A stretch of 64,000 nucleotides of DNA, taken from NCBI RefSeq assembly GCF_021390675.1, contig NZ_JAJEJV010000004.1, positions 1,674,001-1,738,000 on the forward strand, in the 5' to 3' direction. The position numbers and the translations under genes are program-made. The notes under the pieces were generated by a model. That model had not been told where the DNA came from. It saw only the letters and a list, made by a program, of their open reading frames with translations, and searched no databases. Source of the DNA: Dyella sp. 2HG41-7. GTDB taxonomy: Bacteria; Pseudomonadota; Gammaproteobacteria; Xanthomonadales; Rhodanobacteraceae. Shown here in pieces: positions 1 through 64,000 of the stretch; position 1 is the stretch's first letter, and each line of letters begins with the position of its first letter.

Positions 1-576
1 CTGGTCGTGATCGACGCCGTCTTCGTTGGGGCCGGGATCTTTCACCTCGTAGGTGGCCGATTTTGTAAGTGTGGTGGTTTGTGTTTCGTTCTCGGAGAAC
101 GTAAATCCAAAACTCAGCGATGCACCCTCAGCTTGCGTTCCGGCGTCGACAGTGACTTGTGTGCCGACCTTCATCGAGTTGGTTACGCCGAGCTTCGTCC
201 CCATGGAGCTGCCTGAGGAATAGTCGACCAATCCGGTTTGGCCGCATTTCGCGCCAGGCGTCGCGCCCGCGCATCCCGGCGGCGCGTAGACCAGCGAAGC
301 GATAATGTATTTAGGGTGCAATACGACCGGCGGCAAATTCCCCGCAAATTTGCAGGTGCATTCCCTCTCGCCTTTCGGAAGGTTGGCGGACGACGTGCAA
401 ATGCCATGTTGAACGCCGTTCGCGTTACACGTGGCGCCCGGAGAAAGGCATCCAACATCCAGGTTGCCTTTGCACTCTTGGGCCGAGACCGTGAACGTAA
501 ACAGAGACACTGCACTGAGAATCAAAAAGCACAAGCGAGCCGTGAAGTAGGAGTTTTGGTAAGTAGTCGTCGCCAT
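1..576 (-). CDS. secreted Cys-rich protein, C-terminus beyond window
   Basis: This frame stays open for 192 codons to the left edge, so the 3' end is missing. The start at 576 follows GGGAGG four bases upstream; a second ATG at 580 is in another frame and touches that site. Residues about 11-30 form a signal peptide ending near VSAQE. The next 60 residues hold eight or so cysteines, followed by a beta-rich segment containing YIIASLVYAPPG and many Thr/Ser. No function is recognised; it is probably exported and disulfide-bonded. The family cannot be named without the missing C-terminal part. Confidence 0.75.
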   Translation of the reverse strand, partial: MATTTYQNSYFTARLCFLILSAVSLFTFTVSAQECKGNLDVGCLSPGATCNANGVQHGICTSSANLPKGERECTCKFAGNLPPVVLHPKYIIASLVYAPPGCAGATPGAKCGQTGLVDYSSGSSMGTKLGVTNSMKVGTQVTVDAGTQAEGASLSFGFTFSENETQTTTLTKSATYEVKDPGPNEDGVDHDQ

Positions 577-1052
577 ACATCCTCCCAAGGTTATGTTGGC
601 ACTACGAGCTTTCCTCTCCATCGTTGGTGATGACCGCGTAGCCCGCGAATCTGCACGCAGGCCGCTCGCAACGATGGGCTACGCCACCGAAGCCTTTTCT
701 TCAGCCGCCGACATCCTTGCACTACATGCTTAGATCATGCCGTCATGCGTGATGACGGACGTCTATATGACTTCCATGACAGCTAACAAGCGTTGTAGGC
801 GGTTGGCCGACATGGGAAATCCCATTCCGATTTTCCCCATTGCTGCTTACTCAGCCACGCAGGACGCATTCAAGGCCTTCGCTGTAGGCAGCTGCACGAC
901 TATACGCCGCCAACGGCGGCATGAAATGTCGCCGGCACGGCAAAGTAGAAAAAAGGAAGGGGAAAATGAAGCGGGGTCAGAGCGTCATTTCAAAAACGAA
1001 AACGCGCTCTGACCCTGCATGTTCTACGCGACAACGGAGTCTGTCGCGCTAT
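577..1052. other. gene-free stretch with one inverted repeat
   Basis: I see no supported gene here. The small open frames at 737-1148 have no ribosome binding site and no family character. The only clear structure is the inverted repeat at 974-1015. The left part (577-720) should hold the promoter of the leftward secreted protein. Confidence 0.6.
974..1015. repeat. GGGTCAGAGCG inverted repeat
   Basis: GGGTCAGAGCG at 974-984 pairs perfectly with CGCTCTGACCC at 1005-1015 across a 20-base loop. It lies between the 3' end of the leftward gene at 1053 and the secreted gene. This kind of sequence resembles REP elements mobilised by IS200-like tyrosine transposases in gammaproteobacteria. That link is from memory and no transposase is present in the window. 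It could also act as a terminator. Confidence 0.6.
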
Positions 1053-1955
1053 TTAAGCGGCTACCTGTTGGCTAGGTCCCCGTGTAGTGTCTTCGCAGCA
1101 CACGTCACACCATATGTGATACATCACTCCATACATCGACGTGAATAAAATAATCAAGAACGCGATGTAAATCGGAACAATCAGCAACGCGATGAGCCAC
1201 GCGCCAATGAGTTTGGCAAATACGGCGAATAGAAAGACAACGATGCCGACGCAGAAAATCGTGATGACCCAGCCAATTGCAAGCGCTAGCATAAACATGA
1301 ACAGTGGCAGCAAGTTCTTGAGGGCGCCGATTGCGCCGTCGCCGATCGCACCAAACACGCTGCGTTTGCTTAGCGCCAACTGCCCGAGGCTGATCGCAAA
1401 GAACCCGAGCATAAAGAGGCCGAACACCATAAAGATCGGCATCATGATCAAGAAGCCGCTGGGCAGCATCATCGGGGGCGGTTGATGACCAAGTTGCGCC
1501 ATCATCACTTGCGAACGCCAGGCTGTGAGGCTGCCGCCCATCGCCACGCCAACCAGTGCGAACAGCGCGAAATACAACGCCATGATTACCAGCCCATAGC
1601 CCATAAAGCGTAGCGCTTCGCCTTTTAGATAGGGCTTGAAGATGTCCAGGGCCCGCGCCGGCAAGTTGCATTCGGCGGCGTCGACCAAGCGCAAGTATCC
1701 CGCCTGCAGCGGCACCAGAAGCAGATTGATAAGCATGGGGAATATCGATACCCAAATCATCGTGCTCAAGGATGGTTGCGTACCGGGCACAACGAAATGT
1801 AATTGCAGAATGAGTGAGATGAGCAATGGAATTGCCGTTACCACCACCATCAGCGCGGCGCCACCGAACAGTGGACCAGGATGGCGAAAGCCCACGCTAA
1901 ACCCGTCGCTGAGCCACTCAAAGCCAGTCGACGGACTCTTGGATTGCGTCGTCAT
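1053..1955 (-). CDS. BPSS1780-like integral membrane protein
   Basis: This 300-residue protein has about six hydrophobic segments (roughly residues 33-53, 70-90, 115-140, 170-195, 215-245, 255-280). The N-terminal GFEWLSDGFSVGFRHPGPLF and the central region match the BPSS1780 family of uncharacterised inner membrane proteins. ATG at 1955 is preceded by AAGGGGA at a nine-base spacing, so the upstream in-frame extension to 2006 is unlikely. It is alone on this strand and diverges from the lipoprotein gene at 2170. Its function is unknown. Confidence 0.8.
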   Translation of the reverse strand: MTTQSKSPSTGFEWLSDGFSVGFRHPGPLFGGAALMVVVTAIPLLISLILQLHFVVPGTQPSLSTMIWVSIFPMLINLLLVPLQAGYLRLVDAAECNLPARALDIFKPYLKGEALRFMGYGLVIMALYFALFALVGVAMGGSLTAWRSQVMMAQLGHQPPPMMLPSGFLIMMPIFMVFGLFMLGFFAISLGQLALSKRSVFGAIGDGAIGALKNLLPLFMFMLALAIGWVITIFCVGIVVFLFAVFAKLIGAWLIALLIVPIYIAFLIILFTSMYGVMYHIWCDVCCEDTTRGPSQQVAA

Positions 1956-2169
1956 GCCGTTTTTCCCCTTATGCGGCGCCCCCGCGCCGTGCACCGAGCA
2001 TAGCAAGCAAATTGGATCGACATCTCATCCATTCGCGGCGGCAGAACGGGGTGAAATCGTAAGAACGTAGAGAGGAAGCGCGCGGCTCGTATGGATGCGG
2101 AAAGGGAGCAGTTTGATATGCTCTTCCGATCAGTAGCGATGGCACTTTCCGGGTTTGGAGACAGTCGGC

Positions 2170-2751
2170 ATGACCAAGCGTACCTACGCTCTGCTAATGG
2201 CAACGACGCTGTTAGCCGGATGCGCCTCCGACCCATCCATCAACGTCACGCATCACGTTCCCCATGGATCGACGCTTGGCGTGGTGATGTTCGAGGATTG
2301 CCAAATCGCAAAGCAAACCGATTGCGACGGCTCCGGCGCCAATGCGAGCGCCATCTTTGTTCGCGTGCTTTCGGAAAGGCCCGGTCTGCATGCCGTGTCG
2401 GTGCCCAGGCCCGTTGGAGCCAAGGCTTCGTACAGTGACGACGCGGCGATCGCGTATGGCAAAGCCAAAGGCTATCGCTACATCGTCAATGGCGAAGTGC
2501 AGGATTATTCCCGCACGGGGCATATCGGATTGCGCGCGAATCGCGCGAGTGTTGCCGTACGGGTTCTGAATACCTCGAACGGGTTGACCATCGCTACGTA
2601 CACATATCAGGAAGATTCGAAAACCCATCTCACATCGACCGATGCGATGTTGGAAGATATGGCCAAGCAATTGGCGGCTTCGATTATCGTTGTGCCGAAA
2701 AAAGATCGAGAGGGGAATTTTCTGTTTTATAAAGGAAAGAACTCGGGCTGA
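2170..2751 (+). CDS. DUF4823-like lipoprotein
   Basis: A type II signal peptide with lipobox LLAGC places the acylated Cys at about residue 18, so the protein is an envelope lipoprotein. The mature part (GVVMFEDCQIAKQ, then YRYIVNGEVQDYSRTG) resembles DUF4823 lipoproteins, which have a nucleotide-binding-like fold and no assigned role. GGAG nine bases upstream supports ATG 2170 over the TTG at 2155. It stands alone, 58 bases ahead of the peptidase gene. Family assignment is moderate; lipoprotein status is strong. Confidence 0.75.
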   Translation: MTKRTYALLMATTLLAGCASDPSINVTHHVPHGSTLGVVMFEDCQIAKQTDCDGSGANASAIFVRVLSERPGLHAVSVPRPVGAKASYSDDAAIAYGKAKGYRYIVNGEVQDYSRTGHIGLRANRASVAVRVLNTSNGLTIATYTYQEDSKTHLTSTDAMLEDMAKQLAASIIVVPKKDREGNFLFYKGKNSG

Positions 2752-2809
2752 TAGAATGGCCTAAACGCGATAGCCATTGCCGAAAATTTGGAAAATGCAG
2801 GACATAAGC

Positions 2810-3733
2810 ATGAAAAACATCAACGACACGTATCCCATCGGCCACGCAGGGCAGGCCTGGGGTAAGGCAGAAAAAACCGAATGGCTTTCGCGGCAGATTC
2901 GTCATCGCAGCTACGAAGACGATGTAATCAGCGCCATTAATCGGCTCCGCGCCCGCTTCGACGTATCGGAATACGGTCGGCTGGATTACGCGCAGGGCAG
3001 CTTTCCGTTATTCGCCATTCGCACCAAAGATTGGCGGGACGATCTTCCTGTCATGCTGATCACCGGCGGCGTGCATGGTTATGAAACGAGTGGCGTGCAC
3101 GGCGCGCTGCGTTTCGCCGAACAGCACGCCGCCGATTATGCCGGGCGCGCCAATGTGCTGATCGCGCCCTGCATCAGTCCGTGGGCCTACGAGCGCATTC
3201 AGCGTTGGAATCCTGACGCCATCGATCCGAACCGTTCGTTCGTTGCAAATAGCCCCGCTGGCGAATCGGCGGCGTTGATGCGACTGGTTGCGCCGTTACT
3301 CGGTCGTTTCATCATGCATATCGATTTGCACGAAACCACCGATAGCGACGAGTCCGAATTCCGCCCTGCGCTCGCTGCGCGCGATGGCAAGGTTTACGAG
3401 CCGGATATCGTGCCGGATGGTTTCTATCTGGTCGACGATTCCGAAAATCCGCAGCCGGCATTCCAGGAAGCTGTATTGACGGCGGTGGAGCAGGTGACGC
3501 ATATCGCGCTCGCGGATGCGAAAGGCGAGATTATCGGCTCGCCGATGGTTGCCCCGGGCGTGATCGAGTACGCGCTGAAAAAGCTTGGCCTCTGCGCCAG
3601 TGTGACCGGTGCGCGATACACCACAACCACCGAGGTTTATCCCGATAGCCCGCGTGCAACGCCAGAGCAATGCATTCAAGCGCAGGTTGCGGCCGCGCGT
3701 GCGGCGGTGGATTTTGCGTTAGGTCATATCTAA
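2810..3733 (+). CDS. M14-family zinc carboxypeptidase
   Basis: GGVHGYETSG gives the HxxE zinc pair (H89, E92) and HIDLHETTD gives the third histidine (H170 or H174), as in M14 metallocarboxypeptidases. NPDAIDPNRSF matches the substrate-binding loop of the family. The length of 307 residues suits a cytoplasmic member with no signal peptide. The likely activity is trimming of peptides or cell-wall fragments, but the substrate is not visible. The start at 2810 has AGGA eight bases upstream; ATG 2795 is the alternative. A REP-like palindrome follows the stop codon. Confidence 0.8.
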   Translation: MKNINDTYPIGHAGQAWGKAEKTEWLSRQIRHRSYEDDVISAINRLRARFDVSEYGRLDYAQGSFPLFAIRTKDWRDDLPVMLITGGVHGYETSGVHGALRFAEQHAADYAGRANVLIAPCISPWAYERIQRWNPDAIDPNRSFVANSPAGESAALMRLVAPLLGRFIMHIDLHETTDSDESEFRPALAARDGKVYEPDIVPDGFYLVDDSENPQPAFQEAVLTAVEQVTHIALADAKGEIIGSPMVAPGVIEYALKKLGLCASVTGARYTTTTEVYPDSPRATPEQCIQAQVAAARAAVDFALGHI

Positions 3734-3756
3734 GCGTCGGACGCCAACCTATATGC

Positions 3757-3836
3757 TCGTCATTCCAGCGAAAGCTGGAATCCAGCGACTTCAATGCACG
3801 AAAGGCACTGGATTCCAGCTTTCGCTGGAATGACGA
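3757..3836. repeat. REP pair: 29-bp perfect inverted repeat
   Basis: The arms at 3757-3785 and 3808-3836 are exact reverse complements over 29 bases, with a 22-base loop. Each arm is itself a small hairpin, ATTCCAGC and GCTGGAAT around GAAA. This is the usual build of paired extragenic palindromes that start with GTCATTCC in many proteobacteria. It sits just after the M14 peptidase stop codon and may double as a terminator. Confidence 0.9.
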
Positions 3837-3966
3837 ACAAATCTGAGCAAGCCGTAGGCTTTTTCGCGGTCGCCCCCCAAATTGGCCGCACCAAAACCCC
3901 GCCATTTGGCCCCAATATTCCCCAGCAAACCCCATAAACTGAACCAAATCACCGGGGGATCAGCGC

Positions 3967-4740
3967 ATGCGCATAGCAAGCCCAGGCCACGCCGTTTTCG
4001 CGGTCACCATGATCGCTCTAGGCATCCAATGCCTGATCACCGGCCACCACGCGGCACTCTGGCAACCGTTGGACCTCAACCCGCCCAGCAACACGTGGCT
4101 GCCATATCTGTGCGCGCTTATCACGCTCGGCTGCGGCATCGGTCTGCTTTGGAAGCGCGCCGAAGCGGCGTTAGTTCTGTTTATCTATTTTCTCGCCTGG
4201 CTATTGCTATTTCGGGTGCCCGATTTTTTCAACGGCTCGCAAGATCCCTGGTACGGCAGCACTGAATGCGCGGTTTACGTTGCAGCCGCTTGGATTTTGT
4301 TCGCATGGTTTTCGACAAGCTGGAAAATCCCGCAATCGCTTCATTTCGTCACCGGCGACACGGGCGAGCGCATTGCGAGAGTCCTCTACGCACTGGCAAT
4401 GATCTACTTTGGTATCGGCCATTTCCGCTATTTTCAACAGACGGTCGTTTTGGTGCCTTCGTGGTTGCCGTGGCACACGATGTGGGCGGGCTTCACGGGT
4501 GCTGCTTATATCGCCGCGGGCATCGCCATGCTCATTGGCGTCTGCGCGCGAATAGCCGCAACGCTCTCCACCGTTCAGATGGCATCGTTCACGCTTTTCG
4601 TGTGGGTCCCCATTTTGATTGCCGGCGCCAACGCCTTCCAAAACAGCGAAAGCGTCTGCTCGTGGGTATTAACCGCGAGCGGATGGGTTGTCGCGGATTC
4701 GTATGGCGCCATGCCGTGGTTTGCGATAGGTAAGCGTTAA
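3967..4740 (+). CDS. DoxX-like membrane protein
   Basis: The 257-residue protein has about seven hydrophobic segments. Two halves each resemble a DoxX-type bundle, the second starting at [20 protein letters not shown], a typical DoxX opening. GGGGGAT sits six bases before the ATG. Members of this superfamily sit in the inner membrane and some support quinone or thiosulfate metabolism; nothing here points to a substrate. It appears monocistronic. Confidence 0.7.
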
Positions 4741-4879
4741 TCCTGCTTTTGTGCGTTGCAGAAACTCGGCGCTTCAAAAATACGCTAAACGGTGGGGCGC
4801 TTAGCCGAAGAGGCAAAGTGTCGCTTCCCGTTTTTACGCGACTTCCGGCAGAATCCCCGTTACCTAGGGGGAGGGGCAC

Positions 4880-5845
4880 ATGGAAGCGTTTCAGGGGGAA
4901 GGGCAGACCCACGAGCTGCCGCAGCTGACGTTCGCCAGATTCTGGCCGCGCCTGGGCGCGATATTTGTCGACCTGTTAATCGTCGGCGCCATTGGCTATG
5001 TGCTTGGCCTATTTCTATTCGACGCGCTTGCCAGACTTGGCGCGTATGCACGCATTATCGGGTTCATTATCGCGATCTCGTATTTCGGCATACTCAATAG
5101 CCGCATCGGCAATGGCCAGACGTTGGCGAAGCGTTGGTTCGGGTTGCGCGTTGTCGATGGGCGCGGTGTATGTATTTCTCTACCGCGGTCATTATTGCGA
5201 TATACCCTGCTTGGGTTGCCGTTCTTCTTAAATTTCCTGCCCATCGATTTTGAGACTGCGCCGACCTTTGTCGCGACCTTGATTTCGATCATTCTGTTCG
5301 GCGGCGTCGCGGGCAATATTTACCTGTTCCTATTCAATCGGCGAACGCGGCAGTGTTTGCATGATCTGTTGCTGGGAACCTATGTCGTCAACGTCAAGCC
5401 CGCTGGACTGTGCTTGCCGCCGGTTACGACGTGGCGCGGACATATTGCCGTCGTCTGGTTGATTGCCCTGTTTGCGCTTGTCTCACCAGCGCTAGCGGCG
5501 CTGATTGCGGGGCACACAACGTTCCAATCCATTGTGGACGTCGAGCACACGCTCCTTCAGCAGCCCCATGTGCAATATGCAGGATTTGTGGATGGCAAAT
5601 CGTTCTTCTATTCAAGCCACGGAAGTGAAACCCACAGCTTCTTGCAGGCCGAACTGACGCTGGATGCGCCGATGACGTCGGATTCGGATGTTGCACAAGC
5701 AGCGGCCCGCGTCATTCAAACCGCCTATCCTGAAAAATCCAAACATTCCACCATCGTCGTTCGGCTCGTCTACGGCTACAACATGATCATCGCATCGCGC
5801 TGGAATTCTCAAACGTATAAGTACGAGCCGGGGGAATTGCCGTAG
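4880..5845 (+). CDS. RDD family membrane protein with extra C-terminal domain
   Basis: The first 180 residues are an RDD domain: FARFWPRLGAIFVDLLIVGAI at the start, GQTLAKRWFGLRVV in the middle, and RRTRQCLHDLLLGTYVV at the end. A further membrane segment (about 188-212) is followed by roughly 110 soluble residues with no recognised fold, which is unusual because most RDD proteins are shorter. A strong AGGGGGAGG ribosome binding site supports the start. Some RDD proteins are ion antiporters; function here is unknown. Confidence 0.85.
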   Translation: MEAFQGEGQTHELPQLTFARFWPRLGAIFVDLLIVGAIGYVLGLFLFDALARLGAYARIIGFIIAISYFGILNSRIGNGQTLAKRWFGLRVVDGRGVCISLPRSLLRYTLLGLPFFLNFLPIDFETAPTFVATLISIILFGGVAGNIYLFLFNRRTRQCLHDLLLGTYVVNVKPAGLCLPPVTTWRGHIAVVWLIALFALVSPALAALIAGHTTFQSIVDVEHTLLQQPHVQYAGFVDGKSFFYSSHGSETHSFLQAELTLDAPMTSDSDVAQAAARVIQTAYPEKSKHSTIVVRLVYGYNMIIASRWNSQTYKYEPGELP

Positions 5846-5953
5846 ACATCGGTGAGGGGCTTTTTGCGATGCCAAACCTAGCAGGGCTTATCGCGCCACC
5901 ATAGTCGTAAAGACAGAAGAAAAGGATTTAGTGCTGGTTTTATTGGAGGAGCA

Positions 5954-7468
5954 ATGAGAGGCGCGCGCATATTTGCATCGACGTACTTGCTGCTGATAGC
6001 TCTTTGGTTGCCAAAGAGCATTGCAGCGTGGGCGGCGTACGGTCGAATTGACGCGGCGGAAATATTGACCTCCGACGCCACAATGCCGCACTTCTGGTAC
6101 GGCTGGTTCGCGAGTTTGATCCTTATGGGGCTGGTCATTGCCTGGTTTCGGCGAGGGTCAGTAAAGTATCCCTTCTTGCAACTTGTTGTTTTGCTTGTGC
6201 TGACCGTGGCGTCGCAATTTGCCATCGCGTCCCAGCTGCACTTGCAGGACTCCGACCCCTTGGCATTTGACGCGATCACCATTGTGCTGACTGCGTTTCT
6301 CGTCAGTAGCGTAGTGGCGTCTCCTGGCGCTACTCGTAACGGTCGCCACGCGACTCCGGCAGGCGAGGGATTGGTGCAATGGGTCATATATCTGGCGCAA
6401 AACCTTTTAATGGGCTTTGGATTTGTCGTTGCGGCGAACTGTCTTACTGGCGTGACGGATGCAATCCATATCCCAGCAATATTCGCCTGGTTTGCGGCGT
6501 CCATCCTTTTTGCAATTTGCGTTTTGGTGCACGAAGGAGGCCATTTTCTCGGTGCAAAACTTTCAGGCATGAAAGTTTTACTGATGCGGGTATTGGCTAT
6601 GGAATGCTATCCACGGCAAGGTCGGTGGCTGGTACGTTGGAAGCCAAACAATCGCAACAATTATTCGGGTCTTGTCTACGCTGCACCCGATCCAGCGCGC
6701 TCCTTACGTCGTCAAATGATAATCTTGGTCATCATGGGGCCGACAGCTAACGCAATCGCCTGCGTGTTCTCGTTGCTGATTGCGTTGGTTGTGCACGTGC
6801 AAGAACTCGAGGGCGCCGCATCCGCGTTCGCTACAATGAACGGCGTTATGGCGCTAGCCAATATGCTTCCCAGGTCGGGTAAGAGCAGATCCGACGGCGC
6901 TTTGCTCCTGCAATGGTGGCGACACAAAGACGATGGAGCCCCAGAGCTTGCGCATATTAGGCTCATTTCTCGCTCAGTCTTCGGCGCCACAGCAGACAAG
7001 CTGGAAGAGTCGGATATCGAGTACTTGGAAAGCAAGCCGATGCCGACGCCACTTATTGCGCTGTGGTATCGCTTAAAGGCTGCGCAGAATCGCGCCGATT
7101 GGTTTCACGCACAACAAATTGGGGAGAATTTCGAAGCGGCATTGAGCGCTTGGGAAAAGCCAATGCCCGAATTCAACACGCTCATTGCGCAAGTCCGGGC
7201 GGAAGTCGCTTTTTCCTCAGCCATGGTAACGAGAAAACACGATCCGTTGAACGAATGTCTATTGACCAACGATCTAAGGCAGTTGTGCCCCGCTTTGTCG
7301 CATCGATTTCTGGCGCTGAAAGCTTATCTGAGTGGGGCGGAGCAGGAGGCAAGGCGGTTGCTTCAAATTGCCGCGCATGAAGCAAATCGATCCATCGATC
7401 TTGCGCTTTCCAAGAGCGAAGCGATGCTTGGACGCTACGTAACCGAAGAGAGCAAAGAGCCGAGTTGA
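5954..7468 (+). CDS. M50-type (site-2 protease-like) membrane protein
   Basis: CVLVHEGGHFLGAKLSG carries the HExxH zinc motif (H193, E194, H197) inside a hydrophobic stretch. ANMLPRSGKSRSDGALL gives the N..LP...DG motif with D314 as third ligand. That arrangement is the M50 intramembrane protease fold. About five N-terminal membrane segments precede it and a soluble helical region of about 160 residues follows, a longer tail than in RseP-type enzymes and with no PDZ domain. The GGAGG site is four bases before the ATG. Its substrate and partner are unknown. Confidence 0.85.
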   Translation: MRGARIFASTYLLLIALWLPKSIAAWAAYGRIDAAEILTSDATMPHFWYGWFASLILMGLVIAWFRRGSVKYPFLQLVVLLVLTVASQFAIASQLHLQDSDPLAFDAITIVLTAFLVSSVVASPGATRNGRHATPAGEGLVQWVIYLAQNLLMGFGFVVAANCLTGVTDAIHIPAIFAWFAASILFAICVLVHEGGHFLGAKLSGMKVLLMRVLAMECYPRQGRWLVRWKPNNRNNYSGLVYAAPDPARSLRRQMIILVIMGPTANAIACVFSLLIALVVHVQELEGAASAFATMNGVMALANMLPRSGKSRSDGALLLQWWRHKDDGAPELAHIRLISRSVFGATADKLEESDIEYLESKPMPTPLIALWYRLKAAQNRADWFHAQQIGENFEAALSAWEKPMPEFNTLIAQVRAEVAFSSAMVTRKHDPLNECLLTNDLRQLCPALSHRFLALKAYLSGAEQEARRLLQIAAHEANRSIDLALSKSEAMLGRYVTEESKEPS

Positions 7469-7547
7469 AGAGGGAGCGTCGAATATCGGTGATTGCCGAA
7501 ATCCACTGTCGTTCTTGGTCTTTTATGTTGTCCATTAAGGAGGATGC

Positions 7548-7787
7548 ATGCCTGATTACCAGAGAATAATGGTCCTGATTCTCCGTCTCTTGGGAGTCAT
7601 CTGGTCCGGCGTCCTTGCCATCATGTGGATTCTCTATTGGATCGAGATGGCGGTTGGCTTAGAAGTGCAGCACTACCCGGCACATACTCTCATTGGCGGA
7701 TTAGCCTATGTATTGCTTGGTTTTCTCGTTGTGTTAGTGGCGAAACCCATGGTGCGGCTGCTTGGCCGTGATCTGGAAAATCAATAG
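7548..7787 (+). CDS. small two-helix membrane protein
   Basis: The 79-residue product has two clear transmembrane helices, about residues 10-30 and 45-65, with a short positively charged end. AAGGAGG lies six bases before the ATG, a strong signal. It ends 16 bases before the VOC gene, so the two are probably co-transcribed. No family is recognised. Confidence 0.75.
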   Translation: MPDYQRIMVLILRLLGVIWSGVLAIMWILYWIEMAVGLEVQHYPAHTLIGGLAYVLLGFLVVLVAKPMVRLLGRDLENQ

Positions 7788-7803
7788 TTCGCTAGGAGAA
7801 ATC

Positions 7804-8172
7804 ATGTTTGACCACGTGGTATTCGGTGTCACTGACTATGCGGCGAGCAAGGAGTTCTTCCTTAAAGCTCTCGAACCGCTCGGCTTGGAAGTTGTTTCTG
7901 AAAAGGAAGGCGGTATCGAGCTCAGCTCGGATGGAAAGGTATCTCTTTGTTTATTGCAAACCAACGAAAAGCCGGCGCATCTCCATTTGGCGTTCGTCGC
8001 CGAGAATCGACAGCAAGTCGACGATTTTTATCACGCGGCGCTTAAGGCGGGTGGTCGTGATCACGGCGCGCCCGGGCTGCGTCCGAACTACCACGCCGAT
8101 TACTACGCGGCGTTCGTTATCGGCCCCGATGGACATAACATCGAAGTGGTTTGCCACAAATCGGACGCTTGA
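7804..8172 (+). CDS. VOC (glyoxalase-fold) protein
   Basis: MFDHVVFGVTDYAASKEFF opens the protein and FVIGPDGHNIEVVCH closes it, which are the two halves of a vicinal oxygen chelate domain. Likely metal ligands are His4 and the final Glu (IEVVCH). At 122 residues it is a single-domain member. AGGAG is five bases upstream of ATG 7804. Such proteins act as lyases, dioxygenases or resistance proteins; the substrate cannot be inferred. Confidence 0.85.
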   Translation: MFDHVVFGVTDYAASKEFFLKALEPLGLEVVSEKEGGIELSSDGKVSLCLLQTNEKPAHLHLAFVAENRQQVDDFYHAALKAGGRDHGAPGLRPNYHADYYAAFVIGPDGHNIEVVCHKSDA

Positions 8173-8262
8173 TCACCCTGGCGCGATGTAGCTCGCTTGG
8201 GGCATTTGAGATTGTGAGCGGTCGCCTAATTGTCAGGCATTTTTAGTAAGGAGATTCAAACA

Positions 8263-8535
8263 ATGACGCCTCGGATGTGGTTTACGCTTGTGTTGCGCTA
8301 CGCCGCCGTCTCGGAGATTTTTTACGGCCTGCGCGACTTCGTTACGGCTTATAACGTTCATAACGGCAGTTATCCCGTTGCCGCCACGGCCATGGCGTAC
8401 GTCAATCACGGGGTTGGGAGTTGTGCGGTTGGCCTTGTCGTTCTTTTAGGCGCGGCGCAAATTTCCGCGTTGCTGGTGTCTCCGTTGGCTGCAAAACAGG
8501 CCGAACCCGACAATGCTGAGGCTTCAAACGTGTAA
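8263..8535 (+). CDS. small membrane protein
   Basis: The 90-residue product has an N-terminal amphipathic segment (RMWFTLVLRYAAVSEIFYGL) and one long transmembrane helix (about residues 44-75). AAGGAG nine bases before ATG 8263 decides this start over the ATG at 8230. No family is recognised. It may belong with the preceding VOC gene, 90 bases away. Confidence 0.7.
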   Translation: MTPRMWFTLVLRYAAVSEIFYGLRDFVTAYNVHNGSYPVAATAMAYVNHGVGSCAVGLVVLLGAAQISALLVSPLAAKQAEPDNAEASNV

Positions 8536-8606
8536 TGAGCCGCACACGCGGTGAGCGATGGATTTCCGCTTTTTAACCTAACGTTGGTTTACAGGGGGGC
8601 GAGGAA

Positions 8607-8969
8607 ATGGATTTAGTAGCGCTGCGAGTTGCCGTCGAATTAGAAATCGAAAACTTCGCCCATAGCACTCAACCTGACGCGTTTGGCGACCCCATGCCGC
8701 GTGAGTGGGTAGACGCCCAGCTTACGGAGATGCGCGCCGCATTAGTAACGCCGATCTGGCGCGATATTAGAGTCCAAGATGCGTATGACCAGGTGTACGG
8801 AGCTTCGGACCACGAGATTCGACGTTGCGTATTGGTCGCCGATGATGGGGACGGTTACGAGCTTTATTTTGACCCCTCGCAAGCAGGCTACCTGCTCGCC
8901 TATTCGGGAAGCCCGCCGGTGACATCGGGTGTAAGGGGGGATGCTGTTGGGTGCTTTATGGCGCGATAG
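8607..8969 (+). CDS. hypothetical cytoplasmic protein
   Basis: The 120-residue product is acidic, with no signal peptide or membrane segment. It holds the sequence DDGDGYELYFDPSQAGYLL, which resembles a short beta-hairpin unit of small immunity-like proteins, but no family can be named. GGGGCGAGGAA just before the ATG supports translation. Confidence 0.7.
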   Translation: MDLVALRVAVELEIENFAHSTQPDAFGDPMPREWVDAQLTEMRAALVTPIWRDIRVQDAYDQVYGASDHEIRRCVLVADDGDGYELYFDPSQAGYLLAYSGSPPVTSGVRGDAVGCFMAR

Positions 8970-9070
8970 TTTTATGGCGCGGTTTCGGCCCGGTGATTCC
9001 CATCGCGGACAACCGAACATGTCGGAAATCATTTTAAGAGTTACGGATAACCGACCGGCTGAGGGGAGCT

Positions 9071-9451
9071 ATGGATAAAAAACAAAATTTGCGGGCGTTC
9101 AATCTTGCGCTTAAATGGCTAGCGATCCCCGTGCTTGTTTTCTTTGTGCTTCTTGCGATACCTATCGTTGGAAACCTGCTGGTCATTGAGGGCGCGCATT
9201 GGCTTGGTTGCAACACCGCAGAAAACGACATCCATCCATGCCAATTCTTGGAATGGGATATTGGCGAGCTTGTTTCCGGGTACACCGTTGATGCGTTTAT
9301 CGGAGGCGCCGCCAATCCCCTCATCGCGGCATACGCGTTTTTGGCGTTTATACGAAGTTTTATCGGCGCGATATGGCTATTGCTGTTGGTTAGCGTATTC
9401 GCGGCGCGAGAACTTCGGCGCAAAAAATCAATGGCGAAAACGCCGTCGTGA
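9071..9451 (+). CDS. hypothetical two-helix membrane protein
   Basis: The 126-residue product has a membrane helix at about residues 13-36 and another at about 80-113, joined by a loop with two cysteines (LGCNTAENDIHPCQF) likely on the periplasmic side. GGGGAG lies three bases before the ATG. No family is recognised. Confidence 0.75.
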   Translation: MDKKQNLRAFNLALKWLAIPVLVFFVLLAIPIVGNLLVIEGAHWLGCNTAENDIHPCQFLEWDIGELVSGYTVDAFIGGAANPLIAAYAFLAFIRSFIGAIWLLLLVSVFAARELRRKKSMAKTPS

Positions 9452-9600
9452 CATTGAAGTCTTGTTGAATCGCGAGTCTGACGGAAATCTCGGTTCGAGC
9501 GCTGGCGCGCATTGACTGAAGATCGTAGAAATCTAAGTTTGGGATTGACTTCCTGAGGTAATATAGGGAGTTGCAGTGTCAACAAAGGGAAGGAAGGCTA

Positions 9601-10674
9601 GTGGTGACGTCCAAGCTGAAATGGGTCGATAACGCGCGATTGCTGGCGGTGGTGGGCGTCTTGTCCTTCCATTTTTGGCTGCAGTTTGGCGAGCCGCGGC
9701 TGACGCTTTTGGAGATGCTTCGTTCCGCCCACGGCATTCTCTCGATTCCGTTTCAGCTCGGTTGGACGGCCGATTTTCTCTTCTTTGCGATCAGCGGTTT
9801 AGGCCTGGGATTGTCTGCGGCCCGCAATCGGAAAGGATGGGGGCGCTTCTTTGTCGATCGCGCCGCCCGGATTTACATCCCTTATTGGACGGCTGTCGTC
9901 TTTCTTTTTGCCTACCAGGGTGTGGTTTACTCGATTGGCACCTGGGATCGGCTATTCGTCATACCGACGACGTGGGCGGGGTGGCTGAAAGATATTCTTT
10001 TATTGCCCCAAGCCCAGGACACGATGCTGTCGACGCATTTTTGGTTTTTGCCGTCGCTGCTGGTGCTGTATTTGGTTTTTCCTTTTGTCTTCCGGATTAT
10101 CGACAAATTCGGCGTCGCGGGTTTCATCGTATGTCTAGTCCTGGCGGTCGTGAGCCGCTATTTGAACCTGAATCTGGGTCCATTTCGAATGGCGTACACG
10201 TCGTTCGCGTGGAGCGCGTCGTTTGTGATTGGCGCTTACGTGGGCATCATGCTGGCGAAACATCCGGAGAAGACCGACCGTTGGTTGATTCGCACAATCC
10301 CACTGGGTGTTCTGTGTCTATTGATCGGAACGTTGCTCGTATCCAACGACAAATATGTCTGGTTGGTTCAACCCCTCATGGGATTTGGAACGCTTAGTGT
10401 GGCGGGAGCTCTCGGTCGGCTGCCCTGGCATTTGCCGCGACTTACAGCGATGAGCTTCGAGGTGTACCTGATTCACATGGGATTTGTTGGATGGTATCGC
10501 CACTTTTTTGGTTGGGCGATCGATCCAAAGAGTCTGCACTATGTCTTCTTCTTGGTTTCAGTTTTCATTATGGGAGCGGGAGTCCACTGGGTGGTGTCCG
10601 CTATCGACGCAAAAGTGAAAGGAAAAAAAGCTCCTGCGCCCGTACAGCCCCTTCCTTTGGCCGTGCAAACCTGA
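9601..10674 (+). CDS. acyltransferase 3 family membrane protein
   Basis: The 357-residue protein has about ten membrane segments and opens with LKWVDNARLLAVVGVLSFHFW, whose His near residue 20 is the conserved catalytic-type histidine of acyltransferase 3 proteins. RFFVDRAARIYIPYW carries the second signature (R..R..P). Such enzymes O-acylate cell-surface sugars, peptidoglycan or secondary metabolites at the inner membrane. The start is taken at GTG 9601, five bases after AGGAAGG, rather than the TTG at 9571. No polysaccharide genes are adjacent. Confidence 0.85.
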   Translation: MVTSKLKWVDNARLLAVVGVLSFHFWLQFGEPRLTLLEMLRSAHGILSIPFQLGWTADFLFFAISGLGLGLSAARNRKGWGRFFVDRAARIYIPYWTAVVFLFAYQGVVYSIGTWDRLFVIPTTWAGWLKDILLLPQAQDTMLSTHFWFLPSLLVLYLVFPFVFRIIDKFGVAGFIVCLVLAVVSRYLNLNLGPFRMAYTSFAWSASFVIGAYVGIMLAKHPEKTDRWLIRTIPLGVLCLLIGTLLVSNDKYVWLVQPLMGFGTLSVAGALGRLPWHLPRLTAMSFEVYLIHMGFVGWYRHFFGWAIDPKSLHYVFFLVSVFIMGAGVHWVVSAIDAKVKGKKAPAPVQPLPLAVQT

Positions 10675-10813
10675 GTGCCTGGATAAGTGATACGAGCGCG
10701 GCCTAGGCGGTTCTAATATTCGCCTTGGCGTGTTAGCCGGAAAGCGCGTTTCCGGGCAAAGCGAGCATTTCTTATGTATCGACAGGTCGATTTTGCATGT
10801 CTGGGGAAAACAG

Positions 10814-11299
10814 GTGGACACAAACGATACGACCTATTCCCTTCGTTATAGCTCAAGCCGCATAGAAGTGTGGCGCTGGTACTGGCGCGCGTGGCGTTCC
10901 AAATATGGGTGGTGGCACCTGCTCATCGCTGCAGGCATCACATGGGATACGTTGGATTCCCAAGGCGGCGCGTTTCATCTGTCTACGTTTCTGCTTCGAT
11001 ACGTATGGATCTTGCCGACGGTCGTTGTCGTCATGGCAGCGTGGCCACAGATCGCTTTCAAAAGCCAAGAGCGGTTGCTGGATGTCGGGCCCGAGGGCTG
11101 GTCAACGCGTATCGGCAAAAAGAGCGGTTCCAGAACCTGGCGCATGGTCGGCTCTATTCGAAGCAACGACGAAGTCATCTGCATTGTCAGCACGACCGGC
11201 AACGCATTGCTTATTCCTAAGCGGGCGTTTCAGAGCGGGTTATCGAGGGAAGCGTTTCTCACCGACATACGGCGCTGGCATGGCTCGGCCGCGGGGTGA
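10814..11299 (+). CDS. YcxB-like membrane protein
   Basis: The 162-residue protein has two hydrophobic segments (about 33-52 and 66-85) followed by a beta-rich tail, ERLLDVGPEGWSTRIGKKSG then IPKRAF. This layout, two helices and a PH-like domain ending in IPKRAF, is that of YcxB-like proteins of unknown role. The GTG start has GGGGAA seven bases upstream; an ATG-free extension to 10730 is unsupported. It is 62 bases ahead of the TonB-type gene. Confidence 0.7.
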   Translation: MDTNDTTYSLRYSSSRIEVWRWYWRAWRSKYGWWHLLIAAGITWDTLDSQGGAFHLSTFLLRYVWILPTVVVVMAAWPQIAFKSQERLLDVGPEGWSTRIGKKSGSRTWRMVGSIRSNDEVICIVSTTGNALLIPKRAFQSGLSREAFLTDIRRWHGSAAG

Positions 11300-11360
11300 C
11301 GAAACAATGTCCGCAAAAGGTGAAATGATTCATCGCGCACGTGTAATGACTAAAGGATTT

Positions 11361-11996
11361 ATGAAGCGAGTATTCGTCGCAGCGTTATGTCTGCTTGCAA
11401 TGAGCCAGCTCAGCTTTGCGCAGACACAAGCTGCCGCGACCGATCCGGCAGTGATTCACGCGCCTATTGAATATCCCCCGGCCGCCGTTAATGCCGGAGA
11501 GCAAGGTACGGTCCTCGTAAAAGTCGAAGTGAATACAGATGGTCGGGCCGTTGGCGCGACTATCGACAAATCCAGCGGGCACGCGGATTTGGACGAGGCG
11601 GCGTTGCGAAGCATTTCGCAGTGGTCGTTTTCGCCTGCGACGAAAAACGGCAAACCGGAAGCGCAGTGGATAATCATGCCGGTCGCGTTTCAATTGAAGG
11701 AAGATCCGTCCGACGGTCTCGATTTGTTTCAGAATCTGCTCGCTGCGCTTAGCGTCCTTTTGGGTGCTTTGGGCGCGCTGTTCTGGGTGGCGGGCTTCAT
11801 CTGGTCGATTGTCTTGGCTAAGCGCAAATCCATAGTCTGGCTGTCCGGTATGGTCGCGTTGTGGGCGGTTGTGTATCCGCTGTTCGTAGCGACGAATTGG
11901 TCGCTGACCTGGCGAAATCTCATTTGCGTTGGACTCGGCATCGCTCTTATGGGATTGAGTCTCTATCTTTTGCCTTCGCAAATGGTGCCTATTTGA
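11361..11996 (+). CDS. TonB C-terminal-domain protein with membrane tail
   Basis: A signal peptide (residues 1-22, ending LSFAQ) leads into a TonB C-terminal domain at about 34-115: YPPAAVNAGEQGTVLVKVEV and DEAALRSISQWSFSPA are typical. Three membrane segments then fill residues 125-205. The order is the reverse of an ordinary TonB, whose anchor is N-terminal, so the domain probably works in the periplasm tethered from its C-terminal side. AAAGGA five bases before ATG 11361 sets the start. It is unlikely to be the main energy transducer. Confidence 0.8.
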   Translation: MKRVFVAALCLLAMSQLSFAQTQAAATDPAVIHAPIEYPPAAVNAGEQGTVLVKVEVNTDGRAVGATIDKSSGHADLDEAALRSISQWSFSPATKNGKPEAQWIIMPVAFQLKEDPSDGLDLFQNLLAALSVLLGALGALFWVAGFIWSIVLAKRKSIVWLSGMVALWAVVYPLFVATNWSLTWRNLICVGLGIALMGLSLYLLPSQMVPI

Positions 11997-12022
11997 TCTA
12001 AAGCGTGGCCAGGATTATGGAT

Positions 12023-12050
12023 CGGCTCTTTAAACATGAGCCGCTTTCGT
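12023..12050 (+). terminator. possible terminator
   Basis: CGGCTC at 12023-12028 pairs with GAGCCG at 12038-12043 and is followed by CTTTCGTT. The stem is short, so this is a weak candidate for ending the transcript of the TonB-type gene. Confidence 0.35.
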
Positions 12051-12171
12051 TGAAAGGCCGTTGCTGTCGTATTTGATGGGGTTACGCTGACATCGTTCGC
12101 TTGTACTTCGCCGTAGAACTTGGTTGCTTCGTTTGGCGAACTAATCCATTGGACAAGGAAAGGGGCACGTT

Positions 12172-12918
12172 ATGGCGTCGGTCGTTTTACGTATGGGGTT
12201 GGTTATCTTGGCATCCGGATGGGTGTCGATGGCTTATGGGCAGGCGACAGCCAGCACATCGGCGACTAAAACACAGGCACATTCTCCGGTCGACGACGAT
12301 GCACAGGAAAAGCTTTTGCAGCAAGCGATGGAGCAGATCCAAGCGGGCAAGAGTGCCGATGCCATCGACGGTCCGCTTGCACAGATTATTCAAACCTACG
12401 AAACGGCCTACGGGCATAGCAAGAAACGAATCTATTGTGCCGAAACGATGACTGAATCGCTGATCTACCTAGGATCCGCCTCAAAAGATCATCAGGAAGC
12501 GGAAGTTTTGGCTAAGCCCACGTGGGCGCTTGCTTACTTCCTTCGCGGCTATGCGTATGGCGAACTCGGCGACATGACAAAAGAACAAGCCAGCCTCAAT
12601 CAAGCGCTCGCGCTCTCACCGTTCAATTCACATTTTCTGTCCGAGCTTGGCAATACCTACCAAACTCAGAAGAACTGGTCGGCCGCCATGGAGACCTATA
12701 AGAGCGCAGAAGGCGCCGCCGAGTTTGCGCCACCGGATCAACAAATTCCGCTCCGCTGCCGCTCCTTGCGTGGACAAGGCTTTGTGCTGGTGGAGCTACA
12801 TAAGCTGGATGACGCGGCTCAAAAGTATCAGGACTGCCTCCGTATAAAGCCAGGAGATCAGACGTCCATTAATGAACTTGGTTATGTGAAAAAGCTGCAG
12901 GGCAAAGCAGCGAAGTGA
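12172..12918 (+). CDS. secreted TPR protein
   Basis: A signal peptide ends near residue 23 (SMAYGQA). The rest is mainly tetratricopeptide repeats from about residue 100 to the end: AYFLRGYAYGELGDMTKEQASL, FLSELGNTYQTQKNWSAAMETY and FVLVELHKLDDAAQKYQDCL show the W/Y..L/G..Y/F..A pattern. It probably acts as a periplasmic scaffold. AAGGGG is about nine bases before the ATG. A strong terminator follows the stop. Confidence 0.8.
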   Translation: MASVVLRMGLVILASGWVSMAYGQATASTSATKTQAHSPVDDDAQEKLLQQAMEQIQAGKSADAIDGPLAQIIQTYETAYGHSKKRIYCAETMTESLIYLGSASKDHQEAEVLAKPTWALAYFLRGYAYGELGDMTKEQASLNQALALSPFNSHFLSELGNTYQTQKNWSAAMETYKSAEGAAEFAPPDQQIPLRCRSLRGQGFVLVELHKLDDAAQKYQDCLRIKPGDQTSINELGYVKKLQGKAAK

Positions 12919-12960
12919 TGCTGATCTGATTTAGTTCTTTGATGCACATCACGTTGCAAT

Positions 12961-12990
12961 AGAAAAGCGCCATTCGGCGCTTTTCTTTCT
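12961..12990 (+). terminator. intrinsic terminator
   Basis: AGAAAAGCGCC at 12961-12971 pairs perfectly with GGCGCTTTTCT at 12976-12986 around an ATTC loop, followed by a T-rich run. It ends the secreted TPR gene transcript. Confidence 0.9.
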
Positions 12991-13012
12991 CAAGACAACG
13001 TCGCTGCGTTTG

Positions 13013-13038
13013 GTCGACCACTCAACGAAGTGGTCGAC
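13013..13038. repeat. GTCGACCACT hairpin between convergent genes
   Basis: GTCGACCACT at 13013-13022 pairs with AGTGGTCGAC at 13029-13038. It lies just past the stop of the leftward hydrolase gene and probably ends that transcript, although no T-run follows on the minus strand. Confidence 0.55.
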
Positions 13039-13048
13039 ATTTATCGAA

Positions 13049-13744
13049 CTATCTGCCGATAGATGACGCGGCCTCGTCAATCAATGCGGCCACCTTGCCA
13101 GGTTGCGACGCAAGGGATGCGTGGCTTGCGTCTAAATTGATGACTTTACGAGCCTTCATCCTTTCGGACATCTTTTTTTGATTTTCAGGATTGATCATCC
13201 TGTCGTGATTTGAGATCTGATACCACGACGGTTTGTGCTTCCATGCAGGGTCGGTGATGTTGTCGCCAAATGTGCTGGCGAGTGGAGCCTTTTGAGTGAC
13301 TGCCATCACCAGGCCTTCATCGGCGGTCAGGTCCTGACAAAAGCTTTCGTGGAACTTCTCCACCTTCAGCCACAAATAGCCGTCGCTATCGGGGGCGAGA
13401 TTTGGCGCGGCCTCCGGTAATTTCTCTTGCGTTATGCCGCCTGGGCTTTCACCGGTATCGGGAGCGAAAGCCGCGATATAAACCAGGGCGTGGACGTTAG
13501 GAAGGTTGCCTGCCTCGCTGATCACTGCGCCACCGTAAGAATGACCAACTAGCACTACCGGGCCGCTAATCTGGCCGATCATTTTGCGCGTACGTTCGGC
13601 ATCTTCCGCGAGAGACGTGAGAGGTATCTCGGCAGCGTGGATGTCCTTATATCCAAGGCGATTCAATTCAAGGATGACTTTCGCCCAGTGAGCGGCTCCG
13701 CCCCAAAAGCCATGCACCAATACGATTGATGGCTTGTTGCTCAT
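13049..13744 (-). CDS. alpha/beta hydrolase
   Basis: IVLVHGFWGG carries the oxyanion-hole HG motif and VLVGHSYGGA the nucleophile elbow with Ser69. SNHDRMI and DASHASL near the end provide the probable Asp and His of the triad. The 231 residues lack a signal peptide, so it is a cytoplasmic esterase-like enzyme similar to EstC/salicylate esterase types annotated widely in proteobacteria. The substrate is unknown. It reads away from the phosphatase gene and shares the intergenic region 13745-14130. Confidence 0.85.
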   Translation of the reverse strand: MSNKPSIVLVHGFWGGAAHWAKVILELNRLGYKDIHAAEIPLTSLAEDAERTRKMIGQISGPVVLVGHSYGGAVISEAGNLPNVHALVYIAAFAPDTGESPGGITQEKLPEAAPNLAPDSDGYLWLKVEKFHESFCQDLTADEGLVMAVTQKAPLASTFGDNITDPAWKHKPSWYQISNHDRMINPENQKKMSERMKARKVINLDASHASLASQPGKVAALIDEAASSIGR

Positions 13745-14130
13745 AATGTCCTCCAGTGCGCTTAATGCCTAATAACAAACAGCAATGCTGTACGTTTCCC
13801 CTGCATTCTTCGAGCGCGTTGCAAAAGCACTTGGGCGGACGGAAAACCTACGTTACATGGAGTAACAACTCTGTTAAAGCCAGCGCCGGTCAGGTGCAAA
13901 TCGCCGCCGCGGGCGCAGGGCCTTGGGACGGATTTACCGAGATTCCGTATCTCGGCGGCGGTCGTCCGCGTTGGGGCAACTATATCCACCACGCTTTTTT
14001 TCAATGGCGCATGTATCGGCTGCGCCGCATGTCAGATGCAGATTATCCGCACGTGTTTTGGGGACAGCACTGGGATCGATAGCGCACAATACGGCTCTTC
14101 GTTTTTTTATCGATAGAGTTGATCCGCGCC
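13745..14130. other. gap between divergent genes
   Basis: This 386-base stretch separates divergent genes and should contain both promoters. A 108-codon + frame (13756-14082) lacks a ribosome binding site and family character. I see no repeat or RNA gene. Confidence 0.5.
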
Positions 14131-14712
14131 ATGTCGAAACCTACCACGCGTATTTGGCTGATTCGCCATGGCGAAACCGAATGGAGCAAATCCGGCCGAC
14201 ACACCGGAAGTACCGATATCGCGTTGACGGAGCAGGGGCGCAAGCAGGCATCCGCGCTGGCGCCGTTTCTGGCGACGCAGACGTTCGATGTGGTATTGAC
14301 GAGTCCGATGCAACGCGCCATCGACACGTGCGAGCTCGCGGGCCTTGGCGATCAGGCCGTGATCGAACCCCAATTGCACGAATGGAACTACGGCATCTAT
14401 GAAGGGCTAACTACGGCGGATATTCGCGCCGAAGCGCCCGATTGGTCGGTGTGGTCGTCGCCCGTTCCCGAAGGCGAGAACGCGGCGCAAATCGGTGCGC
14501 GCGCGCAGGCGCTTATCGATCGCTTGCTGAGTGGTGGAGCGAGCAACATCGCATTGTTTTCGCACGCGCATTTTCTGCGCACGCTGGCCGCGGTTTGGAC
14601 GACGGGGAAACCGTCGCTGGGTGCGCATCTTATGCTCGATACGGCGACAGTCAGCGTGCTTGGCTTCGAGCGCGAAGTCAGGGCCATCGTCAAATGGAAT
14701 ATTCAGCAGTAG
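14131..14712 (+). CDS. histidine phosphatase family protein
   Basis: IWLIRHGETEWSKSGRHTG carries the RHG phosphohistidine motif (His about residue 12) and the usual following Thr/Glu. VLTSPMQRAIDT, HEWNYGIYEGLT and LFSHAHFLRTL supply the other conserved Arg, Glu and second His. At 193 residues it is a small single-domain phosphoglycerate-mutase-like phosphatase, acting on sugar phosphates or similar. ATG 14131 is preferred to the TTG at 14119, though the ribosome binding site is weak. Confidence 0.88.
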   Translation: MSKPTTRIWLIRHGETEWSKSGRHTGSTDIALTEQGRKQASALAPFLATQTFDVVLTSPMQRAIDTCELAGLGDQAVIEPQLHEWNYGIYEGLTTADIRAEAPDWSVWSSPVPEGENAAQIGARAQALIDRLLSGGASNIALFSHAHFLRTLAAVWTTGKPSLGAHLMLDTATVSVLGFEREVRAIVKWNIQQ

Positions 14713-14752
14713 GACGTTCTGGCGCCCGGCTTGGCCAGGCGGCCCATGGCTG

Positions 14753-14780
14753 TTGACTTTGACATGATGTTATGTATAAC
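14753..14780 (+). promoter_or_regulatory. sigma70-type promoter
   Basis: TTGACT at 14753-14758 and TATAAC at 14775-14780 are separated by 16 bases. It faces the membrane protein gene at 14824, and its -10 element lies inside the palindromic operator. Confidence 0.7.
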
Positions 14781-14793
14781 TAACATCATGTCA
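14760..14793. promoter_or_regulatory. operator: 13-bp perfect inverted repeat
   Basis: TGACATGATGTTA at 14760-14772 and TAACATCATGTCA at 14781-14793 are exact reverse complements around an 8-base spacer that includes the -10 element. A dimer bound here would block RNA polymerase. The XRE regulator two genes downstream is the obvious candidate. Confidence 0.8.
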
Positions 14794-14823
14794 GCAAAAC
14801 ATGACTAACTGGAGGGGTGGGCC

Positions 14824-15258
14824 ATGTCACCGATCGAGAAGCGCGCCTGGTTGTCGTTGTGGAGCATGTGTCCGGTCTATTTGATTTATTTCGGTCTGCT
14901 GATCGCCGTACCCGATACGTTCGCCAGCATGACGCCGCTGCAACGCATCGGAAGCTTTGCGATTGTCGCCACGCTGCATGCGGTGGTTTATCTCGTCGGT
15001 TTCGCGATGTTCAAATACCAGGAGCGCGGTCAGGACTTATTTGCCGACGAACGCGATCACGCGATCGACGCACGCGCAAGCCGCGCCGCGTATTTTCTGA
15101 TGCTTACTGGGCTGATTATCGTCGGTGTGGTGATGCCGTTCACCGATACCGGTTGGAAACTGGTGAATACGGCGCTTTTCTTTATTGTATGCAGCGAAAC
15201 GATGCGCTATATCCTGATCGTTCTCGGTTATCGCCGGGCGCCGCAGCATGCCCACTGA
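14824..15258 (+). CDS. four-helix membrane protein paired with XRE regulator
   Basis: The 144-residue protein has four membrane segments (about 15-31, 41-62, 88-108, 114-133) and a charged loop, YQERGQDLFADERDHAIDARASRAAYF, typical of DUF2178-like membrane proteins. These are often encoded with a short XRE regulator, as here. GGAGGGG lies about eight bases before the ATG. The gene overlaps the regulator start by 11 bases, so translation is probably coupled. Its role is unknown. Confidence 0.8.
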   Translation: MSPIEKRAWLSLWSMCPVYLIYFGLLIAVPDTFASMTPLQRIGSFAIVATLHAVVYLVGFAMFKYQERGQDLFADERDHAIDARASRAAYFLMLTGLIIVGVVMPFTDTGWKLVNTALFFIVCSETMRYILIVLGYRRAPQHAH

Positions 15259-15496
15259 CACGATGACCAATGAAATACGTCTGCTGCGCTTTCTCGCGCA
15301 GGACATGACCCAGGCGGAACTCGGGCAACGTGTCGGTCTAACGCGCCAGACCATCGCGGCGATCGAGCAGGGCCGATATTCTCCGACGCTGGATGTCGCG
15401 TTTCGCATCGCGCATGTGTTCGGGAAAAAGATCGACGAAGTGTTTCACTGGACGCCGTCCGGTATGGAAAAGAATTCGGCGTCGTCGCGCTCCTGA
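15248..15496 (+). CDS. small XRE-family repressor
   Basis: The helix-turn-helix spans MTQAELGQRVGLTRQTIAAIEQGRYSPTLDVAFRIAHVFG, very close to the YozG-type regulators of about 70 residues. Being the second gene of the operon, it probably binds the palindrome at 14760-14793 and represses its own transcription. The start is either ATG 15248, overlapping the previous gene, or ATG 15263; the latter gives the more usual N-terminus (MTNEIRLLRF). Confidence 0.85.
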   Translation: MPTDTMTNEIRLLRFLAQDMTQAELGQRVGLTRQTIAAIEQGRYSPTLDVAFRIAHVFGKKIDEVFHWTPSGMEKNSASSRS

Positions 15497-15588
15497 TCGT
15501 CGCTGGGCGGGCATGGCGCAATGTCACAGCGCCGTCCGCCTTCCATCGAAACGCTATAGGATGGGCGCGGACTCATTATTCCCCCTTT

Positions 15589-15945
15589 ATGCGCTACCTT
15601 TCCCTGCTGCTTCTCGGCCCTTGGCTTCTGGTTTTGGCGTGGATTTATTGGTCCGTGCTGAAACGCCATCGCGTCGGCTGGCTTCTTAAGCTTTACGACG
15701 CCGCGGTTATATTTATTGCGCTCGGCCTCGCTTATGGTAGCGCCATCATCGCATTCGACGATATTGCTATTCAAAACGTCGGGGATTTTGGGCGGGAAAG
15801 CGGCGGTATCTGGAAGCAGGTGATGCCTGCGCTTTATGGCTACGGCGCTTTTGCTGCGGTGATGGCGGTGGGAATCGTCGTGCGATGGTTTCTTCGGCGA
15901 CTCGAAAGCCGATTCATCGCAGCAAAGAAAGGTGGGGAAGGTTGA
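15589..15945 (+). CDS. hypothetical membrane protein
   Basis: The 118-residue product has three membrane segments (about 3-22, 36-55, 83-104) and a basic C-terminus. No family is recognised and no good ribosome binding site is visible, so the start is uncertain. Confidence 0.6.
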   Translation: MRYLSLLLLGPWLLVLAWIYWSVLKRHRVGWLLKLYDAAVIFIALGLAYGSAIIAFDDIAIQNVGDFGRESGGIWKQVMPALYGYGAFAAVMAVGIVVRWFLRRLESRFIAAKKGGEG

Positions 15946-15960
15946 CGCTGATCGCGTCGA

Positions 15961-15982
15961 CATAGCGGTTAGAACCGCTATG
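15961..15982. repeat. 22-bp palindrome
   Basis: CATAGCGGTT at 15961-15970 and AACCGCTATG at 15973-15982 are perfect arms around AG. It lies 16 bases past the stop of the membrane protein gene. It may be an operator-like site or part of a terminator region. Confidence 0.6.
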
Positions 15983-15986
15983 AACG

Positions 15987-16014
15987 TCAAAAATAAAAAA
16001 GGCGCATTGCGCCT
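15987..16014 (-). terminator. minus-strand intrinsic terminator without a minus gene
   Basis: On the minus strand AGGCGC-AAT-GCGCCT is followed by TTTTTTATTTTT, a textbook terminator. No minus-strand gene lies to its right for several kilobases, so it would stop antisense transcription or an unannotated RNA coming from the arr side. Confidence 0.6.
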
Positions 16015-16116
16015 CCCGTTATCAATATATACAACAGGGTGGGGCTTGCGGAAAGTCCCATGGCATAGTTCAGCATTGCCGGCCTGTCGCGACGACAGAA
16101 AAACCGGAGCAGTGCA

Positions 16117-16518
16117 ATGAGCGATTTGCGAACGTATTACCACGGCACAAAGGCTGATCTTCAACGGGGCGATATGATCGAGCCGGGGTTTGCTTCGAAT
16201 TTTGGCAAACGAAAATTGGCTGCCTTCGTTTATCTGACAGAGACCTTGGACGCCGCGACGTGGGGCGCGGAGTTGGCGATAGGCGAGGGGCGCGGTCGGA
16301 TATATATCGTAGAACCGACCGGTTTCTTCGAAGACGATCCCAACCTGACGGATAAGAAATATCCTGGAAATCCCACCCTATCGTACCGTTCGCGCAGTCC
16401 TCTTCGCATCATCGGTGAAGTCACCGACTGGCAAGGTCACTCGGCTGAACGGCTGAATGCGATGCGCGACGCCGTGGAAAACGCCCGGCGACAAGGTATC
16501 GAGGCCATTGAAGATTGA
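16117..16518 (+). CDS. arr: NAD+-rifampin ADP-ribosyltransferase
   Basis: This 133-residue protein shows the Arr signature: YYHGTKADLQRGDMIEPG at the start, LTETLDAATWGAELA, RIYIVEPTG, and DDPNLTDKKYPGNPT. The His at residue 9, the Tyr in the AFVYLT strand and the DDPN aspartate correspond to the functional residues of characterised Arr. It transfers ADP-ribose from NAD+ to rifamycins, inactivating them. GGAG eight bases upstream supports the start. It stands alone, with no mobile element or integron close by, so it is probably a resident gene. Confidence 0.93.
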   Translation: MSDLRTYYHGTKADLQRGDMIEPGFASNFGKRKLAAFVYLTETLDAATWGAELAIGEGRGRIYIVEPTGFFEDDPNLTDKKYPGNPTLSYRSRSPLRIIGEVTDWQGHSAERLNAMRDAVENARRQGIEAIED

Positions 16519-17058
16519 TGCGCGTTTGCTCATCAATCATTCGTTCATGTCGAGCGAAACGTGCTCCATACACTTCGTGAAAATGCTGCAGAGCAGGAGT
16601 GAGCGAAGTCCATCAGGAAGCGTGGATAGCTGAAAAATGCCTGGATTTACGCCGCTAAGGCAAGTGGGAAATCGCGCGACGCCGCAAAGTCGATTTGAAA
16701 AAGCCAAACGCATCCGTCGTGTCCGTTAGACCGTTTTACGCGGTTTTTGTGTGTATCGGGTTCACACTATGGCAACACATAACGCTGCAAAGTCGAGCTC
16801 GCTAAGGCTCGCGCCATGGCGTTTGCTGGTGATGTGTTTGAGGTTCATATCGTTTGTTTCACTGCGTATCGATCGCGCGAAAGCGGTCATCGATCTGCGC
16901 AAGGCGGCTATAAGAAGACGGCAGATCCCGGATAACGGTCAGATGCTCTGCATGCAGTAGAAGAGAGTCGAATCGATGACATGGATCAATACACGGCAGA
17001 AGACCTTTATTCCACCAAGCCGCCGTTTTCATCCGCTTCATCGAGGAGGATTCTTTTC
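16519..17058. other. gene-free stretch before ompA-like gene
   Basis: This 540-base stretch has no supported gene. A 69-codon + frame at 16751-16960 has no ribosome binding site. The right end must contain the OmpA-lipoprotein promoter. I see no strong inverted repeat. Confidence 0.5.
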
Positions 17059-17733
17059 ATGCATTCCTATCAACGTATTGCTTATGTGTCGCTGACCGCA
17101 CTGGCTGTGGCACTGAGCGGATGTAATGGTTACGTCAAGAAGGCCGATTTCGACTCGGCGATTGGTCAGATTAAAGCCGACCAACAGAAGCAGCAGCAGG
17201 AAATCGACGGTCTGACGCAACAGATGCAGCAAAAATTCGCTCAGTACGATGCGAAGATTGCTGAGATGAATGGCCGCATTCGTGTCGACACGGTTTCCCA
17301 CTTCGCCTTCAACGATTCCACGCTGCGCGATCAAGACAAACCCTTGCTGGATGATTTCGCCAAAATCATGTCGAAAAACTATCCGCAAGCCGTGGTAACC
17401 GTGGAGGGCTTTACCGATTCCGCGGGCGGTGCGGGTTACAACATGAAGCTCGGGCATAAACGCGCCGATGCCGTGCGCGATTACCTGGTTTCGGCCGGCA
17501 TGTCGGCGGACCAGCTTCACACCGTGAGCTATGGCAAGGCGTCCAATCGCCAAGTGCTGAAAGGTAAGACGGGCGATGACGGCGAACCCAATCGTCGCGT
17601 AAGTCTGGTGGTGGATTTCGCTGGCGCTCAAAGCCAGGCAGCGCCCACGCAGACACCAGCGCAGCCCGATCAACCTGCGCAGCCTGCGGTTCCCAATCAG
17701 GGCAGCCAGATGCCTGCTGCGCCGCAGGGATAA
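17059..17733 (+). CDS. OmpA-family lipoprotein
   Basis: Lipobox ALSGC makes this an acylated envelope protein. A coiled coil (about residues 30-70, rich in Q and K) leads into an OmpA C-terminal domain (about 85-190). The domain includes TVEGFTDSAGGAGYNMKLGHKRADAVRDYL and the peptidoglycan-contact region PNRRVSLVV. The tail is Pro/Gln-rich. It probably links the outer membrane to peptidoglycan. AGGAGG before ATG 17059 rejects the longer frame from 16981. Confidence 0.88.
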   Translation: MHSYQRIAYVSLTALAVALSGCNGYVKKADFDSAIGQIKADQQKQQQEIDGLTQQMQQKFAQYDAKIAEMNGRIRVDTVSHFAFNDSTLRDQDKPLLDDFAKIMSKNYPQAVVTVEGFTDSAGGAGYNMKLGHKRADAVRDYLVSAGMSADQLHTVSYGKASNRQVLKGKTGDDGEPNRRVSLVVDFAGAQSQAAPTQTPAQPDQPAQPAVPNQGSQMPAAPQG

Positions 17734-17837
17734 GCTTGCATAACGCGTGCGGCATACGGGGCGCGATGATCTCGGCGCCGCATTGCGTGAAATATGCCGC
17801 GCCTTGAGTCCGGTTATTCGGTCATTCTATTTGCACG

Positions 17838-17868
17838 GCGGCACATCAGCTTCTGGCTGATGTGCCGC
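17838..17868. repeat. 13-bp hairpin
   Basis: GCGGCACATCAGC at 17838-17850 pairs perfectly with GCTGATGTGCCGC at 17856-17868 across a TTCTG loop. It lies between the ompA-like and proC-like genes and lacks a T-run, so it may be a weak terminator or an RNA-stabilising hairpin. Confidence 0.65.
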
Positions 17869-17988
17869 ATGGCTGTGTCTCGCCGCGCCGATAGCCGCCC
17901 TGCGCTGCCCAAGCCATTGTCGCTGTCCGCTTAAGCTGGCGCATAATCGACGCCTTGGCGCCCACACGCCCATTAGGAAGCCCACGCG

Positions 17989-18759
17989 ATGCTTGGTGTT
18001 GTTGGAGTAGGGGCGATCGGTGCTGCCATCGTTACGGGTTTGAGTGAAGGCAGCGATCCGCCGGAGATTTTGCTTTCGCCACGCAGCGCGCGTGTTGTTT
18101 CGAAACTTGCCGCTGCGTATCCGAATGTGCGCATCGCGGACAGTAATCAAGCCGTTGTCGACCGATCAGACGTCGTGCTCTTGTGTGTGCGACCGGCCGA
18201 TGCGCGCGCGGTGATGTCGGCGCTCCAATTTAGAAATCAAAGCCTGATAAGTGTGATGGCAGGCATTCCGCTTTCATTGCTGCGTGAACTCGCGTCGCCT
18301 GCAAAAGATATTGCGCGCGCCATTCCGTTACCGTCCGTTGCGGTTCGCCGCGGTATCACGCCTCTGTTTCCCGCTACCGAATTCGCGCGCCGTCTGTTCG
18401 AACGTTTGGGTCCCGTAGTCGAGGCGAGGGATGAAACGACGTTCGATCATTTCTCCGCCGCGACAGCGACGATCGCCGCGCACTTCCTGTATTTGAATCA
18501 GATCAGCAATTGGCTCGCAGCGCACGGCGTCGCTCAATCGGAAGCCCAGCATTATGTGTCGGCGATGTTCGCGGAAATCGCTGTTTCGTTGCACGGACAT
18601 AATTCCGATTTCGAAACGCTGATGCGGGAGCACGCCACGCCGGGCGGCATTAACGAACTTTTTTGCCGGGTTGTGGGCGAAGAGGGCGTTTGGACTGCTG
18701 TCGATACCGGCCTGGATCGTGTACGGCAGACGCTTGCGGATAGGCAGCGCGATTTGTAA
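17989..18759 (+). CDS. pyrroline-5-carboxylate reductase-like protein
   Basis: MLGVVGVGAIGAAIVTGL is the Rossmann NAD(P) motif, and DVVLLCVRPADA with SVMAGIPLSLL follow the P5C reductase pattern. The C-terminal half is the helical dimerisation domain, ending ATPGGINELFCRVVGEEG in place of the usual TSPGGTT. At 256 residues the length fits. The divergent C-terminal motif suggests a paralogue rather than the housekeeping proC. AGGAAG eight bases upstream supports the start. Confidence 0.8.
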   Translation: MLGVVGVGAIGAAIVTGLSEGSDPPEILLSPRSARVVSKLAAAYPNVRIADSNQAVVDRSDVVLLCVRPADARAVMSALQFRNQSLISVMAGIPLSLLRELASPAKDIARAIPLPSVAVRRGITPLFPATEFARRLFERLGPVVEARDETTFDHFSAATATIAAHFLYLNQISNWLAAHGVAQSEAQHYVSAMFAEIAVSLHGHNSDFETLMREHATPGGINELFCRVVGEEGVWTAVDTGLDRVRQTLADRQRDL

Positions 18760-18996
18760 GCCAAAAGAAGGGTTTTTATCGGCGCGCGTTTGGGCCAATG
18801 CGATTCATTTCGAATAGCGGAAATTCAGGACGCATCACGACCCTTCCAATCGAGGGTTAAGGTCTAAAAATCGCGGTAGAAAATACCAAGATGAAGCACG
18901 TGTCGACGCCGCGATTTTTTCCCCAGAGCTTCACACCTGTATTCCTAGCATCCCGAAACAGGGGATGTAGTTAGGGGATCACAGAGGTCATTCCGT

Positions 18997-20151
18997 ATGA
19001 AAGTAATAAAGCTAGCGCGTCGCGTTAGAGCGACGTTCTCCTTGGTTGTTGCCGGCTTAAGCGTGGCGGCGTTCGCATCCAGCGTCCAAGCAGCCGGACA
19101 GGCGCCTGGCGGTTCAATTCTTTATACGCAGACGCACGTGGATACGTCGGACAGTCCCGACGGCACGGCGCTGTATCGCGCATCGACCGCCGGAGGCGCG
19201 GCGGCGACGCTGCTGCCGTTGACCGTGGGAACGCTCGATCTTGGCGCGCGCTGGTCTCCGCACGGCGGCGATGTGGTTTTTGAGCGCGTTGCGACGGCGG
19301 ATTGGTTTACGGAGTCGCAGATCTACACCATGGATCGCAGCGGCGGAAAGCTGAAGCAAATTACGCTGGGCAAGAGCCGTCACCAGCTTCCCGTTTGGGG
19401 ATCCAGCGGCTGGATTGCTTATATCGACGGCGGCGTTGACACCAACCAGTGCCTGGCGCTCGTAAGGCCCAGCGGCGGCGATCAGCACGTCGTGTTCTGC
19501 CCCGGACCGACCGACGCGGTATTCCAGGCGCCGCAGTGGTCGATCGACGGCAGAAAGCTTTTTGTGGAAGTTCATTATTACGGCGTCGTGAGCGTCAATC
19601 CGCCTGCGTATTCGGATGTCTACCGCGTCGACGTCGCAAGCGGTAAAGCAACGCGCGTTTCGCATTTGGAAATTGGCGATGTCGCGCATCTGTCGATCTC
19701 GCCGGATGGTACGCACGGCGTTTACGCGTGGGATTCCACCTCTGCGATGGAAGTGGTGGACTTCACCACCGGCAAAACCAAGGGTTCCGAATTCGGAAGC
19801 TTTTATGGCAGCTCCCCAGTCTGGTCGCGCGATAGCCGTTACGTGGCATTTTCCAACAACGTCAATGTGCCGGGTTCCAGCTACGGTACATTCGGCGCGG
19901 TGTTTGTAATGCCGGCCGACGGCAGCGCCGTTCGCCAGATCACCACGCATCCGGTGGCCTTCGAGTACTACTATCCGGTCGCCTGGTCCGACGACGAATC
20001 GCACATCCTGCTCGATCGCACGCGTTACATCATCCAGGGACCGCAGGAAGGCGAATATATGTCGGTGCATCTGCTGGATATCGCAACGCAAGGGATTTCC
20101 ACCGTTACTGCGAACGGCACCGCCGATGAAGGCGCGTGGATGCAGTTGTAG
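18997..20151 (+). CDS. periplasmic TolB-like beta-propeller protein
   Basis: A signal peptide ends at SVQAAG near residue 33. The rest is built from TolB/PD40-type blades: ARWSPHGGDVVFER, HLSISPDGTHGVYAW, SPVWSRDSRYVAFS and AWSDDESHILLDR repeat the same motif. The protein is probably a periplasmic propeller for protein or ligand binding. No Tol-Pal genes are adjacent. An efficient terminator follows. Confidence 0.85.
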   Translation: MKVIKLARRVRATFSLVVAGLSVAAFASSVQAAGQAPGGSILYTQTHVDTSDSPDGTALYRASTAGGAAATLLPLTVGTLDLGARWSPHGGDVVFERVATADWFTESQIYTMDRSGGKLKQITLGKSRHQLPVWGSSGWIAYIDGGVDTNQCLALVRPSGGDQHVVFCPGPTDAVFQAPQWSIDGRKLFVEVHYYGVVSVNPPAYSDVYRVDVASGKATRVSHLEIGDVAHLSISPDGTHGVYAWDSTSAMEVVDFTTGKTKGSEFGSFYGSSPVWSRDSRYVAFSNNVNVPGSSYGTFGAVFVMPADGSAVRQITTHPVAFEYYYPVAWSDDESHILLDRTRYIIQGPQEGEYMSVHLLDIATQGISTVTANGTADEGAWMQL

Positions 20152-20531
20152 TTCTTTCTATTGCGACAGAAGTATCCATCGGACTGACTGTCCGAGATAA
20201 CGAAACGGCGCAGCTTGGATTATCCGAGTGCGCCGTTTTCCTTTTATTTTTCAGTGTTGGCGTCCGAGTTTCTGAGTAGAAAGATTCGCGACGCTGACAA
20301 ATGCCTATCAATGCATTTGAACGCTAATCGTTTTAACTGACACGGCAGCCAATTCGCTTTAATCATGCGGCGCGCCACGCAGGTTGCGTGTTACTAAACC
20401 AGGTATGACATCTGGCACTGTATATAGCGTGCTTGCATCGCTACGTTACTAAGCGAGGCTCCGTTTTTTCCCCACGACAATCCATGTGCATTTTATGCGC
20501 CCGTCAAATAACGAAGGCGCCAGAGACGGTT
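20152..20531. other. terminator and promoter region before porin gene
   Basis: After the terminator at 20203-20250, about 280 bases remain without a gene. They should hold the porin promoter and leader. I see no further repeat. Confidence 0.5.
20203..20250 (+). terminator. intrinsic terminator
   Basis: AAACGGCGCA at 20203-20212 pairs with TGCGCCGTTT at 20229-20238, followed by a T-rich run. It ends the beta-propeller transcript. Confidence 0.85.
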
Positions 20532-21884
20532 ATGCCTCAAAAAACGACTAGTCGTACCGCGCCGGTGTTTGCTGCAGGTCTGGTCCTTGTTTTATCGGCC
20601 GCTTGCGGAAGCGCGCGCGCCACCTTGTTATTGCCATCCGATTCGCTCGATGCGAATTTCAATTCCGATGTGCCTGCCTGCCATCGGTACGACACCTTGC
20701 AACCGCAAGGCACCACCAACCCGGCCATCAGCACCTGCGATACCGTGTCGCCCGAATTGGGTAAATTTCGCTCAGAACTGGCTGAAAACGGCTGGTTGAT
20801 ACAGGGCGGCGTTTTCGGCGGCGGCACATTCGATATGTTGAATCATGGGGCGCGCCCACAGCTCTATATTGGGCAAGACCCCACTTACCGGGCTAACACG
20901 TATATCAATGTCACCTACGATTTGTCCCGGATTGGATTTGCCGGGGCATCGCTATTCGTGTTCAACGCGAATGTGCAGGCGTTCTCCTATAAAGGAGAAA
21001 ACCCGACCGGTTTCGCCATCAATAGTCTTTATATCAATCAGCGTTTCTACGACGGAAGGTTGCAGGTCCAATACGGATACGACGAGATTGGCAATCAGTT
21101 CTACGGGTTTTCCTTGGGCACCAGTTCCACCGCATCGCCCGCGGGTGTCGGTAGTTCCATCCCGTACGAAGTCGGCTTCATCTTCAATAAGACGGCCCCC
21201 GAGATCAACGTTCGTCTAGCTTCGCCCAGCAAACATTTTTACGAGCGTTTTGGCGTCACGCGCAGCGTCGATCCGGATGGACCGCAAGCGGATTGGGACG
21301 CGAACAATTTCTGGGGGCTGAAATGGCATATCCCCAACGCCAAGGCGCTGTATATCAATGAGCTTGGCTACACGAACGACGCCGCGCCCCAACAAAAAAT
21401 GATGTGGATACGTCAGGGCGTGATCTACAACGAAAGCCGGTTCCCGGATTTCCACGGCGGTTATGCGAACAACAACTACGCCTATTATCTGGTCGGCGAC
21501 TATCAACTGGTACAGACCGACAACGCGCAGCCGTTTCGCGGTTTTTATATCAACGCAAAAGCCGACTATGCGCCGCCCGATCGTAACGTTTATGCAGGGG
21601 ATGTCGGCGCAACACTCTATGTATTAGGCCCGTTCGAGCGGCCGAATGACGCGTTCGCGTTAAGTTATACGTTCAACCGATTGAGCAAATCGTTTGAACA
21701 CTTGCAACAGGCAAACGGTTTTAGCGCGGTGGATTTCAGCCGCAACTATGCGCTGTCGTATGTTTACCGCGTACGGCGCGGCGTCTATTTTTCCAATCAG
21801 CTCAGTTATACGGTCAATCCGATTCCGACGCCGAAACAGCCAGCGTCGCTAACCTGGATGACGTCGTTGTCGATGTCGTACTGA
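20532..21884 (+). CDS. OprB-type carbohydrate porin
   Basis: A signal peptide ends around residue 35. The 450-residue protein then shows OprB features: GWLIQGGVFGGGTFDML near the start, strings of alternating aromatic beta strands, FWGLKWHIPNAKALYINELGY, and a terminal aromatic residue (SMSY) for outer membrane insertion. It should form a sugar-selective outer membrane channel. ATG 20532 is chosen because the signal peptide follows directly; the ribosome binding site is poor. Confidence 0.82.
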   Translation: MPQKTTSRTAPVFAAGLVLVLSAACGSARATLLLPSDSLDANFNSDVPACHRYDTLQPQGTTNPAISTCDTVSPELGKFRSELAENGWLIQGGVFGGGTFDMLNHGARPQLYIGQDPTYRANTYINVTYDLSRIGFAGASLFVFNANVQAFSYKGENPTGFAINSLYINQRFYDGRLQVQYGYDEIGNQFYGFSLGTSSTASPAGVGSSIPYEVGFIFNKTAPEINVRLASPSKHFYERFGVTRSVDPDGPQADWDANNFWGLKWHIPNAKALYINELGYTNDAAPQQKMMWIRQGVIYNESRFPDFHGGYANNNYAYYLVGDYQLVQTDNAQPFRGFYINAKADYAPPDRNVYAGDVGATLYVLGPFERPNDAFALSYTFNRLSKSFEHLQQANGFSAVDFSRNYALSYVYRVRRGVYFSNQLSYTVNPIPTPKQPASLTWMTSLSMSY

Positions 21885-21892
21885 TTGGATAT

Positions 21893-21920
21893 TGTCGCCC
21901 CGACTGTTGTCGGGGCGACA
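21893..21920. terminator. bidirectional hairpin terminator
   Basis: TGTCGCCCCGAC at 21893-21904 and GTCGGGGCGACA at 21909-21920 pair perfectly around TGTT. It lies between the convergent porin and SDR genes and probably stops both transcripts. Confidence 0.75.
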
Positions 21921-21931
21921 AACCAACACCA

Positions 21932-22690
21932 TTACGCAGCGCCAAACAACGCAATGGCCTGCTCGTTAAAACCGTTGACGAAGCCGTGCTCATCCGGGCC
22001 GACGTTGGCGCGGAACTGCTTGGCGCCTTCGACCAGGATCTCGTCTGCATCGGTGCCGAGAACTTGCATCGTTTCGGCGATAAATTGATCGAGCGGCATG
22101 GCTTGTTCCGCTTCCTGGCTGTTCAGGAGTTCGGTGCGTACCCACGGCGGAGCGATTTCAAGTACGCGAACGCCCGTATTGCGTAGCATGAAACGCTGCG
22201 ACAACACATAAGAATGAACTGCCGCCTTAGTCGACGAGTAAATACCGGTGACGGCAAGCGGTACGAACGCAAGCACGGAACTTGTATAAGCCACTACGGC
22301 GTTGTTTTTGGTCTTAAGATGTTCGATCAGCGCCGACGTCATGCGAATCGGGCCAAGCAGATTCGTCGTAATGGTGGACGTCAGCAGCGCGTCGTCGATT
22401 TTTCCGTCGACTGAGTCGAATTGCATGATGCCCGCGTTGTTGATCAAGACATTGAGGTCGGGATATTCGGCGATCAAGGTTTTAGCGGCGCGCTCGATGC
22501 TGGCGATGTCGGCGACATCCAATTCGATCGCATGCATGCCCGGATTGGCGGCGATCACCGCGTTGAGATGGCTGCGCCGACGGCCGGCAATAATCACTTT
22601 GTTGCCCAGCTTGTGCAGCGCTTCGGCAAGCGCACGGCCGATGCCCGAGCCGCCGCCGGTAATAAAGATCGTGTTGCCATTGAGTTTCAT
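21932..22690 (-). CDS. short-chain dehydrogenase/reductase (DltE-like)
   Basis: TGGGSGIG is the cofactor glycine motif, NNAG the structural motif, and YSSTKAA the catalytic Tyr-x3-Lys. At 252 residues it is a classical SDR of the DltE-like group. It is the second gene of a two-gene unit with the SnoaL-like gene and probably reduces a small carbonyl compound handled by the same regulon under the divergent TetR regulator. Confidence 0.9.
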   Translation of the reverse strand: MKLNGNTIFITGGGSGIGRALAEALHKLGNKVIIAGRRRSHLNAVIAANPGMHAIELDVADIASIERAAKTLIAEYPDLNVLINNAGIMQFDSVDGKIDDALLTSTITTNLLGPIRMTSALIEHLKTKNNAVVAYTSSVLAFVPLAVTGIYSSTKAAVHSYVLSQRFMLRNTGVRVLEIAPPWVRTELLNSQEAEQAMPLDQFIAETMQVLGTDADEILVEGAKQFRANVGPDEHGFVNGFNEQAIALFGAA

Positions 22691-22711
22691 GAGATGTCTC
22701 CGTGGAAGATT

Positions 22712-23113
22712 TCAGGCAGGGAAGCGATTGCCGAACATCGGCAATCCGCTCTTGGATTCGGCTTGCGTGGCTTCGTCTTGCAGTACGTCCCAGTGTTCGG
22801 CGAGCTTGCCGTTCTCGATGCGCACGACATCGGCGGCGATCCAGGCCGCGGGGCGGCCGTGGCCAGAGAAGCGACCGTGCACGATGACGTAATCGCCTTC
22901 GGCCAAGATCAGCCCATGCTCGTAACGCAGGCTGCTGGGAATGCTGCGAATCAGATTAAACAGGCCGTCGCGGCCCGGCTCGATATGCGCGCTGTGTTGG
23001 ATATACGTGTCGGACCAAAAGCGTTCGGCCGCCGCGTAGTCGCGTTTGTTGAACAGCGTGTCGAAGGCTTCCAGCACCAGCGCTTTGTTTTGTTCGGGCG
23101 AACGCGTGGACAT
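22712..23113 (-). CDS. SnoaL-like / ester cyclase-type protein
   Basis: The 133-residue protein has the SnoaL-like NTF2 fold: NKALVLEAFDTLFNKRDYAAAERFWSDTYIQHS, then IPSSLRYEHGLILAEGDYVIVHGRFSGHG and IVRIENGKLAEHWDVLQ-type ending. Such proteins are cyclases or isomerases or bind hydrophobic ligands. ATG 23113 is preceded by GAGG. It overlaps the operator region of the divergent TetR gene and is first in the SDR operon. Confidence 0.85.
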   Translation of the reverse strand: MSTRSPEQNKALVLEAFDTLFNKRDYAAAERFWSDTYIQHSAHIEPGRDGLFNLIRSIPSSLRYEHGLILAEGDYVIVHGRFSGHGRPAAWIAADVVRIENGKLAEHWDVLQDEATQAESKSGLPMFGNRFPA

Positions 23114-23179
23114 GGTCGTTTCCTCTTCAGGTCGCTGCCAGCGCCGGCTGCTCAGCGGTTTAAGGCAAGATAGCAATCA

Positions 23180-23197
23180 CAATGGTGGTCACCATCG
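23180..23197. promoter_or_regulatory. operator 1 (imperfect palindrome)
   Basis: CAATGGTGGTCACCATCG matches the perfect operator at 23233-23250 in 16 of 18 positions. It lies just upstream of the SnoaL start, downstream of its likely promoter. Confidence 0.8.
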
Positions 23198-23203
23198 ACA
23201 TGA

Positions 23204-23235
23204 GCTATAGTGGACCCATCCCAAATCATTGTCAA
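23204..23235 (-). promoter_or_regulatory. possible leftward promoter between the two operators
   Basis: On the minus strand TTGACA (23235-23230) and TATAGC (23209-23204) are 20 bases apart, longer than ideal. The -35 element overlaps the perfect operator, so repression of the SnoaL-SDR unit is likely. Confidence 0.45.
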
Positions 23236-23250
23236 TGGTGATCACCATTG
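23233..23250. promoter_or_regulatory. operator 2 (perfect 18-bp palindrome)
   Basis: CAATGGTGATCACCATTG is its own reverse complement. With operator 1 it forms a pair 53 bases apart in the region shared by the TetR gene and the SnoaL-SDR operon. Confidence 0.88.
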
Positions 23251-23295
23251 TGATTTGATAGAAATCCTGAAAGGTCGCTAGACAGGAGCAGGCAA

Positions 23296-23889
23296 ATGGG
23301 CGTTTCCAAGCAGCAAGCTGTTGAAAATAAACAAGCTATCGTCGCCGCCGCAGAGAAACTCTTTCGCGAGCGCGGCGTGGCCGCCGTGGGTTTGACCGAG
23401 CTGACCAAAGCAGCGGGCTTCACGCAGGGCGGCTTCTATAACCACTTCAAATCGAAAGACGCGCTGGTCGAGGCGGTGATGGAAAAGGCGCTAGAGGGCG
23501 GCGCAGCGCAACTTATCGCCAACATCGACGTATCGAAGGGCGGGGCGGCCAAAGCGCTGAAGCGGCATATTGATTGGTACTTGTCGCCCGATCATTGCGC
23601 CGATATCGAGGCAGGTTGCCCGATGTCCGCGTTTGCCGGCGATGTGCGCCGACTCGGGGACGAAACGCAGCAATCGTATGCGCAAGGACTGTCCTGGAGT
23701 TTCGACCAGTTGGCGAGCGTGGTCGAGGGTAAGAATGCACGTGAAAAAAGAAAAAAGGCCATCGGGCTTTTCAGTCAAATGGTCGGCTTGCTCATGCTTT
23801 CGCGCGCTGTGGCCGACGCCGATCCGGCGCTAGCGGACGAGATTTTGAAAGACGGTCGGCAGCAACTGCTTCAGGCTATCGGCGCCTGA
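23296..23889 (+). CDS. TetR family regulator
   Basis: The N-terminal helix-turn-helix spans AAEKLFRERGVAAVGLTELTKAAGFTQGGFYNHFKSKDALVEAV, a typical TetR domain, followed by a ligand-binding region of about 140 residues. It diverges from the SnoaL-SDR operon and two copies of one palindrome lie between them. That indicates repression of both directions, released by a small compound that the SDR or SnoaL protein may process. The TetR subtype resembles those paired with nemA- or SDR-type detoxification genes. Confidence 0.9.
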   Translation: MGVSKQQAVENKQAIVAAAEKLFRERGVAAVGLTELTKAAGFTQGGFYNHFKSKDALVEAVMEKALEGGAAQLIANIDVSKGGAAKALKRHIDWYLSPDHCADIEAGCPMSAFAGDVRRLGDETQQSYAQGLSWSFDQLASVVEGKNAREKRKKAIGLFSQMVGLLMLSRAVADADPALADEILKDGRQQLLQAIGA

Positions 23890-24225
23890 ACTCGAAAGTA
23901 GAATTCGCCCATTGATCCATCGTTCGCGCGCGTTGGAACGCGACAATTTGTCTTGACCGCAAATGGGCGGCCTTTATCGGCTCCGCAAGGATTTGCGCGC
24001 CAAACCCAATCTTGACCGCGACCGCTTCGCGCCTCACGATGCTGTAGGGGCATCGACCGAATCAGGGGCGGTCATGAAAGGGAATTTCGGGGCGCATTGC
24101 GCCATCACTTTCTATATGTGACACATTCGCTCGATGAGGCGGTCTGCCTTTTCGGATCGAATGCGGCTGCCCGGCATTTGTGCGTAAGAGCGAATAGCGG
24201 CGGAAACATTTTTTCAGGGATAGTT
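23890..24225. other. intergenic leader before retropepsin-TPR gene
   Basis: This 336-base stretch holds no supported gene. The frame of the next gene is open upstream to 24097 but has no ribosome binding site before 24226. Confidence 0.5.
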
Positions 24226-26031
24226 ATGAACGGTGAAAAGCGATTCGTTGCAGGTAGGTTGGCAATCGGCATCTTGCGTGTGTGTTGTCTGGGTATCGGC
24301 TTGCTGCTCGCAAGCCAGGCGCGCGCCGCTAAATGTCAGTTGATGCTTTACGGCACGTTGCCGGTGGACTTGGTCGGCGGGCGCGCCACCACAGTGGTGA
24401 AAATCAACGGAACCGATACGCACTTCATTATTGATACGGGTGCGTTTTTCAATAACATGTCGCGCGCCAATGCGTCATCGCTGGGGCTCAAGCTGCGCGA
24501 CTTGCCCGACAATTTCCGCCTCATCGGCGTCGGCGGCTCCGCGAACGCGCAATACACGCACGTCAAGGAATTCGGCATACTCGGAACGACGCTCAAAAAT
24601 ATCGATTTCATCGTCGGTGGTTCGGACGCGGGTACAGGATTGCTTGGCGCGAATCTGTTCGATTTCGCCGACCTGGAAATCGATTTTGCGCATGGCAAGT
24701 TGAGTTTTTTTAAGGTTGATAATTGCGACAACAGTGCGCTGTCCTATTGGGCGACGGGTCGTGATTACTTCATGGTCAAGCTCGAACCGTCCGGCGATCG
24801 ATTCGATCAACGCACGTTTGTCGACGTGATGATCAACGGCAAGAAAGTGCATGCCGTGCTCGATTCGGGCTCCATGGCCACTTTGATAAGCCGTCATGCC
24901 GCTGAGCGAGCCGGTCTGGACCTCAATGCGCCGAATGTGAAAAAAGGCTACGCGTCCGGTATCGGTCAGAAGACGGTCCAGACGTGGATAGTGCCTGTCG
25001 ATTCGTTTTCCGTCGGCACGGAAACCATCCAGCATAGCGAGATGGAAGTCATCGATGGCACGTTTGGCGACATCAATACCGACATGCTGCTGGGCTTGGA
25101 TTATCTCCTTGCCCATCACATGTTTATTTCCAATAGCCAGAAGATGGCCTATTTCACTTACAACGGTGGGCGCGTGTTCGCGTTTGCGGATGCGACGGGC
25201 GACGGCGACAAATCCAATGCCGGCACTGCCACGGACAATAACGGCGCGGCGTCTAAAAATGCGTCCGACTTTGCGTTGCGTGGCGAAGCCGATCTTTCTC
25301 GCGGCGAACCGCAGACGGCCATTACCGATTTGAATGAGGCGATTCGTTTGGCGCCCGATCAGGCCGATTATTACGTCGCTCGCGCACGAGCGTTTGGCGC
25401 GGCCAAACAATCCGATGCGGCGCTCACCGATTTGAACAAAGCCTTGAGCCTAGATCCCAAGAATCTCGATGGCTTGCTGCTGCGCGCAAGGGTTCACTTC
25501 ATGCACAAAGACCGTGCAGGCGCGGCAGCCGACGTAGCGGCGGCAAGCGCCTTGGCCCCCGCAGGATCGTCGCGATCGCGTGCGGTGGCCGCCATGTACA
25601 TCGAACTCGACCAACCCGCCTCGGCGCTGCCTTTGCTCGACGATTGGATTCGCCTGCACAGTAGCGACTCAGGTCTTGGCGTGGTGCTCAACGAACGCTG
25701 CTGGGCAAGGGCGCTGAGCAACCAAATGCTGGACGACGCACTGCACGATTGCCGCAAGGCGATCAAGCGCGATGGAGAAAATGCAGCCTATCTCGACAGC
25801 CTCGGCCTCGTTCAATTGCGGTTGGGTCATTATCCCGAATCGATCAAAGCCTACGAGCAAGCCACAGCGGGAAATCCACGCTCTGCATGGTCGCGCTATG
25901 GGCTCGGGTTGGCGAAAATCCGTAGCGGACAGGCTGAGGCTGGAAAAGCGGATCTGGTCGCTGCACAGGCGCTTGATCCGAATATCGAGACGCGCGCCGC
26001 GAAATATGGTCTGGCAGCCTCAGGGCCCTAG
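24226..26031 (+). CDS. secreted double-retropepsin TPR protein (copy A)
   Basis: A signal peptide ends near residue 35 (SQARAAKC). Two retropepsin-like aspartic protease domains follow, with FIIDTGA (Asp70) and AVLDSGS (Asp213). Each has a downstream hydrophobic-hydrophobic-Gly strand (GLLGANLF and MLLGLDYLL). From about residue 345 to 600 there are tetratricopeptide repeats (ALRGEADLSRGEPQTAITDLNEAIRL and so on). The second active site reads DSG rather than DTG. Bacterial proteins combining two such domains with TPRs are poorly studied. CAGGGA six bases upstream sets ATG 24226. Its paralogue lies at 51027-52787. Confidence 0.85.
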   Translation: MNGEKRFVAGRLAIGILRVCCLGIGLLLASQARAAKCQLMLYGTLPVDLVGGRATTVVKINGTDTHFIIDTGAFFNNMSRANASSLGLKLRDLPDNFRLIGVGGSANAQYTHVKEFGILGTTLKNIDFIVGGSDAGTGLLGANLFDFADLEIDFAHGKLSFFKVDNCDNSALSYWATGRDYFMVKLEPSGDRFDQRTFVDVMINGKKVHAVLDSGSMATLISRHAAERAGLDLNAPNVKKGYASGIGQKTVQTWIVPVDSFSVGTETIQHSEMEVIDGTFGDINTDMLLGLDYLLAHHMFISNSQKMAYFTYNGGRVFAFADATGDGDKSNAGTATDNNGAASKNASDFALRGEADLSRGEPQTAITDLNEAIRLAPDQADYYVARARAFGAAKQSDAALTDLNKALSLDPKNLDGLLLRARVHFMHKDRAGAAADVAAASALAPAGSSRSRAVAAMYIELDQPASALPLLDDWIRLHSSDSGLGVVLNERCWARALSNQMLDDALHDCRKAIKRDGENAAYLDSLGLVQLRLGHYPESIKAYEQATAGNPRSAWSRYGLGLAKIRSGQAEAGKADLVAAQALDPNIETRAAKYGLAASGP

Positions 26032-26038
26032 TATTTGA

Positions 26039-26064
26039 GGCCGGCTTTCAGCCGAAAGCCGGCC
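26039..26064 (+). terminator. strong hairpin after retropepsin-TPR gene
   Basis: GGCCGGCTTTC at 26039-26049 and GAAAGCCGGCC at 26054-26064 pair perfectly around AGCC. It lies eight bases after the stop codon, without a T-run. Confidence 0.65.
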
Positions 26065-26086
26065 GATTCGCAACATCGGCGATTCT

Positions 26087-26122
26087 CGTGCCGGGTGATG
26101 GCGATATCACCCACCCGGCACG
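26087..26122 (+). terminator. second hairpin
   Basis: CGTGCCGGGTGAT and ATCACCC-A-CCGGCACG form a near-perfect stem with one bulge. It follows the previous hairpin closely, giving a tandem terminator-like region. Confidence 0.5.
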
Positions 26123-26284
26123 TTCGATAGAATGATTGTGACGATTCGTGAAACCGTCGGCGTAAACAAGACTGGCTCATGGCGCGTTTCCCATGTAGAA
26201 AAAGCATGTCGCCTTTTTCGCCGGAGCCAGAAAGCTGCATGTTCCAAATGAATCGCACCGACGGCCACGGATGACTCGGGCCCC

Positions 26285-27832
26285 ATGAACGAGCGCAGGT
26301 CCGATTCCTACCGCACGACCATCGTCTTTGTCGCGTTGCTCGTCCTCGTTACGTTGGTCGCTCTCAACGCGCCGCTCTTTACGCTTCCCGCGGCGAAACC
26401 CCAAGTCGCCGCGTCGGCGCGCTCGATTCTGCCCACGGTTCAACTCTGGTTGAGCACGGCGAATCGTCGCCTGATGTTGCAGCAGCAACCGGATATCGAC
26501 ATGACTCCGCGCGGCGCGTCGACCCCCGATGTGGTGATCGATCTGCAGAAACGGTTTCAAACCATGGTCGGCTTTGGCGCGGCGATGACGGATTCGTCGG
26601 CGTGGTTGATCCAGAACAAGCTGAACTTTTTTCAGCGCCGGGCGTTTTTGCACGAGTTGTATGGGCCGCCGCCCAATCTCGGTTTGAACATGATGCGCCT
26701 GACGGTTGGCGCGTCGGATTTCTCGTTGAAGCCCTATACGTTGGACGATGTTCCGTTCGGCCAAGTCGATCCAGGACTGCAGCATTTCAACATCACGCCC
26801 ACCGTGCACGATGTGATTCCGACCGTGCGTCAAGTGCTCGCCATCGATCCGGGACTGGTTATCGTGGCGTCGCCATGGAGCGCGCCGGCATGGATGAAAA
26901 CCAGCGGAAATCTGATCGGCGGAGAATTATTGCCGCAGTACGAAAGTGCGTATGCGGATTATCTCGTCAAATATCTCGACGCGTATCTCGGTTATGGCAT
27001 TCCGATTTTCGCCATTACCTTGCAGAACGAACCGGGCTTCGTGCCGGTGACGTATCCCGGCATGGAAATGCCCGAGGCCACGCGTGCGCGCGTCATCGGC
27101 CAGTATCTCGGTCCTAAACTGGCGAGCCGCAGTCCCAAGACACAAATCTGGGAATGGGACCACAACTGGAATCAGCCCGATCAACCGATGAGCATGTTGG
27201 CCGACCCTGACGCCTCGCGTTATATCGACGCCGTGGCATGGCATTGCTACGACGGCAGCCAATATGCGCAAGGTCGCATCCATCGCGCGTATCCACAAAA
27301 AGATACGTACATCACCGAGTGTTCCGGCGGCGATTGGGCGTCGGCCGTCAACGGCGAGCTATTGTGGTTTACGCGCGAATTGCTGGTCACCGGAACGCGG
27401 CAGTGGGCGCGTGGCGTGGTGTATTGGAATATCGTGCTCGACGAACAACACGGTCCGCATTTTGGCGGCTGCGCCTTGTGCAAGGGCGTGGTCACGATCG
27501 ACTCGCACACCGGTGCGGTGACACGGAACGACGAATACTACGCGTTCGCGCACTTTAGTAAATTTGTATTGCCCGGCGCCGTGCGCGTGGAATCCACGAT
27601 GCTCGACGACGAAGGCATCGCCAATGTGGCGTTTCAAAATGCATCGGACGGATCGATCGTGCTGGTGATGGTCAATAGCAATGAGAAAGCGCGGCTTGTT
27701 TCCGTCGCACAAGGTCAGACGCGTTTCGAATATTCGATGCCGGCGGAAAGCGTGGCGACGTTCGTGTGGAATCCCGATCAGGCAAACGCATGGATGCGAC
27801 ACGTTCTCGGCTGGTTCAATCTCGCGCGATAA
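26285..27832 (+). CDS. membrane-anchored GH30 glycoside hydrolase
   Basis: The N-terminus has a single membrane anchor or uncleaved signal (about residues 11-34). The catalytic domain has QTMVGFGAAMTDSSAWL, SPWSAPAWMKT, the acid/base Glu249 in TLQNEPGF and the nucleophile Glu345 in ITECSGGD, all GH30 hallmarks. A beta-sandwich closes the protein. GH30 enzymes cleave beta-glucosidic or related linkages, including glucosylceramide, beta-1,6-glucan and xylan; the sequence does not decide which. It stands alone and no transporter is adjacent. Confidence 0.92.
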   Translation: MNERRSDSYRTTIVFVALLVLVTLVALNAPLFTLPAAKPQVAASARSILPTVQLWLSTANRRLMLQQQPDIDMTPRGASTPDVVIDLQKRFQTMVGFGAAMTDSSAWLIQNKLNFFQRRAFLHELYGPPPNLGLNMMRLTVGASDFSLKPYTLDDVPFGQVDPGLQHFNITPTVHDVIPTVRQVLAIDPGLVIVASPWSAPAWMKTSGNLIGGELLPQYESAYADYLVKYLDAYLGYGIPIFAITLQNEPGFVPVTYPGMEMPEATRARVIGQYLGPKLASRSPKTQIWEWDHNWNQPDQPMSMLADPDASRYIDAVAWHCYDGSQYAQGRIHRAYPQKDTYITECSGGDWASAVNGELLWFTRELLVTGTRQWARGVVYWNIVLDEQHGPHFGGCALCKGVVTIDSHTGAVTRNDEYYAFAHFSKFVLPGAVRVESTMLDDEGIANVAFQNASDGSIVLVMVNSNEKARLVSVAQGQTRFEYSMPAESVATFVWNPDQANAWMRHVLGWFNLAR

Positions 27833-28015
27833 GGCGTTGGTCGAGAGGGACGCCGAGGCGCGAGAGACTCACGCCGGCAGCGCGGAACCATGATAGAGTC
27901 GGCGAATTCCTAGGTTCAAGCACTGGTCATGGCCGCCCGCAGCGCTTGATTTGGCTCCACCCAGGGGAAATTCCCGCGAGGGAAAACGCGACACTCAAAA
28001 GGAGTGTTGTGCGCC

Positions 28016-30223
28016 ATGACCCCCGTTTCCGCGACGCCGGCCGCTCGATATAGGGCCTTTATCAGCTACAGCCACCAGGACAAAGCCTGGGCGGGTTGGC
28101 TGCACAAGGCGCTGGAAACGTACGCGTTGCCGAAACAGCTGGTTGGCGCGACCACCGCGGCGGGCGTTATTCCAAAACGCCTCGCACCCATTTTTCGCGA
28201 TCGCGACGAACTGGCCAGCGCCACCGATCTCGGCCGTAAGGTCAACGAAGCGCTGGCGCAATCGGAAAACCTGATCGTGATCTGCTCGCCGCGCTCGGCC
28301 GCTTCGCGCTGGGTCGATGAGGAGGTGCTCGCGTTCAAACGACTAGGCCGCAGCGAGCGCATTTTCTGCTTGATCGTCGAAGGCGAACCGAATGCAAGCG
28401 GTCTTCAAGGTCGCGAAGCCGACGAATGTTTTACGCATGCGCTGCGCTATCGAATGGGCAGCGACAGCCAATTGACCGACGAACGCACCGAGCCCATCGC
28501 CGCCGATGCGCGGTCTGGCAAAGATGGCAAAACCAACGCCAAATTGAAATTAATCGCCGGTCTGCTTGATCTCGATTTCGATGCGTTGAAACGACGCGAG
28601 CTGAAACGACGTTATCGACGCATGGCCGCGCTGGCTACGCTGGCGCTGATCGTGATGGCGATGACCACCACGTTAGCGATTATGGCCATGATTGCGCGGC
28701 ATGCCGCCGTCGTCGCGAGCGAGGCGGCTGTGCGGCGTCAAAAGCAGGCGGAAGATCTGGTCGGTTTTATGCTCGGGGATCTCAACGACAAGCTGCAGCA
28801 AGTGTCGCGACTGGACATCATGGAAACGGTCAACGATCACGCTATGGCGTATTTCAAGTCGTTGCCGACCACGGACGTCACCGACGGCGCGCTGGCGCAA
28901 CGCGCCAAGGCGCTCGAGGAGATCGGCAGCGTGCGACTGGACCAAGGTCAATTGGCCGCGGCGATGGAATCGTTTCAAGCCGCATCGAAACTCGCCGCCG
29001 GTTTGGCCGAAAAAGCGCCGGATGACGTCGAACGACAACTCGCTTACGCGCGCATCGTGGCCTATGTCGGTATGGTCCATTGGTACCAAGGACAGCTTGA
29101 CGATGCGCAAAAATATTTCGAATCGGCGCAAACGGTTTTGCTGCGTGTCGAACCGAACCATGCCAGCGATCTCACGCTGCAATACGAATTGGCGATGATC
29201 GACAACGATATCGGGCATGTGCTCGAAGCGCGTGGTCGGCTCGACGAGGCGATTGCTCCGTACCGCAGCACGCTGGCGCTGTGCCAGAAACTGGTGGCGG
29301 CGAAACCCGATAAAACCGATTGGGCCGATCAATTGGGCGATGCGCACAATAATCTTGGAAAACTCGCGCTTATGGATGGCGATCTTGCATCGGCCGTTGC
29401 CCAGTACACAGCCGATGACGCGATCGAGAACGCGCTGGTTGCACGCGATCCGCGCAACAACGATCAGCGCGAGAACATGCTGAAGGTTCACGCCATTCTC
29501 GGCCGCACGCTGGCGCTCACGGGCGATATCGAGACAGGCATGCGCGACGTGCAGCAGTCGGTCGATATCGCCGCTCAACTGGCGGCGATCGATCCGAACA
29601 ACGCCAGCTTTCAGGACGATCTTGCGCGGTATTCGTCGGAATCGGCGCGGCTCCATCGATTGAGCGGCGATCTGCCGACCGCTCAGAAACAGGTTGCGCA
29701 ATCGCTGTCTATTTTGTCCGCCTTGACAAAAAAAGATCCGGCGAACGTCGGCGTACAACGCGAATTCGCGGAAGCTAAACTGGAGCAAGCCGCGCAATCG
29801 CGCGCCGCCGGCCAAAGCGACGCCGCGTTCGCGCAGGCACAGGCAGCGCTGGCGATGCTCGATCCACTGTTAATCAAACAACCCGACGACCGCGCCACCT
29901 TGCTGGCAAGCGTGAATGGGAAGTTGCTGCTCGCGGCCGTGACCGTCGATGCGCAAGCCGCACAACGCTTGCGCCATGACGCGTTGAACGCAATGCAAAG
30001 CGTCAAGAGCGGGCGCAACGATCCGCGCCTGCTGGCGCTGAAAGTGGAAGCGTTGTTGGCGTTGGACAGAAAGCCCGACGCACAGCGCCTGATCCAACAG
30101 TTGTGGGACAGCGGTTACCGCGATGTGGCGCTGGTGGACGCGCTACAGCATCAGCGTATCGCCTATCCCGTCAATCCGGCCTTCCAGCAGAAAGCGCTGG
30201 CGGCAACCGGCAAAGGCAAGTAA
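28016..30223 (+). CDS. TIR domain - transmembrane - TPR protein
   Basis: RAFISYSHQDKAWAGWLHKAL opens a TIR domain (about residues 13-150). SRWVDEEVLAF carries the Glu (102 or 103) at the place of the NADase catalytic glutamate, and IFRDRDELA lies between them. One transmembrane helix (about 204-228) follows, then some 480 residues of tetratricopeptide repeats, probably periplasmic. It may cleave NAD+ or act as a signalling scaffold. ATG 28016 is chosen, with AAGGAG about 12 bases upstream; GTG 28004 is too close. ACACTC and GAGTGT around the ribosome site can pair, which might limit translation. Confidence 0.85.
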   Translation: MTPVSATPAARYRAFISYSHQDKAWAGWLHKALETYALPKQLVGATTAAGVIPKRLAPIFRDRDELASATDLGRKVNEALAQSENLIVICSPRSAASRWVDEEVLAFKRLGRSERIFCLIVEGEPNASGLQGREADECFTHALRYRMGSDSQLTDERTEPIAADARSGKDGKTNAKLKLIAGLLDLDFDALKRRELKRRYRRMAALATLALIVMAMTTTLAIMAMIARHAAVVASEAAVRRQKQAEDLVGFMLGDLNDKLQQVSRLDIMETVNDHAMAYFKSLPTTDVTDGALAQRAKALEEIGSVRLDQGQLAAAMESFQAASKLAAGLAEKAPDDVERQLAYARIVAYVGMVHWYQGQLDDAQKYFESAQTVLLRVEPNHASDLTLQYELAMIDNDIGHVLEARGRLDEAIAPYRSTLALCQKLVAAKPDKTDWADQLGDAHNNLGKLALMDGDLASAVAQYTADDAIENALVARDPRNNDQRENMLKVHAILGRTLALTGDIETGMRDVQQSVDIAAQLAAIDPNNASFQDDLARYSSESARLHRLSGDLPTAQKQVAQSLSILSALTKKDPANVGVQREFAEAKLEQAAQSRAAGQSDAAFAQAQAALAMLDPLLIKQPDDRATLLASVNGKLLLAAVTVDAQAAQRLRHDALNAMQSVKSGRNDPRLLALKVEALLALDRKPDAQRLIQQLWDSGYRDVALVDALQHQRIAYPVNPAFQQKALAATGKGK

Positions 30224-30296
30224 GCCAGGGCAATGCAGGCAGGGATGGCAGTGGGAAAGTCACGGTAAACCCATCTCTCATCGTTAGGAGATCATC

Positions 30297-30737
30297 ATGG
30301 AACCCGGTCTTGACGTCATGCTGAGTGTCTATTTGGAACCACCAGGCGCACCGTGCTCTCTCGGTGTCAAATCGGTCGAAATCCTCCCAAATACGAAGCA
30401 GCCGCAGCGCATCGTTTGGACGTTGCAGGATGCCGCTGCAGCGGGATCGTTCATCCCACTCGATCAACCAGAGCCAGGCTTTGCGTGGCTTGGCAACGCG
30501 CCAAAAGTCGGGATCTTCACCGATCTCAGGATCGATCCACGCACTCCTAATCAAATGACCATTCTCGATAACCACCGTGGACTCGAGTCTGAGGGAAATT
30601 GGTCCTACGTTCTTCGAGCAACGATCGGCGGAAAAATCTATTCGACGATATTGATCGTTCCTTCGAGAGCCGGCTTGAGAATGGAAGAAGTCCAACCCGT
30701 TATGTTGATGGGCAACCCAACGATCAAAAATACGTAG
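30297..30737 (+). CDS. hypothetical protein
   Basis: The 146-residue product has no signal peptide or membrane segment and looks beta-rich (VWTLQDAAAAGSFIPLDQPEPGFAWLG, YVLRATIGGKIYSTILIVPSR). TTAGGAG seven bases before the ATG is strong. No family is recognised. It follows the TIR-TPR gene by 73 bases and may be co-transcribed with it. Confidence 0.7.
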   Translation: MEPGLDVMLSVYLEPPGAPCSLGVKSVEILPNTKQPQRIVWTLQDAAAAGSFIPLDQPEPGFAWLGNAPKVGIFTDLRIDPRTPNQMTILDNHRGLESEGNWSYVLRATIGGKIYSTILIVPSRAGLRMEEVQPVMLMGNPTIKNT

Positions 30738-30776
30738 CGGGCCGTCGCGTTTTAAAAAAAGAGAGTGCGGATAACT

Positions 30777-30802
30777 ACGCCGAGGGTTATTGCCCTCGGC
30801 GT
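30777..30802 (+). terminator. hairpin terminator
   Basis: ACGCCGAGGG at 30777-30786 pairs perfectly with CCCTCGGCGT at 30793-30802. It lies 40 bases after the preceding stop codon. Confidence 0.7.
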
Positions 30803-30908
30803 TCGCGCATTTTCGACTTCCAAAATTGCCAGATTGGTTATTCATGCCTTGCCGATACGGTCGATGGCGGCATGTATTCGGTCTCTTTTAAACGGCAAAT
30901 ACGTGAAT

Positions 30909-30960
30909 AACGCGTGGGTATGGATATCGCAAACGATTAGCGCGCAGTGACGCGTTTTTT
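30909..30960 (+). terminator. weak terminator with U-run
   Basis: AACGCGT at 30909-30915 can pair with ACGCGTT at 30950-30956, followed by eight Ts. The loop is long, so it is a weaker candidate. Confidence 0.35.
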
Positions 30961-31102
30961 TTACACATCAAACTCACCGTTCTGATCCTAGCTTAGGTGG
31001 CAGGCACACGCTCGGTTGTATACGTCGCGTGATGTGCGACAGGGGTGCGCATTTACGGGGAGTTATTACGCAACATAGTTATCTAATATTGGGAGACTTG
31101 AA

Positions 31103-32812
31103 ATGCTACGTTCGAGTAGTCTCGTTTCTACGCGTCTTCATCGTGCATTGACGGTTGCCGCTCTGGTTGGCGCTACCGTGCTGATGGTTCCGCACGGCGC
31201 CTATGCAAGCGACATTTGGGCTAATACGGCTACGCAGGCGACGCCGATTCCGTCGGGCATCGTGACGGTTCCGCTTAATATCAGTCAGTCGATGCATATC
31301 GTGGTCGGCCTGGCGCCACACAATAAAGCGCAACTCGATACCTTGGTTGCGGCGATTTCTACGCCCGGCAATGCACAGTTCGGTCAAGTCATTACGCCTC
31401 AACAATTTCTCGCCACCTATGCGCCGACTGCGACGGATGTAAGCGCCGTCGAAAATTATTTAAGCAGCCTTGGATTTACCAATATTACAGTGTCCGGCAA
31501 TAACCTTGCCGTCAGCGCGGACGGTAGCGCGCAGGTTGTGGAATCCGCGTTCAATACCAAGCTCGTGTCGTTCAATCTGGGTGGTCGCCATGTATTCGCC
31601 AACACGCAACCCGCGCAGGTTCCTTTGTCGCTCGCCAGCATCGTCTCCGTGGTCGTCGGGTTGCAGAATGTCGGCGTGATGGGCACGCAGCTCGCGCTGC
31701 CGCAAAACCCGCTGACGACTCCGGCTTATTCCGGCCCGCAGTTCCAGACGGCCTATGACGCCGGCGGCACGCCTGCCGGCAGCAATACGACGATCGGCAT
31801 TGTGACTGAAGGCGATATTACGCAGGTGCCGCTGGACCTTCGTCAGTACGAGCAGGAATTCAATCTGCCGCAGGTGCCATATCAAGTTGTGCCGGTCGGT
31901 TTGCAGACCACCGATACCTCGGGACTCGATGAGTGGGATCTGGATAGCCAGTCCTCGTCGGGCATGGCAGGCAATCTGCAAAAGATTGTTTTTTATAATG
32001 CCGGTTCGCTCGCGGACGCGGCGCTTATTCCGGCGTTCGAACGTATCGTCGGTGACAATCAGGTCAAGGCCGTGAATATGTCCTTCGGTGGCTGCGAATC
32101 GCTGGAGTATTTAAGCGGCGCGATGCTGATGGAGGATCTCGCGTTTGAACAAGGCGCGGCCGAAGGCATCACGTTCTTCGCCGCCTCCGGCGACGGTGGC
32201 GCATCCTGTCAGGTGCTGGCGAATGCGGGCGAGCCGGTGGTGTTGAGTGCGGTCGAATATCCGGCGGCGTCGGAATACGTGGTCGCCGTCGGCGGCACGT
32301 CGTTGCTGACCAATGCCGGCTATACGTACAACTCGGAGATCGCATGGATCTCGGGTGGCGGCGGCAACAGTTTGTGGGAATCGCCAGGCCCGTGGACCAA
32401 TGGCGTGATTCCGCCCACCGGCAGCACATGCGGCTTGCGTGGCGTGCCGGATATCGCGATGGATGCCGACCCGAATATCGCGCCCGCCGACGTGGTGGTA
32501 AACGGCCAGGACATCGGCGTGGGCGGTACAAGTCTGGCGTCGCCGCTTGCCGTGGGCAGTTGGGCGCGTATGGAAACGGCACACAACAATTGCGAAGGTT
32601 TCGCCGCGCCGATTCTCTATACGACCTTTGGCCAGCCCTTCGGCACGGCTGCCGTGGATTTTCACGACATCGTGCTCGGCGATAACTTCCTGTATGCGGC
32701 GACGCCCGGCTGGGACTTCACCACGGGCCTTGGTAGCTTCGATATCAGCGCGATCAACGCCGCATTGCCGACGCCGGTTTGCGCCGCGACGACGACAAGC
32801 AAGAAGAAGTGA
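31103..32812 (+). CDS. S53 serine-carboxyl peptidase (pro-kumamolisin type)
   Basis: A signal peptide ends at YASDI (about residue 36). Residues 40-200 form the pro-kumamolisin activation domain. The catalytic domain has the E277/D281 pair (GLDEWDLDSQ), Asp363 in AASGDGG, and the nucleophile Ser476 in GGTSLASP. AVDFHDIVLGDN with PGWDFTTGLGSFD gives the calcium site. It is a secreted, acid-active endopeptidase of the sedolisin family. The C-terminus ends in SKKK. No nearby regulator is obvious. Confidence 0.93.
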   Translation: MLRSSSLVSTRLHRALTVAALVGATVLMVPHGAYASDIWANTATQATPIPSGIVTVPLNISQSMHIVVGLAPHNKAQLDTLVAAISTPGNAQFGQVITPQQFLATYAPTATDVSAVENYLSSLGFTNITVSGNNLAVSADGSAQVVESAFNTKLVSFNLGGRHVFANTQPAQVPLSLASIVSVVVGLQNVGVMGTQLALPQNPLTTPAYSGPQFQTAYDAGGTPAGSNTTIGIVTEGDITQVPLDLRQYEQEFNLPQVPYQVVPVGLQTTDTSGLDEWDLDSQSSSGMAGNLQKIVFYNAGSLADAALIPAFERIVGDNQVKAVNMSFGGCESLEYLSGAMLMEDLAFEQGAAEGITFFAASGDGGASCQVLANAGEPVVLSAVEYPAASEYVVAVGGTSLLTNAGYTYNSEIAWISGGGGNSLWESPGPWTNGVIPPTGSTCGLRGVPDIAMDADPNIAPADVVVNGQDIGVGGTSLASPLAVGSWARMETAHNNCEGFAAPILYTTFGQPFGTAAVDFHDIVLGDNFLYAATPGWDFTTGLGSFDISAINAALPTPVCAATTTSKKK

Positions 32813-32820
32813 TTCACCTC

Positions 32821-32856
32821 ATCGGGATGCGCATCGTGCGCATCCCGATTTTCTCC
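32821..32856 (+). terminator. intrinsic terminator
   Basis: ATCGGGATGCGCA at 32821-32833 pairs perfectly with TGCGCATCCCGAT at 32837-32849, then TTTCTCC. It separates the convergent peptidase and acyltransferase genes. Confidence 0.85.
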
Positions 32857-32872
32857 ACGCCAACGACGCCGT

Positions 32873-34297
32873 TTACAGAGACGTTTTGCGCGGAAGAAAC
32901 GCCAGCACCAGGCATGCCGCCAACAGCGCGACGTCGAGCCATGCAAACCAGTCGCCCCATTGCGCATATAGCGTGTGCGTGTCGCGCAACGGAAGATCAC
33001 CCAACAGCTCGGCATCGCGTCGCTCGCTGGACGCTTCCGCCACGACACGACCGCGGTCGTCGCTTAGCGTAAGTCGGCCCGCATGCGCGGCGCGCGCGAC
33101 GGCGAAGCCGCTTTCCACGCCGCGCATGATCGCCATGCGACTGTGCAACCAGCCGTCCACGGTGAAGTCCGAAGCAGGCACCAGCAACAGTTGCGCGTGG
33201 CGCGTGGCGTAAGCGTCGCCAATGTCATGGAAATCCATGTCCTTGCAGATCGCCATGCCGATGCGCGGGTCGCCTTCAAGCATGGTGTAGTTGTCGCCCG
33301 GAATAAACGGGTCCATGCCGGGGAGCAAATGGTGTTTGATGTAGGTGGCCGGAGACGTGGCGCCAGGTCGAAACACCAACAGCATGTTGCGATGTCCTTG
33401 CGGATCGCCGGAAAAATCGATACCAGAACCGACCATCAGATTGCGCTGATTCGACAGTTGAGAAAATGCGGGAATGCTCGTATCCGCGGTGCCGAATGTC
33501 CCTTCCGGAGCCAGCACGATATGCGCGCCGGCGTTGGCAAGACGACCGAATGCTTCCAGGTAACGCGCTTCGAGCGCTTGCCCCTTGGGTTCGTTCAACG
33601 GAACCTGGGTCGGTTTTTGCAGCGATACCAAGCCAATGCGCATCGTTCCGGTCGCGGGCGCCTGAAGACGCCACATGCCGTACGACAACGTGCCGATCAG
33701 CAGCAACGCGGTCAACGCAGCCACCGATAGGCGACCGTACTTGGAAGCCTGCGACGTTGCCTGCAGCGCGATCGCGCCGGGCACGAGCATCACTAGAAAA
33801 CCAACGCCCCAAAGACCGGTCACAGCGGCGATTTGAATGACCGCCAACGCGTCCATCTGCGTGTAGGCGATATTGCCAAATGTCGCGTGCGGCGAAAGCC
33901 GATTGATGGCGTATTCGATGGCGACCCACGTCGCAGGCACCGCCAATGCGGCGGCCAACGTATAACCCCGCATCAACAATCGACGGTAAAGCATCACGCA
34001 GCACATCAACATCACGCCGCCCATGCCGATGGCATAGATTTCGAAAGGCAACGGCATCCCAATGTAGGTGTGGACATAGGTCCAGGTGCTCAACGCGCCA
34101 GCGGCATACGCAACGAAACACGCCAACGCAGCCATTGATGCGCGAACGCGCGGCGCAAGCCACAACACAGGCAGGGGCGAGAGCCATGTCAGCCACCACA
34201 CCGCATGGACGCCATTGCCGAACCACCAGAACAGCGCGGAGAGGGCGGTCGCTGCCAACCACGTCAGCAGCGCGGAATAACTATGCTTTGATGCCAT
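32873..34297 (-). CDS. Lnt-like apolipoprotein N-acyltransferase
   Basis: About six N-terminal membrane segments precede a nitrilase-type domain with Glu in LAPEGTFG, Lys in YIKHHLLPGMD and Cys in GMAICKDMDF, the catalytic triad of Lnt. A final membrane helix closes the protein. It is shorter (474 residues) than usual Lnt and lies downstream of a TetR gene that it overlaps by 17 bases, not near the usual housekeeping partners. A paralogue with a regulated role is likely. AGGAGG eight bases before the ATG gives a strong start. Confidence 0.85.
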   Translation of the reverse strand: MASKHSYSALLTWLAATALSALFWWFGNGVHAVWWLTWLSPLPVLWLAPRVRASMAALACFVAYAAGALSTWTYVHTYIGMPLPFEIYAIGMGGVMLMCCVMLYRRLLMRGYTLAAALAVPATWVAIEYAINRLSPHATFGNIAYTQMDALAVIQIAAVTGLWGVGFLVMLVPGAIALQATSQASKYGRLSVAALTALLLIGTLSYGMWRLQAPATGTMRIGLVSLQKPTQVPLNEPKGQALEARYLEAFGRLANAGAHIVLAPEGTFGTADTSIPAFSQLSNQRNLMVGSGIDFSGDPQGHRNMLLVFRPGATSPATYIKHHLLPGMDPFIPGDNYTMLEGDPRIGMAICKDMDFHDIGDAYATRHAQLLLVPASDFTVDGWLHSRMAIMRGVESGFAVARAAHAGRLTLSDDRGRVVAEASSERRDAELLGDLPLRDTHTLYAQWGDWFAWLDVALLAACLVLAFLPRKTSL

Positions 34298-34862
34298 CGA
34301 GCAACCTCCTCAAGGATTGCAAGTAGAAGGCGCGAAACTGCGCCTCGTCATAACTGAAACGTCCCGCGCGATAGAGCGCGATCAGGCCGTGCTGATGCGC
34401 CCACATCGTCATCGCGACGTCGTGCGGATCGTCCTGTTTCAACACGCCTTGGGCCATGCCTTCGATAACCGCGTCGAGCGCGACATTGAAGGTGGGCGAA
34501 AGGCGCGCGTGAAAATCTTCCGGATAGCGCCGCGCATCGTCGCGGCGTACGGAAAACGCGTGATCGAACAGATGCGGATGCGCCAGCGCGTAATCCAAAT
34601 AAGGTTCCATCAACGCGGTCAGCCGCTTGAGCACGTCGCGGCTGCGCGAGCGCGATTTCCATTCGTGCGCAACGCTCTGAAAACTGTCGTCGGAGAGTTT
34701 TTTCAGCAGCGCACCCCGGTTGGGGAAATGGCGATAGATCGCCATGGGCGTAATGCCCACCGCATCGGCGACGCGACGCATGGTCACGGCATCGGCGCCC
34801 TCGCGTTCGAACAGGGCGTTGGCAGCTTTGAGAATCTTTTCGGTGGTCGTCAGGCGAGTCAT
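34281..34862 (-). CDS. TetR family regulator
   Basis: The TetR helix-turn-helix spans ILKAANALFEREGADAVTMRRVADAVGITPMAIYRHFPNRGALLKKL. A TetR C-terminal domain of about 140 residues follows. The gene overlaps the lnt-like gene, so both are co-transcribed. A 25-base palindrome covers the start codon, which points to autorepression. The start ATG 34862 has no Shine-Dalgarno sequence; the transcript might be leaderless. Confidence 0.88.
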   Translation of the reverse strand: MTRLTTTEKILKAANALFEREGADAVTMRRVADAVGITPMAIYRHFPNRGALLKKLSDDSFQSVAHEWKSRSRSRDVLKRLTALMEPYLDYALAHPHLFDHAFSVRRDDARRYPEDFHARLSPTFNVALDAVIEGMAQGVLKQDDPHDVAMTMWAHQHGLIALYRAGRFSYDEAQFRAFYLQSLRRLLDGIKA

Positions 34863-34882
34863 GTATACACTGTATACATGAC
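34858..34882. promoter_or_regulatory. operator over the tetR start codon
   Basis: GTCATGTATACA at 34858-34869 and TGTATACATGAC at 34871-34882 are perfect arms around a central C. The minus-strand ATG at 34862-34860 lies inside the left arm. Binding would block transcription of the tetR-lnt unit. Confidence 0.88.
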
Positions 34883-35002
34883 AACCCCGCCGCCGCAACG
34901 CTGACTAATGGGCTAGCCGGCGGGCGCCAAACCGTAAGGCCGGCGAAAAGCGGGTAGGGCGTGCCCGAAGCACTTGTTGGTCCGGCCGGCCGCAGGCAAG
35001 CT

Positions 35003-35273
35003 CTAGGGCCTGTTCGCACTATTTACGTAGCCCGCGTTGTCGATGAGTGGCCGACAGGAGGTAGTGTGCGGCGCCGGCTTGACTGGCTGTCAAGCCAAGC
35101 CGCGCGCTGCCGCATGGCGGCCACTCATCGACAACCCGAAGGGCCGGGTCTGTTTGCCCGCCATCCCGCGTCATCGCTTAGTCGTGTACGGACGTACACT
35201 CCCTCGCTCTTCCTTGGCTGGCGCGCAAACAGCTCCCGGCGCGGGCCACGCAAATAGTACGAACAGGCCCTAG
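35003..35273. repeat. 271-bp MITE-like element with long terminal inverted repeats
   Basis: The outer arms, 35003-35036 and 35240-35273, match in 31 of 34 positions and begin CTAGGGCCTGTTCG. Immediately inside, 35036-35053 and 35118-35135 are perfect 18-base arms (GTTGTCGATGAGTGGCCG). GGCTTGAC and GTCAAGCC (35076-35083, 35089-35096) close an inner hairpin, and two further small hairpins lie to the right. No reading frame of note is inside. It could be a miniature transposable element or a highly structured RNA. Confidence 0.85.
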
Positions 35274-35369
35274 CCTTCCGTTTCGGGCCCGGGTCGGGCC
35301 GTTTCTCGCCGACTGGCGCGGCGAGGTAATATGTCGAGCGCTCACCGTTCATAAAGGGCTTTGCCGGTT

Positions 35370-35933
35370 ATGAGTTTGCCAAGCATCGTCAGCACTCAGT
35401 CGCCATCGGTGAGCGGCCTTTATGTAAACCGTTACGGTCATTACAAAAAGGAATCCAGCCTAGCCAAGCCGTCGACACCTGCCGCGTCGACGGATTCCGG
35501 CAGTGCAGAACCGCTCGCTTCGGCGATCGCCGCCGCTCTGACGCAACTTGGGCTGATCCCCAACGCCAACACGGCGGATTCGGAGAATGCCGCGACGACT
35601 GGCAACGAATCTATCGACGCGCTTTCGCTGTCGAAAAGCGCATCGCCGCACATTCAGCAATATCGAAGCATGGCGTCGGCGTCTTCCAGTTTGGCGCAGG
35701 CATTGAGCGCCAGCGCGAACAGCACGTCGCAAACATCGCGTGGCGACGGTCAGCTGACCTCGGTGTTTCAAAGCTTATGGACGTCGCTCGGTGCGTCGTC
35801 CGGCATGTCTGCCAGCGCGCCTTCGGATGGCACGATGCCAAGCCTGCAATCGTTTATGGAAACACTCGCGCGCCATTTCAGTCAGAGCGGCATCAGCGGC
35901 CTACGCGGCGTGTTTGTCGATACCGTGGCTTAG
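35370..35933 (+). CDS. hypothetical Ser/Ala-rich protein
   Basis: The 187-residue product is rich in Ser, Ala and Thr, has no signal peptide and ends with a helical segment (LQSFMETLARHFSQSGISGLRGVFV). No family is recognised. The low-complexity N-terminus may be disordered. ATG 35370 is preferred; TTG 35361 is the alternative. Its end overlaps the convergent DUF3820 gene by four bases. Confidence 0.6.
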   Translation: MSLPSIVSTQSPSVSGLYVNRYGHYKKESSLAKPSTPAASTDSGSAEPLASAIAAALTQLGLIPNANTADSENAATTGNESIDALSLSKSASPHIQQYRSMASASSSLAQALSASANSTSQTSRGDGQLTSVFQSLWTSLGASSGMSASAPSDGTMPSLQSFMETLARHFSQSGISGLRGVFVDTVA

Positions 35934-36145
35934 CCGCGTTTACGCAGCGGATCCAGCAGCGACTTCAATCCGTTGTGATCGAGCTCAAGCATCAACGCCA
36001 GTAAATTGCCCAGGTCGCCGGGCGGAAAACCCTTGCGCGCAAACCAGGCGAGATAGGCGCCGGGTAAATCGGCGATCAAGCGACCCTGGTATTTACCGTA
36101 CGGCATCGTGACGGTCACCAATCGCTGCAGATCTTCCGGTTTCAT
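35930..36145 (-). CDS. DUF3820 family protein
   Basis: The 71-residue product reads MPYGKYQGRLIADLPGAYLAWFARKGFPPGDLGNLLALM, which is the DUF3820 signature. These small proteins are annotated as putative quorum-sensing-regulated factors in gammaproteobacteria, but the function is unproven. It lies next to the MHYT-GGDEF-EAL gene on the same strand. Confidence 0.88.
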   Translation of the reverse strand: MKPEDLQRLVTVTMPYGKYQGRLIADLPGAYLAWFARKGFPPGDLGNLLALMLELDHNGLKSLLDPLRKRG

Positions 36146-36216
36146 GGTGCGCGGCTCGGTGTCGGTAAACGGGCTTGCGATTATGACAGCGCCGAAGCAG
36201 GAGAGTGTGCTGCTCG

Positions 36217-38292
36217 TTACGCCGGTTCGATATCGATCTGCTGTTCCAGCAACGTGGCGAATGCGCCGGCGGTCAGCGGCTTGCCGAGCAAATAACCCTG
36301 CATCTGATCGCAGGCCATCACTTGCAGTTCCGACAACTGCGACGGCGTTTCCACGCCTTCGGCCACCACTTCCATGTTGAGCGAATGCGCCAGCGCGATA
36401 ATCGCCGAAACGATCGCGCGACCCTCGTGGCCTTGCGCGTCCAAACCGTTGGTAAAGAATCGGTCGATCTTCAACTGCTTGACGCGGAAGCGCTCTAGAT
36501 ACGCAAGGCTCGAATAACCGGTGCCGAAATCGTCGATGGCGATTTCGAATCCTGCGCCCTGAAATGCCTGGATCATATCGACCGTTTTCGGCGCATCGTG
36601 CATCGCCACGGCTTCGGTGATTTCGAAAATAATCTGATCGCAGCGCACGTGTTCGGCGTGCACGATCGAAACCATGGTGTCGATCAGATCGGGCTGAATC
36701 ATCTGCCTCGGCGAAAGATTAACGGCCACTTTCATCTCCGGCAGTCCGGCCATTTGCCATTGCCGAATCTGGCGGCACGTTTCGCGAACTACCCATTCGC
36801 CAATTTGTACGATCAGGCCGGAACGTTCGGCGGTAGGAATAAACTCCGTCGGCATCAGCAATCCGAGCTCGGGGTGTTCCAGCCGAATCAGCGCTTCCGC
36901 GCCCACCAGCTCGTTGTTCAAACCGTCGTATTTAGGCTGGAAACGCAGCGAGAAATGGCCTTCGTCCAGCGCGACGCGTATCGCATTTTGAATCTGCAGC
37001 GTACGCATCGCTGCTACGTTCATGCTCGACTCGAAAAAGCGCCACGTCGCACGTCCGGCGCGCTTGGCTTCGTACATGGCTGCGTCGGCGTTTTTCAGCA
37101 AGGCGTCGGCGCTTTCGCCGTCGCGCGGAAACAAAGCGATACCCACGCTTGGTACGGCTTGCAGCGGCTGCTCGTCGCTCCAATGGCCGCGCCCCATGCG
37201 GTCGAGCACGCTCTGCGCGAGGTCTTGCGCTTCATCCGGCGATGCCAGATTTTCGATCAGCACCACAAACTCGTCACCGCCGAGTCGCGCGACCGTGTCG
37301 CCGTCGCGCACGCATTGTTGCAAGCGCCGCGCGAAGGCCTTCAACACTTCGTCGCCGGTCGAGTGGCCCAGCGAATCGTTGATGGTCTTGAAACCGTCGA
37401 TGTCCATAAACAGCACGGCGAACATCGTATCGGCGCGCTTTGCGTTGTGGACCACCGTTTCGATGCGCTCCACCAGCGCTCGGCGATTGGGCAGGTCGGT
37501 CAGTGTATCGTGATTGACCATGCGCACGATCTGATCGTTGAGCTGTGTTACCGATCCGGCAAGCAATTCCGTGCGCACGTCGAAGCGGGACAAAATCAGC
37601 GTCACCGTTAAAATCGCAAACGTGAAAAGCGTAATGGTGGTGGCGAGCCAGCGCGTATCCACGCCATTAGCGGCGCCGCAAATCGAGCCGGGCATAAAAT
37701 CGGCGGCGGCCATCGCGGTGTAATGCATGCCGGTAATGGCCACGCCCATCACCAGCGCCGCGCCGATGCGCTTGACGATAATGTGGCGCTGCCGAATATC
37801 GCTTAGCGTGCGGGCGATCCATAGCGCGGCCGTCGACGCCACAATGGCGATAGCGATCGACGCCATAAAAAGGGTCGGGTCGTAATCGATGCCCGGGCTC
37901 ATACGCAGAGCAGCCATGCCGGTGTAATGCATGCCGGCGATGCCAAACCCCATCAGCACGCCGCCCACCGCGATATCGAGTACGCCAAAATGCGCGCGCG
38001 TCACGACGTAGAGCGCAAACCACGAAACAAGAATCGCGATCAGCAACGAATAACCGGAGATCGCCAAATCGTAGCCAAGCGGAATTGGCAGCGAAAACGC
38101 CAGCATCGCGACAAAGTGCATCGACCAGATTCCGACGCCCATCGCTGTCGCGCCGCCGGCCAACCATGCGTGACGAACAGCCGAATGCTTCAGCATGGAA
38201 ATGCGGCTTGCCAAATCGAGCGCTGTGAAGGATGCAAGCGTGGCAACCATCAGCGATACCACGACGAGCAAAGAGTTATAGGTACTGGGCAT
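36217..38292 (-). CDS. MHYT-GGDEF-EAL cyclic di-GMP protein
   Basis: Seven membrane segments in residues 1-235 contain WSMHFVAM, GMHYTGM and GMHYTAM, the MHYT sensor motif thought to bind metal and diatomic gas. The GGDEF domain (about 260-420) keeps GGDEF at 338-342 with an RxxD inhibitory site at 329-332. The EAL domain (about 430-685) has E466-A467-L468, EITEAV and IDDFGTGYSS. Both domains look intact, so it could make or degrade cyclic di-GMP. It appears to be its own transcription unit. Confidence 0.95.
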   Translation of the reverse strand: MPSTYNSLLVVVSLMVATLASFTALDLASRISMLKHSAVRHAWLAGGATAMGVGIWSMHFVAMLAFSLPIPLGYDLAISGYSLLIAILVSWFALYVVTRAHFGVLDIAVGGVLMGFGIAGMHYTGMAALRMSPGIDYDPTLFMASIAIAIVASTAALWIARTLSDIRQRHIIVKRIGAALVMGVAITGMHYTAMAAADFMPGSICGAANGVDTRWLATTITLFTFAILTVTLILSRFDVRTELLAGSVTQLNDQIVRMVNHDTLTDLPNRRALVERIETVVHNAKRADTMFAVLFMDIDGFKTINDSLGHSTGDEVLKAFARRLQQCVRDGDTVARLGGDEFVVLIENLASPDEAQDLAQSVLDRMGRGHWSDEQPLQAVPSVGIALFPRDGESADALLKNADAAMYEAKRAGRATWRFFESSMNVAAMRTLQIQNAIRVALDEGHFSLRFQPKYDGLNNELVGAEALIRLEHPELGLLMPTEFIPTAERSGLIVQIGEWVVRETCRQIRQWQMAGLPEMKVAVNLSPRQMIQPDLIDTMVSIVHAEHVRCDQIIFEITEAVAMHDAPKTVDMIQAFQGAGFEIAIDDFGTGYSSLAYLERFRVKQLKIDRFFTNGLDAQGHEGRAIVSAIIALAHSLNMEVVAEGVETPSQLSELQVMACDQMQGYLLGKPLTAGAFATLLEQQIDIEPA

Positions 38293-38596
38293 AGCTTCCG
38301 CGCGCGATTTGAATACTGTTTTTCCAGCACAAATTATCGGCGGAATACGGTTAGTACTGAAGACGGCGTTTTTCGTCAGTTTGCTGTGGGTATAAGCGCG
38401 AAAGTGTCGTAAATGGGCAGGTGTTTAGCCCGAAACAGAACGGCAGTGGTCGAGGAGTAAAGAAATAATGCACTTTCATCGTGTTTTGGAAAGGCAGGCG
38501 ACAGTTTGTCTCGGCTGGTTTCCTGAGAGCGGCGTAGGCCATCGATTCCTGCGATGGCCCACGTAAATTTATTCGCGTGTCGTAGCGCATTAATGG
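38293..38596. other. leftward promoter region and tail of mddA
   Basis: No gene is supported in these 304 bases. They lie between two leftward genes and must contain the promoter of the cyclic di-GMP protein. I see no strong repeat. Confidence 0.5.
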
Positions 38597-39373
38597 CTAA
38601 TGCGAATGAAGCGTTGGCCTCGACGATTTATCGCCAAAGTGTTTTTGGTGCGTGAGAAACGGTATCAACATCGAAACGCGTTGCTGATATTGGCGATACC
38701 GTTCGCCGAAGGTTGCGACAAGGTCGCGCTCCTCATAATGCACGGCGATCAGGATGTATGTCGTCATCGCCAAGGTAAACAGCAAATGGCCCGTCGTCAT
38801 CCGCGGCGTCGCCCAGAACGCGATCAGAAAACCGAGCAGTAGCGGATGCCGCACCACGCGATAAAACAGCGGAATACGGAAACCGATCTGCGTATAGGTT
38901 TTGTTTTTGAGATTCAAATAGACCTGGCGCAATCCAAACAGATCGAAATGATTGATAAGCACCGTACTGGCCAACACCAAAACCCATCCCAGCGCAAACA
39001 AAACCCACAGCACCTGCGCTGCAAACGATGGTGATACGCGCCATACCTCACGCGTCATCGGCATCCATAACGCGAACAACAAAATCAAAGTCAGGCTAGC
39101 CAGCAACACATAGGTGCTGCGTTCGATGGTGGGCGGTATCCAGCGTGTCCACCAGCTTTTGAAGCCCGGTCGGGCCATCACGCTGTGCTGAATGCCAAAC
39201 AGCGCGACCAACGCCAGGTCGATTAAGATCGCCAAGGCCAAAGGCGTCGACGATCCCGTATCGATGGATTTGGGCACCGCCACATTGCCCACAAAACCGA
39301 TCAAATAAAGAAAGGTGGCGAAGAACGCGAGATAGCAAACTAGGCCATAAATAAAGCTGAGCAAGCGAGTCAT
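38597..39373 (-). CDS. mddA: methanethiol S-methyltransferase
   Basis: The 258-residue protein has about five membrane segments and matches MddA throughout. Landmarks are LYLIGFVGNVAVPKSIDTG, IQHSVMARPGFKSWWTRWIP, IERSTYVLLAS, INHFDLFGLRQVYL, YRVVRHPLLLGFLIAFWATP and YEERDLVATFGERYRQY. RxxRHP with EERDL is the isoprenylcysteine-methyltransferase-type SAM site. The enzyme makes dimethyl sulfide from methanethiol using S-adenosylmethionine. It is monocistronic. Confidence 0.88.
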   Translation of the reverse strand: MTRLLSFIYGLVCYLAFFATFLYLIGFVGNVAVPKSIDTGSSTPLALAILIDLALVALFGIQHSVMARPGFKSWWTRWIPPTIERSTYVLLASLTLILLFALWMPMTREVWRVSPSFAAQVLWVLFALGWVLVLASTVLINHFDLFGLRQVYLNLKNKTYTQIGFRIPLFYRVVRHPLLLGFLIAFWATPRMTTGHLLFTLAMTTYILIAVHYEERDLVATFGERYRQYQQRVSMLIPFLTHQKHFGDKSSRPTLHSH

Positions 39374-39624
39374 ACACGAACCTCCCGCCGACCTTTGCGG
39401 CGCGCGCTGGCAAACCAGAAACCGGCCGTTCGCCTGGCAAAAAGCAGCTTCCCGGCGACTGACTGGGCGTGCAATTGGGTGTACTGTGGCGCCAGGCGGT
39501 CGGCAGCGTCCTATCCGCGCGTCGCTCCGACTTGCTCAACCGTCCGGATGTTTTATATGCCGGCGGTCGCCTCAGGGGATTAGGCCGAACGCGTTGACGC
39601 ACGGGTTTGGTGGAGGGTCCCGCC

Positions 39625-40155
39625 ATGGTGCAGGGCATTGCCGAGGCTATGCAGCGCGTCAGGGCCGTGCTGCAACGACAGCCTCACATCGGTCTTCAGA
39701 ACGACACGCCGGCCACCGCGCATTGGCAGCAGGGTTTGCGCTTCGTGTGCAGCCATCCGCACGGCACGCAAGTGTTGACCGATATGCCGCCGGAGGTGGG
39801 CGGCAACGGTGATCAAGTGACGCCGGGCTGGCTATTTCGTGCGGGCTCGGCGTCTTGCCTTGGCACTAGCATCGCCATGAACGCGGCGGCGGAAGGCATT
39901 GCGCTGACGCGGCTGGATGTGTCGGTGCACAGTCGCACCGATACGCGCGGCATTCTCGGCATGGCCGACGTCAACGGCGAGCCCGTGTTCGCCGGTCCTT
40001 ACGAAATGCATTGGCATATTCGCATCGACGCGCATGGCGCGACCGCCGAGCAGCTGTGCGATCTGGTGGACCGAAGCCGCCGCGGTTCGCCGATGGCCTG
40101 CGCCATAGAAAACGCATTGCCGATTCAGGTGCATATCGAAGCCAACGTTACGTGA
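39625..40155 (+). CDS. OsmC family protein
   Basis: The 177-residue protein has the OsmC fold. AGSASCLGTSIAMNAAAEGIALTRLDVSV supplies the single conserved Cys and the central helix, and the C-terminal segment follows the usual RGSPMACAIENALPIQVHI pattern (the second Cys). OsmC proteins detoxify organic hydroperoxides. GGAGGG seven bases before ATG 39625 sets the start. The AraC gene follows with a possible translational overlap. Confidence 0.8.
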   Translation: MVQGIAEAMQRVRAVLQRQPHIGLQNDTPATAHWQQGLRFVCSHPHGTQVLTDMPPEVGGNGDQVTPGWLFRAGSASCLGTSIAMNAAAEGIALTRLDVSVHSRTDTRGILGMADVNGEPVFAGPYEMHWHIRIDAHGATAEQLCDLVDRSRRGSPMACAIENALPIQVHIEANVT

Positions 40156-40166
40156 GTGCTGCGAAC

Positions 40167-41141
40167 ATGGATGCACTATCGGAAATTCTGCGCGTCGTGC
40201 ATCTGATCGGCGCGATTTTTATCCAGGCGCGATTCACCGCGCCGTGGTGCTATCAGTCCCCGCGCGCCGATACGGTTGCGCCAATGCTTGAGCCTGGCGC
40301 CGAGCGCGTGGTGATCTTTCACTTGATAACCGAAGGCATGTGCTACGTCGAAATGGACGATCAGCCACCGACGCATCTGATTGCGGGCGACGTGGTGGTT
40401 TTCCCGCGCGGCGACGCACACCGCATGAGTTCAGAACTCAACCTGCAACCAGCCCGGGGCTCGCCATTGCAAGAAGTGCTGTCGCGCCGCCCGCGCATGC
40501 TTGCTTACGGCGGCGGCGGACCGACCACGCGCATCGTCTGCGGATATTTGGCGTGCGATGCGCGACTTGCGCACATGTTGCTCGGCGGTCTTCCATCCTT
40601 GGTGCATGTCAATCTGCGCGGATCGAATGCCGGCGCCTGGCTGGAAACGTCCGTGCGCTATGCGTTGAACGAAGCGCGTTCGCCCCGGCCGGGCGGGGAA
40701 GGCGTATTAGCGAAGCTGGCCGAAGTGTTGTTTATCGAAGTGCTGCGTCTTTATATGAACGAGCGGAGCGACGATCGCACGGGATGGCTCGCAAGCTTGA
40801 GCGATCCCATCGTAGGCGCGGCGTTGAATGCTTTGCATAAACGCCCCGCATACCCATGGTCGCTGGATGAATTGGCCAATGCCGCATCGACATCGCGTTC
40901 CGTGCTCGCCGTGCGTTTTCATACGCTGGTCGGCAGCACGCCGATGCAATACCTCACGCAATGGCGCATGTTGCTCGCCGCCAATTTACTAAGTCGAAGT
41001 AATGCCACGCTGGCGCGCATTGCGGAGGATGTCGGTTATCAGACGGATACCGCGTTCAGCCGCGCATTTCATCGCGAATATGGCGTGCCGCCTGCGACGT
41101 GGCGGCGTCGGCAGACGGTGAGGGAGCATACCATTCGGTAG
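40167..41141 (+). CDS. AraC family regulator with cupin domain
   Basis: The N-terminal half is a cupin sensing domain (about 1-185, cupin_6 type), including HLIAGDVVVFPRGDAH. The C-terminal 100 residues are an AraC helix-turn-helix pair: SLDELANAASTSRSVLAVRFHTLVG and LARIAEDVGYQTDTAFSRAFHREYG. It likely activates its own neighbours or the OsmC gene. The start is ATG 40167; GTG 40152, overlapping the OsmC stop, is an alternative. Confidence 0.85.
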   Translation: MDALSEILRVVHLIGAIFIQARFTAPWCYQSPRADTVAPMLEPGAERVVIFHLITEGMCYVEMDDQPPTHLIAGDVVVFPRGDAHRMSSELNLQPARGSPLQEVLSRRPRMLAYGGGGPTTRIVCGYLACDARLAHMLLGGLPSLVHVNLRGSNAGAWLETSVRYALNEARSPRPGGEGVLAKLAEVLFIEVLRLYMNERSDDRTGWLASLSDPIVGAALNALHKRPAYPWSLDELANAASTSRSVLAVRFHTLVGSTPMQYLTQWRMLLAANLLSRSNATLARIAEDVGYQTDTAFSRAFHREYGVPPATWRRRQTVREHTIR

Positions 41142-41146
41142 TTTAG

Positions 41147-41986
41147 TCAGCGCCGCGTCGCCAACACCCCATCCAATGCAAGCTGCGCCTTGAATCCCGC
41201 CTTCTCCAAACGCTTCGCCACTTCGCGCGGCACATCGCGATCGCTGGTGAGCTTGTTGGGGCTTCCCGTGTAATGGAACAAGCGCCCACCACGACGCAAC
41301 ACGCGCGCCAGTTGATCGTAGAACGCCTGCGAATAAAGTTCTCCAGCAATGCCAAAGCGCGGGGGATCGTGCAGCAACGCATCGACCGATGCATCGGGAA
41401 CCTGCGAAATCACCTGCGACACATCGGCATTGGCAAGCTGCAAACGACCGCCGTATTCGGGCGCATCCGGGTCCGGCGACCACGGATTGAGCGTGCGCAA
41501 CCACAACACATCGGGATTTTTTTCGAACGACTGGATACGCGCGACGCCTGCCTCCAGACAACATGCGGCGAAATAACCCAAGCCGCCGCAGGTATCCAAA
41601 ACAACTTTGCCACGCGGTTCCACCAACGCTACTTTGCGACGCGCATCGTCGACCGGCGATTCTTTCGACGTCGGTAGCATCTTGATGCCGTCGATTTCGA
41701 ACGTCGGCGCACCCCATTCGGTCGGCACCAATTTGATCAGCGAACCGGAAAACCGCGAGATCGGCGAAAACGCATCGCCATCCCAGTAATAAATCGTGCG
41801 GTCTTTCAATTTAGGCGGATACGGGTAGTGCTGGCCCTTCCATTGCCACGATTCCGCGTGCAGCGTGGCGGCGCCGTTCGAGCGTCCCAAATCCAGCGAA
41901 CCATTCCATTCACCCGCGGCATCGCGTGCGGCAAGCAAGGTTTCGGCGACAGGGCGCGTGAGCAGGGGGCCGGAATAATGCGGCAC
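41147..41986 (-). CDS. class I SAM-dependent methyltransferase
   Basis: VVLDTCGGLGYFAACCLEAG is motif I, IQSFEKNPDVLWL gives the acidic end of strand 2, and ALLHDPPRFGIAGELYSQAFYDQLARVLRRGGRLFHYTG is the active-site region with DPPR. It resembles archaeal-type and spermidine-synthase-like methyltransferases; the substrate is not visible. The start is uncertain: GTG 41986 gives the natural VPHYSGPLLTRP beginning, while an extension to 42046 would cross the hairpin at 42015-42037. It ends five bases from the convergent AraC gene. Confidence 0.75.
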   Translation of the reverse strand: MPHYSGPLLTRPVAETLLAARDAAGEWNGSLDLGRSNGAATLHAESWQWKGQHYPYPPKLKDRTIYYWDGDAFSPISRFSGSLIKLVPTEWGAPTFEIDGIKMLPTSKESPVDDARRKVALVEPRGKVVLDTCGGLGYFAACCLEAGVARIQSFEKNPDVLWLRTLNPWSPDPDAPEYGGRLQLANADVSQVISQVPDASVDALLHDPPRFGIAGELYSQAFYDQLARVLRRGGRLFHYTGSPNKLTSDRDVPREVAKRLEKAGFKAQLALDGVLATRR

Positions 41987-42014
41987 GTCGGGACATCTCG
42001 TAGAAGAAGAGGGT

Positions 42015-42037
42015 GGCGTTATTTTCGGAATAACGCC
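42015..42037. terminator. hairpin between two leftward genes
   Basis: GGCGTTATT at 42015-42023 pairs with AATAACGCC at 42029-42037. It lies after the stop of the small gene at 42073 and before the methyltransferase start, so it may end or partly attenuate transcription. Confidence 0.6.
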
Positions 42038-42072
42038 GCCGCTCATCATACAGGCTGGCGAATGGCGCTTCG

Positions 42073-42363
42073 TCAATCGGTGGGAACCCACGCATCCCCG
42101 ATCTGTTCGAAACGCACATGCGCCGCTTCCGTCGATCCCGCGCTCATCTCGATCAGCACTTCCACCGCCTGCAGCGCATGCGCGAGCGAGCGCATATTCA
42201 TATAGGGCGAAAGCTGAGCCGCGTCGCGGATGATATTGACGATGCCGTGCGCGTGCTCCTGCAACATATAAGCATCGCTCAGCAGCGCAAGCGGGCTGCC
42301 GATGGGCGCGGGGTAATAACTGGTGCTAAGGGTGAGCCAGGCTCCCGGATCTTTTTCTTTCAT
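42073..42363 (-). CDS. small conserved protein with structured leader
   Basis: The 96-residue product has a helical core (LALLSDAYMLQEHAHGIVNIIRDAAQL then MRSLAHALQAVEVLIEMS). It has no signal peptide. AAAGGAA eight bases before ATG 42363 sets the start. The size and helical layout resemble Pseudomonas DUF3077/DUF6124-type small proteins, but this is a guess. A long structured leader lies upstream. Confidence 0.7.
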   Translation of the reverse strand: MKEKDPGAWLTLSTSYYPAPIGSPLALLSDAYMLQEHAHGIVNIIRDAAQLSPYMNMRSLAHALQAVEVLIEMSAGSTEAAHVRFEQIGDAWVPTD

Positions 42364-42610
42364 CGAACGTTCCTTTGCGCGACGGAGACACCGCCGCCCG
42401 CCGAAGCGCGGGCGACGGACGTGCCGGGGTAGGAACCGATTCTCCAAGAGACCGGCCAGGCCAAAGCCTGCCCGGCACGCCCGCCATAAACGCGGGGGTG
42501 TTAGCGCATGAAGAGCGCGCCGTTTGGCGCGTGCGCCTTGGAGAATTTCGGGGTCCTACGCCCGGTCGCTGAATTGGCAGCGACATGACCAAGCTAAGGC
42601 TGACCCCCTT
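42364..42610 (-). ncRNA. long structured 5' leader
   Basis: On the minus strand the roughly 245 bases before ATG 42363 can fold repeatedly. TCGCTG and CAGCGA pair. TTCTCCAAG and CTTGGAGAA form a long-range closing pair, about 100 bases apart. Inside lie a CGCGCC/GGCGCG hairpin and CCGGGCAGGC against GCCTGGCCGG. CGCCCGC and GCGGGCG form a hairpin next to the ribosome binding site. The layout suggests a cis-acting RNA. I cannot assign it to a known riboswitch. Confidence 0.5.
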
Positions 42611-42813
42611 CGAGGTCAAGCCATCCGTTGACGGGTTTTGCCTTGCGGCGTGTGGGCCGAAGGCACTGCTAGCCCGTTTCCATTAACGTATGCCCGAATA
42701 GGGGCAGCTACGTCGGATAACGAGGGGCGCAGGCCACAGTGGCCTGCGGCGCGGGACGTGGTTGCCGATGCGGCGTCTTTAGTGACGCGCGTATCGATTA
42801 AAAGGGGACAGGA

Positions 42814-43137
42814 GTGCCATTTACGTACGACGCGCTTTTCTACGTATTGTTCGCCATGGCCATCACTTGGCTCGTGCTTGTGTGGTTTTTGTTTCGGCGG
42901 CTCGCAGCGAGTCACGCCATTAAATACGCGGAGATGGGCAAGCCATCGTTGTTCTTGAATAACAATATGAGAACCACGATTCGCACACTCAAATTCCTCT
43001 TCACCCGCGAACCGGAAAGCCTCGGCGATACAAGTCTTCTGCTTCAGGTCAACGTCATGCGCGTTTGGATTGTCGTCTACACCGCAGGTTTTATCGCGTT
43101 GGTTTTTATGGTGCAGCATGTTCCCGCCACACAATGA
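42814..43137 (+). CDS. small membrane protein
   Basis: The 107-residue product has two membrane helices (about 8-28 and 84-102) around a charged loop (KYAEMGKPSLFLNNNMRTTIRTLKFLF). The GTG start follows AAAGGGG at a seven-base spacing. The two-helix layout is vaguely that of UspB-type stress proteins, but no match can be claimed. Confidence 0.7.
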   Translation: MPFTYDALFYVLFAMAITWLVLVWFLFRRLAASHAIKYAEMGKPSLFLNNNMRTTIRTLKFLFTREPESLGDTSLLLQVNVMRVWIVVYTAGFIALVFMVQHVPATQ

Positions 43138-43256
43138 TCAAATTCGCGTTAGTGGAATCAACGTCCGAATTATTTATTGTGTGGCCCGATTTATTGTGCG
43201 GCTGTGATGCAAAGTGATTGGCGAAACATAAAACCACCTGACGAATGGAACGCTTG

Positions 43257-43511
43257 ATGATCGACAAAACGCTTCAACCCGTCGAGTGGGCCTCGTTCAT
43301 GTATGAACTCGAAGACGCTCGGGAGCACCTTGAAAAACTGATCAAGGATGTCGAGAGCGCTCCGGAATACGGCGAGACAGAACTTCGCATGGATCTCGGC
43401 CACGTGTTCGCGCATCTGAACAGAGCTTGGTGGAGAAGCACTCGAGATTTGACAGATGCTGATTGGAAAGCGGCTTCTCAGTTTCCTGGCGATTTAACGC
43501 CTATCGGCTAA
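43257..43511 (+). CDS. hypothetical small helical protein
   Basis: The 84-residue product (MIDKTLQPVEWASFMYELEDAREHLEKL) is acidic and helical. ATG 43257 has GGAA six bases upstream and is preferred to ATG 43245. It is followed at once by a palindrome copy (43513) and by another small gene. No family is recognised; it could be an immunity-type or cassette-type gene. Confidence 0.7.
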   Translation: MIDKTLQPVEWASFMYELEDAREHLEKLIKDVESAPEYGETELRMDLGHVFAHLNRAWWRSTRDLTDADWKAASQFPGDLTPIG

Positions 43512-43512
43512 G

Positions 43513-43539
43513 GCCCGCTTTCGAGCCGAAGCAGACAGT
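43513..43539 (+). repeat. palindrome family copy a
   Basis: GCCCGCTTTCGAGCCGAAGC begins this copy, one base after the stop of the preceding gene. It differs from the family consensus at a few positions. Confidence 0.8.
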
Positions 43540-43563
43540 TTGAAATGATATAGGGATAAATCA

Positions 43564-43848
43564 GTGAGTCTTTCGCCACAAGAAAAGGAGCTTCTGCGCC
43601 GGATCGACGAGATCCTTTTCTACGTATGGGATCCGATCGGGGTGGCTCGCGTACCTCAAGCACGCGATGAGTACGAAAACTATGTTCCTCAGATATTTCG
43701 TCGGCTTAAAGCAACCACCGGCGGACAGGATATTGCCGAATACCTCCATTGGTTAAGTACAGAACATATGGGTCTCGAGGCTAATCAGGTGCATGACGCC
43801 GAAGTAGTCAAGTTGCTTCTTCGATGGCGAAATCACCTTGTCCCCTAA
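43564..43848 (+). CDS. hypothetical small protein
   Basis: The 94-residue product (LRRIDEILFYVWDPIGVARVPQARDEYENYVPQIFRRL, then EHMGLE) has a conserved look. I recall this opening in proteins of unknown function scattered across proteobacteria, often near toxin-immunity or cassette regions. GTG 43564 is the start. A palindrome copy precedes it and another follows it. Confidence 0.75.
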   Translation: MSLSPQEKELLRRIDEILFYVWDPIGVARVPQARDEYENYVPQIFRRLKATTGGQDIAEYLHWLSTEHMGLEANQVHDAEVVKLLLRWRNHLVP

Positions 43849-43856
43849 TTTTTCGA

Positions 43857-43884
43857 GATCCGCTTTCGACAAAAGGCGGACGCT
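43857..43884 (+). repeat. palindrome family copy b
   Basis: GATCCGCTTTCGAC, then AAAAGGCGGACGC, nine bases after the stop of the preceding gene. Confidence 0.8.
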
Positions 43885-43921
43885 AATGGCGTGCCAACGC
43901 GCTTAGTTGAAGTGAGGTTCT

Positions 43922-44506
43922 GTGGGAAATTTTCTCTTCTGTGCGTTGGTCGTGTTCGTGCAAATGTTTCTACGGATGCGATTATTGGAGAACATACATG
44001 GCATTGAAGCTGGCTTGGCGAAATTTAGAAAAAACACCAGTCGGTGCGCTGGGTGTGAGAAGTGCAAGCTTGCGTGGTATCTCCTAAGCGCCATTAATCT
44101 CGGTGATCCCTACAAAGTCGTAGAGATAAATAATCTGTTGACTAAGATGGATGTTAATCTTGCTTTGAGCGCGTACCTGAGTGTTTATGTCAGGGAATCA
44201 ATGGCATGGATTGGGGGTGGCCATTGGAGGTTCGATGGTACTGATAATACGCGCGCGACCGATCTGATACGCAGATGGAAATTGCACCTATTGCAACCCT
44301 CCGATCTTGGCGCTTTGCGGACAACATCCGCAAAATTTCCGTGGATGATGGAAATCGTAAGGGCTTCAGTTTTTGAATTGAAAGGCGACTTTGACACTGC
44401 AGTGCAAGACTATCGGCGCGCATACAAACTTATGCCGAAATGGCTGCCAGAGGCAACGACTGTCTTTGAAAAGATGAACGAGCTTGGTCGAATTTCGGCC
44501 AGTTAA
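43922..44506 (+). CDS. hypothetical protein with N-terminal membrane helix
   Basis: The 194-residue product has one N-terminal membrane helix (about 4-20), a Cys-rich CAGCEKCKLAW segment, and a C-terminal TPR-like helix pair (VFELKGDFDTAVQDYRRAYKLMP). No family is recognised. GAGG precedes the GTG start at five bases. Its stop is not followed by a clear palindrome copy. Confidence 0.65.
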   Translation: MGNFLFCALVVFVQMFLRMRLLENIHGIEAGLAKFRKNTSRCAGCEKCKLAWYLLSAINLGDPYKVVEINNLLTKMDVNLALSAYLSVYVRESMAWIGGGHWRFDGTDNTRATDLIRRWKLHLLQPSDLGALRTTSAKFPWMMEIVRASVFELKGDFDTAVQDYRRAYKLMPKWLPEATTVFEKMNELGRISAS

Positions 44507-44605
44507 CGTGATGGCGCCCAGAAGGTTCGTATGAGTAACGCGTTGGTCCAGTCAAAGAAGTACCTGCCGAAAAATAAGTGATCGCTCGTCGTGGGGCATG
44601 ATGTC

Positions 44606-45001
44606 ATGCAAATTGAATTCGAAAAGTTCTACGTGCCGGCTCTCTATGCGACGGTTGGAAGTCTTCTGGCGTTCAACATTTCGGTGATGGCGGGCGGCGC
44701 CTGGACCGCACTATTACCTATTACGATTCAGGCATTGATCATTGTATCCGTCATGACGCGAAGGTCCTGGGCATATATCGTCGTTCGAATCTGGTCGGCG
44801 ATCTGCATCGTCGGGGGAGCCTCGATATGGCTTGCGGTGCTATTGCGTGGAGGCGAGTTCTCCCATTCCGCGTGGTATATGACTTACCAAACACTAGCGC
44901 TTTTGTTGGGCGTCATCTTCTTCAAGTACGCGAAGGCGGTGCTTTCTCAAGAAGTTCGTGTGGATGTATCACCTCAACAGATCGATCAACAAGAGGTCTA
45001 A
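44606..45001 (+). CDS. four-helix membrane protein
   Basis: The 131-residue product has four membrane segments (about 9-26, 30-48, 56-76, 88-106). No family is recognised. ATG 44606 is preferred to GTG 44591. A palindrome copy starts one base after the stop. Confidence 0.65.
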   Translation: MQIEFEKFYVPALYATVGSLLAFNISVMAGGAWTALLPITIQALIIVSVMTRRSWAYIVVRIWSAICIVGGASIWLAVLLRGGEFSHSAWYMTYQTLALLLGVIFFKYAKAVLSQEVRVDVSPQQIDQQEV

Positions 45002-45361
45002 AGTCTGCTTTCGACCAAAAGCGGACGCTACGTACCGAGCTTCAGTGCTTACGTTCCCAACTGTCGATCAAATCGTGGAAGGTAAAAGCCTACTTTAGAA
45101 CGAACGCCACTGTCCGTTGCTACCTTCGATGCTGACAGCTGATTTCGTTGTCATCCACTCAAAAGTTGTCAAAGGCATCGACGGTTCCTTGAAATTTAGC
45201 GAATCATTCTTCTGAGCAATGAGAAATGAGGGTGACGTACGCATCAATTTCGAGAGTGACCTCTACCCACTTTCGCGGCGTGTCCGCTCAGACCGCCATC
45301 ACCGGGTCATAGAGTCAGTTGCCGTGCGCCTATGCCAAATCGCCCTGAGATCGACACCCCT
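45002..45361. other. gap with palindrome copy c
   Basis: Apart from the palindrome at 45003-45030, I see no gene in these 360 bases. The right end contains the terminator region of the leftward cyclase gene. Confidence 0.5.
45003..45030 (+). repeat. palindrome family copy c
   Basis: GTCTGCTTTCGACC, then AAAAGCGGACGCTA, directly after the stop of the membrane protein gene. Confidence 0.8.
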
Positions 45362-46834
45362 TTATGTGGCCACTTCGAACCGGTTGCGCCCCTTGCGTTT
45401 GGCGTCATAAAGGGCGTGATCGGCTGCTCTGATTAGTTCACTCGGTAGTGCGTCATTCGTGGGCAACATGCTGGCGATCCCGATGCTAATCGTGATGTGT
45501 TTGACGGGATTGTCTTCTTGGGGGAGATTTATGTAGTTGATTGATGCGCAAAGACTTTCAGCCACATCGATAGCACCGGCGGTCGGTGTGGATGGCAGGA
45601 TGAGCACGAATTCTTCGCCACCATAGCGCGCAAGCAAATCGGTTGGGCGATGTATGGCTTGCGCCAACGTGTCAGCCACCTTGCGCAAGCAAACGTCACC
45701 TGCGATGTGCCCATATCGATCGTTATATTGTTTAAACATGTCCACATCGATCAAGAGCAGGGATATAACTTGCTGAGTGCGCAAGGCAAGGCGCCATTCG
45801 CGTTCGATAGCCTCTTCAAAGGCGCGCCGGTTCGGGATGCCTGTAAGGCTATCGATCAGCGCCATTTCGGCGAGCATGCTCTGATCGCTGCGAAGTTTGT
45901 CCGCCACTTCGATCTGTTGAACCTGGCTGAGGATGCTACGAAGGCCATACCCAACCACGGCGGTCACAATACCTACAACGCCGAGTACGAACCGCTGATG
46001 CAAGACCATGATCATCAGTGCAATCGTCAGGACCGACAGCGCCAGTAATAATGGACTGCCGATGCGAACAAAACGTACCAGGCTATCGGGCGGATTCGGC
46101 GCACTAGCGGCCTGCTGTCGTATCTGTAGAACGAAAAGAATAAAAACCAGAAATGGTACATCGATGATTACGTCGTAAACCGTGCCGAAGTCCGGCGCGA
46201 TATCAAGCGCAATATGATGGTTGTAATACGCAGCGGTAATGCCATAGACGCACGTGAATGAAGCGAGCGCACCGAAAAGGCGGCGCTGGTTAGGCGCATT
46301 GGCTGCAAAAAACCTAGTTGCCGTCATGGCGGTGAGAAATGCGTTTTCCATGTCGAACATAAACGCAATCATCTCCGCAGATTGGTGGCTCGATACGCCC
46401 TGCAGGGTGGTCCATGAAAACATCAGGGCGAAATACAGATAACCGAGCAGCGCCGCAAGAATCGCGTCGATTCCGCGCTGAAGGTACGAGCTGCTTTCCA
46501 CCCCGACAGTCGCTACTGCGTAGAAAATCGGCACGCCATACAGCGTGTAAAGCAACATCGTTGCGCCAGGGGCAATATTGAAATTGTGGAAAAAGAGGTC
46601 TTGGCAGAGGCTGCACAACATCCCCGCCGTCCACGACAACATGCTCAATGCGACCAGGCTCCAGCCTTGGGTGAGCCTTAGCCCAAACTTCAAACCACTT
46701 CTCAATGCACTGACGCTTGCTAACAGCGGCGCAGCCACCAGAAATGCATACGATGCAGCGACGGCGTGCCCAGGCAGCAGCAGAATTGATATGGTGTGCA
46801 AGACGATGAAACCGAGGGCAAGCAACGGAATCAT
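45362..46834 (-). CDS. membrane diguanylate cyclase
   Basis: The first 300 residues hold about seven membrane segments with no named sensor domain. The GGDEF domain keeps GGEEF at 405-409 with Arg before it, and RPTD at 396-399 is the inhibitory site. The metal ligand strand reads LLLIDVDMFKQYND. It should make cyclic di-GMP and be product-inhibited. It is the only leftward gene in the region. Confidence 0.93.
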   Translation of the reverse strand: MIPLLALGFIVLHTISILLLPGHAVAASYAFLVAAPLLASVSALRSGLKFGLRLTQGWSLVALSMLSWTAGMLCSLCQDLFFHNFNIAPGATMLLYTLYGVPIFYAVATVGVESSSYLQRGIDAILAALLGYLYFALMFSWTTLQGVSSHQSAEMIAFMFDMENAFLTAMTATRFFAANAPNQRRLFGALASFTCVYGITAAYYNHHIALDIAPDFGTVYDVIIDVPFLVFILFVLQIRQQAASAPNPPDSLVRFVRIGSPLLLALSVLTIALMIMVLHQRFVLGVVGIVTAVVGYGLRSILSQVQQIEVADKLRSDQSMLAEMALIDSLTGIPNRRAFEEAIEREWRLALRTQQVISLLLIDVDMFKQYNDRYGHIAGDVCLRKVADTLAQAIHRPTDLLARYGGEEFVLILPSTPTAGAIDVAESLCASINYINLPQEDNPVKHITISIGIASMLPTNDALPSELIRAADHALYDAKRKGRNRFEVAT

Positions 46835-47177
46835 GGAGGCGGCATTTAGTCCCTGAGTAGCCCTGGGCCACTTTATGACACATCTTCAAAGAATGTCTAA
46901 TGACCTTTTCCGTAGGCGTCTGCGCCGGTCTCGCAGTAACTCGCGCCTCATTTGGAAGGTTATCGGCCTACAGATGCCGCAATCTTGGGCAACTCATAGA
47001 TTTTTGATTTCTTACAGGGATGACGTCCGCTTTCGGCCTAAAACGGATGTTAGAGCAGGGCGATTAGAGATGGGTCATTATGGACAACTGATGCCGGGCA
47101 CAGATACGACCAGCCCGGCTCGGCCTTGCCAGCAACTTCAATCTCCACTAGCTTGCGCCGACCAATGCCATGAGGTG
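46835..47177. other. gap upstream of baeS with palindrome copy d
   Basis: The baeS frame is open here, but no ribosome binding site or homology supports it. The palindrome at 47022-47050 lies inside. The promoters of baeS and of the leftward cyclase should lie here. Confidence 0.5.
47022..47050 (+). repeat. palindrome family copy d
   Basis: GACGTCCGCTTTCGGCC, then TAAAACGGATGTTA, about 130 bases ahead of baeS. Confidence 0.75.
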
Positions 47178-48584
47178 ATGCGCCTGAGGGTCTCTATCGG
47201 CAAACGCTTGTTCTTCGCGGTGCTGTTGTCGATCGTGGCGGTGGCAGCGATCGGCGTGGAACTGGTGCGCTGGAAGCTGTCCGACCACGCATTGCCGTCT
47301 GCCGCCCACGACGATATGGATCACTTGGACGAATTGGCGGGCGCGCTGTCCACGCAGTATCGGTATCACCACGACTGGTCGTTCTTACCAACATCATTGG
47401 AGCAGCGGAAGCGCTGGTTGCGCGATGCGCTGTTGGACGTGCAGGGCGATCAAAAAAACGGCGCCACGCTGCGGTCGCCAAGCCTGGTTTATCGCATCGG
47501 CTTGCTGGACGACAACGGACGTTACCTGGCCGGTGCGATCGCTAGCCGAGCCATGGTGGTCGTGGCGTCGATTGATCGGATCCAGCGGCCCATCATTGTT
47601 GACGGTAGGCTTGCCGGTTACCTCGTCGTCGCCAAGTCCCAGAATCCGGATGACGAGCTAGCTGTCGCCTTTCTGATTGAACAGCAGAGAAATCTATTGA
47701 TCCTTGCTGGGGCGAGTGTGTTCTTCAGCGTGCTTGCAGCTGCTTTGCTGGCGGCGCATTTCCGCAGGCCCGTGAAGCGACTGGTCAACGGCACACGCTT
47801 GCTGGGGCAGGGACAATTCGCCACGCGGCTATCAATACGCCGCAGCGATGAACTGGGCGAACTCGCCGATACCTTCAATCAGGTCGCCATGCGGCTGCAG
47901 GATATGGAGCGTGATCGCCAGCAGTGGGTGGCAGATACATCGCATGAGCTACGCACGCCACTTTCCGTGTTACAAGCACAGATGGAGGCGCTGCAGGATG
48001 GCATCCGTACCGCCACGCCTGACACGTTTGCATTAATGCTTCGGCAGGTGCAGTCGCTGACCAAGCTGGTCGACGAACTTTACGTACTGGCACGTGCGGA
48101 TCTGGGGTCGCGCCAATACAACAAAGTGTCGATGGATGCTTGGCTGCTGATGCAGGATGTGCTCGCGGACTATGCCGAGAAATTTCGCATCGCGGCACTG
48201 TCCGCCTCGATAAGCGCCGTACCGTCGCGCGGCATCGTACATGGCGATTCGGAACGGCTGCGACAGGTGATCGGCAACCTGCTGGAAAACAGCGCGCGCT
48301 ATACCGATGCCGGTGGGCGCATCGAAATTAGTGGCGCGATATTCGGTCAAGAGCTCCACATCATGGTCGACGATTCGGCGCCAGCGGTACCCACGGAACT
48401 GCTCAATCGTGTGGGAGAGCGATTCTTCCGAGTCGAATCCTCGCGCAACCGCCAATTCGGCGGCGCAGGGCTCGGGCTGGCATTGAGTCGACAGATCATC
48501 GAGGCGCACGACGGCAGTTTGCTGTTCGCCGCATCGCCACTGGGTGGTCTGCGCGCCACGATCGTACTGCAGCTGGAAACGTGA
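47178..48584 (+). CDS. baeS: BaeS-like sensor histidine kinase
   Basis: Membrane segments at about 10-28 and 172-194 flank a periplasmic domain of about 140 residues. A HAMP linker follows (195-247). The dimerisation domain carries the phospho-acceptor His256 in TSHELRTPLSVLQAQMEAL. The ATP-binding domain has NLLENSARYT and GGAGLGLAL, and the G1 region reads DDSAPAVP, as in BaeS rather than the usual DNGPG. It senses envelope stress in relatives. ATG 47178 is taken, though the ribosome site is poor. It overlaps baeR. Confidence 0.88.
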   Translation: MRLRVSIGKRLFFAVLLSIVAVAAIGVELVRWKLSDHALPSAAHDDMDHLDELAGALSTQYRYHHDWSFLPTSLEQRKRWLRDALLDVQGDQKNGATLRSPSLVYRIGLLDDNGRYLAGAIASRAMVVVASIDRIQRPIIVDGRLAGYLVVAKSQNPDDELAVAFLIEQQRNLLILAGASVFFSVLAAALLAAHFRRPVKRLVNGTRLLGQGQFATRLSIRRSDELGELADTFNQVAMRLQDMERDRQQWVADTSHELRTPLSVLQAQMEALQDGIRTATPDTFALMLRQVQSLTKLVDELYVLARADLGSRQYNKVSMDAWLLMQDVLADYAEKFRIAALSASISAVPSRGIVHGDSERLRQVIGNLLENSARYTDAGGRIEISGAIFGQELHIMVDDSAPAVPTELLNRVGERFFRVESSRNRQFGGAGLGLALSRQIIEAHDGSLLFAASPLGGLRATIVLQLET

Positions 48585-49249
48585 TGAGTGCAAGCATTCT
48601 CATCGTCGAAGACGAAAGCGACCTGTCCTCGGTGATGGCCGATTACGTTACCGTGGCGGGCTACACGGCGCGCGTGATTGCCGATGGTCTTGAAGCGCTC
48701 GTCAGCCTGCGGCTCAGCGTGCCCGATCTGATCGTGCTGGACATCATGCTGCCAAACCTTGATGGCCTTGCGTTGTGCAGAGCAGTGCGGGAATTTTCCG
48801 AGGTGCCGATCATCATGGTTACCGCCAGGGTGCAGGAAATCGACCGATTGTTGGGCCTCGAAATCGGCGCTGATGACTATCTTTGCAAGCCTTTCAGTCC
48901 GCGTGAACTTGTCGCACGCGTCAAGGCGGTTCTGCGGCGCTCGCGCAAGCAGGATGCGGAGGCGAGACTGATCGAGATCGACGAAGCGGCGCGCAGCGTG
49001 CGCATTGGCGCGCAGTCACTCGATCTGACGCCGACGGAATACAGCCTGTTTGTTGCGATGGCAATGCGGTCGGGCGTGATTTTTTCGCGCGCGCAATTGC
49101 TGGATCTGGCTAGCCGCGACAACCTGGATGTCGCCGACCGCGCCATCGACAGCCACATCAAGAATCTGCGCCGGAAACTTGCCGCAGTGCTGCCGGGCAC
49201 CGAAGTGATCCACTCCGTGTATGGGCTCGGCTACCGATTCGAGCTTTAG
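48584..49249 (+). CDS. baeR: BaeR-like response regulator
   Basis: The receiver domain has Asp53 in LIVLDIMLP and a Lys in CKPFSPREL. VPIIMVTARVQEIDRLLGLEIGADDYLCKPF is very close to BaeR. The OmpR-type winged helix includes RAIDSHIKNLRRKL and YGLGYRFEL. ATG overlaps the baeS stop by one base (ATGA arrangement), so translation is coupled. In relatives BaeR turns on efflux and envelope-stress genes. Confidence 0.9.
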   Translation: MSASILIVEDESDLSSVMADYVTVAGYTARVIADGLEALVSLRLSVPDLIVLDIMLPNLDGLALCRAVREFSEVPIIMVTARVQEIDRLLGLEIGADDYLCKPFSPRELVARVKAVLRRSRKQDAEARLIEIDEAARSVRIGAQSLDLTPTEYSLFVAMAMRSGVIFSRAQLLDLASRDNLDVADRAIDSHIKNLRRKLAAVLPGTEVIHSVYGLGYRFEL

Positions 49250-49335
49250 GACACAGGCCCCCACAATGTCTCCACATTTCCTTGTGACGCTGGGTTCGTC
49301 GGCTACCGACGGGAATCCTAACGAGGAGTGCGCAG

Positions 49336-50430
49336 ATGAAGGCAAAACGAAAAACCATGGCGGCACGCATTGCCGTGCTGGCTAGTGCCGGCCTGCTTGG
49401 CGCTACGGCGTTCGCGTTATTCGGCATGCAACGGCCATCCGATCCGCCACAGAAAGACATGGCCGTAGACAAAGCTACCCGCGAAACGGTGATCGACAGC
49501 GTGATCGCCAATCTCGATCGCGCGTATGTCTTTCCTGACAAGGCGGCGGTGATGGAAAAGAATTTGCGTGCCGAACTTCAACGCGGTGATTTCGACACAG
49601 TGACCAGTGCCGACCGGTTCGCAGACGCACTCACCAAGGCACTGCAACGCGATAGCCACGACAAGCACCTGGAGGTGCGCTACTTCGCTGATCCGATACC
49701 GTTGAAGTCGGCTCAGGATGGCTCACCGGTCGACAAAGCGGCGGAGATGGCCGAAGAAAGTCGCTTCAATTTCGGTTTCAGCCGCGTCGACCGTCTCCAA
49801 GGTGACATCGGCTACATCGACCTGCACCAGTTCGGGCGACTACAAGGGGTCGCGCCGCGGATCATCGCGACAATGGCTCTGCTTTCGGATACCAAAGCCT
49901 TGATCATCGACTTGCGCCACTGCGGGGGCGGTGACCCGGAATCCGTGATGTTGTTCGCCAGCTACTTGTATGACAAGCCCACTCATCTCAATGATGTCTA
50001 CTGGCGCGACGAAAATCGCATCGAAAGACGCTGGACGCAGGCCAGCGTTCCAGGTGCGAAGTACGATGAGAAGCGCAAGATTTACCTGCTGACTAGCAAC
50101 GATACGTTTTCTGGCTGTGAAGATTTCGCCTACGCGCTGAAGAACAATCATCGCGCCACCGTGGTTGGTGAAACCACTGGAGGCGGCGCCCATGCTGGCG
50201 GTCCGCACCGGCTGAATGCGCATTTCATGATGTTCGTTCCCTCCGGCCGGCCAATCAATCCCGTTACCCAAAGCGATTGGGAAGGCATTGGCGTGGCCCC
50301 TGATATCAAGACGTCGGCAAAGAATGCGCTCGATGTCGCGCAAATCGCCGCCCTGAAACAATTGCTTGCTGCCGAGAAGGATCCGGTGTGGCAGGGAAAG
50401 CTGCAGGGCCGCATTCACGAACTGGAGTGA
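49336..50430 (+). CDS. secreted S41 family peptidase
   Basis: An N-terminal membrane/signal segment (about 9-30) precedes an S41 N-terminal helical domain (about 45-130). The peptidase core has IGYIDLHQFGRL, ALIIDLRHCGGG, and the nucleophile Ser259 in TSNDTFSGCEDFAYAL, then VVGETTGGG. No PDZ domain is visible, so it belongs to the IRBP/tricorn-like group. It lies 86 bases after baeR and may be part of its regulon. GAGGAG before the ATG sets the start. Confidence 0.88.
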   Translation: MKAKRKTMAARIAVLASAGLLGATAFALFGMQRPSDPPQKDMAVDKATRETVIDSVIANLDRAYVFPDKAAVMEKNLRAELQRGDFDTVTSADRFADALTKALQRDSHDKHLEVRYFADPIPLKSAQDGSPVDKAAEMAEESRFNFGFSRVDRLQGDIGYIDLHQFGRLQGVAPRIIATMALLSDTKALIIDLRHCGGGDPESVMLFASYLYDKPTHLNDVYWRDENRIERRWTQASVPGAKYDEKRKIYLLTSNDTFSGCEDFAYALKNNHRATVVGETTGGGAHAGGPHRLNAHFMMFVPSGRPINPVTQSDWEGIGVAPDIKTSAKNALDVAQIAALKQLLAAEKDPVWQGKLQGRIHELE

Positions 50431-50474
50431 TCTATTGCATGGCGCGGCTCGCGTCGAAATTCGGTAATTCACTA

Positions 50475-50502
50475 ACGTCCGCTTCCGACCCGAAGCGGAC
50501 AT
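50475..50502 (+). repeat. palindrome family copy e
   Basis: ACGTCCGCTTCCGACC, then CGAAGCGGACAT, 44 bases after the S41 gene stop. One of the best-preserved copies. Confidence 0.85.
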
Positions 50503-50530
50503 CAAAAGCCAGAGAATCATTGGGGGAGAT

Positions 50531-50797
50531 ATGAGCATTGCGTGTCCATGCTGTGAACATCTAACAATGCCAGATGACGGTTCATTTCCTGGTTCATACG
50601 TCATCTGCCCAGTCTGTTTTTGGGAGGACGACTATGTGCAGCTGAACGACCCTAGTTATGCCGGGGGTGCTAATCGCGTAAGCCTCACTCTGGCACGGTT
50701 GAACTATCGCTCCTTCGGCGCATCAGACGAGCAATCGCGGCCTTATGTTCGCCCGCCCAACATCGGGGAAATGCCCGATAGCATTGGGCAGAAATGA
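50531..50797 (+). CDS. CPCC family cysteine-rich protein
   Basis: The 88-residue product opens CPCCEHLTMPDDGSFPGSYVICPVCFWEDD, the two CxxC/CPCC zinc knuckles of the CPCC family. LARLNYRSFG then follows as usual. These small zinc-binding proteins have no known role and often sit in accessory regions and near immunity genes. GGGGGAG is six bases before the ATG. Confidence 0.9.
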   Translation: MSIACPCCEHLTMPDDGSFPGSYVICPVCFWEDDYVQLNDPSYAGGANRVSLTLARLNYRSFGASDEQSRPYVRPPNIGEMPDSIGQK

Positions 50798-50805
50798 TCG
50801 ATCAA

Positions 50806-50834
50806 ATGTCAGCTTCCGACCTATTGCAGACAGT
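50806..50834 (+). repeat. palindrome family copy f
   Basis: ATGTCAGCTTCCGACC, then TATTGCAGACAGT, eight bases after the CPCC gene stop. This is a degraded copy. Confidence 0.7.
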
Positions 50835-51026
50835 TCTGAACTTCTGAAGACCGTTGAGAAAAGCGGTTCTTGATTCACTCCGGTTCTTAGAGGCGGATCC
50901 TAAGTAGCTCCAAATTTCTAGGATCACGCGGCACGTTCAATGCCCTCAAATCTAAGCTTGACGGGCATCAGGCACCCCTCGAAACTACCGCAGGGATCCA
51001 TGTGTTCGCTTAAAGGGAAACAGGGG

Positions 51027-52787
51027 ATGAATCTGTTGCGTTTTTGCGCCGCAGGAGTCGGCGTGCTTCTGTTGTCGAGCCAAGCACTCGCTGCCGATTG
51101 TCACTTGAAAGATTTCGGTACGTTGCCGGTAGAAATGGTCGATGGACAACCCATTACCATGGTGAGCATAAATGGCGTAGATACCCATTTCATGATTGAC
51201 ACCGGCGCATCTTTGAACACGATGTCACGTGCCAATGCCCTCTCATTAGGGTTAAAGCCACAAGGGCTTGAAGGCGATGTTCGTATGACTGGCGTCGGTG
51301 GAGATGCCAGGGTGCAGCTCGCGCGCGTCAAAAAATTCGGCATTCTTGGCATGACGCTAAATAATGTCGATTTCATGGTTGGCGGTAGCGATACGGGTTA
51401 TGGACTGATCGGCGCTAATTTGCTTTATGTCGCCGACCTGGAAATCGACCTGGGGCACGGAAAAGTAACGCTCTTCAGGCCAGATGGCTGCACCAAGGCA
51501 CCGCTGGCTTACTGGTCCAAGGGTGGTAACTACAACGTCGTAGATTTAGAGCGGTCCTCGGACGAGTCGACTGACAATGAAGCGGTGCTATCGGTAACGA
51601 TCAATGGCAAACAACTGCGCGCGCTGATCGATTCAGGCGCTTCCATGTCGCTTTTGAGTCGCGACGCCGCAAAAACCATCGGCGTCGACCTGCATGGTCC
51701 GGACGCAAAGCCTGGCGAGATCAGCTCAGGCATCGGCTCAAAAGCAGTCAAATCGTGGACTGTCGCCGTCGATTCCTTCTCGATGGGTGGTGAAACGATT
51801 CGACACGCTCAGTTGAACGTGATCGATGGAATGCTTGGAAGTCACGACATTAACATGCTGCTTGGCGCGGATTTCCTCCTCGCCCATCGCGTGTATATCG
51901 CAAGGAGTCAGCACAAGGTCTATTTCACTTATAGCGGCGGGCCCATTTTCGCGATGAGCACCGGTGGCAGCGATCAAGGGATGGCCGGTAGCGGTGCAGG
52001 AGCGCCATTGCAGAACGCGGCGGACTACGCATTACGCGGCGAAGCGTTTCTGTCCCGTGGCGATCCTGGCGGGGCTATAGCGGACTTGGATGAAGCAATT
52101 CGCTTGGTGCCCGATAGATCCGCTTACTTTCTCGCACGTGCGCGCGCCTATGTCGCCAAAAATGAGCTCGATGCCGCATCGGCCGATTTGGACAAATCTG
52201 TAGGCCTGGATTCGAACAGCGTCGATGCGCTGCTGTTGCGCGCGAGCGTTCGCCTTACACACAAAGATAAGGCTGGCGCGATGGCGGACGTCAATGCGGC
52301 GAATGCCCTGACACCTGCGGGATCGCCCAACGCGAACGACATCGCTAGTCTGTACCTCGCACTCGATCAACCCGACTCGGCCTTGCCATTACTGGACGCC
52401 TGGATTCGTGTACATAGCGACGACGTAATGCTTGGTAGCGCACTCAATGCGCGCTGTTGGGCGCGTAGCCTAAACAATCAGTCGCTTGATGATGCTTTGA
52501 GCGACTGTCGGAAAGCCATCAAACGCGACGGCGAAATTCCCGCCTACCTCGAGAGTTTGGGGATGGTGCAACTGCGCTTAGGCAAGTACTCCGAATCGAT
52601 TAGCACTTACGAGACGGCGCTCGCGCAAGGCAGCCAATCCGCGTGGTCGCACTATGGGCTAGGCTTGGCAAAAATTCGCAATGGCCAAAAAGACGCGGGC
52701 ACTGCCGATCTGGCGGCCGCCCGCGCGATCAATCCAAATATCGACGCGCAAGCCGCAAAGTTTGGTTTGACGGCCGCGGGGATGTGA
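51027..52787 (+). CDS. secreted double-retropepsin TPR protein (copy B)
   Basis: A signal peptide ends near residue 23 (SQALAADC). The two retropepsin-like domains have FMIDTGA (Asp58) and ALIDSGA (Asp202), with GLIGANLL and MLLGADFLL as the hydrophobic-hydrophobic-Gly partners. TPRs run from about residue 335 to the end. Layout and much of the sequence match copy A at 24226, including the DTG-then-DSG pattern. AAAGGGA eight bases before ATG 51027 sets the start; ATG 51000 is possible. Confidence 0.85.
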   Translation: MNLLRFCAAGVGVLLLSSQALAADCHLKDFGTLPVEMVDGQPITMVSINGVDTHFMIDTGASLNTMSRANALSLGLKPQGLEGDVRMTGVGGDARVQLARVKKFGILGMTLNNVDFMVGGSDTGYGLIGANLLYVADLEIDLGHGKVTLFRPDGCTKAPLAYWSKGGNYNVVDLERSSDESTDNEAVLSVTINGKQLRALIDSGASMSLLSRDAAKTIGVDLHGPDAKPGEISSGIGSKAVKSWTVAVDSFSMGGETIRHAQLNVIDGMLGSHDINMLLGADFLLAHRVYIARSQHKVYFTYSGGPIFAMSTGGSDQGMAGSGAGAPLQNAADYALRGEAFLSRGDPGGAIADLDEAIRLVPDRSAYFLARARAYVAKNELDAASADLDKSVGLDSNSVDALLLRASVRLTHKDKAGAMADVNAANALTPAGSPNANDIASLYLALDQPDSALPLLDAWIRVHSDDVMLGSALNARCWARSLNNQSLDDALSDCRKAIKRDGEIPAYLESLGMVQLRLGKYSESISTYETALAQGSQSAWSHYGLGLAKIRNGQKDAGTADLAAARAINPNIDAQAAKFGLTAAGM

Positions 52788-52844
52788 ATTTTTTCGCAGA
52801 TGGGATTTACTCAGATTCGATTCCTGTTGACCAATACGTTCGGG

Positions 52845-52872
52845 ATGTCTGCTTTCGACCCGAAGCGGACCA
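52845..52872 (+). repeat. palindrome family copy g
   Basis: ATGTCTGCTTTCGACC, then CGAAGCGGACC, 57 bases after the retropepsin-TPR stop. Confidence 0.85.
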
Positions 52873-52938
52873 TTGCGTTAGCGAATGGACCAACGCGTAC
52901 ATTGACTCTCTAGCGTTCGATTTAGGAAATTCCGCGAC

Positions 52939-53472
52939 ATGGAAAAGCTCTCAGTCTTGACAGGGGACATCACACGTATCGAGGTCGATGCAGTCGTTAA
53001 CGCTGCGAATGAATGGATGCTTGGAGGTGGCGGTGTTGACGGCGCGATTCATGCAGCCGCGGGGCCGGAGCTTCTTGCAGCATGTCGCAACGTTCCAGAA
53101 ATTCGGCCAGGCATTCGGTGCCCGGTTGGGGACGCGCGAATCACTCCTGGATTTCGACTGCCGTGCAAGTTCGTCATTCATACAGTCGGGCCCCGCTGGC
53201 GTGGGGGACTGAAAGGGGAGCCTGAGATGTTGGCGCAGTGCTATCGTTCTTGCCTAACCTTGGCGATTGAAAACAATGTTGGCTCTATTGCGTTTCCCGC
53301 GATAAGTACGGGCGCATTTGCTTATTCAATCGCCGATGCGTGCCGGGTTGCCATCCGTGAGTGCGTTGCGTTCTTAGAAAAATCGCCGTCTCTTGAGCGG
53401 ATCATTTTGGTGGCATTCGATGGGGCGGATACGGTGGCGCTTAAAAAGGCACTCAAGGACGTAGCGCTGTAG
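52939..53472 (+). CDS. macrodomain ADP-ribose hydrolase
   Basis: TGDITRIEVDAVVNAANEWMLGGGGVDGAIHAAAG is the macrodomain nucleotide-binding region, with FPAISTGAFAY as the phosphate loop and HTVGPRW between. The arrangement matches YmdB-type O-acetyl-ADP-ribose deacetylases. It removes acetyl or ADP-ribosyl groups from ADP-ribose compounds or from proteins. At 177 residues it is complete. Confidence 0.93.
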   Translation: MEKLSVLTGDITRIEVDAVVNAANEWMLGGGGVDGAIHAAAGPELLAACRNVPEIRPGIRCPVGDARITPGFRLPCKFVIHTVGPRWRGGLKGEPEMLAQCYRSCLTLAIENNVGSIAFPAISTGAFAYSIADACRVAIRECVAFLEKSPSLERIILVAFDGADTVALKKALKDVAL

Positions 53473-53484
53473 GATGATCGCGTG

Positions 53485-53513
53485 ATGTCCGCTTTCGACC
53501 CGGAGCAGACATG
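53485..53513 (+). repeat. palindrome family copy h
   Basis: ATGTCCGCTTTCGACC, then CGGAGCAGACATG, 12 bases after the macrodomain stop. Confidence 0.85.
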
Positions 53514-53536
53514 GCGGCCGGATGACGGGTAATTCG

Positions 53537-53764
53537 ATGTCACCAACAAGACAACAAAAACGAGCCGCAGATCGGCGAGTACAAAAGCGGAAGATTTCCT
53601 CAGAGAAGGCGATGGTCCGTGCCAAGCGCCACGCAATTTGGAAAGAGGCGTGGGATAAACGGTTTGAGACTAATCAAACCCCTTGGCAAAGTTTTCTATT
53701 CTTCTTGACGAGCTTTTTTCACATCTTGGGTTGGCAATATCGCGTGTGGAGAAGAACGCTGTAG
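53537..53764 (+). CDS. hypothetical basic protein
   Basis: The 75-residue product is strongly basic in its first 45 residues (MSPTRQQKRAADRRVQKRKI) and ends in an aromatic, hydrophobic segment (WQSFLFFLTSFFHILGW). It may bind nucleic acid or membrane, but no family is recognised. ATG 53537, seven bases after GGG, is preferred to ATG 53522. Confidence 0.5.
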   Translation: MSPTRQQKRAADRRVQKRKISSEKAMVRAKRHAIWKEAWDKRFETNQTPWQSFLFFLTSFFHILGWQYRVWRRTL

Positions 53765-53791
53765 TCCAAGTTCGACCGTATGCGGATACAT
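53762..53791 (+). repeat. palindrome family copy r, degraded
   Basis: GTCCAAGTTCGACCG, then TATGCGGATACAT. It overlaps the stop of the basic protein gene and keeps only the central TTCGACC and the GCGGA arm. Confidence 0.5.
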
Positions 53792-53858
53792 TGGAATCGA
53801 TGGATATGCCGTGTGTCGCAACATGTATAACCGGGCGTCGGCGTCCGTATATTCAGTA

Positions 53859-53865
53859 GTTAGGC
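53859..53865. other. GTTAGGC, integron-core-like
   Basis: This 7-mer fits the core-site consensus GTTRRRY and lies 25 bases before the next gene start. GCCTAAC at 54352 is its complement. Seven bases alone are weak evidence. Confidence 0.35.
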
Positions 53866-53889
53866 GGAAGAAAATTAAGGAGTCCCTGT

Positions 53890-54342
53890 ATGCGTATTGG
53901 TCTTGCAACAACGCTGCTTGTTGCCCTGATAGAGTGCTGGATCCCGGCCACCCAGGCTACTGACAGCTTGCCCTGGGCATTCAATGCGCCTTCTGCAGAT
54001 GGCTATTCCATACACCTCACCACAATAGACCCTGCACCTGGCACCCCTTTAGTTCGCGGAAATGTAGTGGTAATCACGGCGTCCGTTACCTATACGCTGA
54101 AAATTGCCAATCATGGCGTTGTAGTTCTCGTTCCGCAGGATGAGAAAAATAGGGCGGTGGCGAATGACGGAAAACAAGTAACTCAAGAGGTCTCCGCTCC
54201 GAGTGGGAGCTTAGTCCTGAAGCAAACCTTGACAGTTCCGCGTGATGCCAAGGAAATTCGTCTCTTTATCCCTTTAGTTCCTGATGGAATTGCAAATACG
54301 ACTGGCGAAATCACCGTCCGCTACCCCGTGGTCAAGAAGTGA
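53890..54342 (+). CDS. secreted hypothetical protein in cassette-like setting
   Basis: A signal peptide ends near residue 24 (TQATD). The 150-residue product is beta-rich (YSIHLTTIDPAPGTPLVRGNVVVITASVTY, then IRLFIPLVPDGIANTTGEITVRYPV), like a small extracellular immunoglobulin-type domain. AAGGAG lies before the ATG. GTTAGGC stands 25 bases before the start and GCCTAAC ten bases after the stop. No family is recognised. Confidence 0.75.
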   Translation: MRIGLATTLLVALIECWIPATQATDSLPWAFNAPSADGYSIHLTTIDPAPGTPLVRGNVVVITASVTYTLKIANHGVVVLVPQDEKNRAVANDGKQVTQEVSAPSGSLVLKQTLTVPRDAKEIRLFIPLVPDGIANTTGEITVRYPVVKK

Positions 54343-54351
54343 AGGGGTGCC

Positions 54352-54398
54352 GCCTAACTATGCGCCCAAGCGGACCTGCGCTCTGCTTAGGTCCGCTT
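54352..54398 (+). other. attC-like half site
   Basis: GCCTAAC begins the sequence, followed by TATGCGCCC and then the perfect arms AAGCGGACCT (54368-54377) and AGGTCCGCTT (54389-54398). This is the order of an integron attC left half. The expected right half ending in GTTRRRY is missing and palindrome copy i overlaps the right end, so it is at best a decayed site. Confidence 0.35.
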
Positions 54399-54416
54399 TC
54401 GACCCGCAGCGGACAT
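54390..54416 (+). repeat. palindrome family copy i
   Basis: GGTCCGCTTTCGACCCGCAG, then CGGACATAG. It overlaps the attC-like half site. Confidence 0.85.
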
Positions 54417-54448
54417 AGTCGCTATTTTTAAAGTAGCAAGGAGCACAG

Positions 54449-55435
54449 ATGATTGAGACGGGCACGAGTCTTGGTATTGAGGCGTTGCGTACGTATTGGG
54501 CTTGCCAGTGCGCCCCGGGCTCTGCTGCTCCGCTACCGCAGGATGTCGTGAAGACATTGCTAGCCGGTCTGCGACTTAATGTGCTGGAAACCCTGCGTTA
54601 TTTGCACCAGGAGCGGCCGAGTTACGCGCAATTCGAAGCCTGGGTATTAGAGCGCAATGGCGACGAATTTAAAGAAGTCTCGCTTAATCGCTTGCGGCGC
54701 GCACTCGCGGGCGAGACTGTCGGCTCCGAAGTTGGCAATCTCAGCTTTGTCGAAGGCCTGAGTGCGGACGACCTTGCACACTGGCATGAGCATGGCTACG
54801 TCATTCTGCGCAACGCGATCAGCGCGGAGGCGGCGGAAACGGCAGAGATGGCCGTCTACGATTTCTTAGAAATGGATCGCGATGACCCGAAGTCCTGGTA
54901 TCGCGAATCGCTGGCCCATTCCATCTGGGTGCCGCTACTGCGGCATCCGGCGCTGGTAGCTAATCGTCGAGCGCCACGTATTCATAAAGCCCATGCCCAA
55001 CTGTGGGGGCAAGAAGATCTTTGGGTAACCATCGACCAAGTCGGATTCAATCCGCCGGAACACGACCACTGGCAGTTTCCCGGACCCCATTTGCACTGGG
55101 ACGCCACGCTCGCCGAGCCGCACTGTTTTGAAGTGCAGGGCATTCTGTATCTCGCCGATGTTGCTGAAGACCAGGGGGCCTTCAGCTGCGTACCTGGATT
55201 TCATCTCACGTTGAAAGAGTGGCTGAAAAGCGTTCCCGAAGGTGTGGACGTACACAGCTATGCGAGGCGTACCTTGACGATGAAACCCGTTGCAGCAAAG
55301 CGCGGCGACATGATTATTTGGCATCACCTACTGCCGCATGGAAGCAGTCCAAACCGCGCGCTACGACCACGCGTCGTGCAATATATGTCGCTGCGGCCCA
55401 CGCGCTTTGCGTACACCGAGGAATGGAAATCTTGA
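54449..55435 (+). CDS. phytanoyl-CoA dioxygenase-like (PhyH) protein
   Basis: The C-terminal two thirds form the double-stranded beta helix. HLHWDATLA gives the iron ligands H216 and D218, LPHGSSPN the distal H297, and RPRVVQYMS the 2-oxoglutarate arginine. About 100 N-terminal residues precede it with no known fold. It probably hydroxylates or halogenates a small molecule using iron and 2-oxoglutarate. Substrate unknown. AAGGAG lies seven bases before the ATG. Confidence 0.85.
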   Translation: MIETGTSLGIEALRTYWACQCAPGSAAPLPQDVVKTLLAGLRLNVLETLRYLHQERPSYAQFEAWVLERNGDEFKEVSLNRLRRALAGETVGSEVGNLSFVEGLSADDLAHWHEHGYVILRNAISAEAAETAEMAVYDFLEMDRDDPKSWYRESLAHSIWVPLLRHPALVANRRAPRIHKAHAQLWGQEDLWVTIDQVGFNPPEHDHWQFPGPHLHWDATLAEPHCFEVQGILYLADVAEDQGAFSCVPGFHLTLKEWLKSVPEGVDVHSYARRTLTMKPVAAKRGDMIIWHHLLPHGSSPNRALRPRVVQYMSLRPTRFAYTEEWKS

Positions 55436-55502
55436 TGCCGCCATCCAAAAACGGGGCCAGCTTCACTTCTTTGATCCCAACTAAAAGCGCAAAGGGGAGT
55501 TT

Positions 55503-56036
55503 GTGAGAAACGGAATTCTTATCGTTGCATTGATTTTTCTGATCAGTCACCAGGCTGGAGCTACTTCAGGGGCCCCATCGCATGCGGACACATATCAAAC
55601 GGTCGTTGCATCGGTTGCCGTTGCGCGCCCATGTGTCTCGGTCCGAGGATCGGGTGCGCGAATATTGCTTTCCGAGGACAACTTGATCGAGTTGAGTAGG
55701 CGCCATGGTCAGCCTTATCACACCGAGGCCGAAAGACTTGCTCTTATTGCCGGCGATCGAGCGGCTGTTCTTCTGGAAAGCAAATCGTCAGACCGGGATG
55801 CTTCAGGATGCTTTATCGCTTCCTTGAGCCGCGAACCAAACACTCGTCGCTTCGACGTCATGTACTTGGTCGGACAGCTGATCGAGAACGGTCAGGCGGT
55901 TATCCTCCGCGATGGTTCCCTGCAGCCGGAATCGAAGATCGTCATACACGACCATAACGATCTGATGAGCGGCTGGCGAAGTTACGAATATGTCGATGGC
56001 GGCAAGTTTCTCTCTGTTACGACCTGGATCACGTGA
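55503..56036 (+). CDS. secreted hypothetical protein
   Basis: A signal peptide ends at about residue 20 (QAGAT). The 177-residue product has two cysteines (PCVSV, GCFIAS) and no recognised domain. GTG 55503 follows AAGGGGAG. It is 67 bases after the PhyH gene and may share its transcript. Confidence 0.7.
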   Translation: MRNGILIVALIFLISHQAGATSGAPSHADTYQTVVASVAVARPCVSVRGSGARILLSEDNLIELSRRHGQPYHTEAERLALIAGDRAAVLLESKSSDRDASGCFIASLSREPNTRRFDVMYLVGQLIENGQAVILRDGSLQPESKIVIHDHNDLMSGWRSYEYVDGGKFLSVTTWIT

Positions 56037-56475
56037 TCGTAGGATCTGAGAGCGTCCTGAAGCGGCCATTGAGTGCGGTCGGACCCTGAAGGTGGGTCAC
56101 TGAAGGGGGCGCACTGCATTTGCAGAAGCGGTTATGGAGCCCGATTCAAAAACTGCCGAGTAGTTCTTTGGGTGGTTTTTCGATCAATTAAGCGAATTCC
56201 GCTTTCGACCCAAAGCAGACATTGGTATGGCTCAGCGGCGGCGCTCCTGCTGCTCGTTCAAAACGGTGGCAAGAAGCGCGCCAATAATAGCGATGACTTG
56301 CTCCGAGTACTCGCTCGGGTACTCGTCCAACCAACAGGAAAGAAAATAGGCACGACTGTTAAACCGTCTGTCCACCTGATGCATCTATGTTCGCATTGCC
56401 CTTTATAGGTACTTTCGTGAGGTTAACCTCTCGAACGAATTTGACGTGTTGCTCCTGTCGACAAAGGATGCGTCC
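56037..56475. other. gap with palindrome copy j
   Basis: A 111-codon frame (56073-56408) runs across the palindrome at 56197 and lacks a ribosome binding site, so I reject it. No other gene is supported. Confidence 0.55.
56197..56223 (+). repeat. palindrome family copy j
   Basis: TTCCGCTTTCGACCC, then AAAGCAGACATT, about 160 bases after the previous stop. Confidence 0.8.
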
Positions 56476-57366
56476 ATGTTGGCGAAACGATTCATCCAAG
56501 CCACCCTTTTTTTGTCCTATTTGAGCGCGTCCTTCGCGATAGGCCAAACCATCGACACCAAGGTCGATGTAGGTGGAAATCAATTAAATTTCCACATCGT
56601 GAAAGGGCATGGCACGCCGATCCTGTTTGAAGCGGGTGGCGGCGACGATTCGACGGTTTGGAACGGAATCTTAGTGCCGTTGGCGGATGTCACAAACACC
56701 ACGTTGATTGCCTATGACAGACCGGGGTTCGGAAAGAGCGGATTCGATAGAAACAGGCACGGCATCGTCAACGGTGTTAGCGATCTTGAAAAAGGGCTTA
56801 AGGCGCTTGGCTATGATGGAAACATCATATTAGTAGCGCATTCGTTAGGTGGGCTTTACGCCGAGTTGTATGCCGCGAGACACCCTGACAGGGTGAAATC
56901 GATCGTTTTGATCGATGCGACGGAGAGTTGCTTTTTGACGCCCGAACAGTTGGACATCACCGAGAAAACTTACAAAAACCGAATGGATGATTTCAAGGCC
57001 CATCGACCTGGCGTGTACTATTTGTTGAGCGACTACCGGTCCATGGCGGATGTAATGCGGAAAGTTACATTCCCACGTTCCATTCCGGTGATCGATATCG
57101 TTTCAGAGCATCCTCCTTTCCCGAGCGAGGCTGAAAGAACGCGTTGGGAGCGTTGTCACCAGCAATTCGCGAGCGCCGCCAAAAACCGTGAGGGTATTCT
57201 CGCGGTCGGAACGGGGCATTACATTTTTCATGACAATCCAGCTCTGGTTATCAATGCGATCGTCAAAGCTTATGCCGATACGTTGAACAGCGAGCAACGT
57301 TCATCACTGCTAGAGCGTAGCTTGTCTTTCAACATAAAAGAAACCAACCTGAAGACAAGGCCGTAA
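56476..57366 (+). CDS. secreted alpha/beta hydrolase
   Basis: A signal peptide covers residues 1-24. LVAHSLGGLYAE carries the nucleophile Ser123, and ILFEAGGGDDST and YDRPGFGKSG are the oxyanion-side loops. GTGHYIFHDNP provides the catalytic His. It is an esterase- or lipase-like periplasmic enzyme. AAAGGA before ATG 56476 rejects the longer frame. A palindrome copy starts seven bases after the stop. Confidence 0.85.
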   Translation: MLAKRFIQATLFLSYLSASFAIGQTIDTKVDVGGNQLNFHIVKGHGTPILFEAGGGDDSTVWNGILVPLADVTNTTLIAYDRPGFGKSGFDRNRHGIVNGVSDLEKGLKALGYDGNIILVAHSLGGLYAELYAARHPDRVKSIVLIDATESCFLTPEQLDITEKTYKNRMDDFKAHRPGVYYLLSDYRSMADVMRKVTFPRSIPVIDIVSEHPPFPSEAERTRWERCHQQFASAAKNREGILAVGTGHYIFHDNPALVINAIVKAYADTLNSEQRSSLLERSLSFNIKETNLKTRP

Positions 57367-57373
57367 ACAACCA

Positions 57374-57399
57374 CCCGGTTTCGACTTGAGGCGGACATT
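57374..57399 (+). repeat. palindrome family copy k, degraded
   Basis: CCCGGTTTCGACTTG, then AGGCGGACATT, just after the hydrolase stop. Confidence 0.7.
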
Positions 57400-57440
57400 T
57401 GCGAAGCGAGATTAGGGAAAGCTATCGTAGGCAGGAAGGG

Positions 57441-57468
57441 TGTCCGCTTTCGACCCGAAGCAGCCATT
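57441..57468 (+). repeat. palindrome family copy l
   Basis: TGTCCGCTTTCGACCCG, then AAGCAGCCATT. Copies k and l lie only 41 bases apart. Confidence 0.85.
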
Positions 57469-57598
57469 AACGCAGTCAAATTTACTTATAGGCGCATGGC
57501 ATGGTGACGTCTGGCACTCGTAGGTGCTTGGGCTAGTGTTAGCGTTGCCTAGTCCAGTGCCTTTCAAGTTCGTGCACAGCGTCATTTAACCATCGATG

Positions 57599-57619
57599 CT
57601 ACGTCACGCCCTGACGTAG
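57599..57619. promoter_or_regulatory. operator-like palindrome
   Basis: CTACGTCA at 57599-57606 and TGACGTAG at 57612-57619 are perfect arms around CGCCC, immediately before the ribosome binding site of the DUF4386 gene. It could be an operator or an RNA hairpin. Confidence 0.6.
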
Positions 57620-57632
57620 TTTGGGGAGTGGC

Positions 57633-58334
57633 ATGGCGAATTTTGCGATTGATCGATCTCAGCGCGTGGCCGCACGCGTGGCTGGTGCGCTGTATCTGCT
57701 GTTGATGGCATGTGGCGTATTTGGTGAATTCAGCGGTCGCGGCAGTCTGATCGTTGACAATGATCCAGCGAAGACTGCGTCATCGATCCTTAATCACCTG
57801 ACGTTGTTTCGCATCGGAATCGTTAGCGATTTGACGGCATTTGCGGGCGATATCGGTATGGCGGTCGCGCTGTATGTCGTGCTTCGGCCGGTGGGTAGAA
57901 ATCTTGCGTTGCTGGCTGCGTTCTGGCGTGTGGCGGAAGCTTCTGTGTTGGGCGTCATTACGCTCCATAGCCTGACCATGTTGCTGCTGCTGACCGATCC
58001 TCGATATGCGACGGTATTTTCAAGCCAGCAGATACAGAGTCTCGTTTGGCTATTCAACGATACACACGATGCCGGCTACAACCTTGGTGTGATCTTTTTA
58101 TCGTTGGGTTGCATCGTTTTCAGTTGGCTGTTTCTGAAATCTCGTTACATCCCTCGGTTATTGGCTGGGTTCGGCCTATTGAGCTATGCGGTTATGTTTG
58201 TCGGAAGCATTGTGGCCATTGTTTGGCCCGATAATTCGATCGGTTCGAATTTTGATGATCTGGCAGGTATTTATGAAATCACTATCGGCTTGTGGTTGCT
58301 GATTCGTGGCATCAGAGAACCGCGGACTTCCTAA
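57633..58334 (+). CDS. DUF4386 membrane protein
   Basis: The 233-residue protein has about six membrane segments and the DUF4386 pattern (SQRVAARVAGALYLLLMACGVFGEF, then LWLFNDTHDAGYNLGVIFLSLGCIVFSWLF). The family is uncharacterised. GGGGAG five bases before ATG 57633 sets the start over the TTG at 57621. The palindrome just upstream suggests regulation. Confidence 0.85.
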   Translation: MANFAIDRSQRVAARVAGALYLLLMACGVFGEFSGRGSLIVDNDPAKTASSILNHLTLFRIGIVSDLTAFAGDIGMAVALYVVLRPVGRNLALLAAFWRVAEASVLGVITLHSLTMLLLLTDPRYATVFSSQQIQSLVWLFNDTHDAGYNLGVIFLSLGCIVFSWLFLKSRYIPRLLAGFGLLSYAVMFVGSIVAIVWPDNSIGSNFDDLAGIYEITIGLWLLIRGIREPRTS

Positions 58335-58414
58335 CCCAATACAAAAACTGGAATGACTAGCCCGTGCCAGCGTAACGCCTAAAACTCACCAAGCACGACA
58401 ACGGAAGGAACCGC

Positions 58415-59287
58415 ATGAAGATCATCTTACGTCTCGCTCTTCCACTTCTTCTGCTAAGTACAAGCGCTTACGCAATCGTGATACGCCACGATCAGCCGGA
58501 TGCACGCTACCGCATCAGCCCGCAAACCATCCCCTCGCTGGTCGATCTGCCCGACGAAGGTCATGGCACGTTGATTGCGCCACGCTGGGTGATCACTGCG
58601 GCCCATGCCGTGAATATGATGCAGATGATGCCGGAAGAGCACTTCGTGACCATCAACGGAAAACGGCGCGCGGTGAGCCGCATTATTGTTTACCCGGATT
58701 ACCCCGCTGCGCGGGACGCTTGGCAGCAGATGTTCAAGCAGATAAAAACAACCAAGCCCGACGCCTTTATGCATCAATACATGGCCGCGATGGCCGCCAT
58801 GCACGACATTGCACTGCTGGAACTCACCGAGCCCGTCACCGATGTTGCGCCGATGCCGATCGATCGCGGCAACGCCAAGCCCGGCATGTTGAGTACGGTT
58901 TACGGCGCAGGCGCCACGGGCACCGAACTCACGGGCGCTCCGGATAGTGAAAGTCATCGCACTCAACTACGGCGCGCCCAGAATCGCCTGACCCAGACCG
59001 ATGGTTCATGGCTGCGTTACGTATTCGACTGCAGCACTGGCGCCCCGACCCTTAGCGGCGCCACAGCGGGTGGCGATAGCGGCGGTCCAGTCACCATCGA
59101 TGTGGCCGGTCGAACCTATCTGGCTGGGGTCACTCACGGGTTGGATGGGACACCCAGCGAAGTGGAGCGTATCGTGCGACAAATGCAGGACGGTTCATTC
59201 CGCATGGGAGTATGCGGTCAGCGCTTTGCGGCAGCGCGCGTGAGTTTTTATGCGGCGTGGATTGATCAGACCGTTGCCGGACACTGA
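58415..59287 (+). CDS. secreted trypsin-like serine protease
   Basis: A signal peptide ends at residue 20 (SAYAI). The triad is His64 (ITAAHAV), Asp131 (MHDIALLEL) and Ser222 (GGDSGGPVTI), as in S1 proteases. A pair of cysteines (VFDCSTGAP and MGVCGQRF) may pair. The insert between His and Asp is longer than usual, rich in Met and Ala. GGAAGGAA before the ATG supports the start. Confidence 0.93.
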   Translation: MKIILRLALPLLLLSTSAYAIVIRHDQPDARYRISPQTIPSLVDLPDEGHGTLIAPRWVITAAHAVNMMQMMPEEHFVTINGKRRAVSRIIVYPDYPAARDAWQQMFKQIKTTKPDAFMHQYMAAMAAMHDIALLELTEPVTDVAPMPIDRGNAKPGMLSTVYGAGATGTELTGAPDSESHRTQLRRAQNRLTQTDGSWLRYVFDCSTGAPTLSGATAGGDSGGPVTIDVAGRTYLAGVTHGLDGTPSEVERIVRQMQDGSFRMGVCGQRFAAARVSFYAAWIDQTVAGH

Positions 59288-59326
59288 GCTCGGGGCGACT
59301 TGCCTGTGTTATCGCGTGTGGAGTGG

Positions 59327-59356
59327 ATGTCGGCTTTCGAACCAAAAAGGGCATCC
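59327..59356 (+). repeat. palindrome family copy m, degraded
   Basis: ATGTCGGCTTTCGAACC, then AAAAAGGGCATCC, about 40 bases after the protease stop. Confidence 0.7.
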
Positions 59357-59373
59357 ATAGCTGATTGAAAAGA

Positions 59374-59865
59374 ATGGGATATCGACTCGTGCCTGACAAA
59401 CCAACTTCCGAAGATGTCGCACTTTGGCAGAGGCGCTTGGCTTCCCAGGCCAACAATCGGGCATGGACACTTGCAGAAATCCTTCACCGTTCGCCTGAGG
59501 AAGATGAAGAAATGCTGCACGCGGCGCACGCAGCGATGTATTTCTGGAAAATGGTTGGTGAACCGAGCAATCACGCTCATGCGGCGCAGTTACTTGCACA
59601 CGTCTATGCACTGCTCAAGCTCCCCGTGCCGGCAGCGCACTATTTGCGAAAATCATTGCCACATTTCGAACGAGCCGACTGCGCACCGTGGGAAAAGGCG
59701 TTTGCCCATGCCGTTGCGGCCAATGTCGCCTGTGCAGAAGGAGACGCTGCCGTACATGCCAAGCACTATGCGGAGGCACAGGCCGCCGCCGCGCATATCA
59801 CCGACGAAGAAACGCGCGCCATGTTCGCTGCCACGTTACGCGTGGTGCCTGCGCCGAACCCCTAG
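59374..59865 (+). CDS. hypothetical helical (TPR-like) protein
   Basis: The 163-residue product is helical throughout with paired helices (AAMYFWKMVGEPSNHAHAAQLLAHVYALLKL, then AHAVAANVACAEGDAAVHAKHYAEAQ) like short TPRs. No signal peptide. The start is uncertain: ATG 59374 or GTG 59389. No family is recognised. A palindrome copy lies just upstream and another just after its stop. Confidence 0.65.
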   Translation: MGYRLVPDKPTSEDVALWQRRLASQANNRAWTLAEILHRSPEEDEEMLHAAHAAMYFWKMVGEPSNHAHAAQLLAHVYALLKLPVPAAHYLRKSLPHFERADCAPWEKAFAHAVAANVACAEGDAAVHAKHYAEAQAAAAHITDEETRAMFAATLRVVPAPNP

Positions 59866-59890
59866 GCCGGTAGTAAACGTTTATAGCGAG

Positions 59891-59917
59891 TGCCCGCTTT
59901 CGACCCCAAACAGACAT
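59891..59917 (+). repeat. palindrome family copy n
   Basis: TGCCCGCTTTCGACC, then CCAAACAGACAT, 26 bases after the helical protein stop. Confidence 0.75.
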
Positions 59918-59977
59918 AATCTCCGGTAGAACGAACCAGCAGCGACAGCCCGCGCGCGCAAACTCCGGATCAACGCA

Positions 59978-60589
59978 GTGAATCACCGTATCAATACCGT
60001 CATCTTCGATCTTGGCAATGTCCTGATCGGCTGGGATCCGCGTCGCCTCTATCGGACGTTGATCGACGATGAGCAACAGATGGAATGGTTCCTGCGAGAG
60101 GTATGCAACAGCGAGTGGAACGAACAGCAGGATGCGGGGCGCTCATGGGCCGAGGCGACCGCGTTGCTGCGGGGGCGCTTTCCCGAGCATGCCGAGTGGA
60201 TCGATGCTTATCACCTTCAATGGAAGGAAACGCTGCTGGGTCCCATCGAAGAAAGTGTCGCGCTGTTGGCCGAGCTCAAAGCGCGCGGTGTGCGTTTGTT
60301 CGCGCTCACTAACTGGTCGCAGGAAACCTTTCCCATTGCGCAGCAGCTTTATCCGTTTCTGCAGTGGTTTGAGGGCATTGTGGTATCCGGCGAGGAGCGT
60401 TTGATAAAACCCGATCCGCGCATTTTTCTGCGGCTGTTGGAGCGTTACGCGGTCGACCCCTCGTCGGCGCTGTATATCGATGATTCGGCGCGCAATGTGG
60501 CGGCGGCCGAAGCGTTGGGCATGCGTGGATGGTGGTTCAAAGAGCCGCACGGATTGCGTCGCCACTTGATGGAATTGCAGTTGCTGTAG
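59978..60589 (+). CDS. HAD-family phosphatase
   Basis: VIFDLGNVLIGWDP is motif I (the nucleophile Asp), ALTNWSQETF motif II, RLIKPDPRIF motif III with Lys, and LYIDDSARNV motif IV. This is the YihX-like subfamily IA group, about 200 residues, acting on sugar phosphates such as glucose-1-phosphate. GTG 59978 is the start, with a weak ribosome site. Confidence 0.9.
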   Translation: MNHRINTVIFDLGNVLIGWDPRRLYRTLIDDEQQMEWFLREVCNSEWNEQQDAGRSWAEATALLRGRFPEHAEWIDAYHLQWKETLLGPIEESVALLAELKARGVRLFALTNWSQETFPIAQQLYPFLQWFEGIVVSGEERLIKPDPRIFLRLLERYAVDPSSALYIDDSARNVAAAEALGMRGWWFKEPHGLRRHLMELQLL

Positions 60590-60799
60590 GCTGCGGCGCG
60601 ATCTTGCAAAGCGACTTGGCTAATGCCGCAAATGGCTGCGATGTAACGCTGCGTTGAGATGTGCTAAATCTGTCTGCTTTGGACTGAGCGAAAAAGCAGT
60701 GCGAAAAAAGGGCGGGCGTAGTGATGTGCGTTTATGCACTGGCGTCTTTTTTTGCACTCTTTTTATTGAGTATCAGAGGTTTTTTTAGGGGGTCACGTT

Positions 60800-62203
60800 A
60801 TGGCGCTTTTCGTTAAACCAAGCCGAATTGTGTTGGGCGTTTTGTGTCTGACCACTGCCACGGCATCGATCAGCCTTTGGGCCGCCGATACCGCTTCCGA
60901 GCCGATGGCGCCTCAGACAACGGTGACAACGCTTACCAAGCCGGGATTTTTTACGGAACCGGGGATTGCGATCAATCAGCTCGATCCCCGCAACGTCACG
61001 GCGATTTACCAGGACAATGTCCACATCGCTTTCAGCAATGACGCTGGCGCCAAATGGAGTGATGTGCCAAAGGTTGCGCCGCCGGAATGGCGAGTGTCGG
61101 GAGATGTCTCGGTTACCTACGACAACAACGGTCATGCCATCGCCAGTTTTATGGCGTTCAATCGATTGGGCACCGAAGGCTACTGGGCACACAATGCGCC
61201 TGCAGGCGGTCTCTATATCCGCCGCTCACTGGACGGCGGCAAAACCTGGGAGAGTCAGGCGCGCGCCGTCATTGAGCATGTCGGCGACCATCCGCCGCCG
61301 CTATGGGAAGACAAGCCTTACATCGTCGCCGACCAGAGTCGCGGTCCACACGCTGGGAATCTTTATATTGGCTGGACGCGCTGGACGTTGACCGGATCGG
61401 AAATTCTCTTGAGCCGTTCCACGGATGATGGTTTGAGCTGGTCGACACCGATGGAAATCGACGACCACCCCGGATTGCCGCGCGATGACACGGGCGCCAA
61501 TGAGGGATTCTGGGGCGTGGTGGGTGCGGACAGCACGTTTTATGCGGTTTGGGCGGATACGAGCCATATCGCTTTTACGCTCTCCAAAGACGGCGGCCGC
61601 ACTTTCTCCAAAGCGCGCGACGTCATTTCCACGGCGCCAATCATGTACGGCATCGCGGACCTGGATCGCGCCAATGGTTTCCCGCAGCTGGCGATCGATC
61701 CTCGCGCCACGCCCGACGCGCCGCACGGCCGCTTGTACGTGACATGGGCCGACTACCGAAATGGAGGCGTGGATGTTTTTCTCTCCACATCGGTCGACGA
61801 AGGCAATAATTGGACGCCGGCGATACGCGTCAACGACGATCCTATGCACAATGGCGCCGATCATTTCTTCCCTGCGCTGGCCGTCGATCCCATCAACGGC
61901 GATGTTTATGTGTCTTTCTATGATCGCCGCGCCGATCCCCACGAACGTGCCGTTACGGTGACGTTGGCGCGCTCGACAGACCACGGCAATACATTCGTCA
62001 ACTACGCTTGGACCAAGCAGCCCTTCATCATGCGCAATGTCTTTATGGGCGACTACAGCGGCCTGGCGGCGCGCGACGGGCACGTCTACGGCATCTGGAC
62101 AGAGCACGTCGAGACGCCACGCACGTCGGGCAAGCCGGAGGCGAGAGACCCGCATCACGACAACAACACCGTCGTTAATGTGGGTACTGCGATATTTCAT
62201 TGA
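60800..62203 (+). CDS. secreted sialidase-fold (BNR) protein
   Basis: A signal peptide ends near residue 29 (LWAAD). The 467-residue protein has at least six Asp-box blades: SNDAGAKWS, SLDGGKTWE, STDDGLSWS, SKDGGRTFS, SVDEGNNWT and STDHGNTFV. The fold is a six-bladed propeller as in sialidases. I do not see the Arg triad of active sialidases clearly, so it may bind or cut another glycan. AGGGGG before the ATG supports the start. Confidence 0.85.
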   Translation: MALFVKPSRIVLGVLCLTTATASISLWAADTASEPMAPQTTVTTLTKPGFFTEPGIAINQLDPRNVTAIYQDNVHIAFSNDAGAKWSDVPKVAPPEWRVSGDVSVTYDNNGHAIASFMAFNRLGTEGYWAHNAPAGGLYIRRSLDGGKTWESQARAVIEHVGDHPPPLWEDKPYIVADQSRGPHAGNLYIGWTRWTLTGSEILLSRSTDDGLSWSTPMEIDDHPGLPRDDTGANEGFWGVVGADSTFYAVWADTSHIAFTLSKDGGRTFSKARDVISTAPIMYGIADLDRANGFPQLAIDPRATPDAPHGRLYVTWADYRNGGVDVFLSTSVDEGNNWTPAIRVNDDPMHNGADHFFPALAVDPINGDVYVSFYDRRADPHERAVTVTLARSTDHGNTFVNYAWTKQPFIMRNVFMGDYSGLAARDGHVYGIWTEHVETPRTSGKPEARDPHHDNNTVVNVGTAIFH

Positions 62204-62342
62204 CGTGCGGGAAGCGCCAAGCCAGGGAGTTAAATACCCGCGCACAAACCCCTAGATGATCAAGAACAAACGTTGAGAACGGCACGGGTAATAACGCCAA
62301 AATTACGTGGGGTTCTAATTGCTATTGGCTGGATCGCAGTAG

Positions 62343-62390
62343 GGGACGGGGACGCCTAAGTGGGTTTAGCTATCGCCGTCCCTTTCCTTT
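62343..62390 (+). terminator. possible terminator
   Basis: GGGACGG at 62343-62349 can pair with CCGTCCC at 62376-62382, followed by TTTCCTTTT. The loop is long, so this is moderate evidence. Confidence 0.4.
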
Positions 62391-62512
62391 TAAGCAGCTA
62401 CTGCTTATTTAAGGCCTTGATTATCCGCGTCAGTATGTTTCTGGCCCGGTATTCAATGCGGCGCTTCCTGCGGTTAAGCATGAAAATGGATGGCCAAAAT
62501 GGAAAGGCGTAT

Positions 62513-62542
62513 GTGTCCGCTTTCGGCCCAAAGAGCGCAGAT
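62513..62542 (+). repeat. palindrome family copy p, degraded
   Basis: TGTCCGCTTTCGGCCC, then AAAGAGCGCAGATT, about 70 bases ahead of the next gene. Confidence 0.7.
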
Positions 62543-62612
62543 TGCATGTTGCTTGACTAGGCAATTAACTCGGAGTAAGAAGCCGAAAGCCTACTGTCAC
62601 AAGGAAATGGAC

Positions 62613-63122
62613 ATGCGAGCATTACGGCTTCCTACCCTGATCGTCGCGTTGCTAGGTACTTCGATTGCAGTTGCCGATGGCCCGCAAACGCCTGGAACGG
62701 CTTCAGGCAATCTCGAACCGGTGCTCGTGTACGTCAATGCGCAGGGCAAAATTACCGAAGTCATACCGGCCGATCGGCTTTCCCCCGATTTGACACGTCT
62801 GCTGCGTACCAATTTGGAAGAAATGATCCACACCCCTGCGTACGACAAACAGGGCAAGCCGGTGTCCAGCCAGTTCGTTATCAACGTGAGCTTGCAGTCC
62901 CAACCCAATGGTACTGGCGGCTTCGACACTCACTTTGCATATGTATCAGCCAATCCCGTGCCACCCGGTAGATGGTATTGGTCGCACGACGCCAACGGCC
63001 GACTGGGTCTGAGCAATCAGACTAATTTCGCTAGAAACGCGCCGCCAGACATGACGATTCGCGATCAATACGTTATGCCCGGCGGGCAGGGAGGTATGTC
63101 TGTTGGGACCCGTGGGCACTAA
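62613..63122 (+). CDS. secreted hypothetical protein
   Basis: A signal peptide ends near residue 21 (AVADG). The 169-residue product has no recognised domain; it contains VLVYVNAQGKITEVIPADRLSPDLTRLL and a Gly-rich tail. AAGGA seven bases before ATG 62613 sets the start. Confidence 0.7.
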   Translation: MRALRLPTLIVALLGTSIAVADGPQTPGTASGNLEPVLVYVNAQGKITEVIPADRLSPDLTRLLRTNLEEMIHTPAYDKQGKPVSSQFVINVSLQSQPNGTGGFDTHFAYVSANPVPPGRWYWSHDANGRLGLSNQTNFARNAPPDMTIRDQYVMPGGQGGMSVGTRGH

Positions 63123-63173
63123 AGAGAGATGGACTGACTTGCCTTGGCGCCTACGCCAGAGTGCCCCGAAGGC

Positions 63174-63680
63174 ATGTCGTTAGCTACGCGTCTTGCCATC
63201 AATGTGCACAGAGTTGGTTATATATCGCGATGGGCGCTTGGATGGATGCTGCTGATCGCCTGTTTCGGCGCAAGCTGTCATGGTGCGACGGTCGGACCAC
63301 TGTCTCTCGGCAGCGATGTCCGTGTTGGCGAGGTAGCCAAGCATTTCCATAGCCAAAGCGATCACGTGGGGCAGGCATTCTGGTCAGATGTGCCCGTCGT
63401 TTATTTGGATAGCTCCGTCACGGCTCACGTTAGAGTGACGGAGCTCGCGTATATTCAAACCATCGAAATTCAAATGCCCCTCGCCAAGCTGGGCGACGTG
63501 AAGCGATATATCCAGGAACGCTTCGGCATCCAAAAATCCGACTCGACATCGTCGACGGCGCGCGGTTTGGCAGTATGGGACTGTCGAGACAAAGAAACTG
63601 CCATTGGGTTGTTCTCAAAACCAGAGCGCGGAGCGTTGCTACTGGTATTCACATGGGTGCCTTCGCTGAGTCGGAATTGA
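63174..63680 (+). CDS. hypothetical membrane-anchored or secreted protein
   Basis: One hydrophobic segment (about 18-36) precedes a periplasmic part of 130 residues with a Cys-x3-Cys-like AVWDCRDKE and no known domain. ATG 63174 is chosen; upstream in-frame TTG 63144 is possible. It follows the previous gene by 51 bases and may be co-transcribed. Confidence 0.6.
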   Translation: MSLATRLAINVHRVGYISRWALGWMLLIACFGASCHGATVGPLSLGSDVRVGEVAKHFHSQSDHVGQAFWSDVPVVYLDSSVTAHVRVTELAYIQTIEIQMPLAKLGDVKRYIQERFGIQKSDSTSSTARGLAVWDCRDKETAIGLFSKPERGALLLVFTWVPSLSRN

Positions 63681-63712
63681 TTTTTTTTGCACAATTCACA
63701 TTGAAATGAGTA

Positions 63713-63742
63713 AGTGTCTGCGTTCGATCCCAAGCGAACTGT
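63713..63742 (+). repeat. palindrome family copy q, degraded
   Basis: GTGTCTGCGTTCGATCCC, then AAGCGAACTGTT, 32 bases after the previous stop. Confidence 0.6.
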
Positions 63743-63882
63743 TGCATCACTTGCAATGTCTGCTTGCGAGTCGGCACCAACACTCACGTCGTGCCGCGCG
63801 CGTAAAGACCTTTAAGAAAGACAATTCAATCGATCAGGCGGTAGAGTTTCGCTGGGTATCGAATTAAAAATAGGGGAAACGA

Positions 63883-64000
63883 ATGCTTGAATGGTTCAGG
63901 AGAATTTGGATTGGCTCTGACCCTGTCGAGTTCGAAAGCACATTCGGAATGACCGAATCGATTGAGCGATTGAAGGCCGCCACGCGCCGCTGGGGATTCT
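63883..64000 (+). CDS. start of a gene cut by the right edge
   Basis: ATG 63883 follows AGGGGAA at a short spacing. The 39 visible residues read MLEWFRRIWIGSDPVEFEST and continue TFGMTESIERLKAATRRWGF. They are charged and soluble-looking. Function cannot be judged from this. Confidence 0.65.
   Translation, partial: MLEWFRRIWIGSDPVEFESTFGMTESIERLKAATRRWGF

Follow-up and report, generated by a model that had tools for sequence, protein, structure and literature searches.

The gene-cassette system of nature is taken to be the integron. Its attC sites, of about 57 bp or more, carry conserved R and L boxes, with the box motif GTTRRRY. Another site, pdif, is of a 28-bp class, with two arms and a 6-bp centre, and a 12-6-12 layout with an asymmetric centre is the appearance of a tyrosine-recombinase core site. 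REP and attC palindromes are also used by elements of the IS110 family. Two reports bear on this subject (PMC11187229; PMC11208160). According to the accessible part of another report, pdif modules are XerC/XerD-flanked modules of Acinetobacter plasmids (PMC7399989). The available text on REP clusters describes an alternating orientation (PMC2817692). As for the CGTC-tagged repeats, the parts of PMC3733652 that are accessible describe a stem of 8-9 bp starting with AT, an unpaired tag and a CCA-like tail; these repeats are mostly head-to-head dimers, variants starting with TGTC exist and no transposase is known for them.

Here we describe a region of Dyella sp. 2HG41-7 that resembles integrons and CALIN by its co-oriented rows of mostly single-gene, hairpin-bounded units, shared singly between genomes. 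We consider it rather probable that mobile gene cassettes make up this region, in a partly decayed array that is integron-like but has a site of its own and depends on a putative recombinase acting in trans. The first-pass annotation had supposed the palindrome to be a dispersed repeat already known from other proteobacteria. Among the families found in print, CGTC-tagged REPs come nearest, and the palindromes of the region differ from them in defining features, as far as these are given in the accessible text of PMC3733652. With CGTC- and GTAG-tagged REPs they share the form of 20-40 bp palindromes lying mostly behind genes (PMC3733652, same parts).

The array in the window

The window, that is the whole stretch of 64,000 nucleotides analysed, contains an array of 30-bp palindromes spanning about 43.5-63.8 kb. 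In a weight-matrix scan of the window, the sites reaching 20 bits number 16; they lie at 43510-63742, and every one is on the + strand. Below 43 kb, where there is no clear copy, the scan gave a single weak match of 15 bits (at 10593). The strict arm pattern alone is found at 6 sites in the window versus 0 in 100 shuffles. An additional copy lies immediately past the window end (L007:846). When read by hand against the list of ORFs, 12 of the 16 copies adjoin the end of a co-oriented ORF, either with a 2-base overlap or with a start at most 56 bases downstream of it. There are four exceptions: the copy at 47022 has no co-oriented gene immediately before it, and the distance is larger at 56194 (157 bp), 57439 (72 bp) and 62512 (308 bp). 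The first-pass annotation had counted about 17 copies at 43.5-63.7 kb, with none clear in the first 43 kb, had given them the orientation of the genes and had placed most of them less than 60 bases past a stop codon; the scan and the hand reading confirm this observation, with a count of 16 copies.

All the features of the array are on the + strand. Copy 1 (43510-43539) overlaps the stop of an ORF at 43245-43511. It is followed by a single-gene unit (43564-43848) encoding a protein of 94 aa with no Pfam family, which has relatives, among unrelated neighbours, in two congeneric genomes (75.5% in G011 and 74.3% in G001). Beyond copy 2 (43855-43884), a two-ORF unit (43922-45001) encodes proteins of 194 aa, with a TPR match below cut-off, and of 136 aa, without family, and is closed by copy 3 (45000-45029). 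Copy 4 (47022-47051) is the first of the exceptions above, and copy 5 (50474-50503) lies downstream of a peptidase S41 gene (49336-50430). Next come a single gene for a Cys_rich_CPCC protein of 88 aa (50531-50797), copy 6 (50805-50834), a gene for an aspartyl protease with TPR repeats (50940-52787), copy 7 (52844-52873), a single gene for a macro-domain protein (52939-53472), copy 8 (53484-53513) and a unit of two small ORFs of 80 and 150 aa with no Pfam family (53522-54342). The gene to the right of copy 9 (54388-54417) is common to locus L151 (84.5%), and the left side is not; a PhyH-family dioxygenase is encoded at 54449-55435. Copy 10 (56194-56223) precedes a gene for an alpha/beta hydrolase (56446-57366), and copies 11 (57370-57399, degenerate) and 12 (57439-57468) form a close pair. 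The following unit has DUF4386 and trypsin-like genes (57621-59287). Within this part, 58365-59354 is 88% identical to locus L058 of Dyella nitratireducens, one end of the match being at a palindrome in both genomes and the other not. After copy 13 (59326-59355) come a single-gene unit of 166 aa with no Pfam family (59365-59865), copy 14 (59889-59918), HAD hydrolase and BNR-repeat genes (59978-62203), the degenerate copy 15 (62512-62541), a two-ORF unit without Pfam family (62553-63680) and the degenerate copy 16 (63713-63742). The genes had been called unusually small. In the window, where they range from 80 to 615 aa, this is only partly so; it is true of the arrays of relatives, with a median longest ORF of 133 aa over 271 units.

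Distribution and orientation across genomes

In the same genome, 64 of the 67 distinct sites found (E ≤ 0.01) fall, by hand count, in six blocks, each of a single orientation. Three of these blocks supplied the copies for the scan model, and only the best 150 first-look candidates were scored; six weaker new places (E 0.01-1) are outside the 67. With a plain pattern allowing up to 2 mismatches, 20 of 23 sites are inside blocks. Single-orientation blocks, with stops just before the palindromes and with units that recur singly at other loci (see below), are far from the even spread in both orientations, unconnected to stop codons and without unit-wise change, that the first-pass annotation had held to be incompatible with its reading.

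Co-orientation is also seen in relatives. Counting sites of at least 24 bits and neighbours within 2.5 kb, 353 neighbouring pairs have the same orientation and 1 the opposite one in 85 Rhodanobacteraceae loci; the ratios are 32:0 in 8 Caulobacter loci and 16:0 in 10 sphingomonad loci. Neighbours in Lysobacter are mostly opposed (25 same, 53 opposite), the palindromes of this genus being largely doublets about 59 bp apart.

The arrays of relatives are fresher than that of the window, with a median unit of 536 bp. The longest ORF runs in the palindrome direction in 259 of 271 units of 150-1300 bp and, in the 258 units with a good ORF, the median distance is 17 bp from stop to palindrome and 36 bp from palindrome to start. 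In alpha-proteobacterial arrays, the longest ORF follows the palindrome direction in 15 of 32 units only. Array DNA has a GC content below that of its surroundings in 40 of 42 loci; a replication-strand bias, measured by GC skew, is weak, with 27 of 42 positive. No freshness gradient was found along the 39 arrays examined, hence no sign of an entry end. Carriage by plasmids or phages was rejected: among 72,556 plasmid records, 6 have the palindrome, each a single time, and it is present in none of 50,697 phage records and in 4 stretches of viral contigs. From 234 unit proteins passing length and position filters, 150 were drawn; they match 51 Pfam families (E ≤ 0.001), the commonest of which is found in 4 proteins. 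Four defence-model families have one member each among these 150, with a best E of 3.9e-11.

Structure of the site

The consensus of the palindrome is AATGTCCGCTTTCGACCCRAAGCGGACATT, without a GTTRRRY box. Its layout is 12-6-12 with the asymmetric centre CGACCC, and TGTC is included in the pairing, with GACA. Conservation is restricted to the 30 bp: over 141 copies, the information content drops almost to zero beyond positions 1-30, and the flank profile of the same copies has no conserved boxes and no conserved tetranucleotide beside the palindrome. As compared with the CGTC repeats of the accessible text of PMC3733652, where the tag is unpaired, TGTC is thus paired and the tail is not CCA. 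A prevalence of head-to-head dimers, as in that source, is not seen in Rhodanobacteraceae, Caulobacter or sphingomonads; Lysobacter has its doublets.

The hairpin is strong (DNA fold -11.6 kcal/mol, z -7.4) and stands just past stop codons, as would be the case if the palindromes were transcription terminators or mRNA-stabilising hairpins under selection. In addition, a loose scan of locus L040 gave 16 terminator-like sites versus 6.8 expected, with 3 of its 15 palindromes passing in the array direction and 1 on the other strand. However, in contrast to an intrinsic terminator, the hairpin is not followed by a T run, none being visible in the flanks of the 141 copies. Moreover, the copies have no pairing covariation beyond that of shuffles, so that pairing is not kept by compensatory change, and a role in termination or stability would leave the unit-wise sharing described below unexplained. 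We hold such a role to be very improbable.

Position of the breakpoints

Breakpoints were located with pairs of sites that share one flank over 110 bp or more, up to at most 10 bp from the palindrome, with an identity threshold of 80% or higher, and that have non-homologous DNA on the other side, each site being used once. This selection shows where in the palindrome a break falls; the frequency of breaks at palindromes is dealt with by the matches of the next section. For pairs with a common left gene, bases 1-3 agree in 46 of 51 comparisons and bases 28-30 in 25 of 51; for those with a common right gene, the figures are 33 of 78 and 64 of 78, respectively. The 17 left-gene pairs include two from Lysobacter and Caulobacter. 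Judging from these sequence comparisons, the breakpoints are inside the palindrome, the outer left bases travelling with the left gene and the outer right bases with the right gene. A gene thus takes along the right-hand end of its upstream palindrome and the left-hand part of its downstream palindrome. A repeat moving with 3' ends, as the first-pass annotation had worded one of its proposals, does not fit this picture, where the break is inside the palindrome on both sides of the unit and no whole copy forms a 3' tail.

Models placing the crossover at an edge are 21 to 87 log units worse than the best interior positions. For left-gene pairs, a fixed crossover after position 18 beats a uniform breakpoint by 4.0 log units. 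For right-gene pairs, the uniform breakpoint is better by 3.4 log units (7.4 without CpG-type positions), and the optimum positions, 18 for left-gene and 24 for right-gene pairs out of 30, do not coincide. It may be imagined, from the interior breakpoints and the preference of right-gene pairs for a uniform one, that the palindromes are mere short homologies and that RecA recombination, for example following natural transformation, has moved the genes by crossing over at any point of the 30 bp. That the search reported below found no dedicated recombinase would agree with this. The left-gene pairs, however, favour a single crossover point, an identity of 30 bp, often imperfect, is near the lower limit for RecA, and RecA alone would not explain why palindromes occur behind nearly every block gene and almost nowhere else. 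To this explanation we give a minor but real chance.

Sharing of single units between loci

Among DNA matches lying inside arrays on both sides (80% identity, at least 200 bp), 20 were found between loci. Of their 40 ends, 30 are at most 25 bp from the centre of a palindrome in both genomes, the chance of a match end at a palindrome being 0.083 on one side (p 1e-24). If the worst match of each of the 18 unit families is taken, 26 of 36 ends are at palindromes (p 9e-21). Both ends are at palindromes in 11 of the 20 matches, and 10 of the 40 ends are off a palindrome in one or both genomes. Among the unit pairs listed, aligned over 60% of the longer unit and counted after removal of near-identical overlapping copies, 28 of 31 have both flanks at random identity. 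Examples are two copies in Rhodanobacteraceae ZG21-1 (96.8%) and a unit of Rhodanobacter DHG33 versus genome G015 (95.6%). Conservation on both sides of a palindrome was seen in 27 matches, of which 22 are close copies in one locus, 3 link two records that belong to the same Lysobacter genome and 2 link different Lysobacter species. These shared units with unrelated neighbours suggest that cassettes would move singly between arrays. The serial insertion of gene cassettes, as first envisaged, is supported by single units that recur at other loci and in other species and by homology that mostly stops at palindromes. Neither circles nor excisions nor empty sites were observed, and the insertion search gave one match, in Lysobacter.

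A REP-like repeat inserting behind genes, with no role in moving them, would make the blocks islands of acquired genes. Since they have no covariation beyond shuffles, the copies decay like inert inserts, and the Lysobacter form, largely made of doublets, recalls REP families. Nevertheless, independent insertion does not predict that homology between islands mostly stops at palindromes, nor that both outer palindrome ends stay with the adjoining gene, and the 353:1 co-orientation is unlike the alternation of REP clusters. Such a repeat has, in our opinion, little chance of being the right explanation. The palindromes also differ from RAYT-mobilised REPs by having no GTAG tag at the stem end, and RAYT is missing from G000 and G011.

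Search for a recombinase

Profile searches of the array-rich genomes, i.e. the 10 with at least 32 palindrome matches each, found no recombinase consistently adjoining arrays. Beside arrays, no gene family recurs prominently, the largest cluster having members in 17 of 156 loci. Of the recombinase types searched, the only one in every array-rich genome tested is that of two Xer-like tyrosine recombinases, each of the 10 having two strong Xer-like PF00589 matches, taken as putative XerC and XerD. In the Dyella genome of the window, none of the 5 PF00589 matches is within 100 kb of an array block. In relatives, at least three are about 8 kb or less from palindromes: G034:C15:314585, G010:C6:58046, whose 61% relative in G014 lies about 13 kb from an array there, and a broken IntI, G011:C14:45159.

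Several candidate movers were rejected. Of 37 tyrosine-recombinase matches that are neither Xer-like nor IntI, 20 were compared (3/3 of G000, 2/2 of G033, 1/7 of G034 and none of G028); the G000 and G033 matches have no close relative in common, with identities of at most 28%, so that none of these types is common to all array-rich genomes. For a RAYT/Y1 transposase, PF01797 was sought in 7 array-rich genomes (all but G028, G033 and G034); two of them lack it, G000 and G011, with 74 and 48 palindrome matches, and it is below cut-off in G015 and G017. Serine recombinases are absent from 3 of 9 array-rich genomes. PF01548 of IS110 is present in 2 of 10 only, so that IS110 would be a guest and not the mover. 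The integron integrase (TIGR02249) is over cut-off in 2 of 10 (G010 and, broken, G011) and absent from G000.

An IS110-like element of genus g14 has an end that abuts GCTTTCGA of palindromes, a likeness to the targets of IS110/IS1111. By eye, this element end was read as the start of an IS110-type transposase.

The broken integrase of G011 lies among three palindromes, and integron integrases are over cut-off in 28 of 61 genomes. Together with the co-oriented single-gene cassettes, mostly of unassigned product, and their hairpin sites, this might evoke a decayed integron or a CALIN with attC sites misread. Yet the conservation is limited to 30 bp, without R boxes or other flanking boxes, the breakpoints are interior, in disagreement with the attC crossover near the outer 3' edge, an integron integrase over cut-off is lacking in 8 of the 10 array-rich genomes and the 39 arrays give no sign of an entry platform. 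Furthermore, the integron locus of G010 has, by eye, other-looking sites and one isolated palindrome. An integron origin is scarcely credible.

In form, the site is like pdif, with two arms and a 6-bp centre, one- or few-gene modules and a trans-acting recombinase to be expected. It differs from pdif by arms that are identical inverted repeats and by arrays that are chromosomal, co-oriented and long, and its arms presumably do not resemble the dif sequence. Considering the Xer-like matches in 10 of 10 array-rich genomes, it is possible that XerC/XerD recombine the palindrome.

A model for cassette capture

In the cassette array that we favour, units typically consist of a short gene that starts just past one palindrome and stops just ahead of the next. 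Two co-oriented palindromes would recombine centrally, releasing a circle with one palindrome, and the circle, at whichever other palindrome it re-enters, would do so in the same orientation. Re-entry in the orientation of the palindrome would yield co-oriented arrays. The putative site-specific recombinase would be encoded elsewhere and act in trans. Against this reading speak the opposed neighbours in Lysobacter, the ORF directions in alpha-proteobacterial arrays, the differing optimum positions of the crossover, the match ends off palindromes, the lack of circles, excisions and empty sites, the lack of a freshness gradient and the search that found no recombinase consistently adjoining arrays.

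More tentatively, with doubt slightly outweighing confidence, we propose a second natural cassette-capture system, independent of integrons. Using a symmetric 30-bp site with an asymmetric centre and a putative trans recombinase, possibly the housekeeping Xer, it would build and reshuffle chromosomal arrays of small, mostly uncharacterised genes. Its hosts would be the Rhodanobacteraceae, and a related form of it may exist in Lysobacter, Caulobacter, sphingomonads and other bacteria. A literature search covering few subscription papers and no preprints found no description of the site or of the array.

The site, its orientation and its interior breakpoint offer a precise sequence handle toward finding the enzyme. 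If the proposal is true, palindrome arrays could escape searches based on attC and IntI. The existence of such a system, distinct from integrons and simpler in its site, would mean that cassette arrays arose more than once, and it would help to account for a pool of small orphan genes in soil bacteria.

The palindrome and its blocks in the genome

The 30-bp palindrome (12-bp arms, 6-bp centre) reads AATGTCCGCTTTCGACCC[A/G]AAGCGGACATT. A weight-matrix scan of the window finds 16 copies scoring at least 20 bits, at 43510-63742, and all of them are on the + strand, as the first-pass annotation had held in placing every copy in gene orientation. It had also seen no clear copy in the first 43 kb; no site there reaches 20 bits, but a single 15-bit match is present. 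With a strict arm pattern, 6 matches are obtained in the window versus none in 100 shuffles. The proposal that most copies begin near a stop codon was confirmed by hand against the ORF list, 12 of the 16 either sharing 2 bases with a co-oriented ORF at its end or starting at most 56 bases past it. Among the array genes are macro-domain, CPCC, PhyH, alpha/beta hydrolase, DUF4386 and trypsin-like ones, and several that have no family. Because some palindromes are degenerate and several spacings are large, the region is read as a decayed array. A C4 antisense RNA with its target (Rfam; a phage-type immunity RNA) adjoins this array at 42408-42597 (-), and another lies within the span of a Dyella lipolytica array (L057:7850-8028, +).

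On the own genome (G000) the window occupies C4:1674001-1738000. A covariance model built from 46 copies, taken from three of six blocks of the own genome, gives 74 matches there at E<=0.01, corresponding to 67 distinct sites when each place is counted once (150 candidates scored). An even spread in both orientations, the outcome opposed to the cassette reading, is refuted genome-wide since 64 of the 67 sites cluster in the six blocks, each holding one orientation only: contig C4 at 344-347 kb (+), 358-386 kb (-), 654-661 kb (+), 1717-1739 kb (+, the window array) and 2289-2295 kb (+), and contig C3 at 249-253 kb (-). A plain pattern with up to 2 mismatches, independent of the model's source blocks and of the 150-candidate scoring, places 20 of its 23 hits in these blocks. 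Covariation in the pairing of the 46 copies does not exceed that of shuffles, 483 of 500 of which pair at least as well. The copies thus appear to descend, with decay, from a single palindrome and not to be hairpins under selection.

Array organization in relatives

Palindrome matches occur in 44 of 61 kin genomes, the own included (0-74 per genome), and, with stricter filters and 29 candidates scored per genome, in 62 of 250 genomes drawn from the order (E<=1e-4). The exact consensus was found in 76 stretches of GTDB contigs: 27 from Lysobacter, 8 Dyella, 5 Rhodanobacter, 4 Rhodanobacteraceae ZG21-1, 2 Pseudoxanthomonas, 1 Pseudofulvimonas, 8 Caulobacter, 10 sphingomonads and a further 11, most of which are metagenome genomes.

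Across 85 Rhodanobacteraceae loci, adjacent palindromes that score at least 24 bits and are no more than 2.5 kb apart share their orientation in 353 pairs and oppose each other in 1; the ratios are 32:0 in Caulobacter and 16:0 in sphingomonads. Lysobacter pairs are mostly opposed (25 same, 53 opposite). There, the palindrome is often a doublet of about 89 bp (L099, L106, L125, L131, L146): the strong copy has a diverged partner in inverted orientation at a distance of about 59 bp, and the stretch separating the two is conserved.

In 271 units of 150-1300 bp (median 536 bp), the longest ORF, of median length 133 aa, follows the palindrome's direction 259 times. Median distances are 17 bp from stop to palindrome and 36 bp from palindrome to start (258 units with a good ORF). 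The alpha-proteobacterial set gives only 15 of 32 units in this direction, a test that high GC may weaken. Array DNA is lower in GC than its surroundings at 40 of 42 loci, and among 150 unit proteins the commonest Pfam family matches no more than 4.

A conserved stretch of at most 700 bp, whose small ORF belongs to no known family, is found repeatedly close to arrays and also close to one integron integrase locus (L003:44-369, L006:1804-2485, L008:6076-6417, L049:14792-15142, L055:19702-20000, L059:6481-7185, L158:1001-1696, L183:1506-2186, L061:752-1090). One array unit contains, by eye, an IS30-type transposase-like ORF (L169:2475-3644).

Probable exchange of single units and position of the break

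Sequence comparison indicates that units are exchanged singly, in line with the serial cassette insertion first suggested. In 28 of 31 unit pairs (repeats from overlapping loci included) both flanks are at random identity, the other 3 being all from Lysobacter. Among 20 array-internal matches (at least 80% identity over at least 200 bp, within arrays on both sides), 30 of 40 ends are, in both genomes, no more than 25 bp from the centre of a palindrome, where chance is 0.083 for one side alone (p 1e-24), and 11 matches have both ends so placed. When each of the 18 independent unit families is represented by its worst match alone, 26 of 36 ends are at palindromes (p 9e-21).

Individual cases include one ZG21-1 unit in two copies at separate places (96.8% identical), a unit common to Rhodanobacter DHG33 and the Dyella genome G015 (95.6%), two DHG33 copies about 98% alike at different places, for which one match end fails to coincide with a palindrome in both, and a pair of neighbouring units in the Dyella genome G011 whose relatives lie on two separate D. 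lipolytica contigs. In the window, unit 43510-43855 is 74-76% identical to units in G011 and D. lipolytica with differing neighbours, the gene right of 54388 is 84.5% identical to L151, and 58365-59354 is 88% identical to the D. nitratireducens locus L058, with one end at a palindrome.

For 17 palindrome pairs sharing the left gene only (each site counted once), the best boundary falls after position 18 (2-unit interval 15-18); for 26 sharing the right gene only, it falls after position 24 (interval 24-28). Since these optima are interior and a boundary at either palindrome edge is 21 to 87 log units worse, the break is inside the palindrome. A single exact crossover point is not proven: a fixed point is 4.0 log units better than a uniform breakpoint for left-gene pairs and 3.4 worse for right-gene pairs, whose optimum shifts to 14, with a broad and split interval, when the CpG-type positions 7, 19 and 24 are omitted.

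Possible mechanism and candidate enzymes

The two 12-bp inverted arms, the conserved asymmetric 6-bp centre, the strict co-orientation and the interior breakpoints fit conservative site-specific recombination at palindromes, which would excise and insert circles. Homologous recombination at the palindromes, by which units would also move, remains a real rival. As regards enzymes for site-specific recombination, integron integrase and IS110 are each missing from 8 of 10 array-rich genomes, serine recombinases from 3 of 9 and Y1 transposase from 2 of 7 tested, and all four were rejected as movers. Xer-like proteins give two strong matches in each of ten array-rich genomes, so that XerC/XerD are the only common candidates among the types searched, albeit weak ones. 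Other tyrosine recombinases are of mixed types, none common to the own genome and genome G033 (20 of 37 fetched). A few lie about 8 kb or less from palindromes in relatives; the own genome has none within 100 kb of an array block. Two that are 61% identical lie about 8 kb (L194, G010:C6:57000-59800, D. dinghuensis) and about 13 kb (L199, G014:C2:1249800-1252600, D. nitratireducens) from arrays, and the three tyrosine recombinases fetched from the own genome include no close relative of them.

An element end that looks IS110-like by eye occurs repeatedly in G028 (genus g14), directly against GCTTTCGA of the palindrome (L043:1-130, L169:1-134, L169:8290-8429), and a PF01548 match is found at G028:C12:856. 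As this end sits at contig ends, the element seems to break assemblies inside arrays.

Relation to known systems

The arrays work like integron cassette arrays but fall outside that class on integrase, attC boxes and edge crossover. Given this integron-like behaviour, and with no enzyme found among the types searched, they are rated as belonging with the gene-cassette kind and not as categorically new. D. dinghuensis, which has palindrome arrays too, also carries an integron integrase, after which come cassettes that by eye look ordinary and attC-bounded (L156:12651-15500, G010:C9); visual reading shows the sites at this locus to differ from the palindrome, of which a single isolated copy occurs there. 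The REP family closest to the palindrome is the CGTC group, whose members likewise lack a known transposase and include TGTC variants (PMC3733652). Unlike in the palindrome, their tag is unpaired and their stem starts with AT, and, in contrast to the arrays outside Lysobacter, head-to-head dimers are favoured (PMC3733652). The literature searched yielded no description of the palindrome site or its arrays.

Window ORFs reading through palindromes contain GRKRT, FRPEAD and GSKADI-type peptides and are probably spurious (49840-50604, -; 52643-52960, +; 53322-53636, -; 59266-59580, -). In annotated proteins, such peptides may serve as a flag for arrays of this kind in other genomes.
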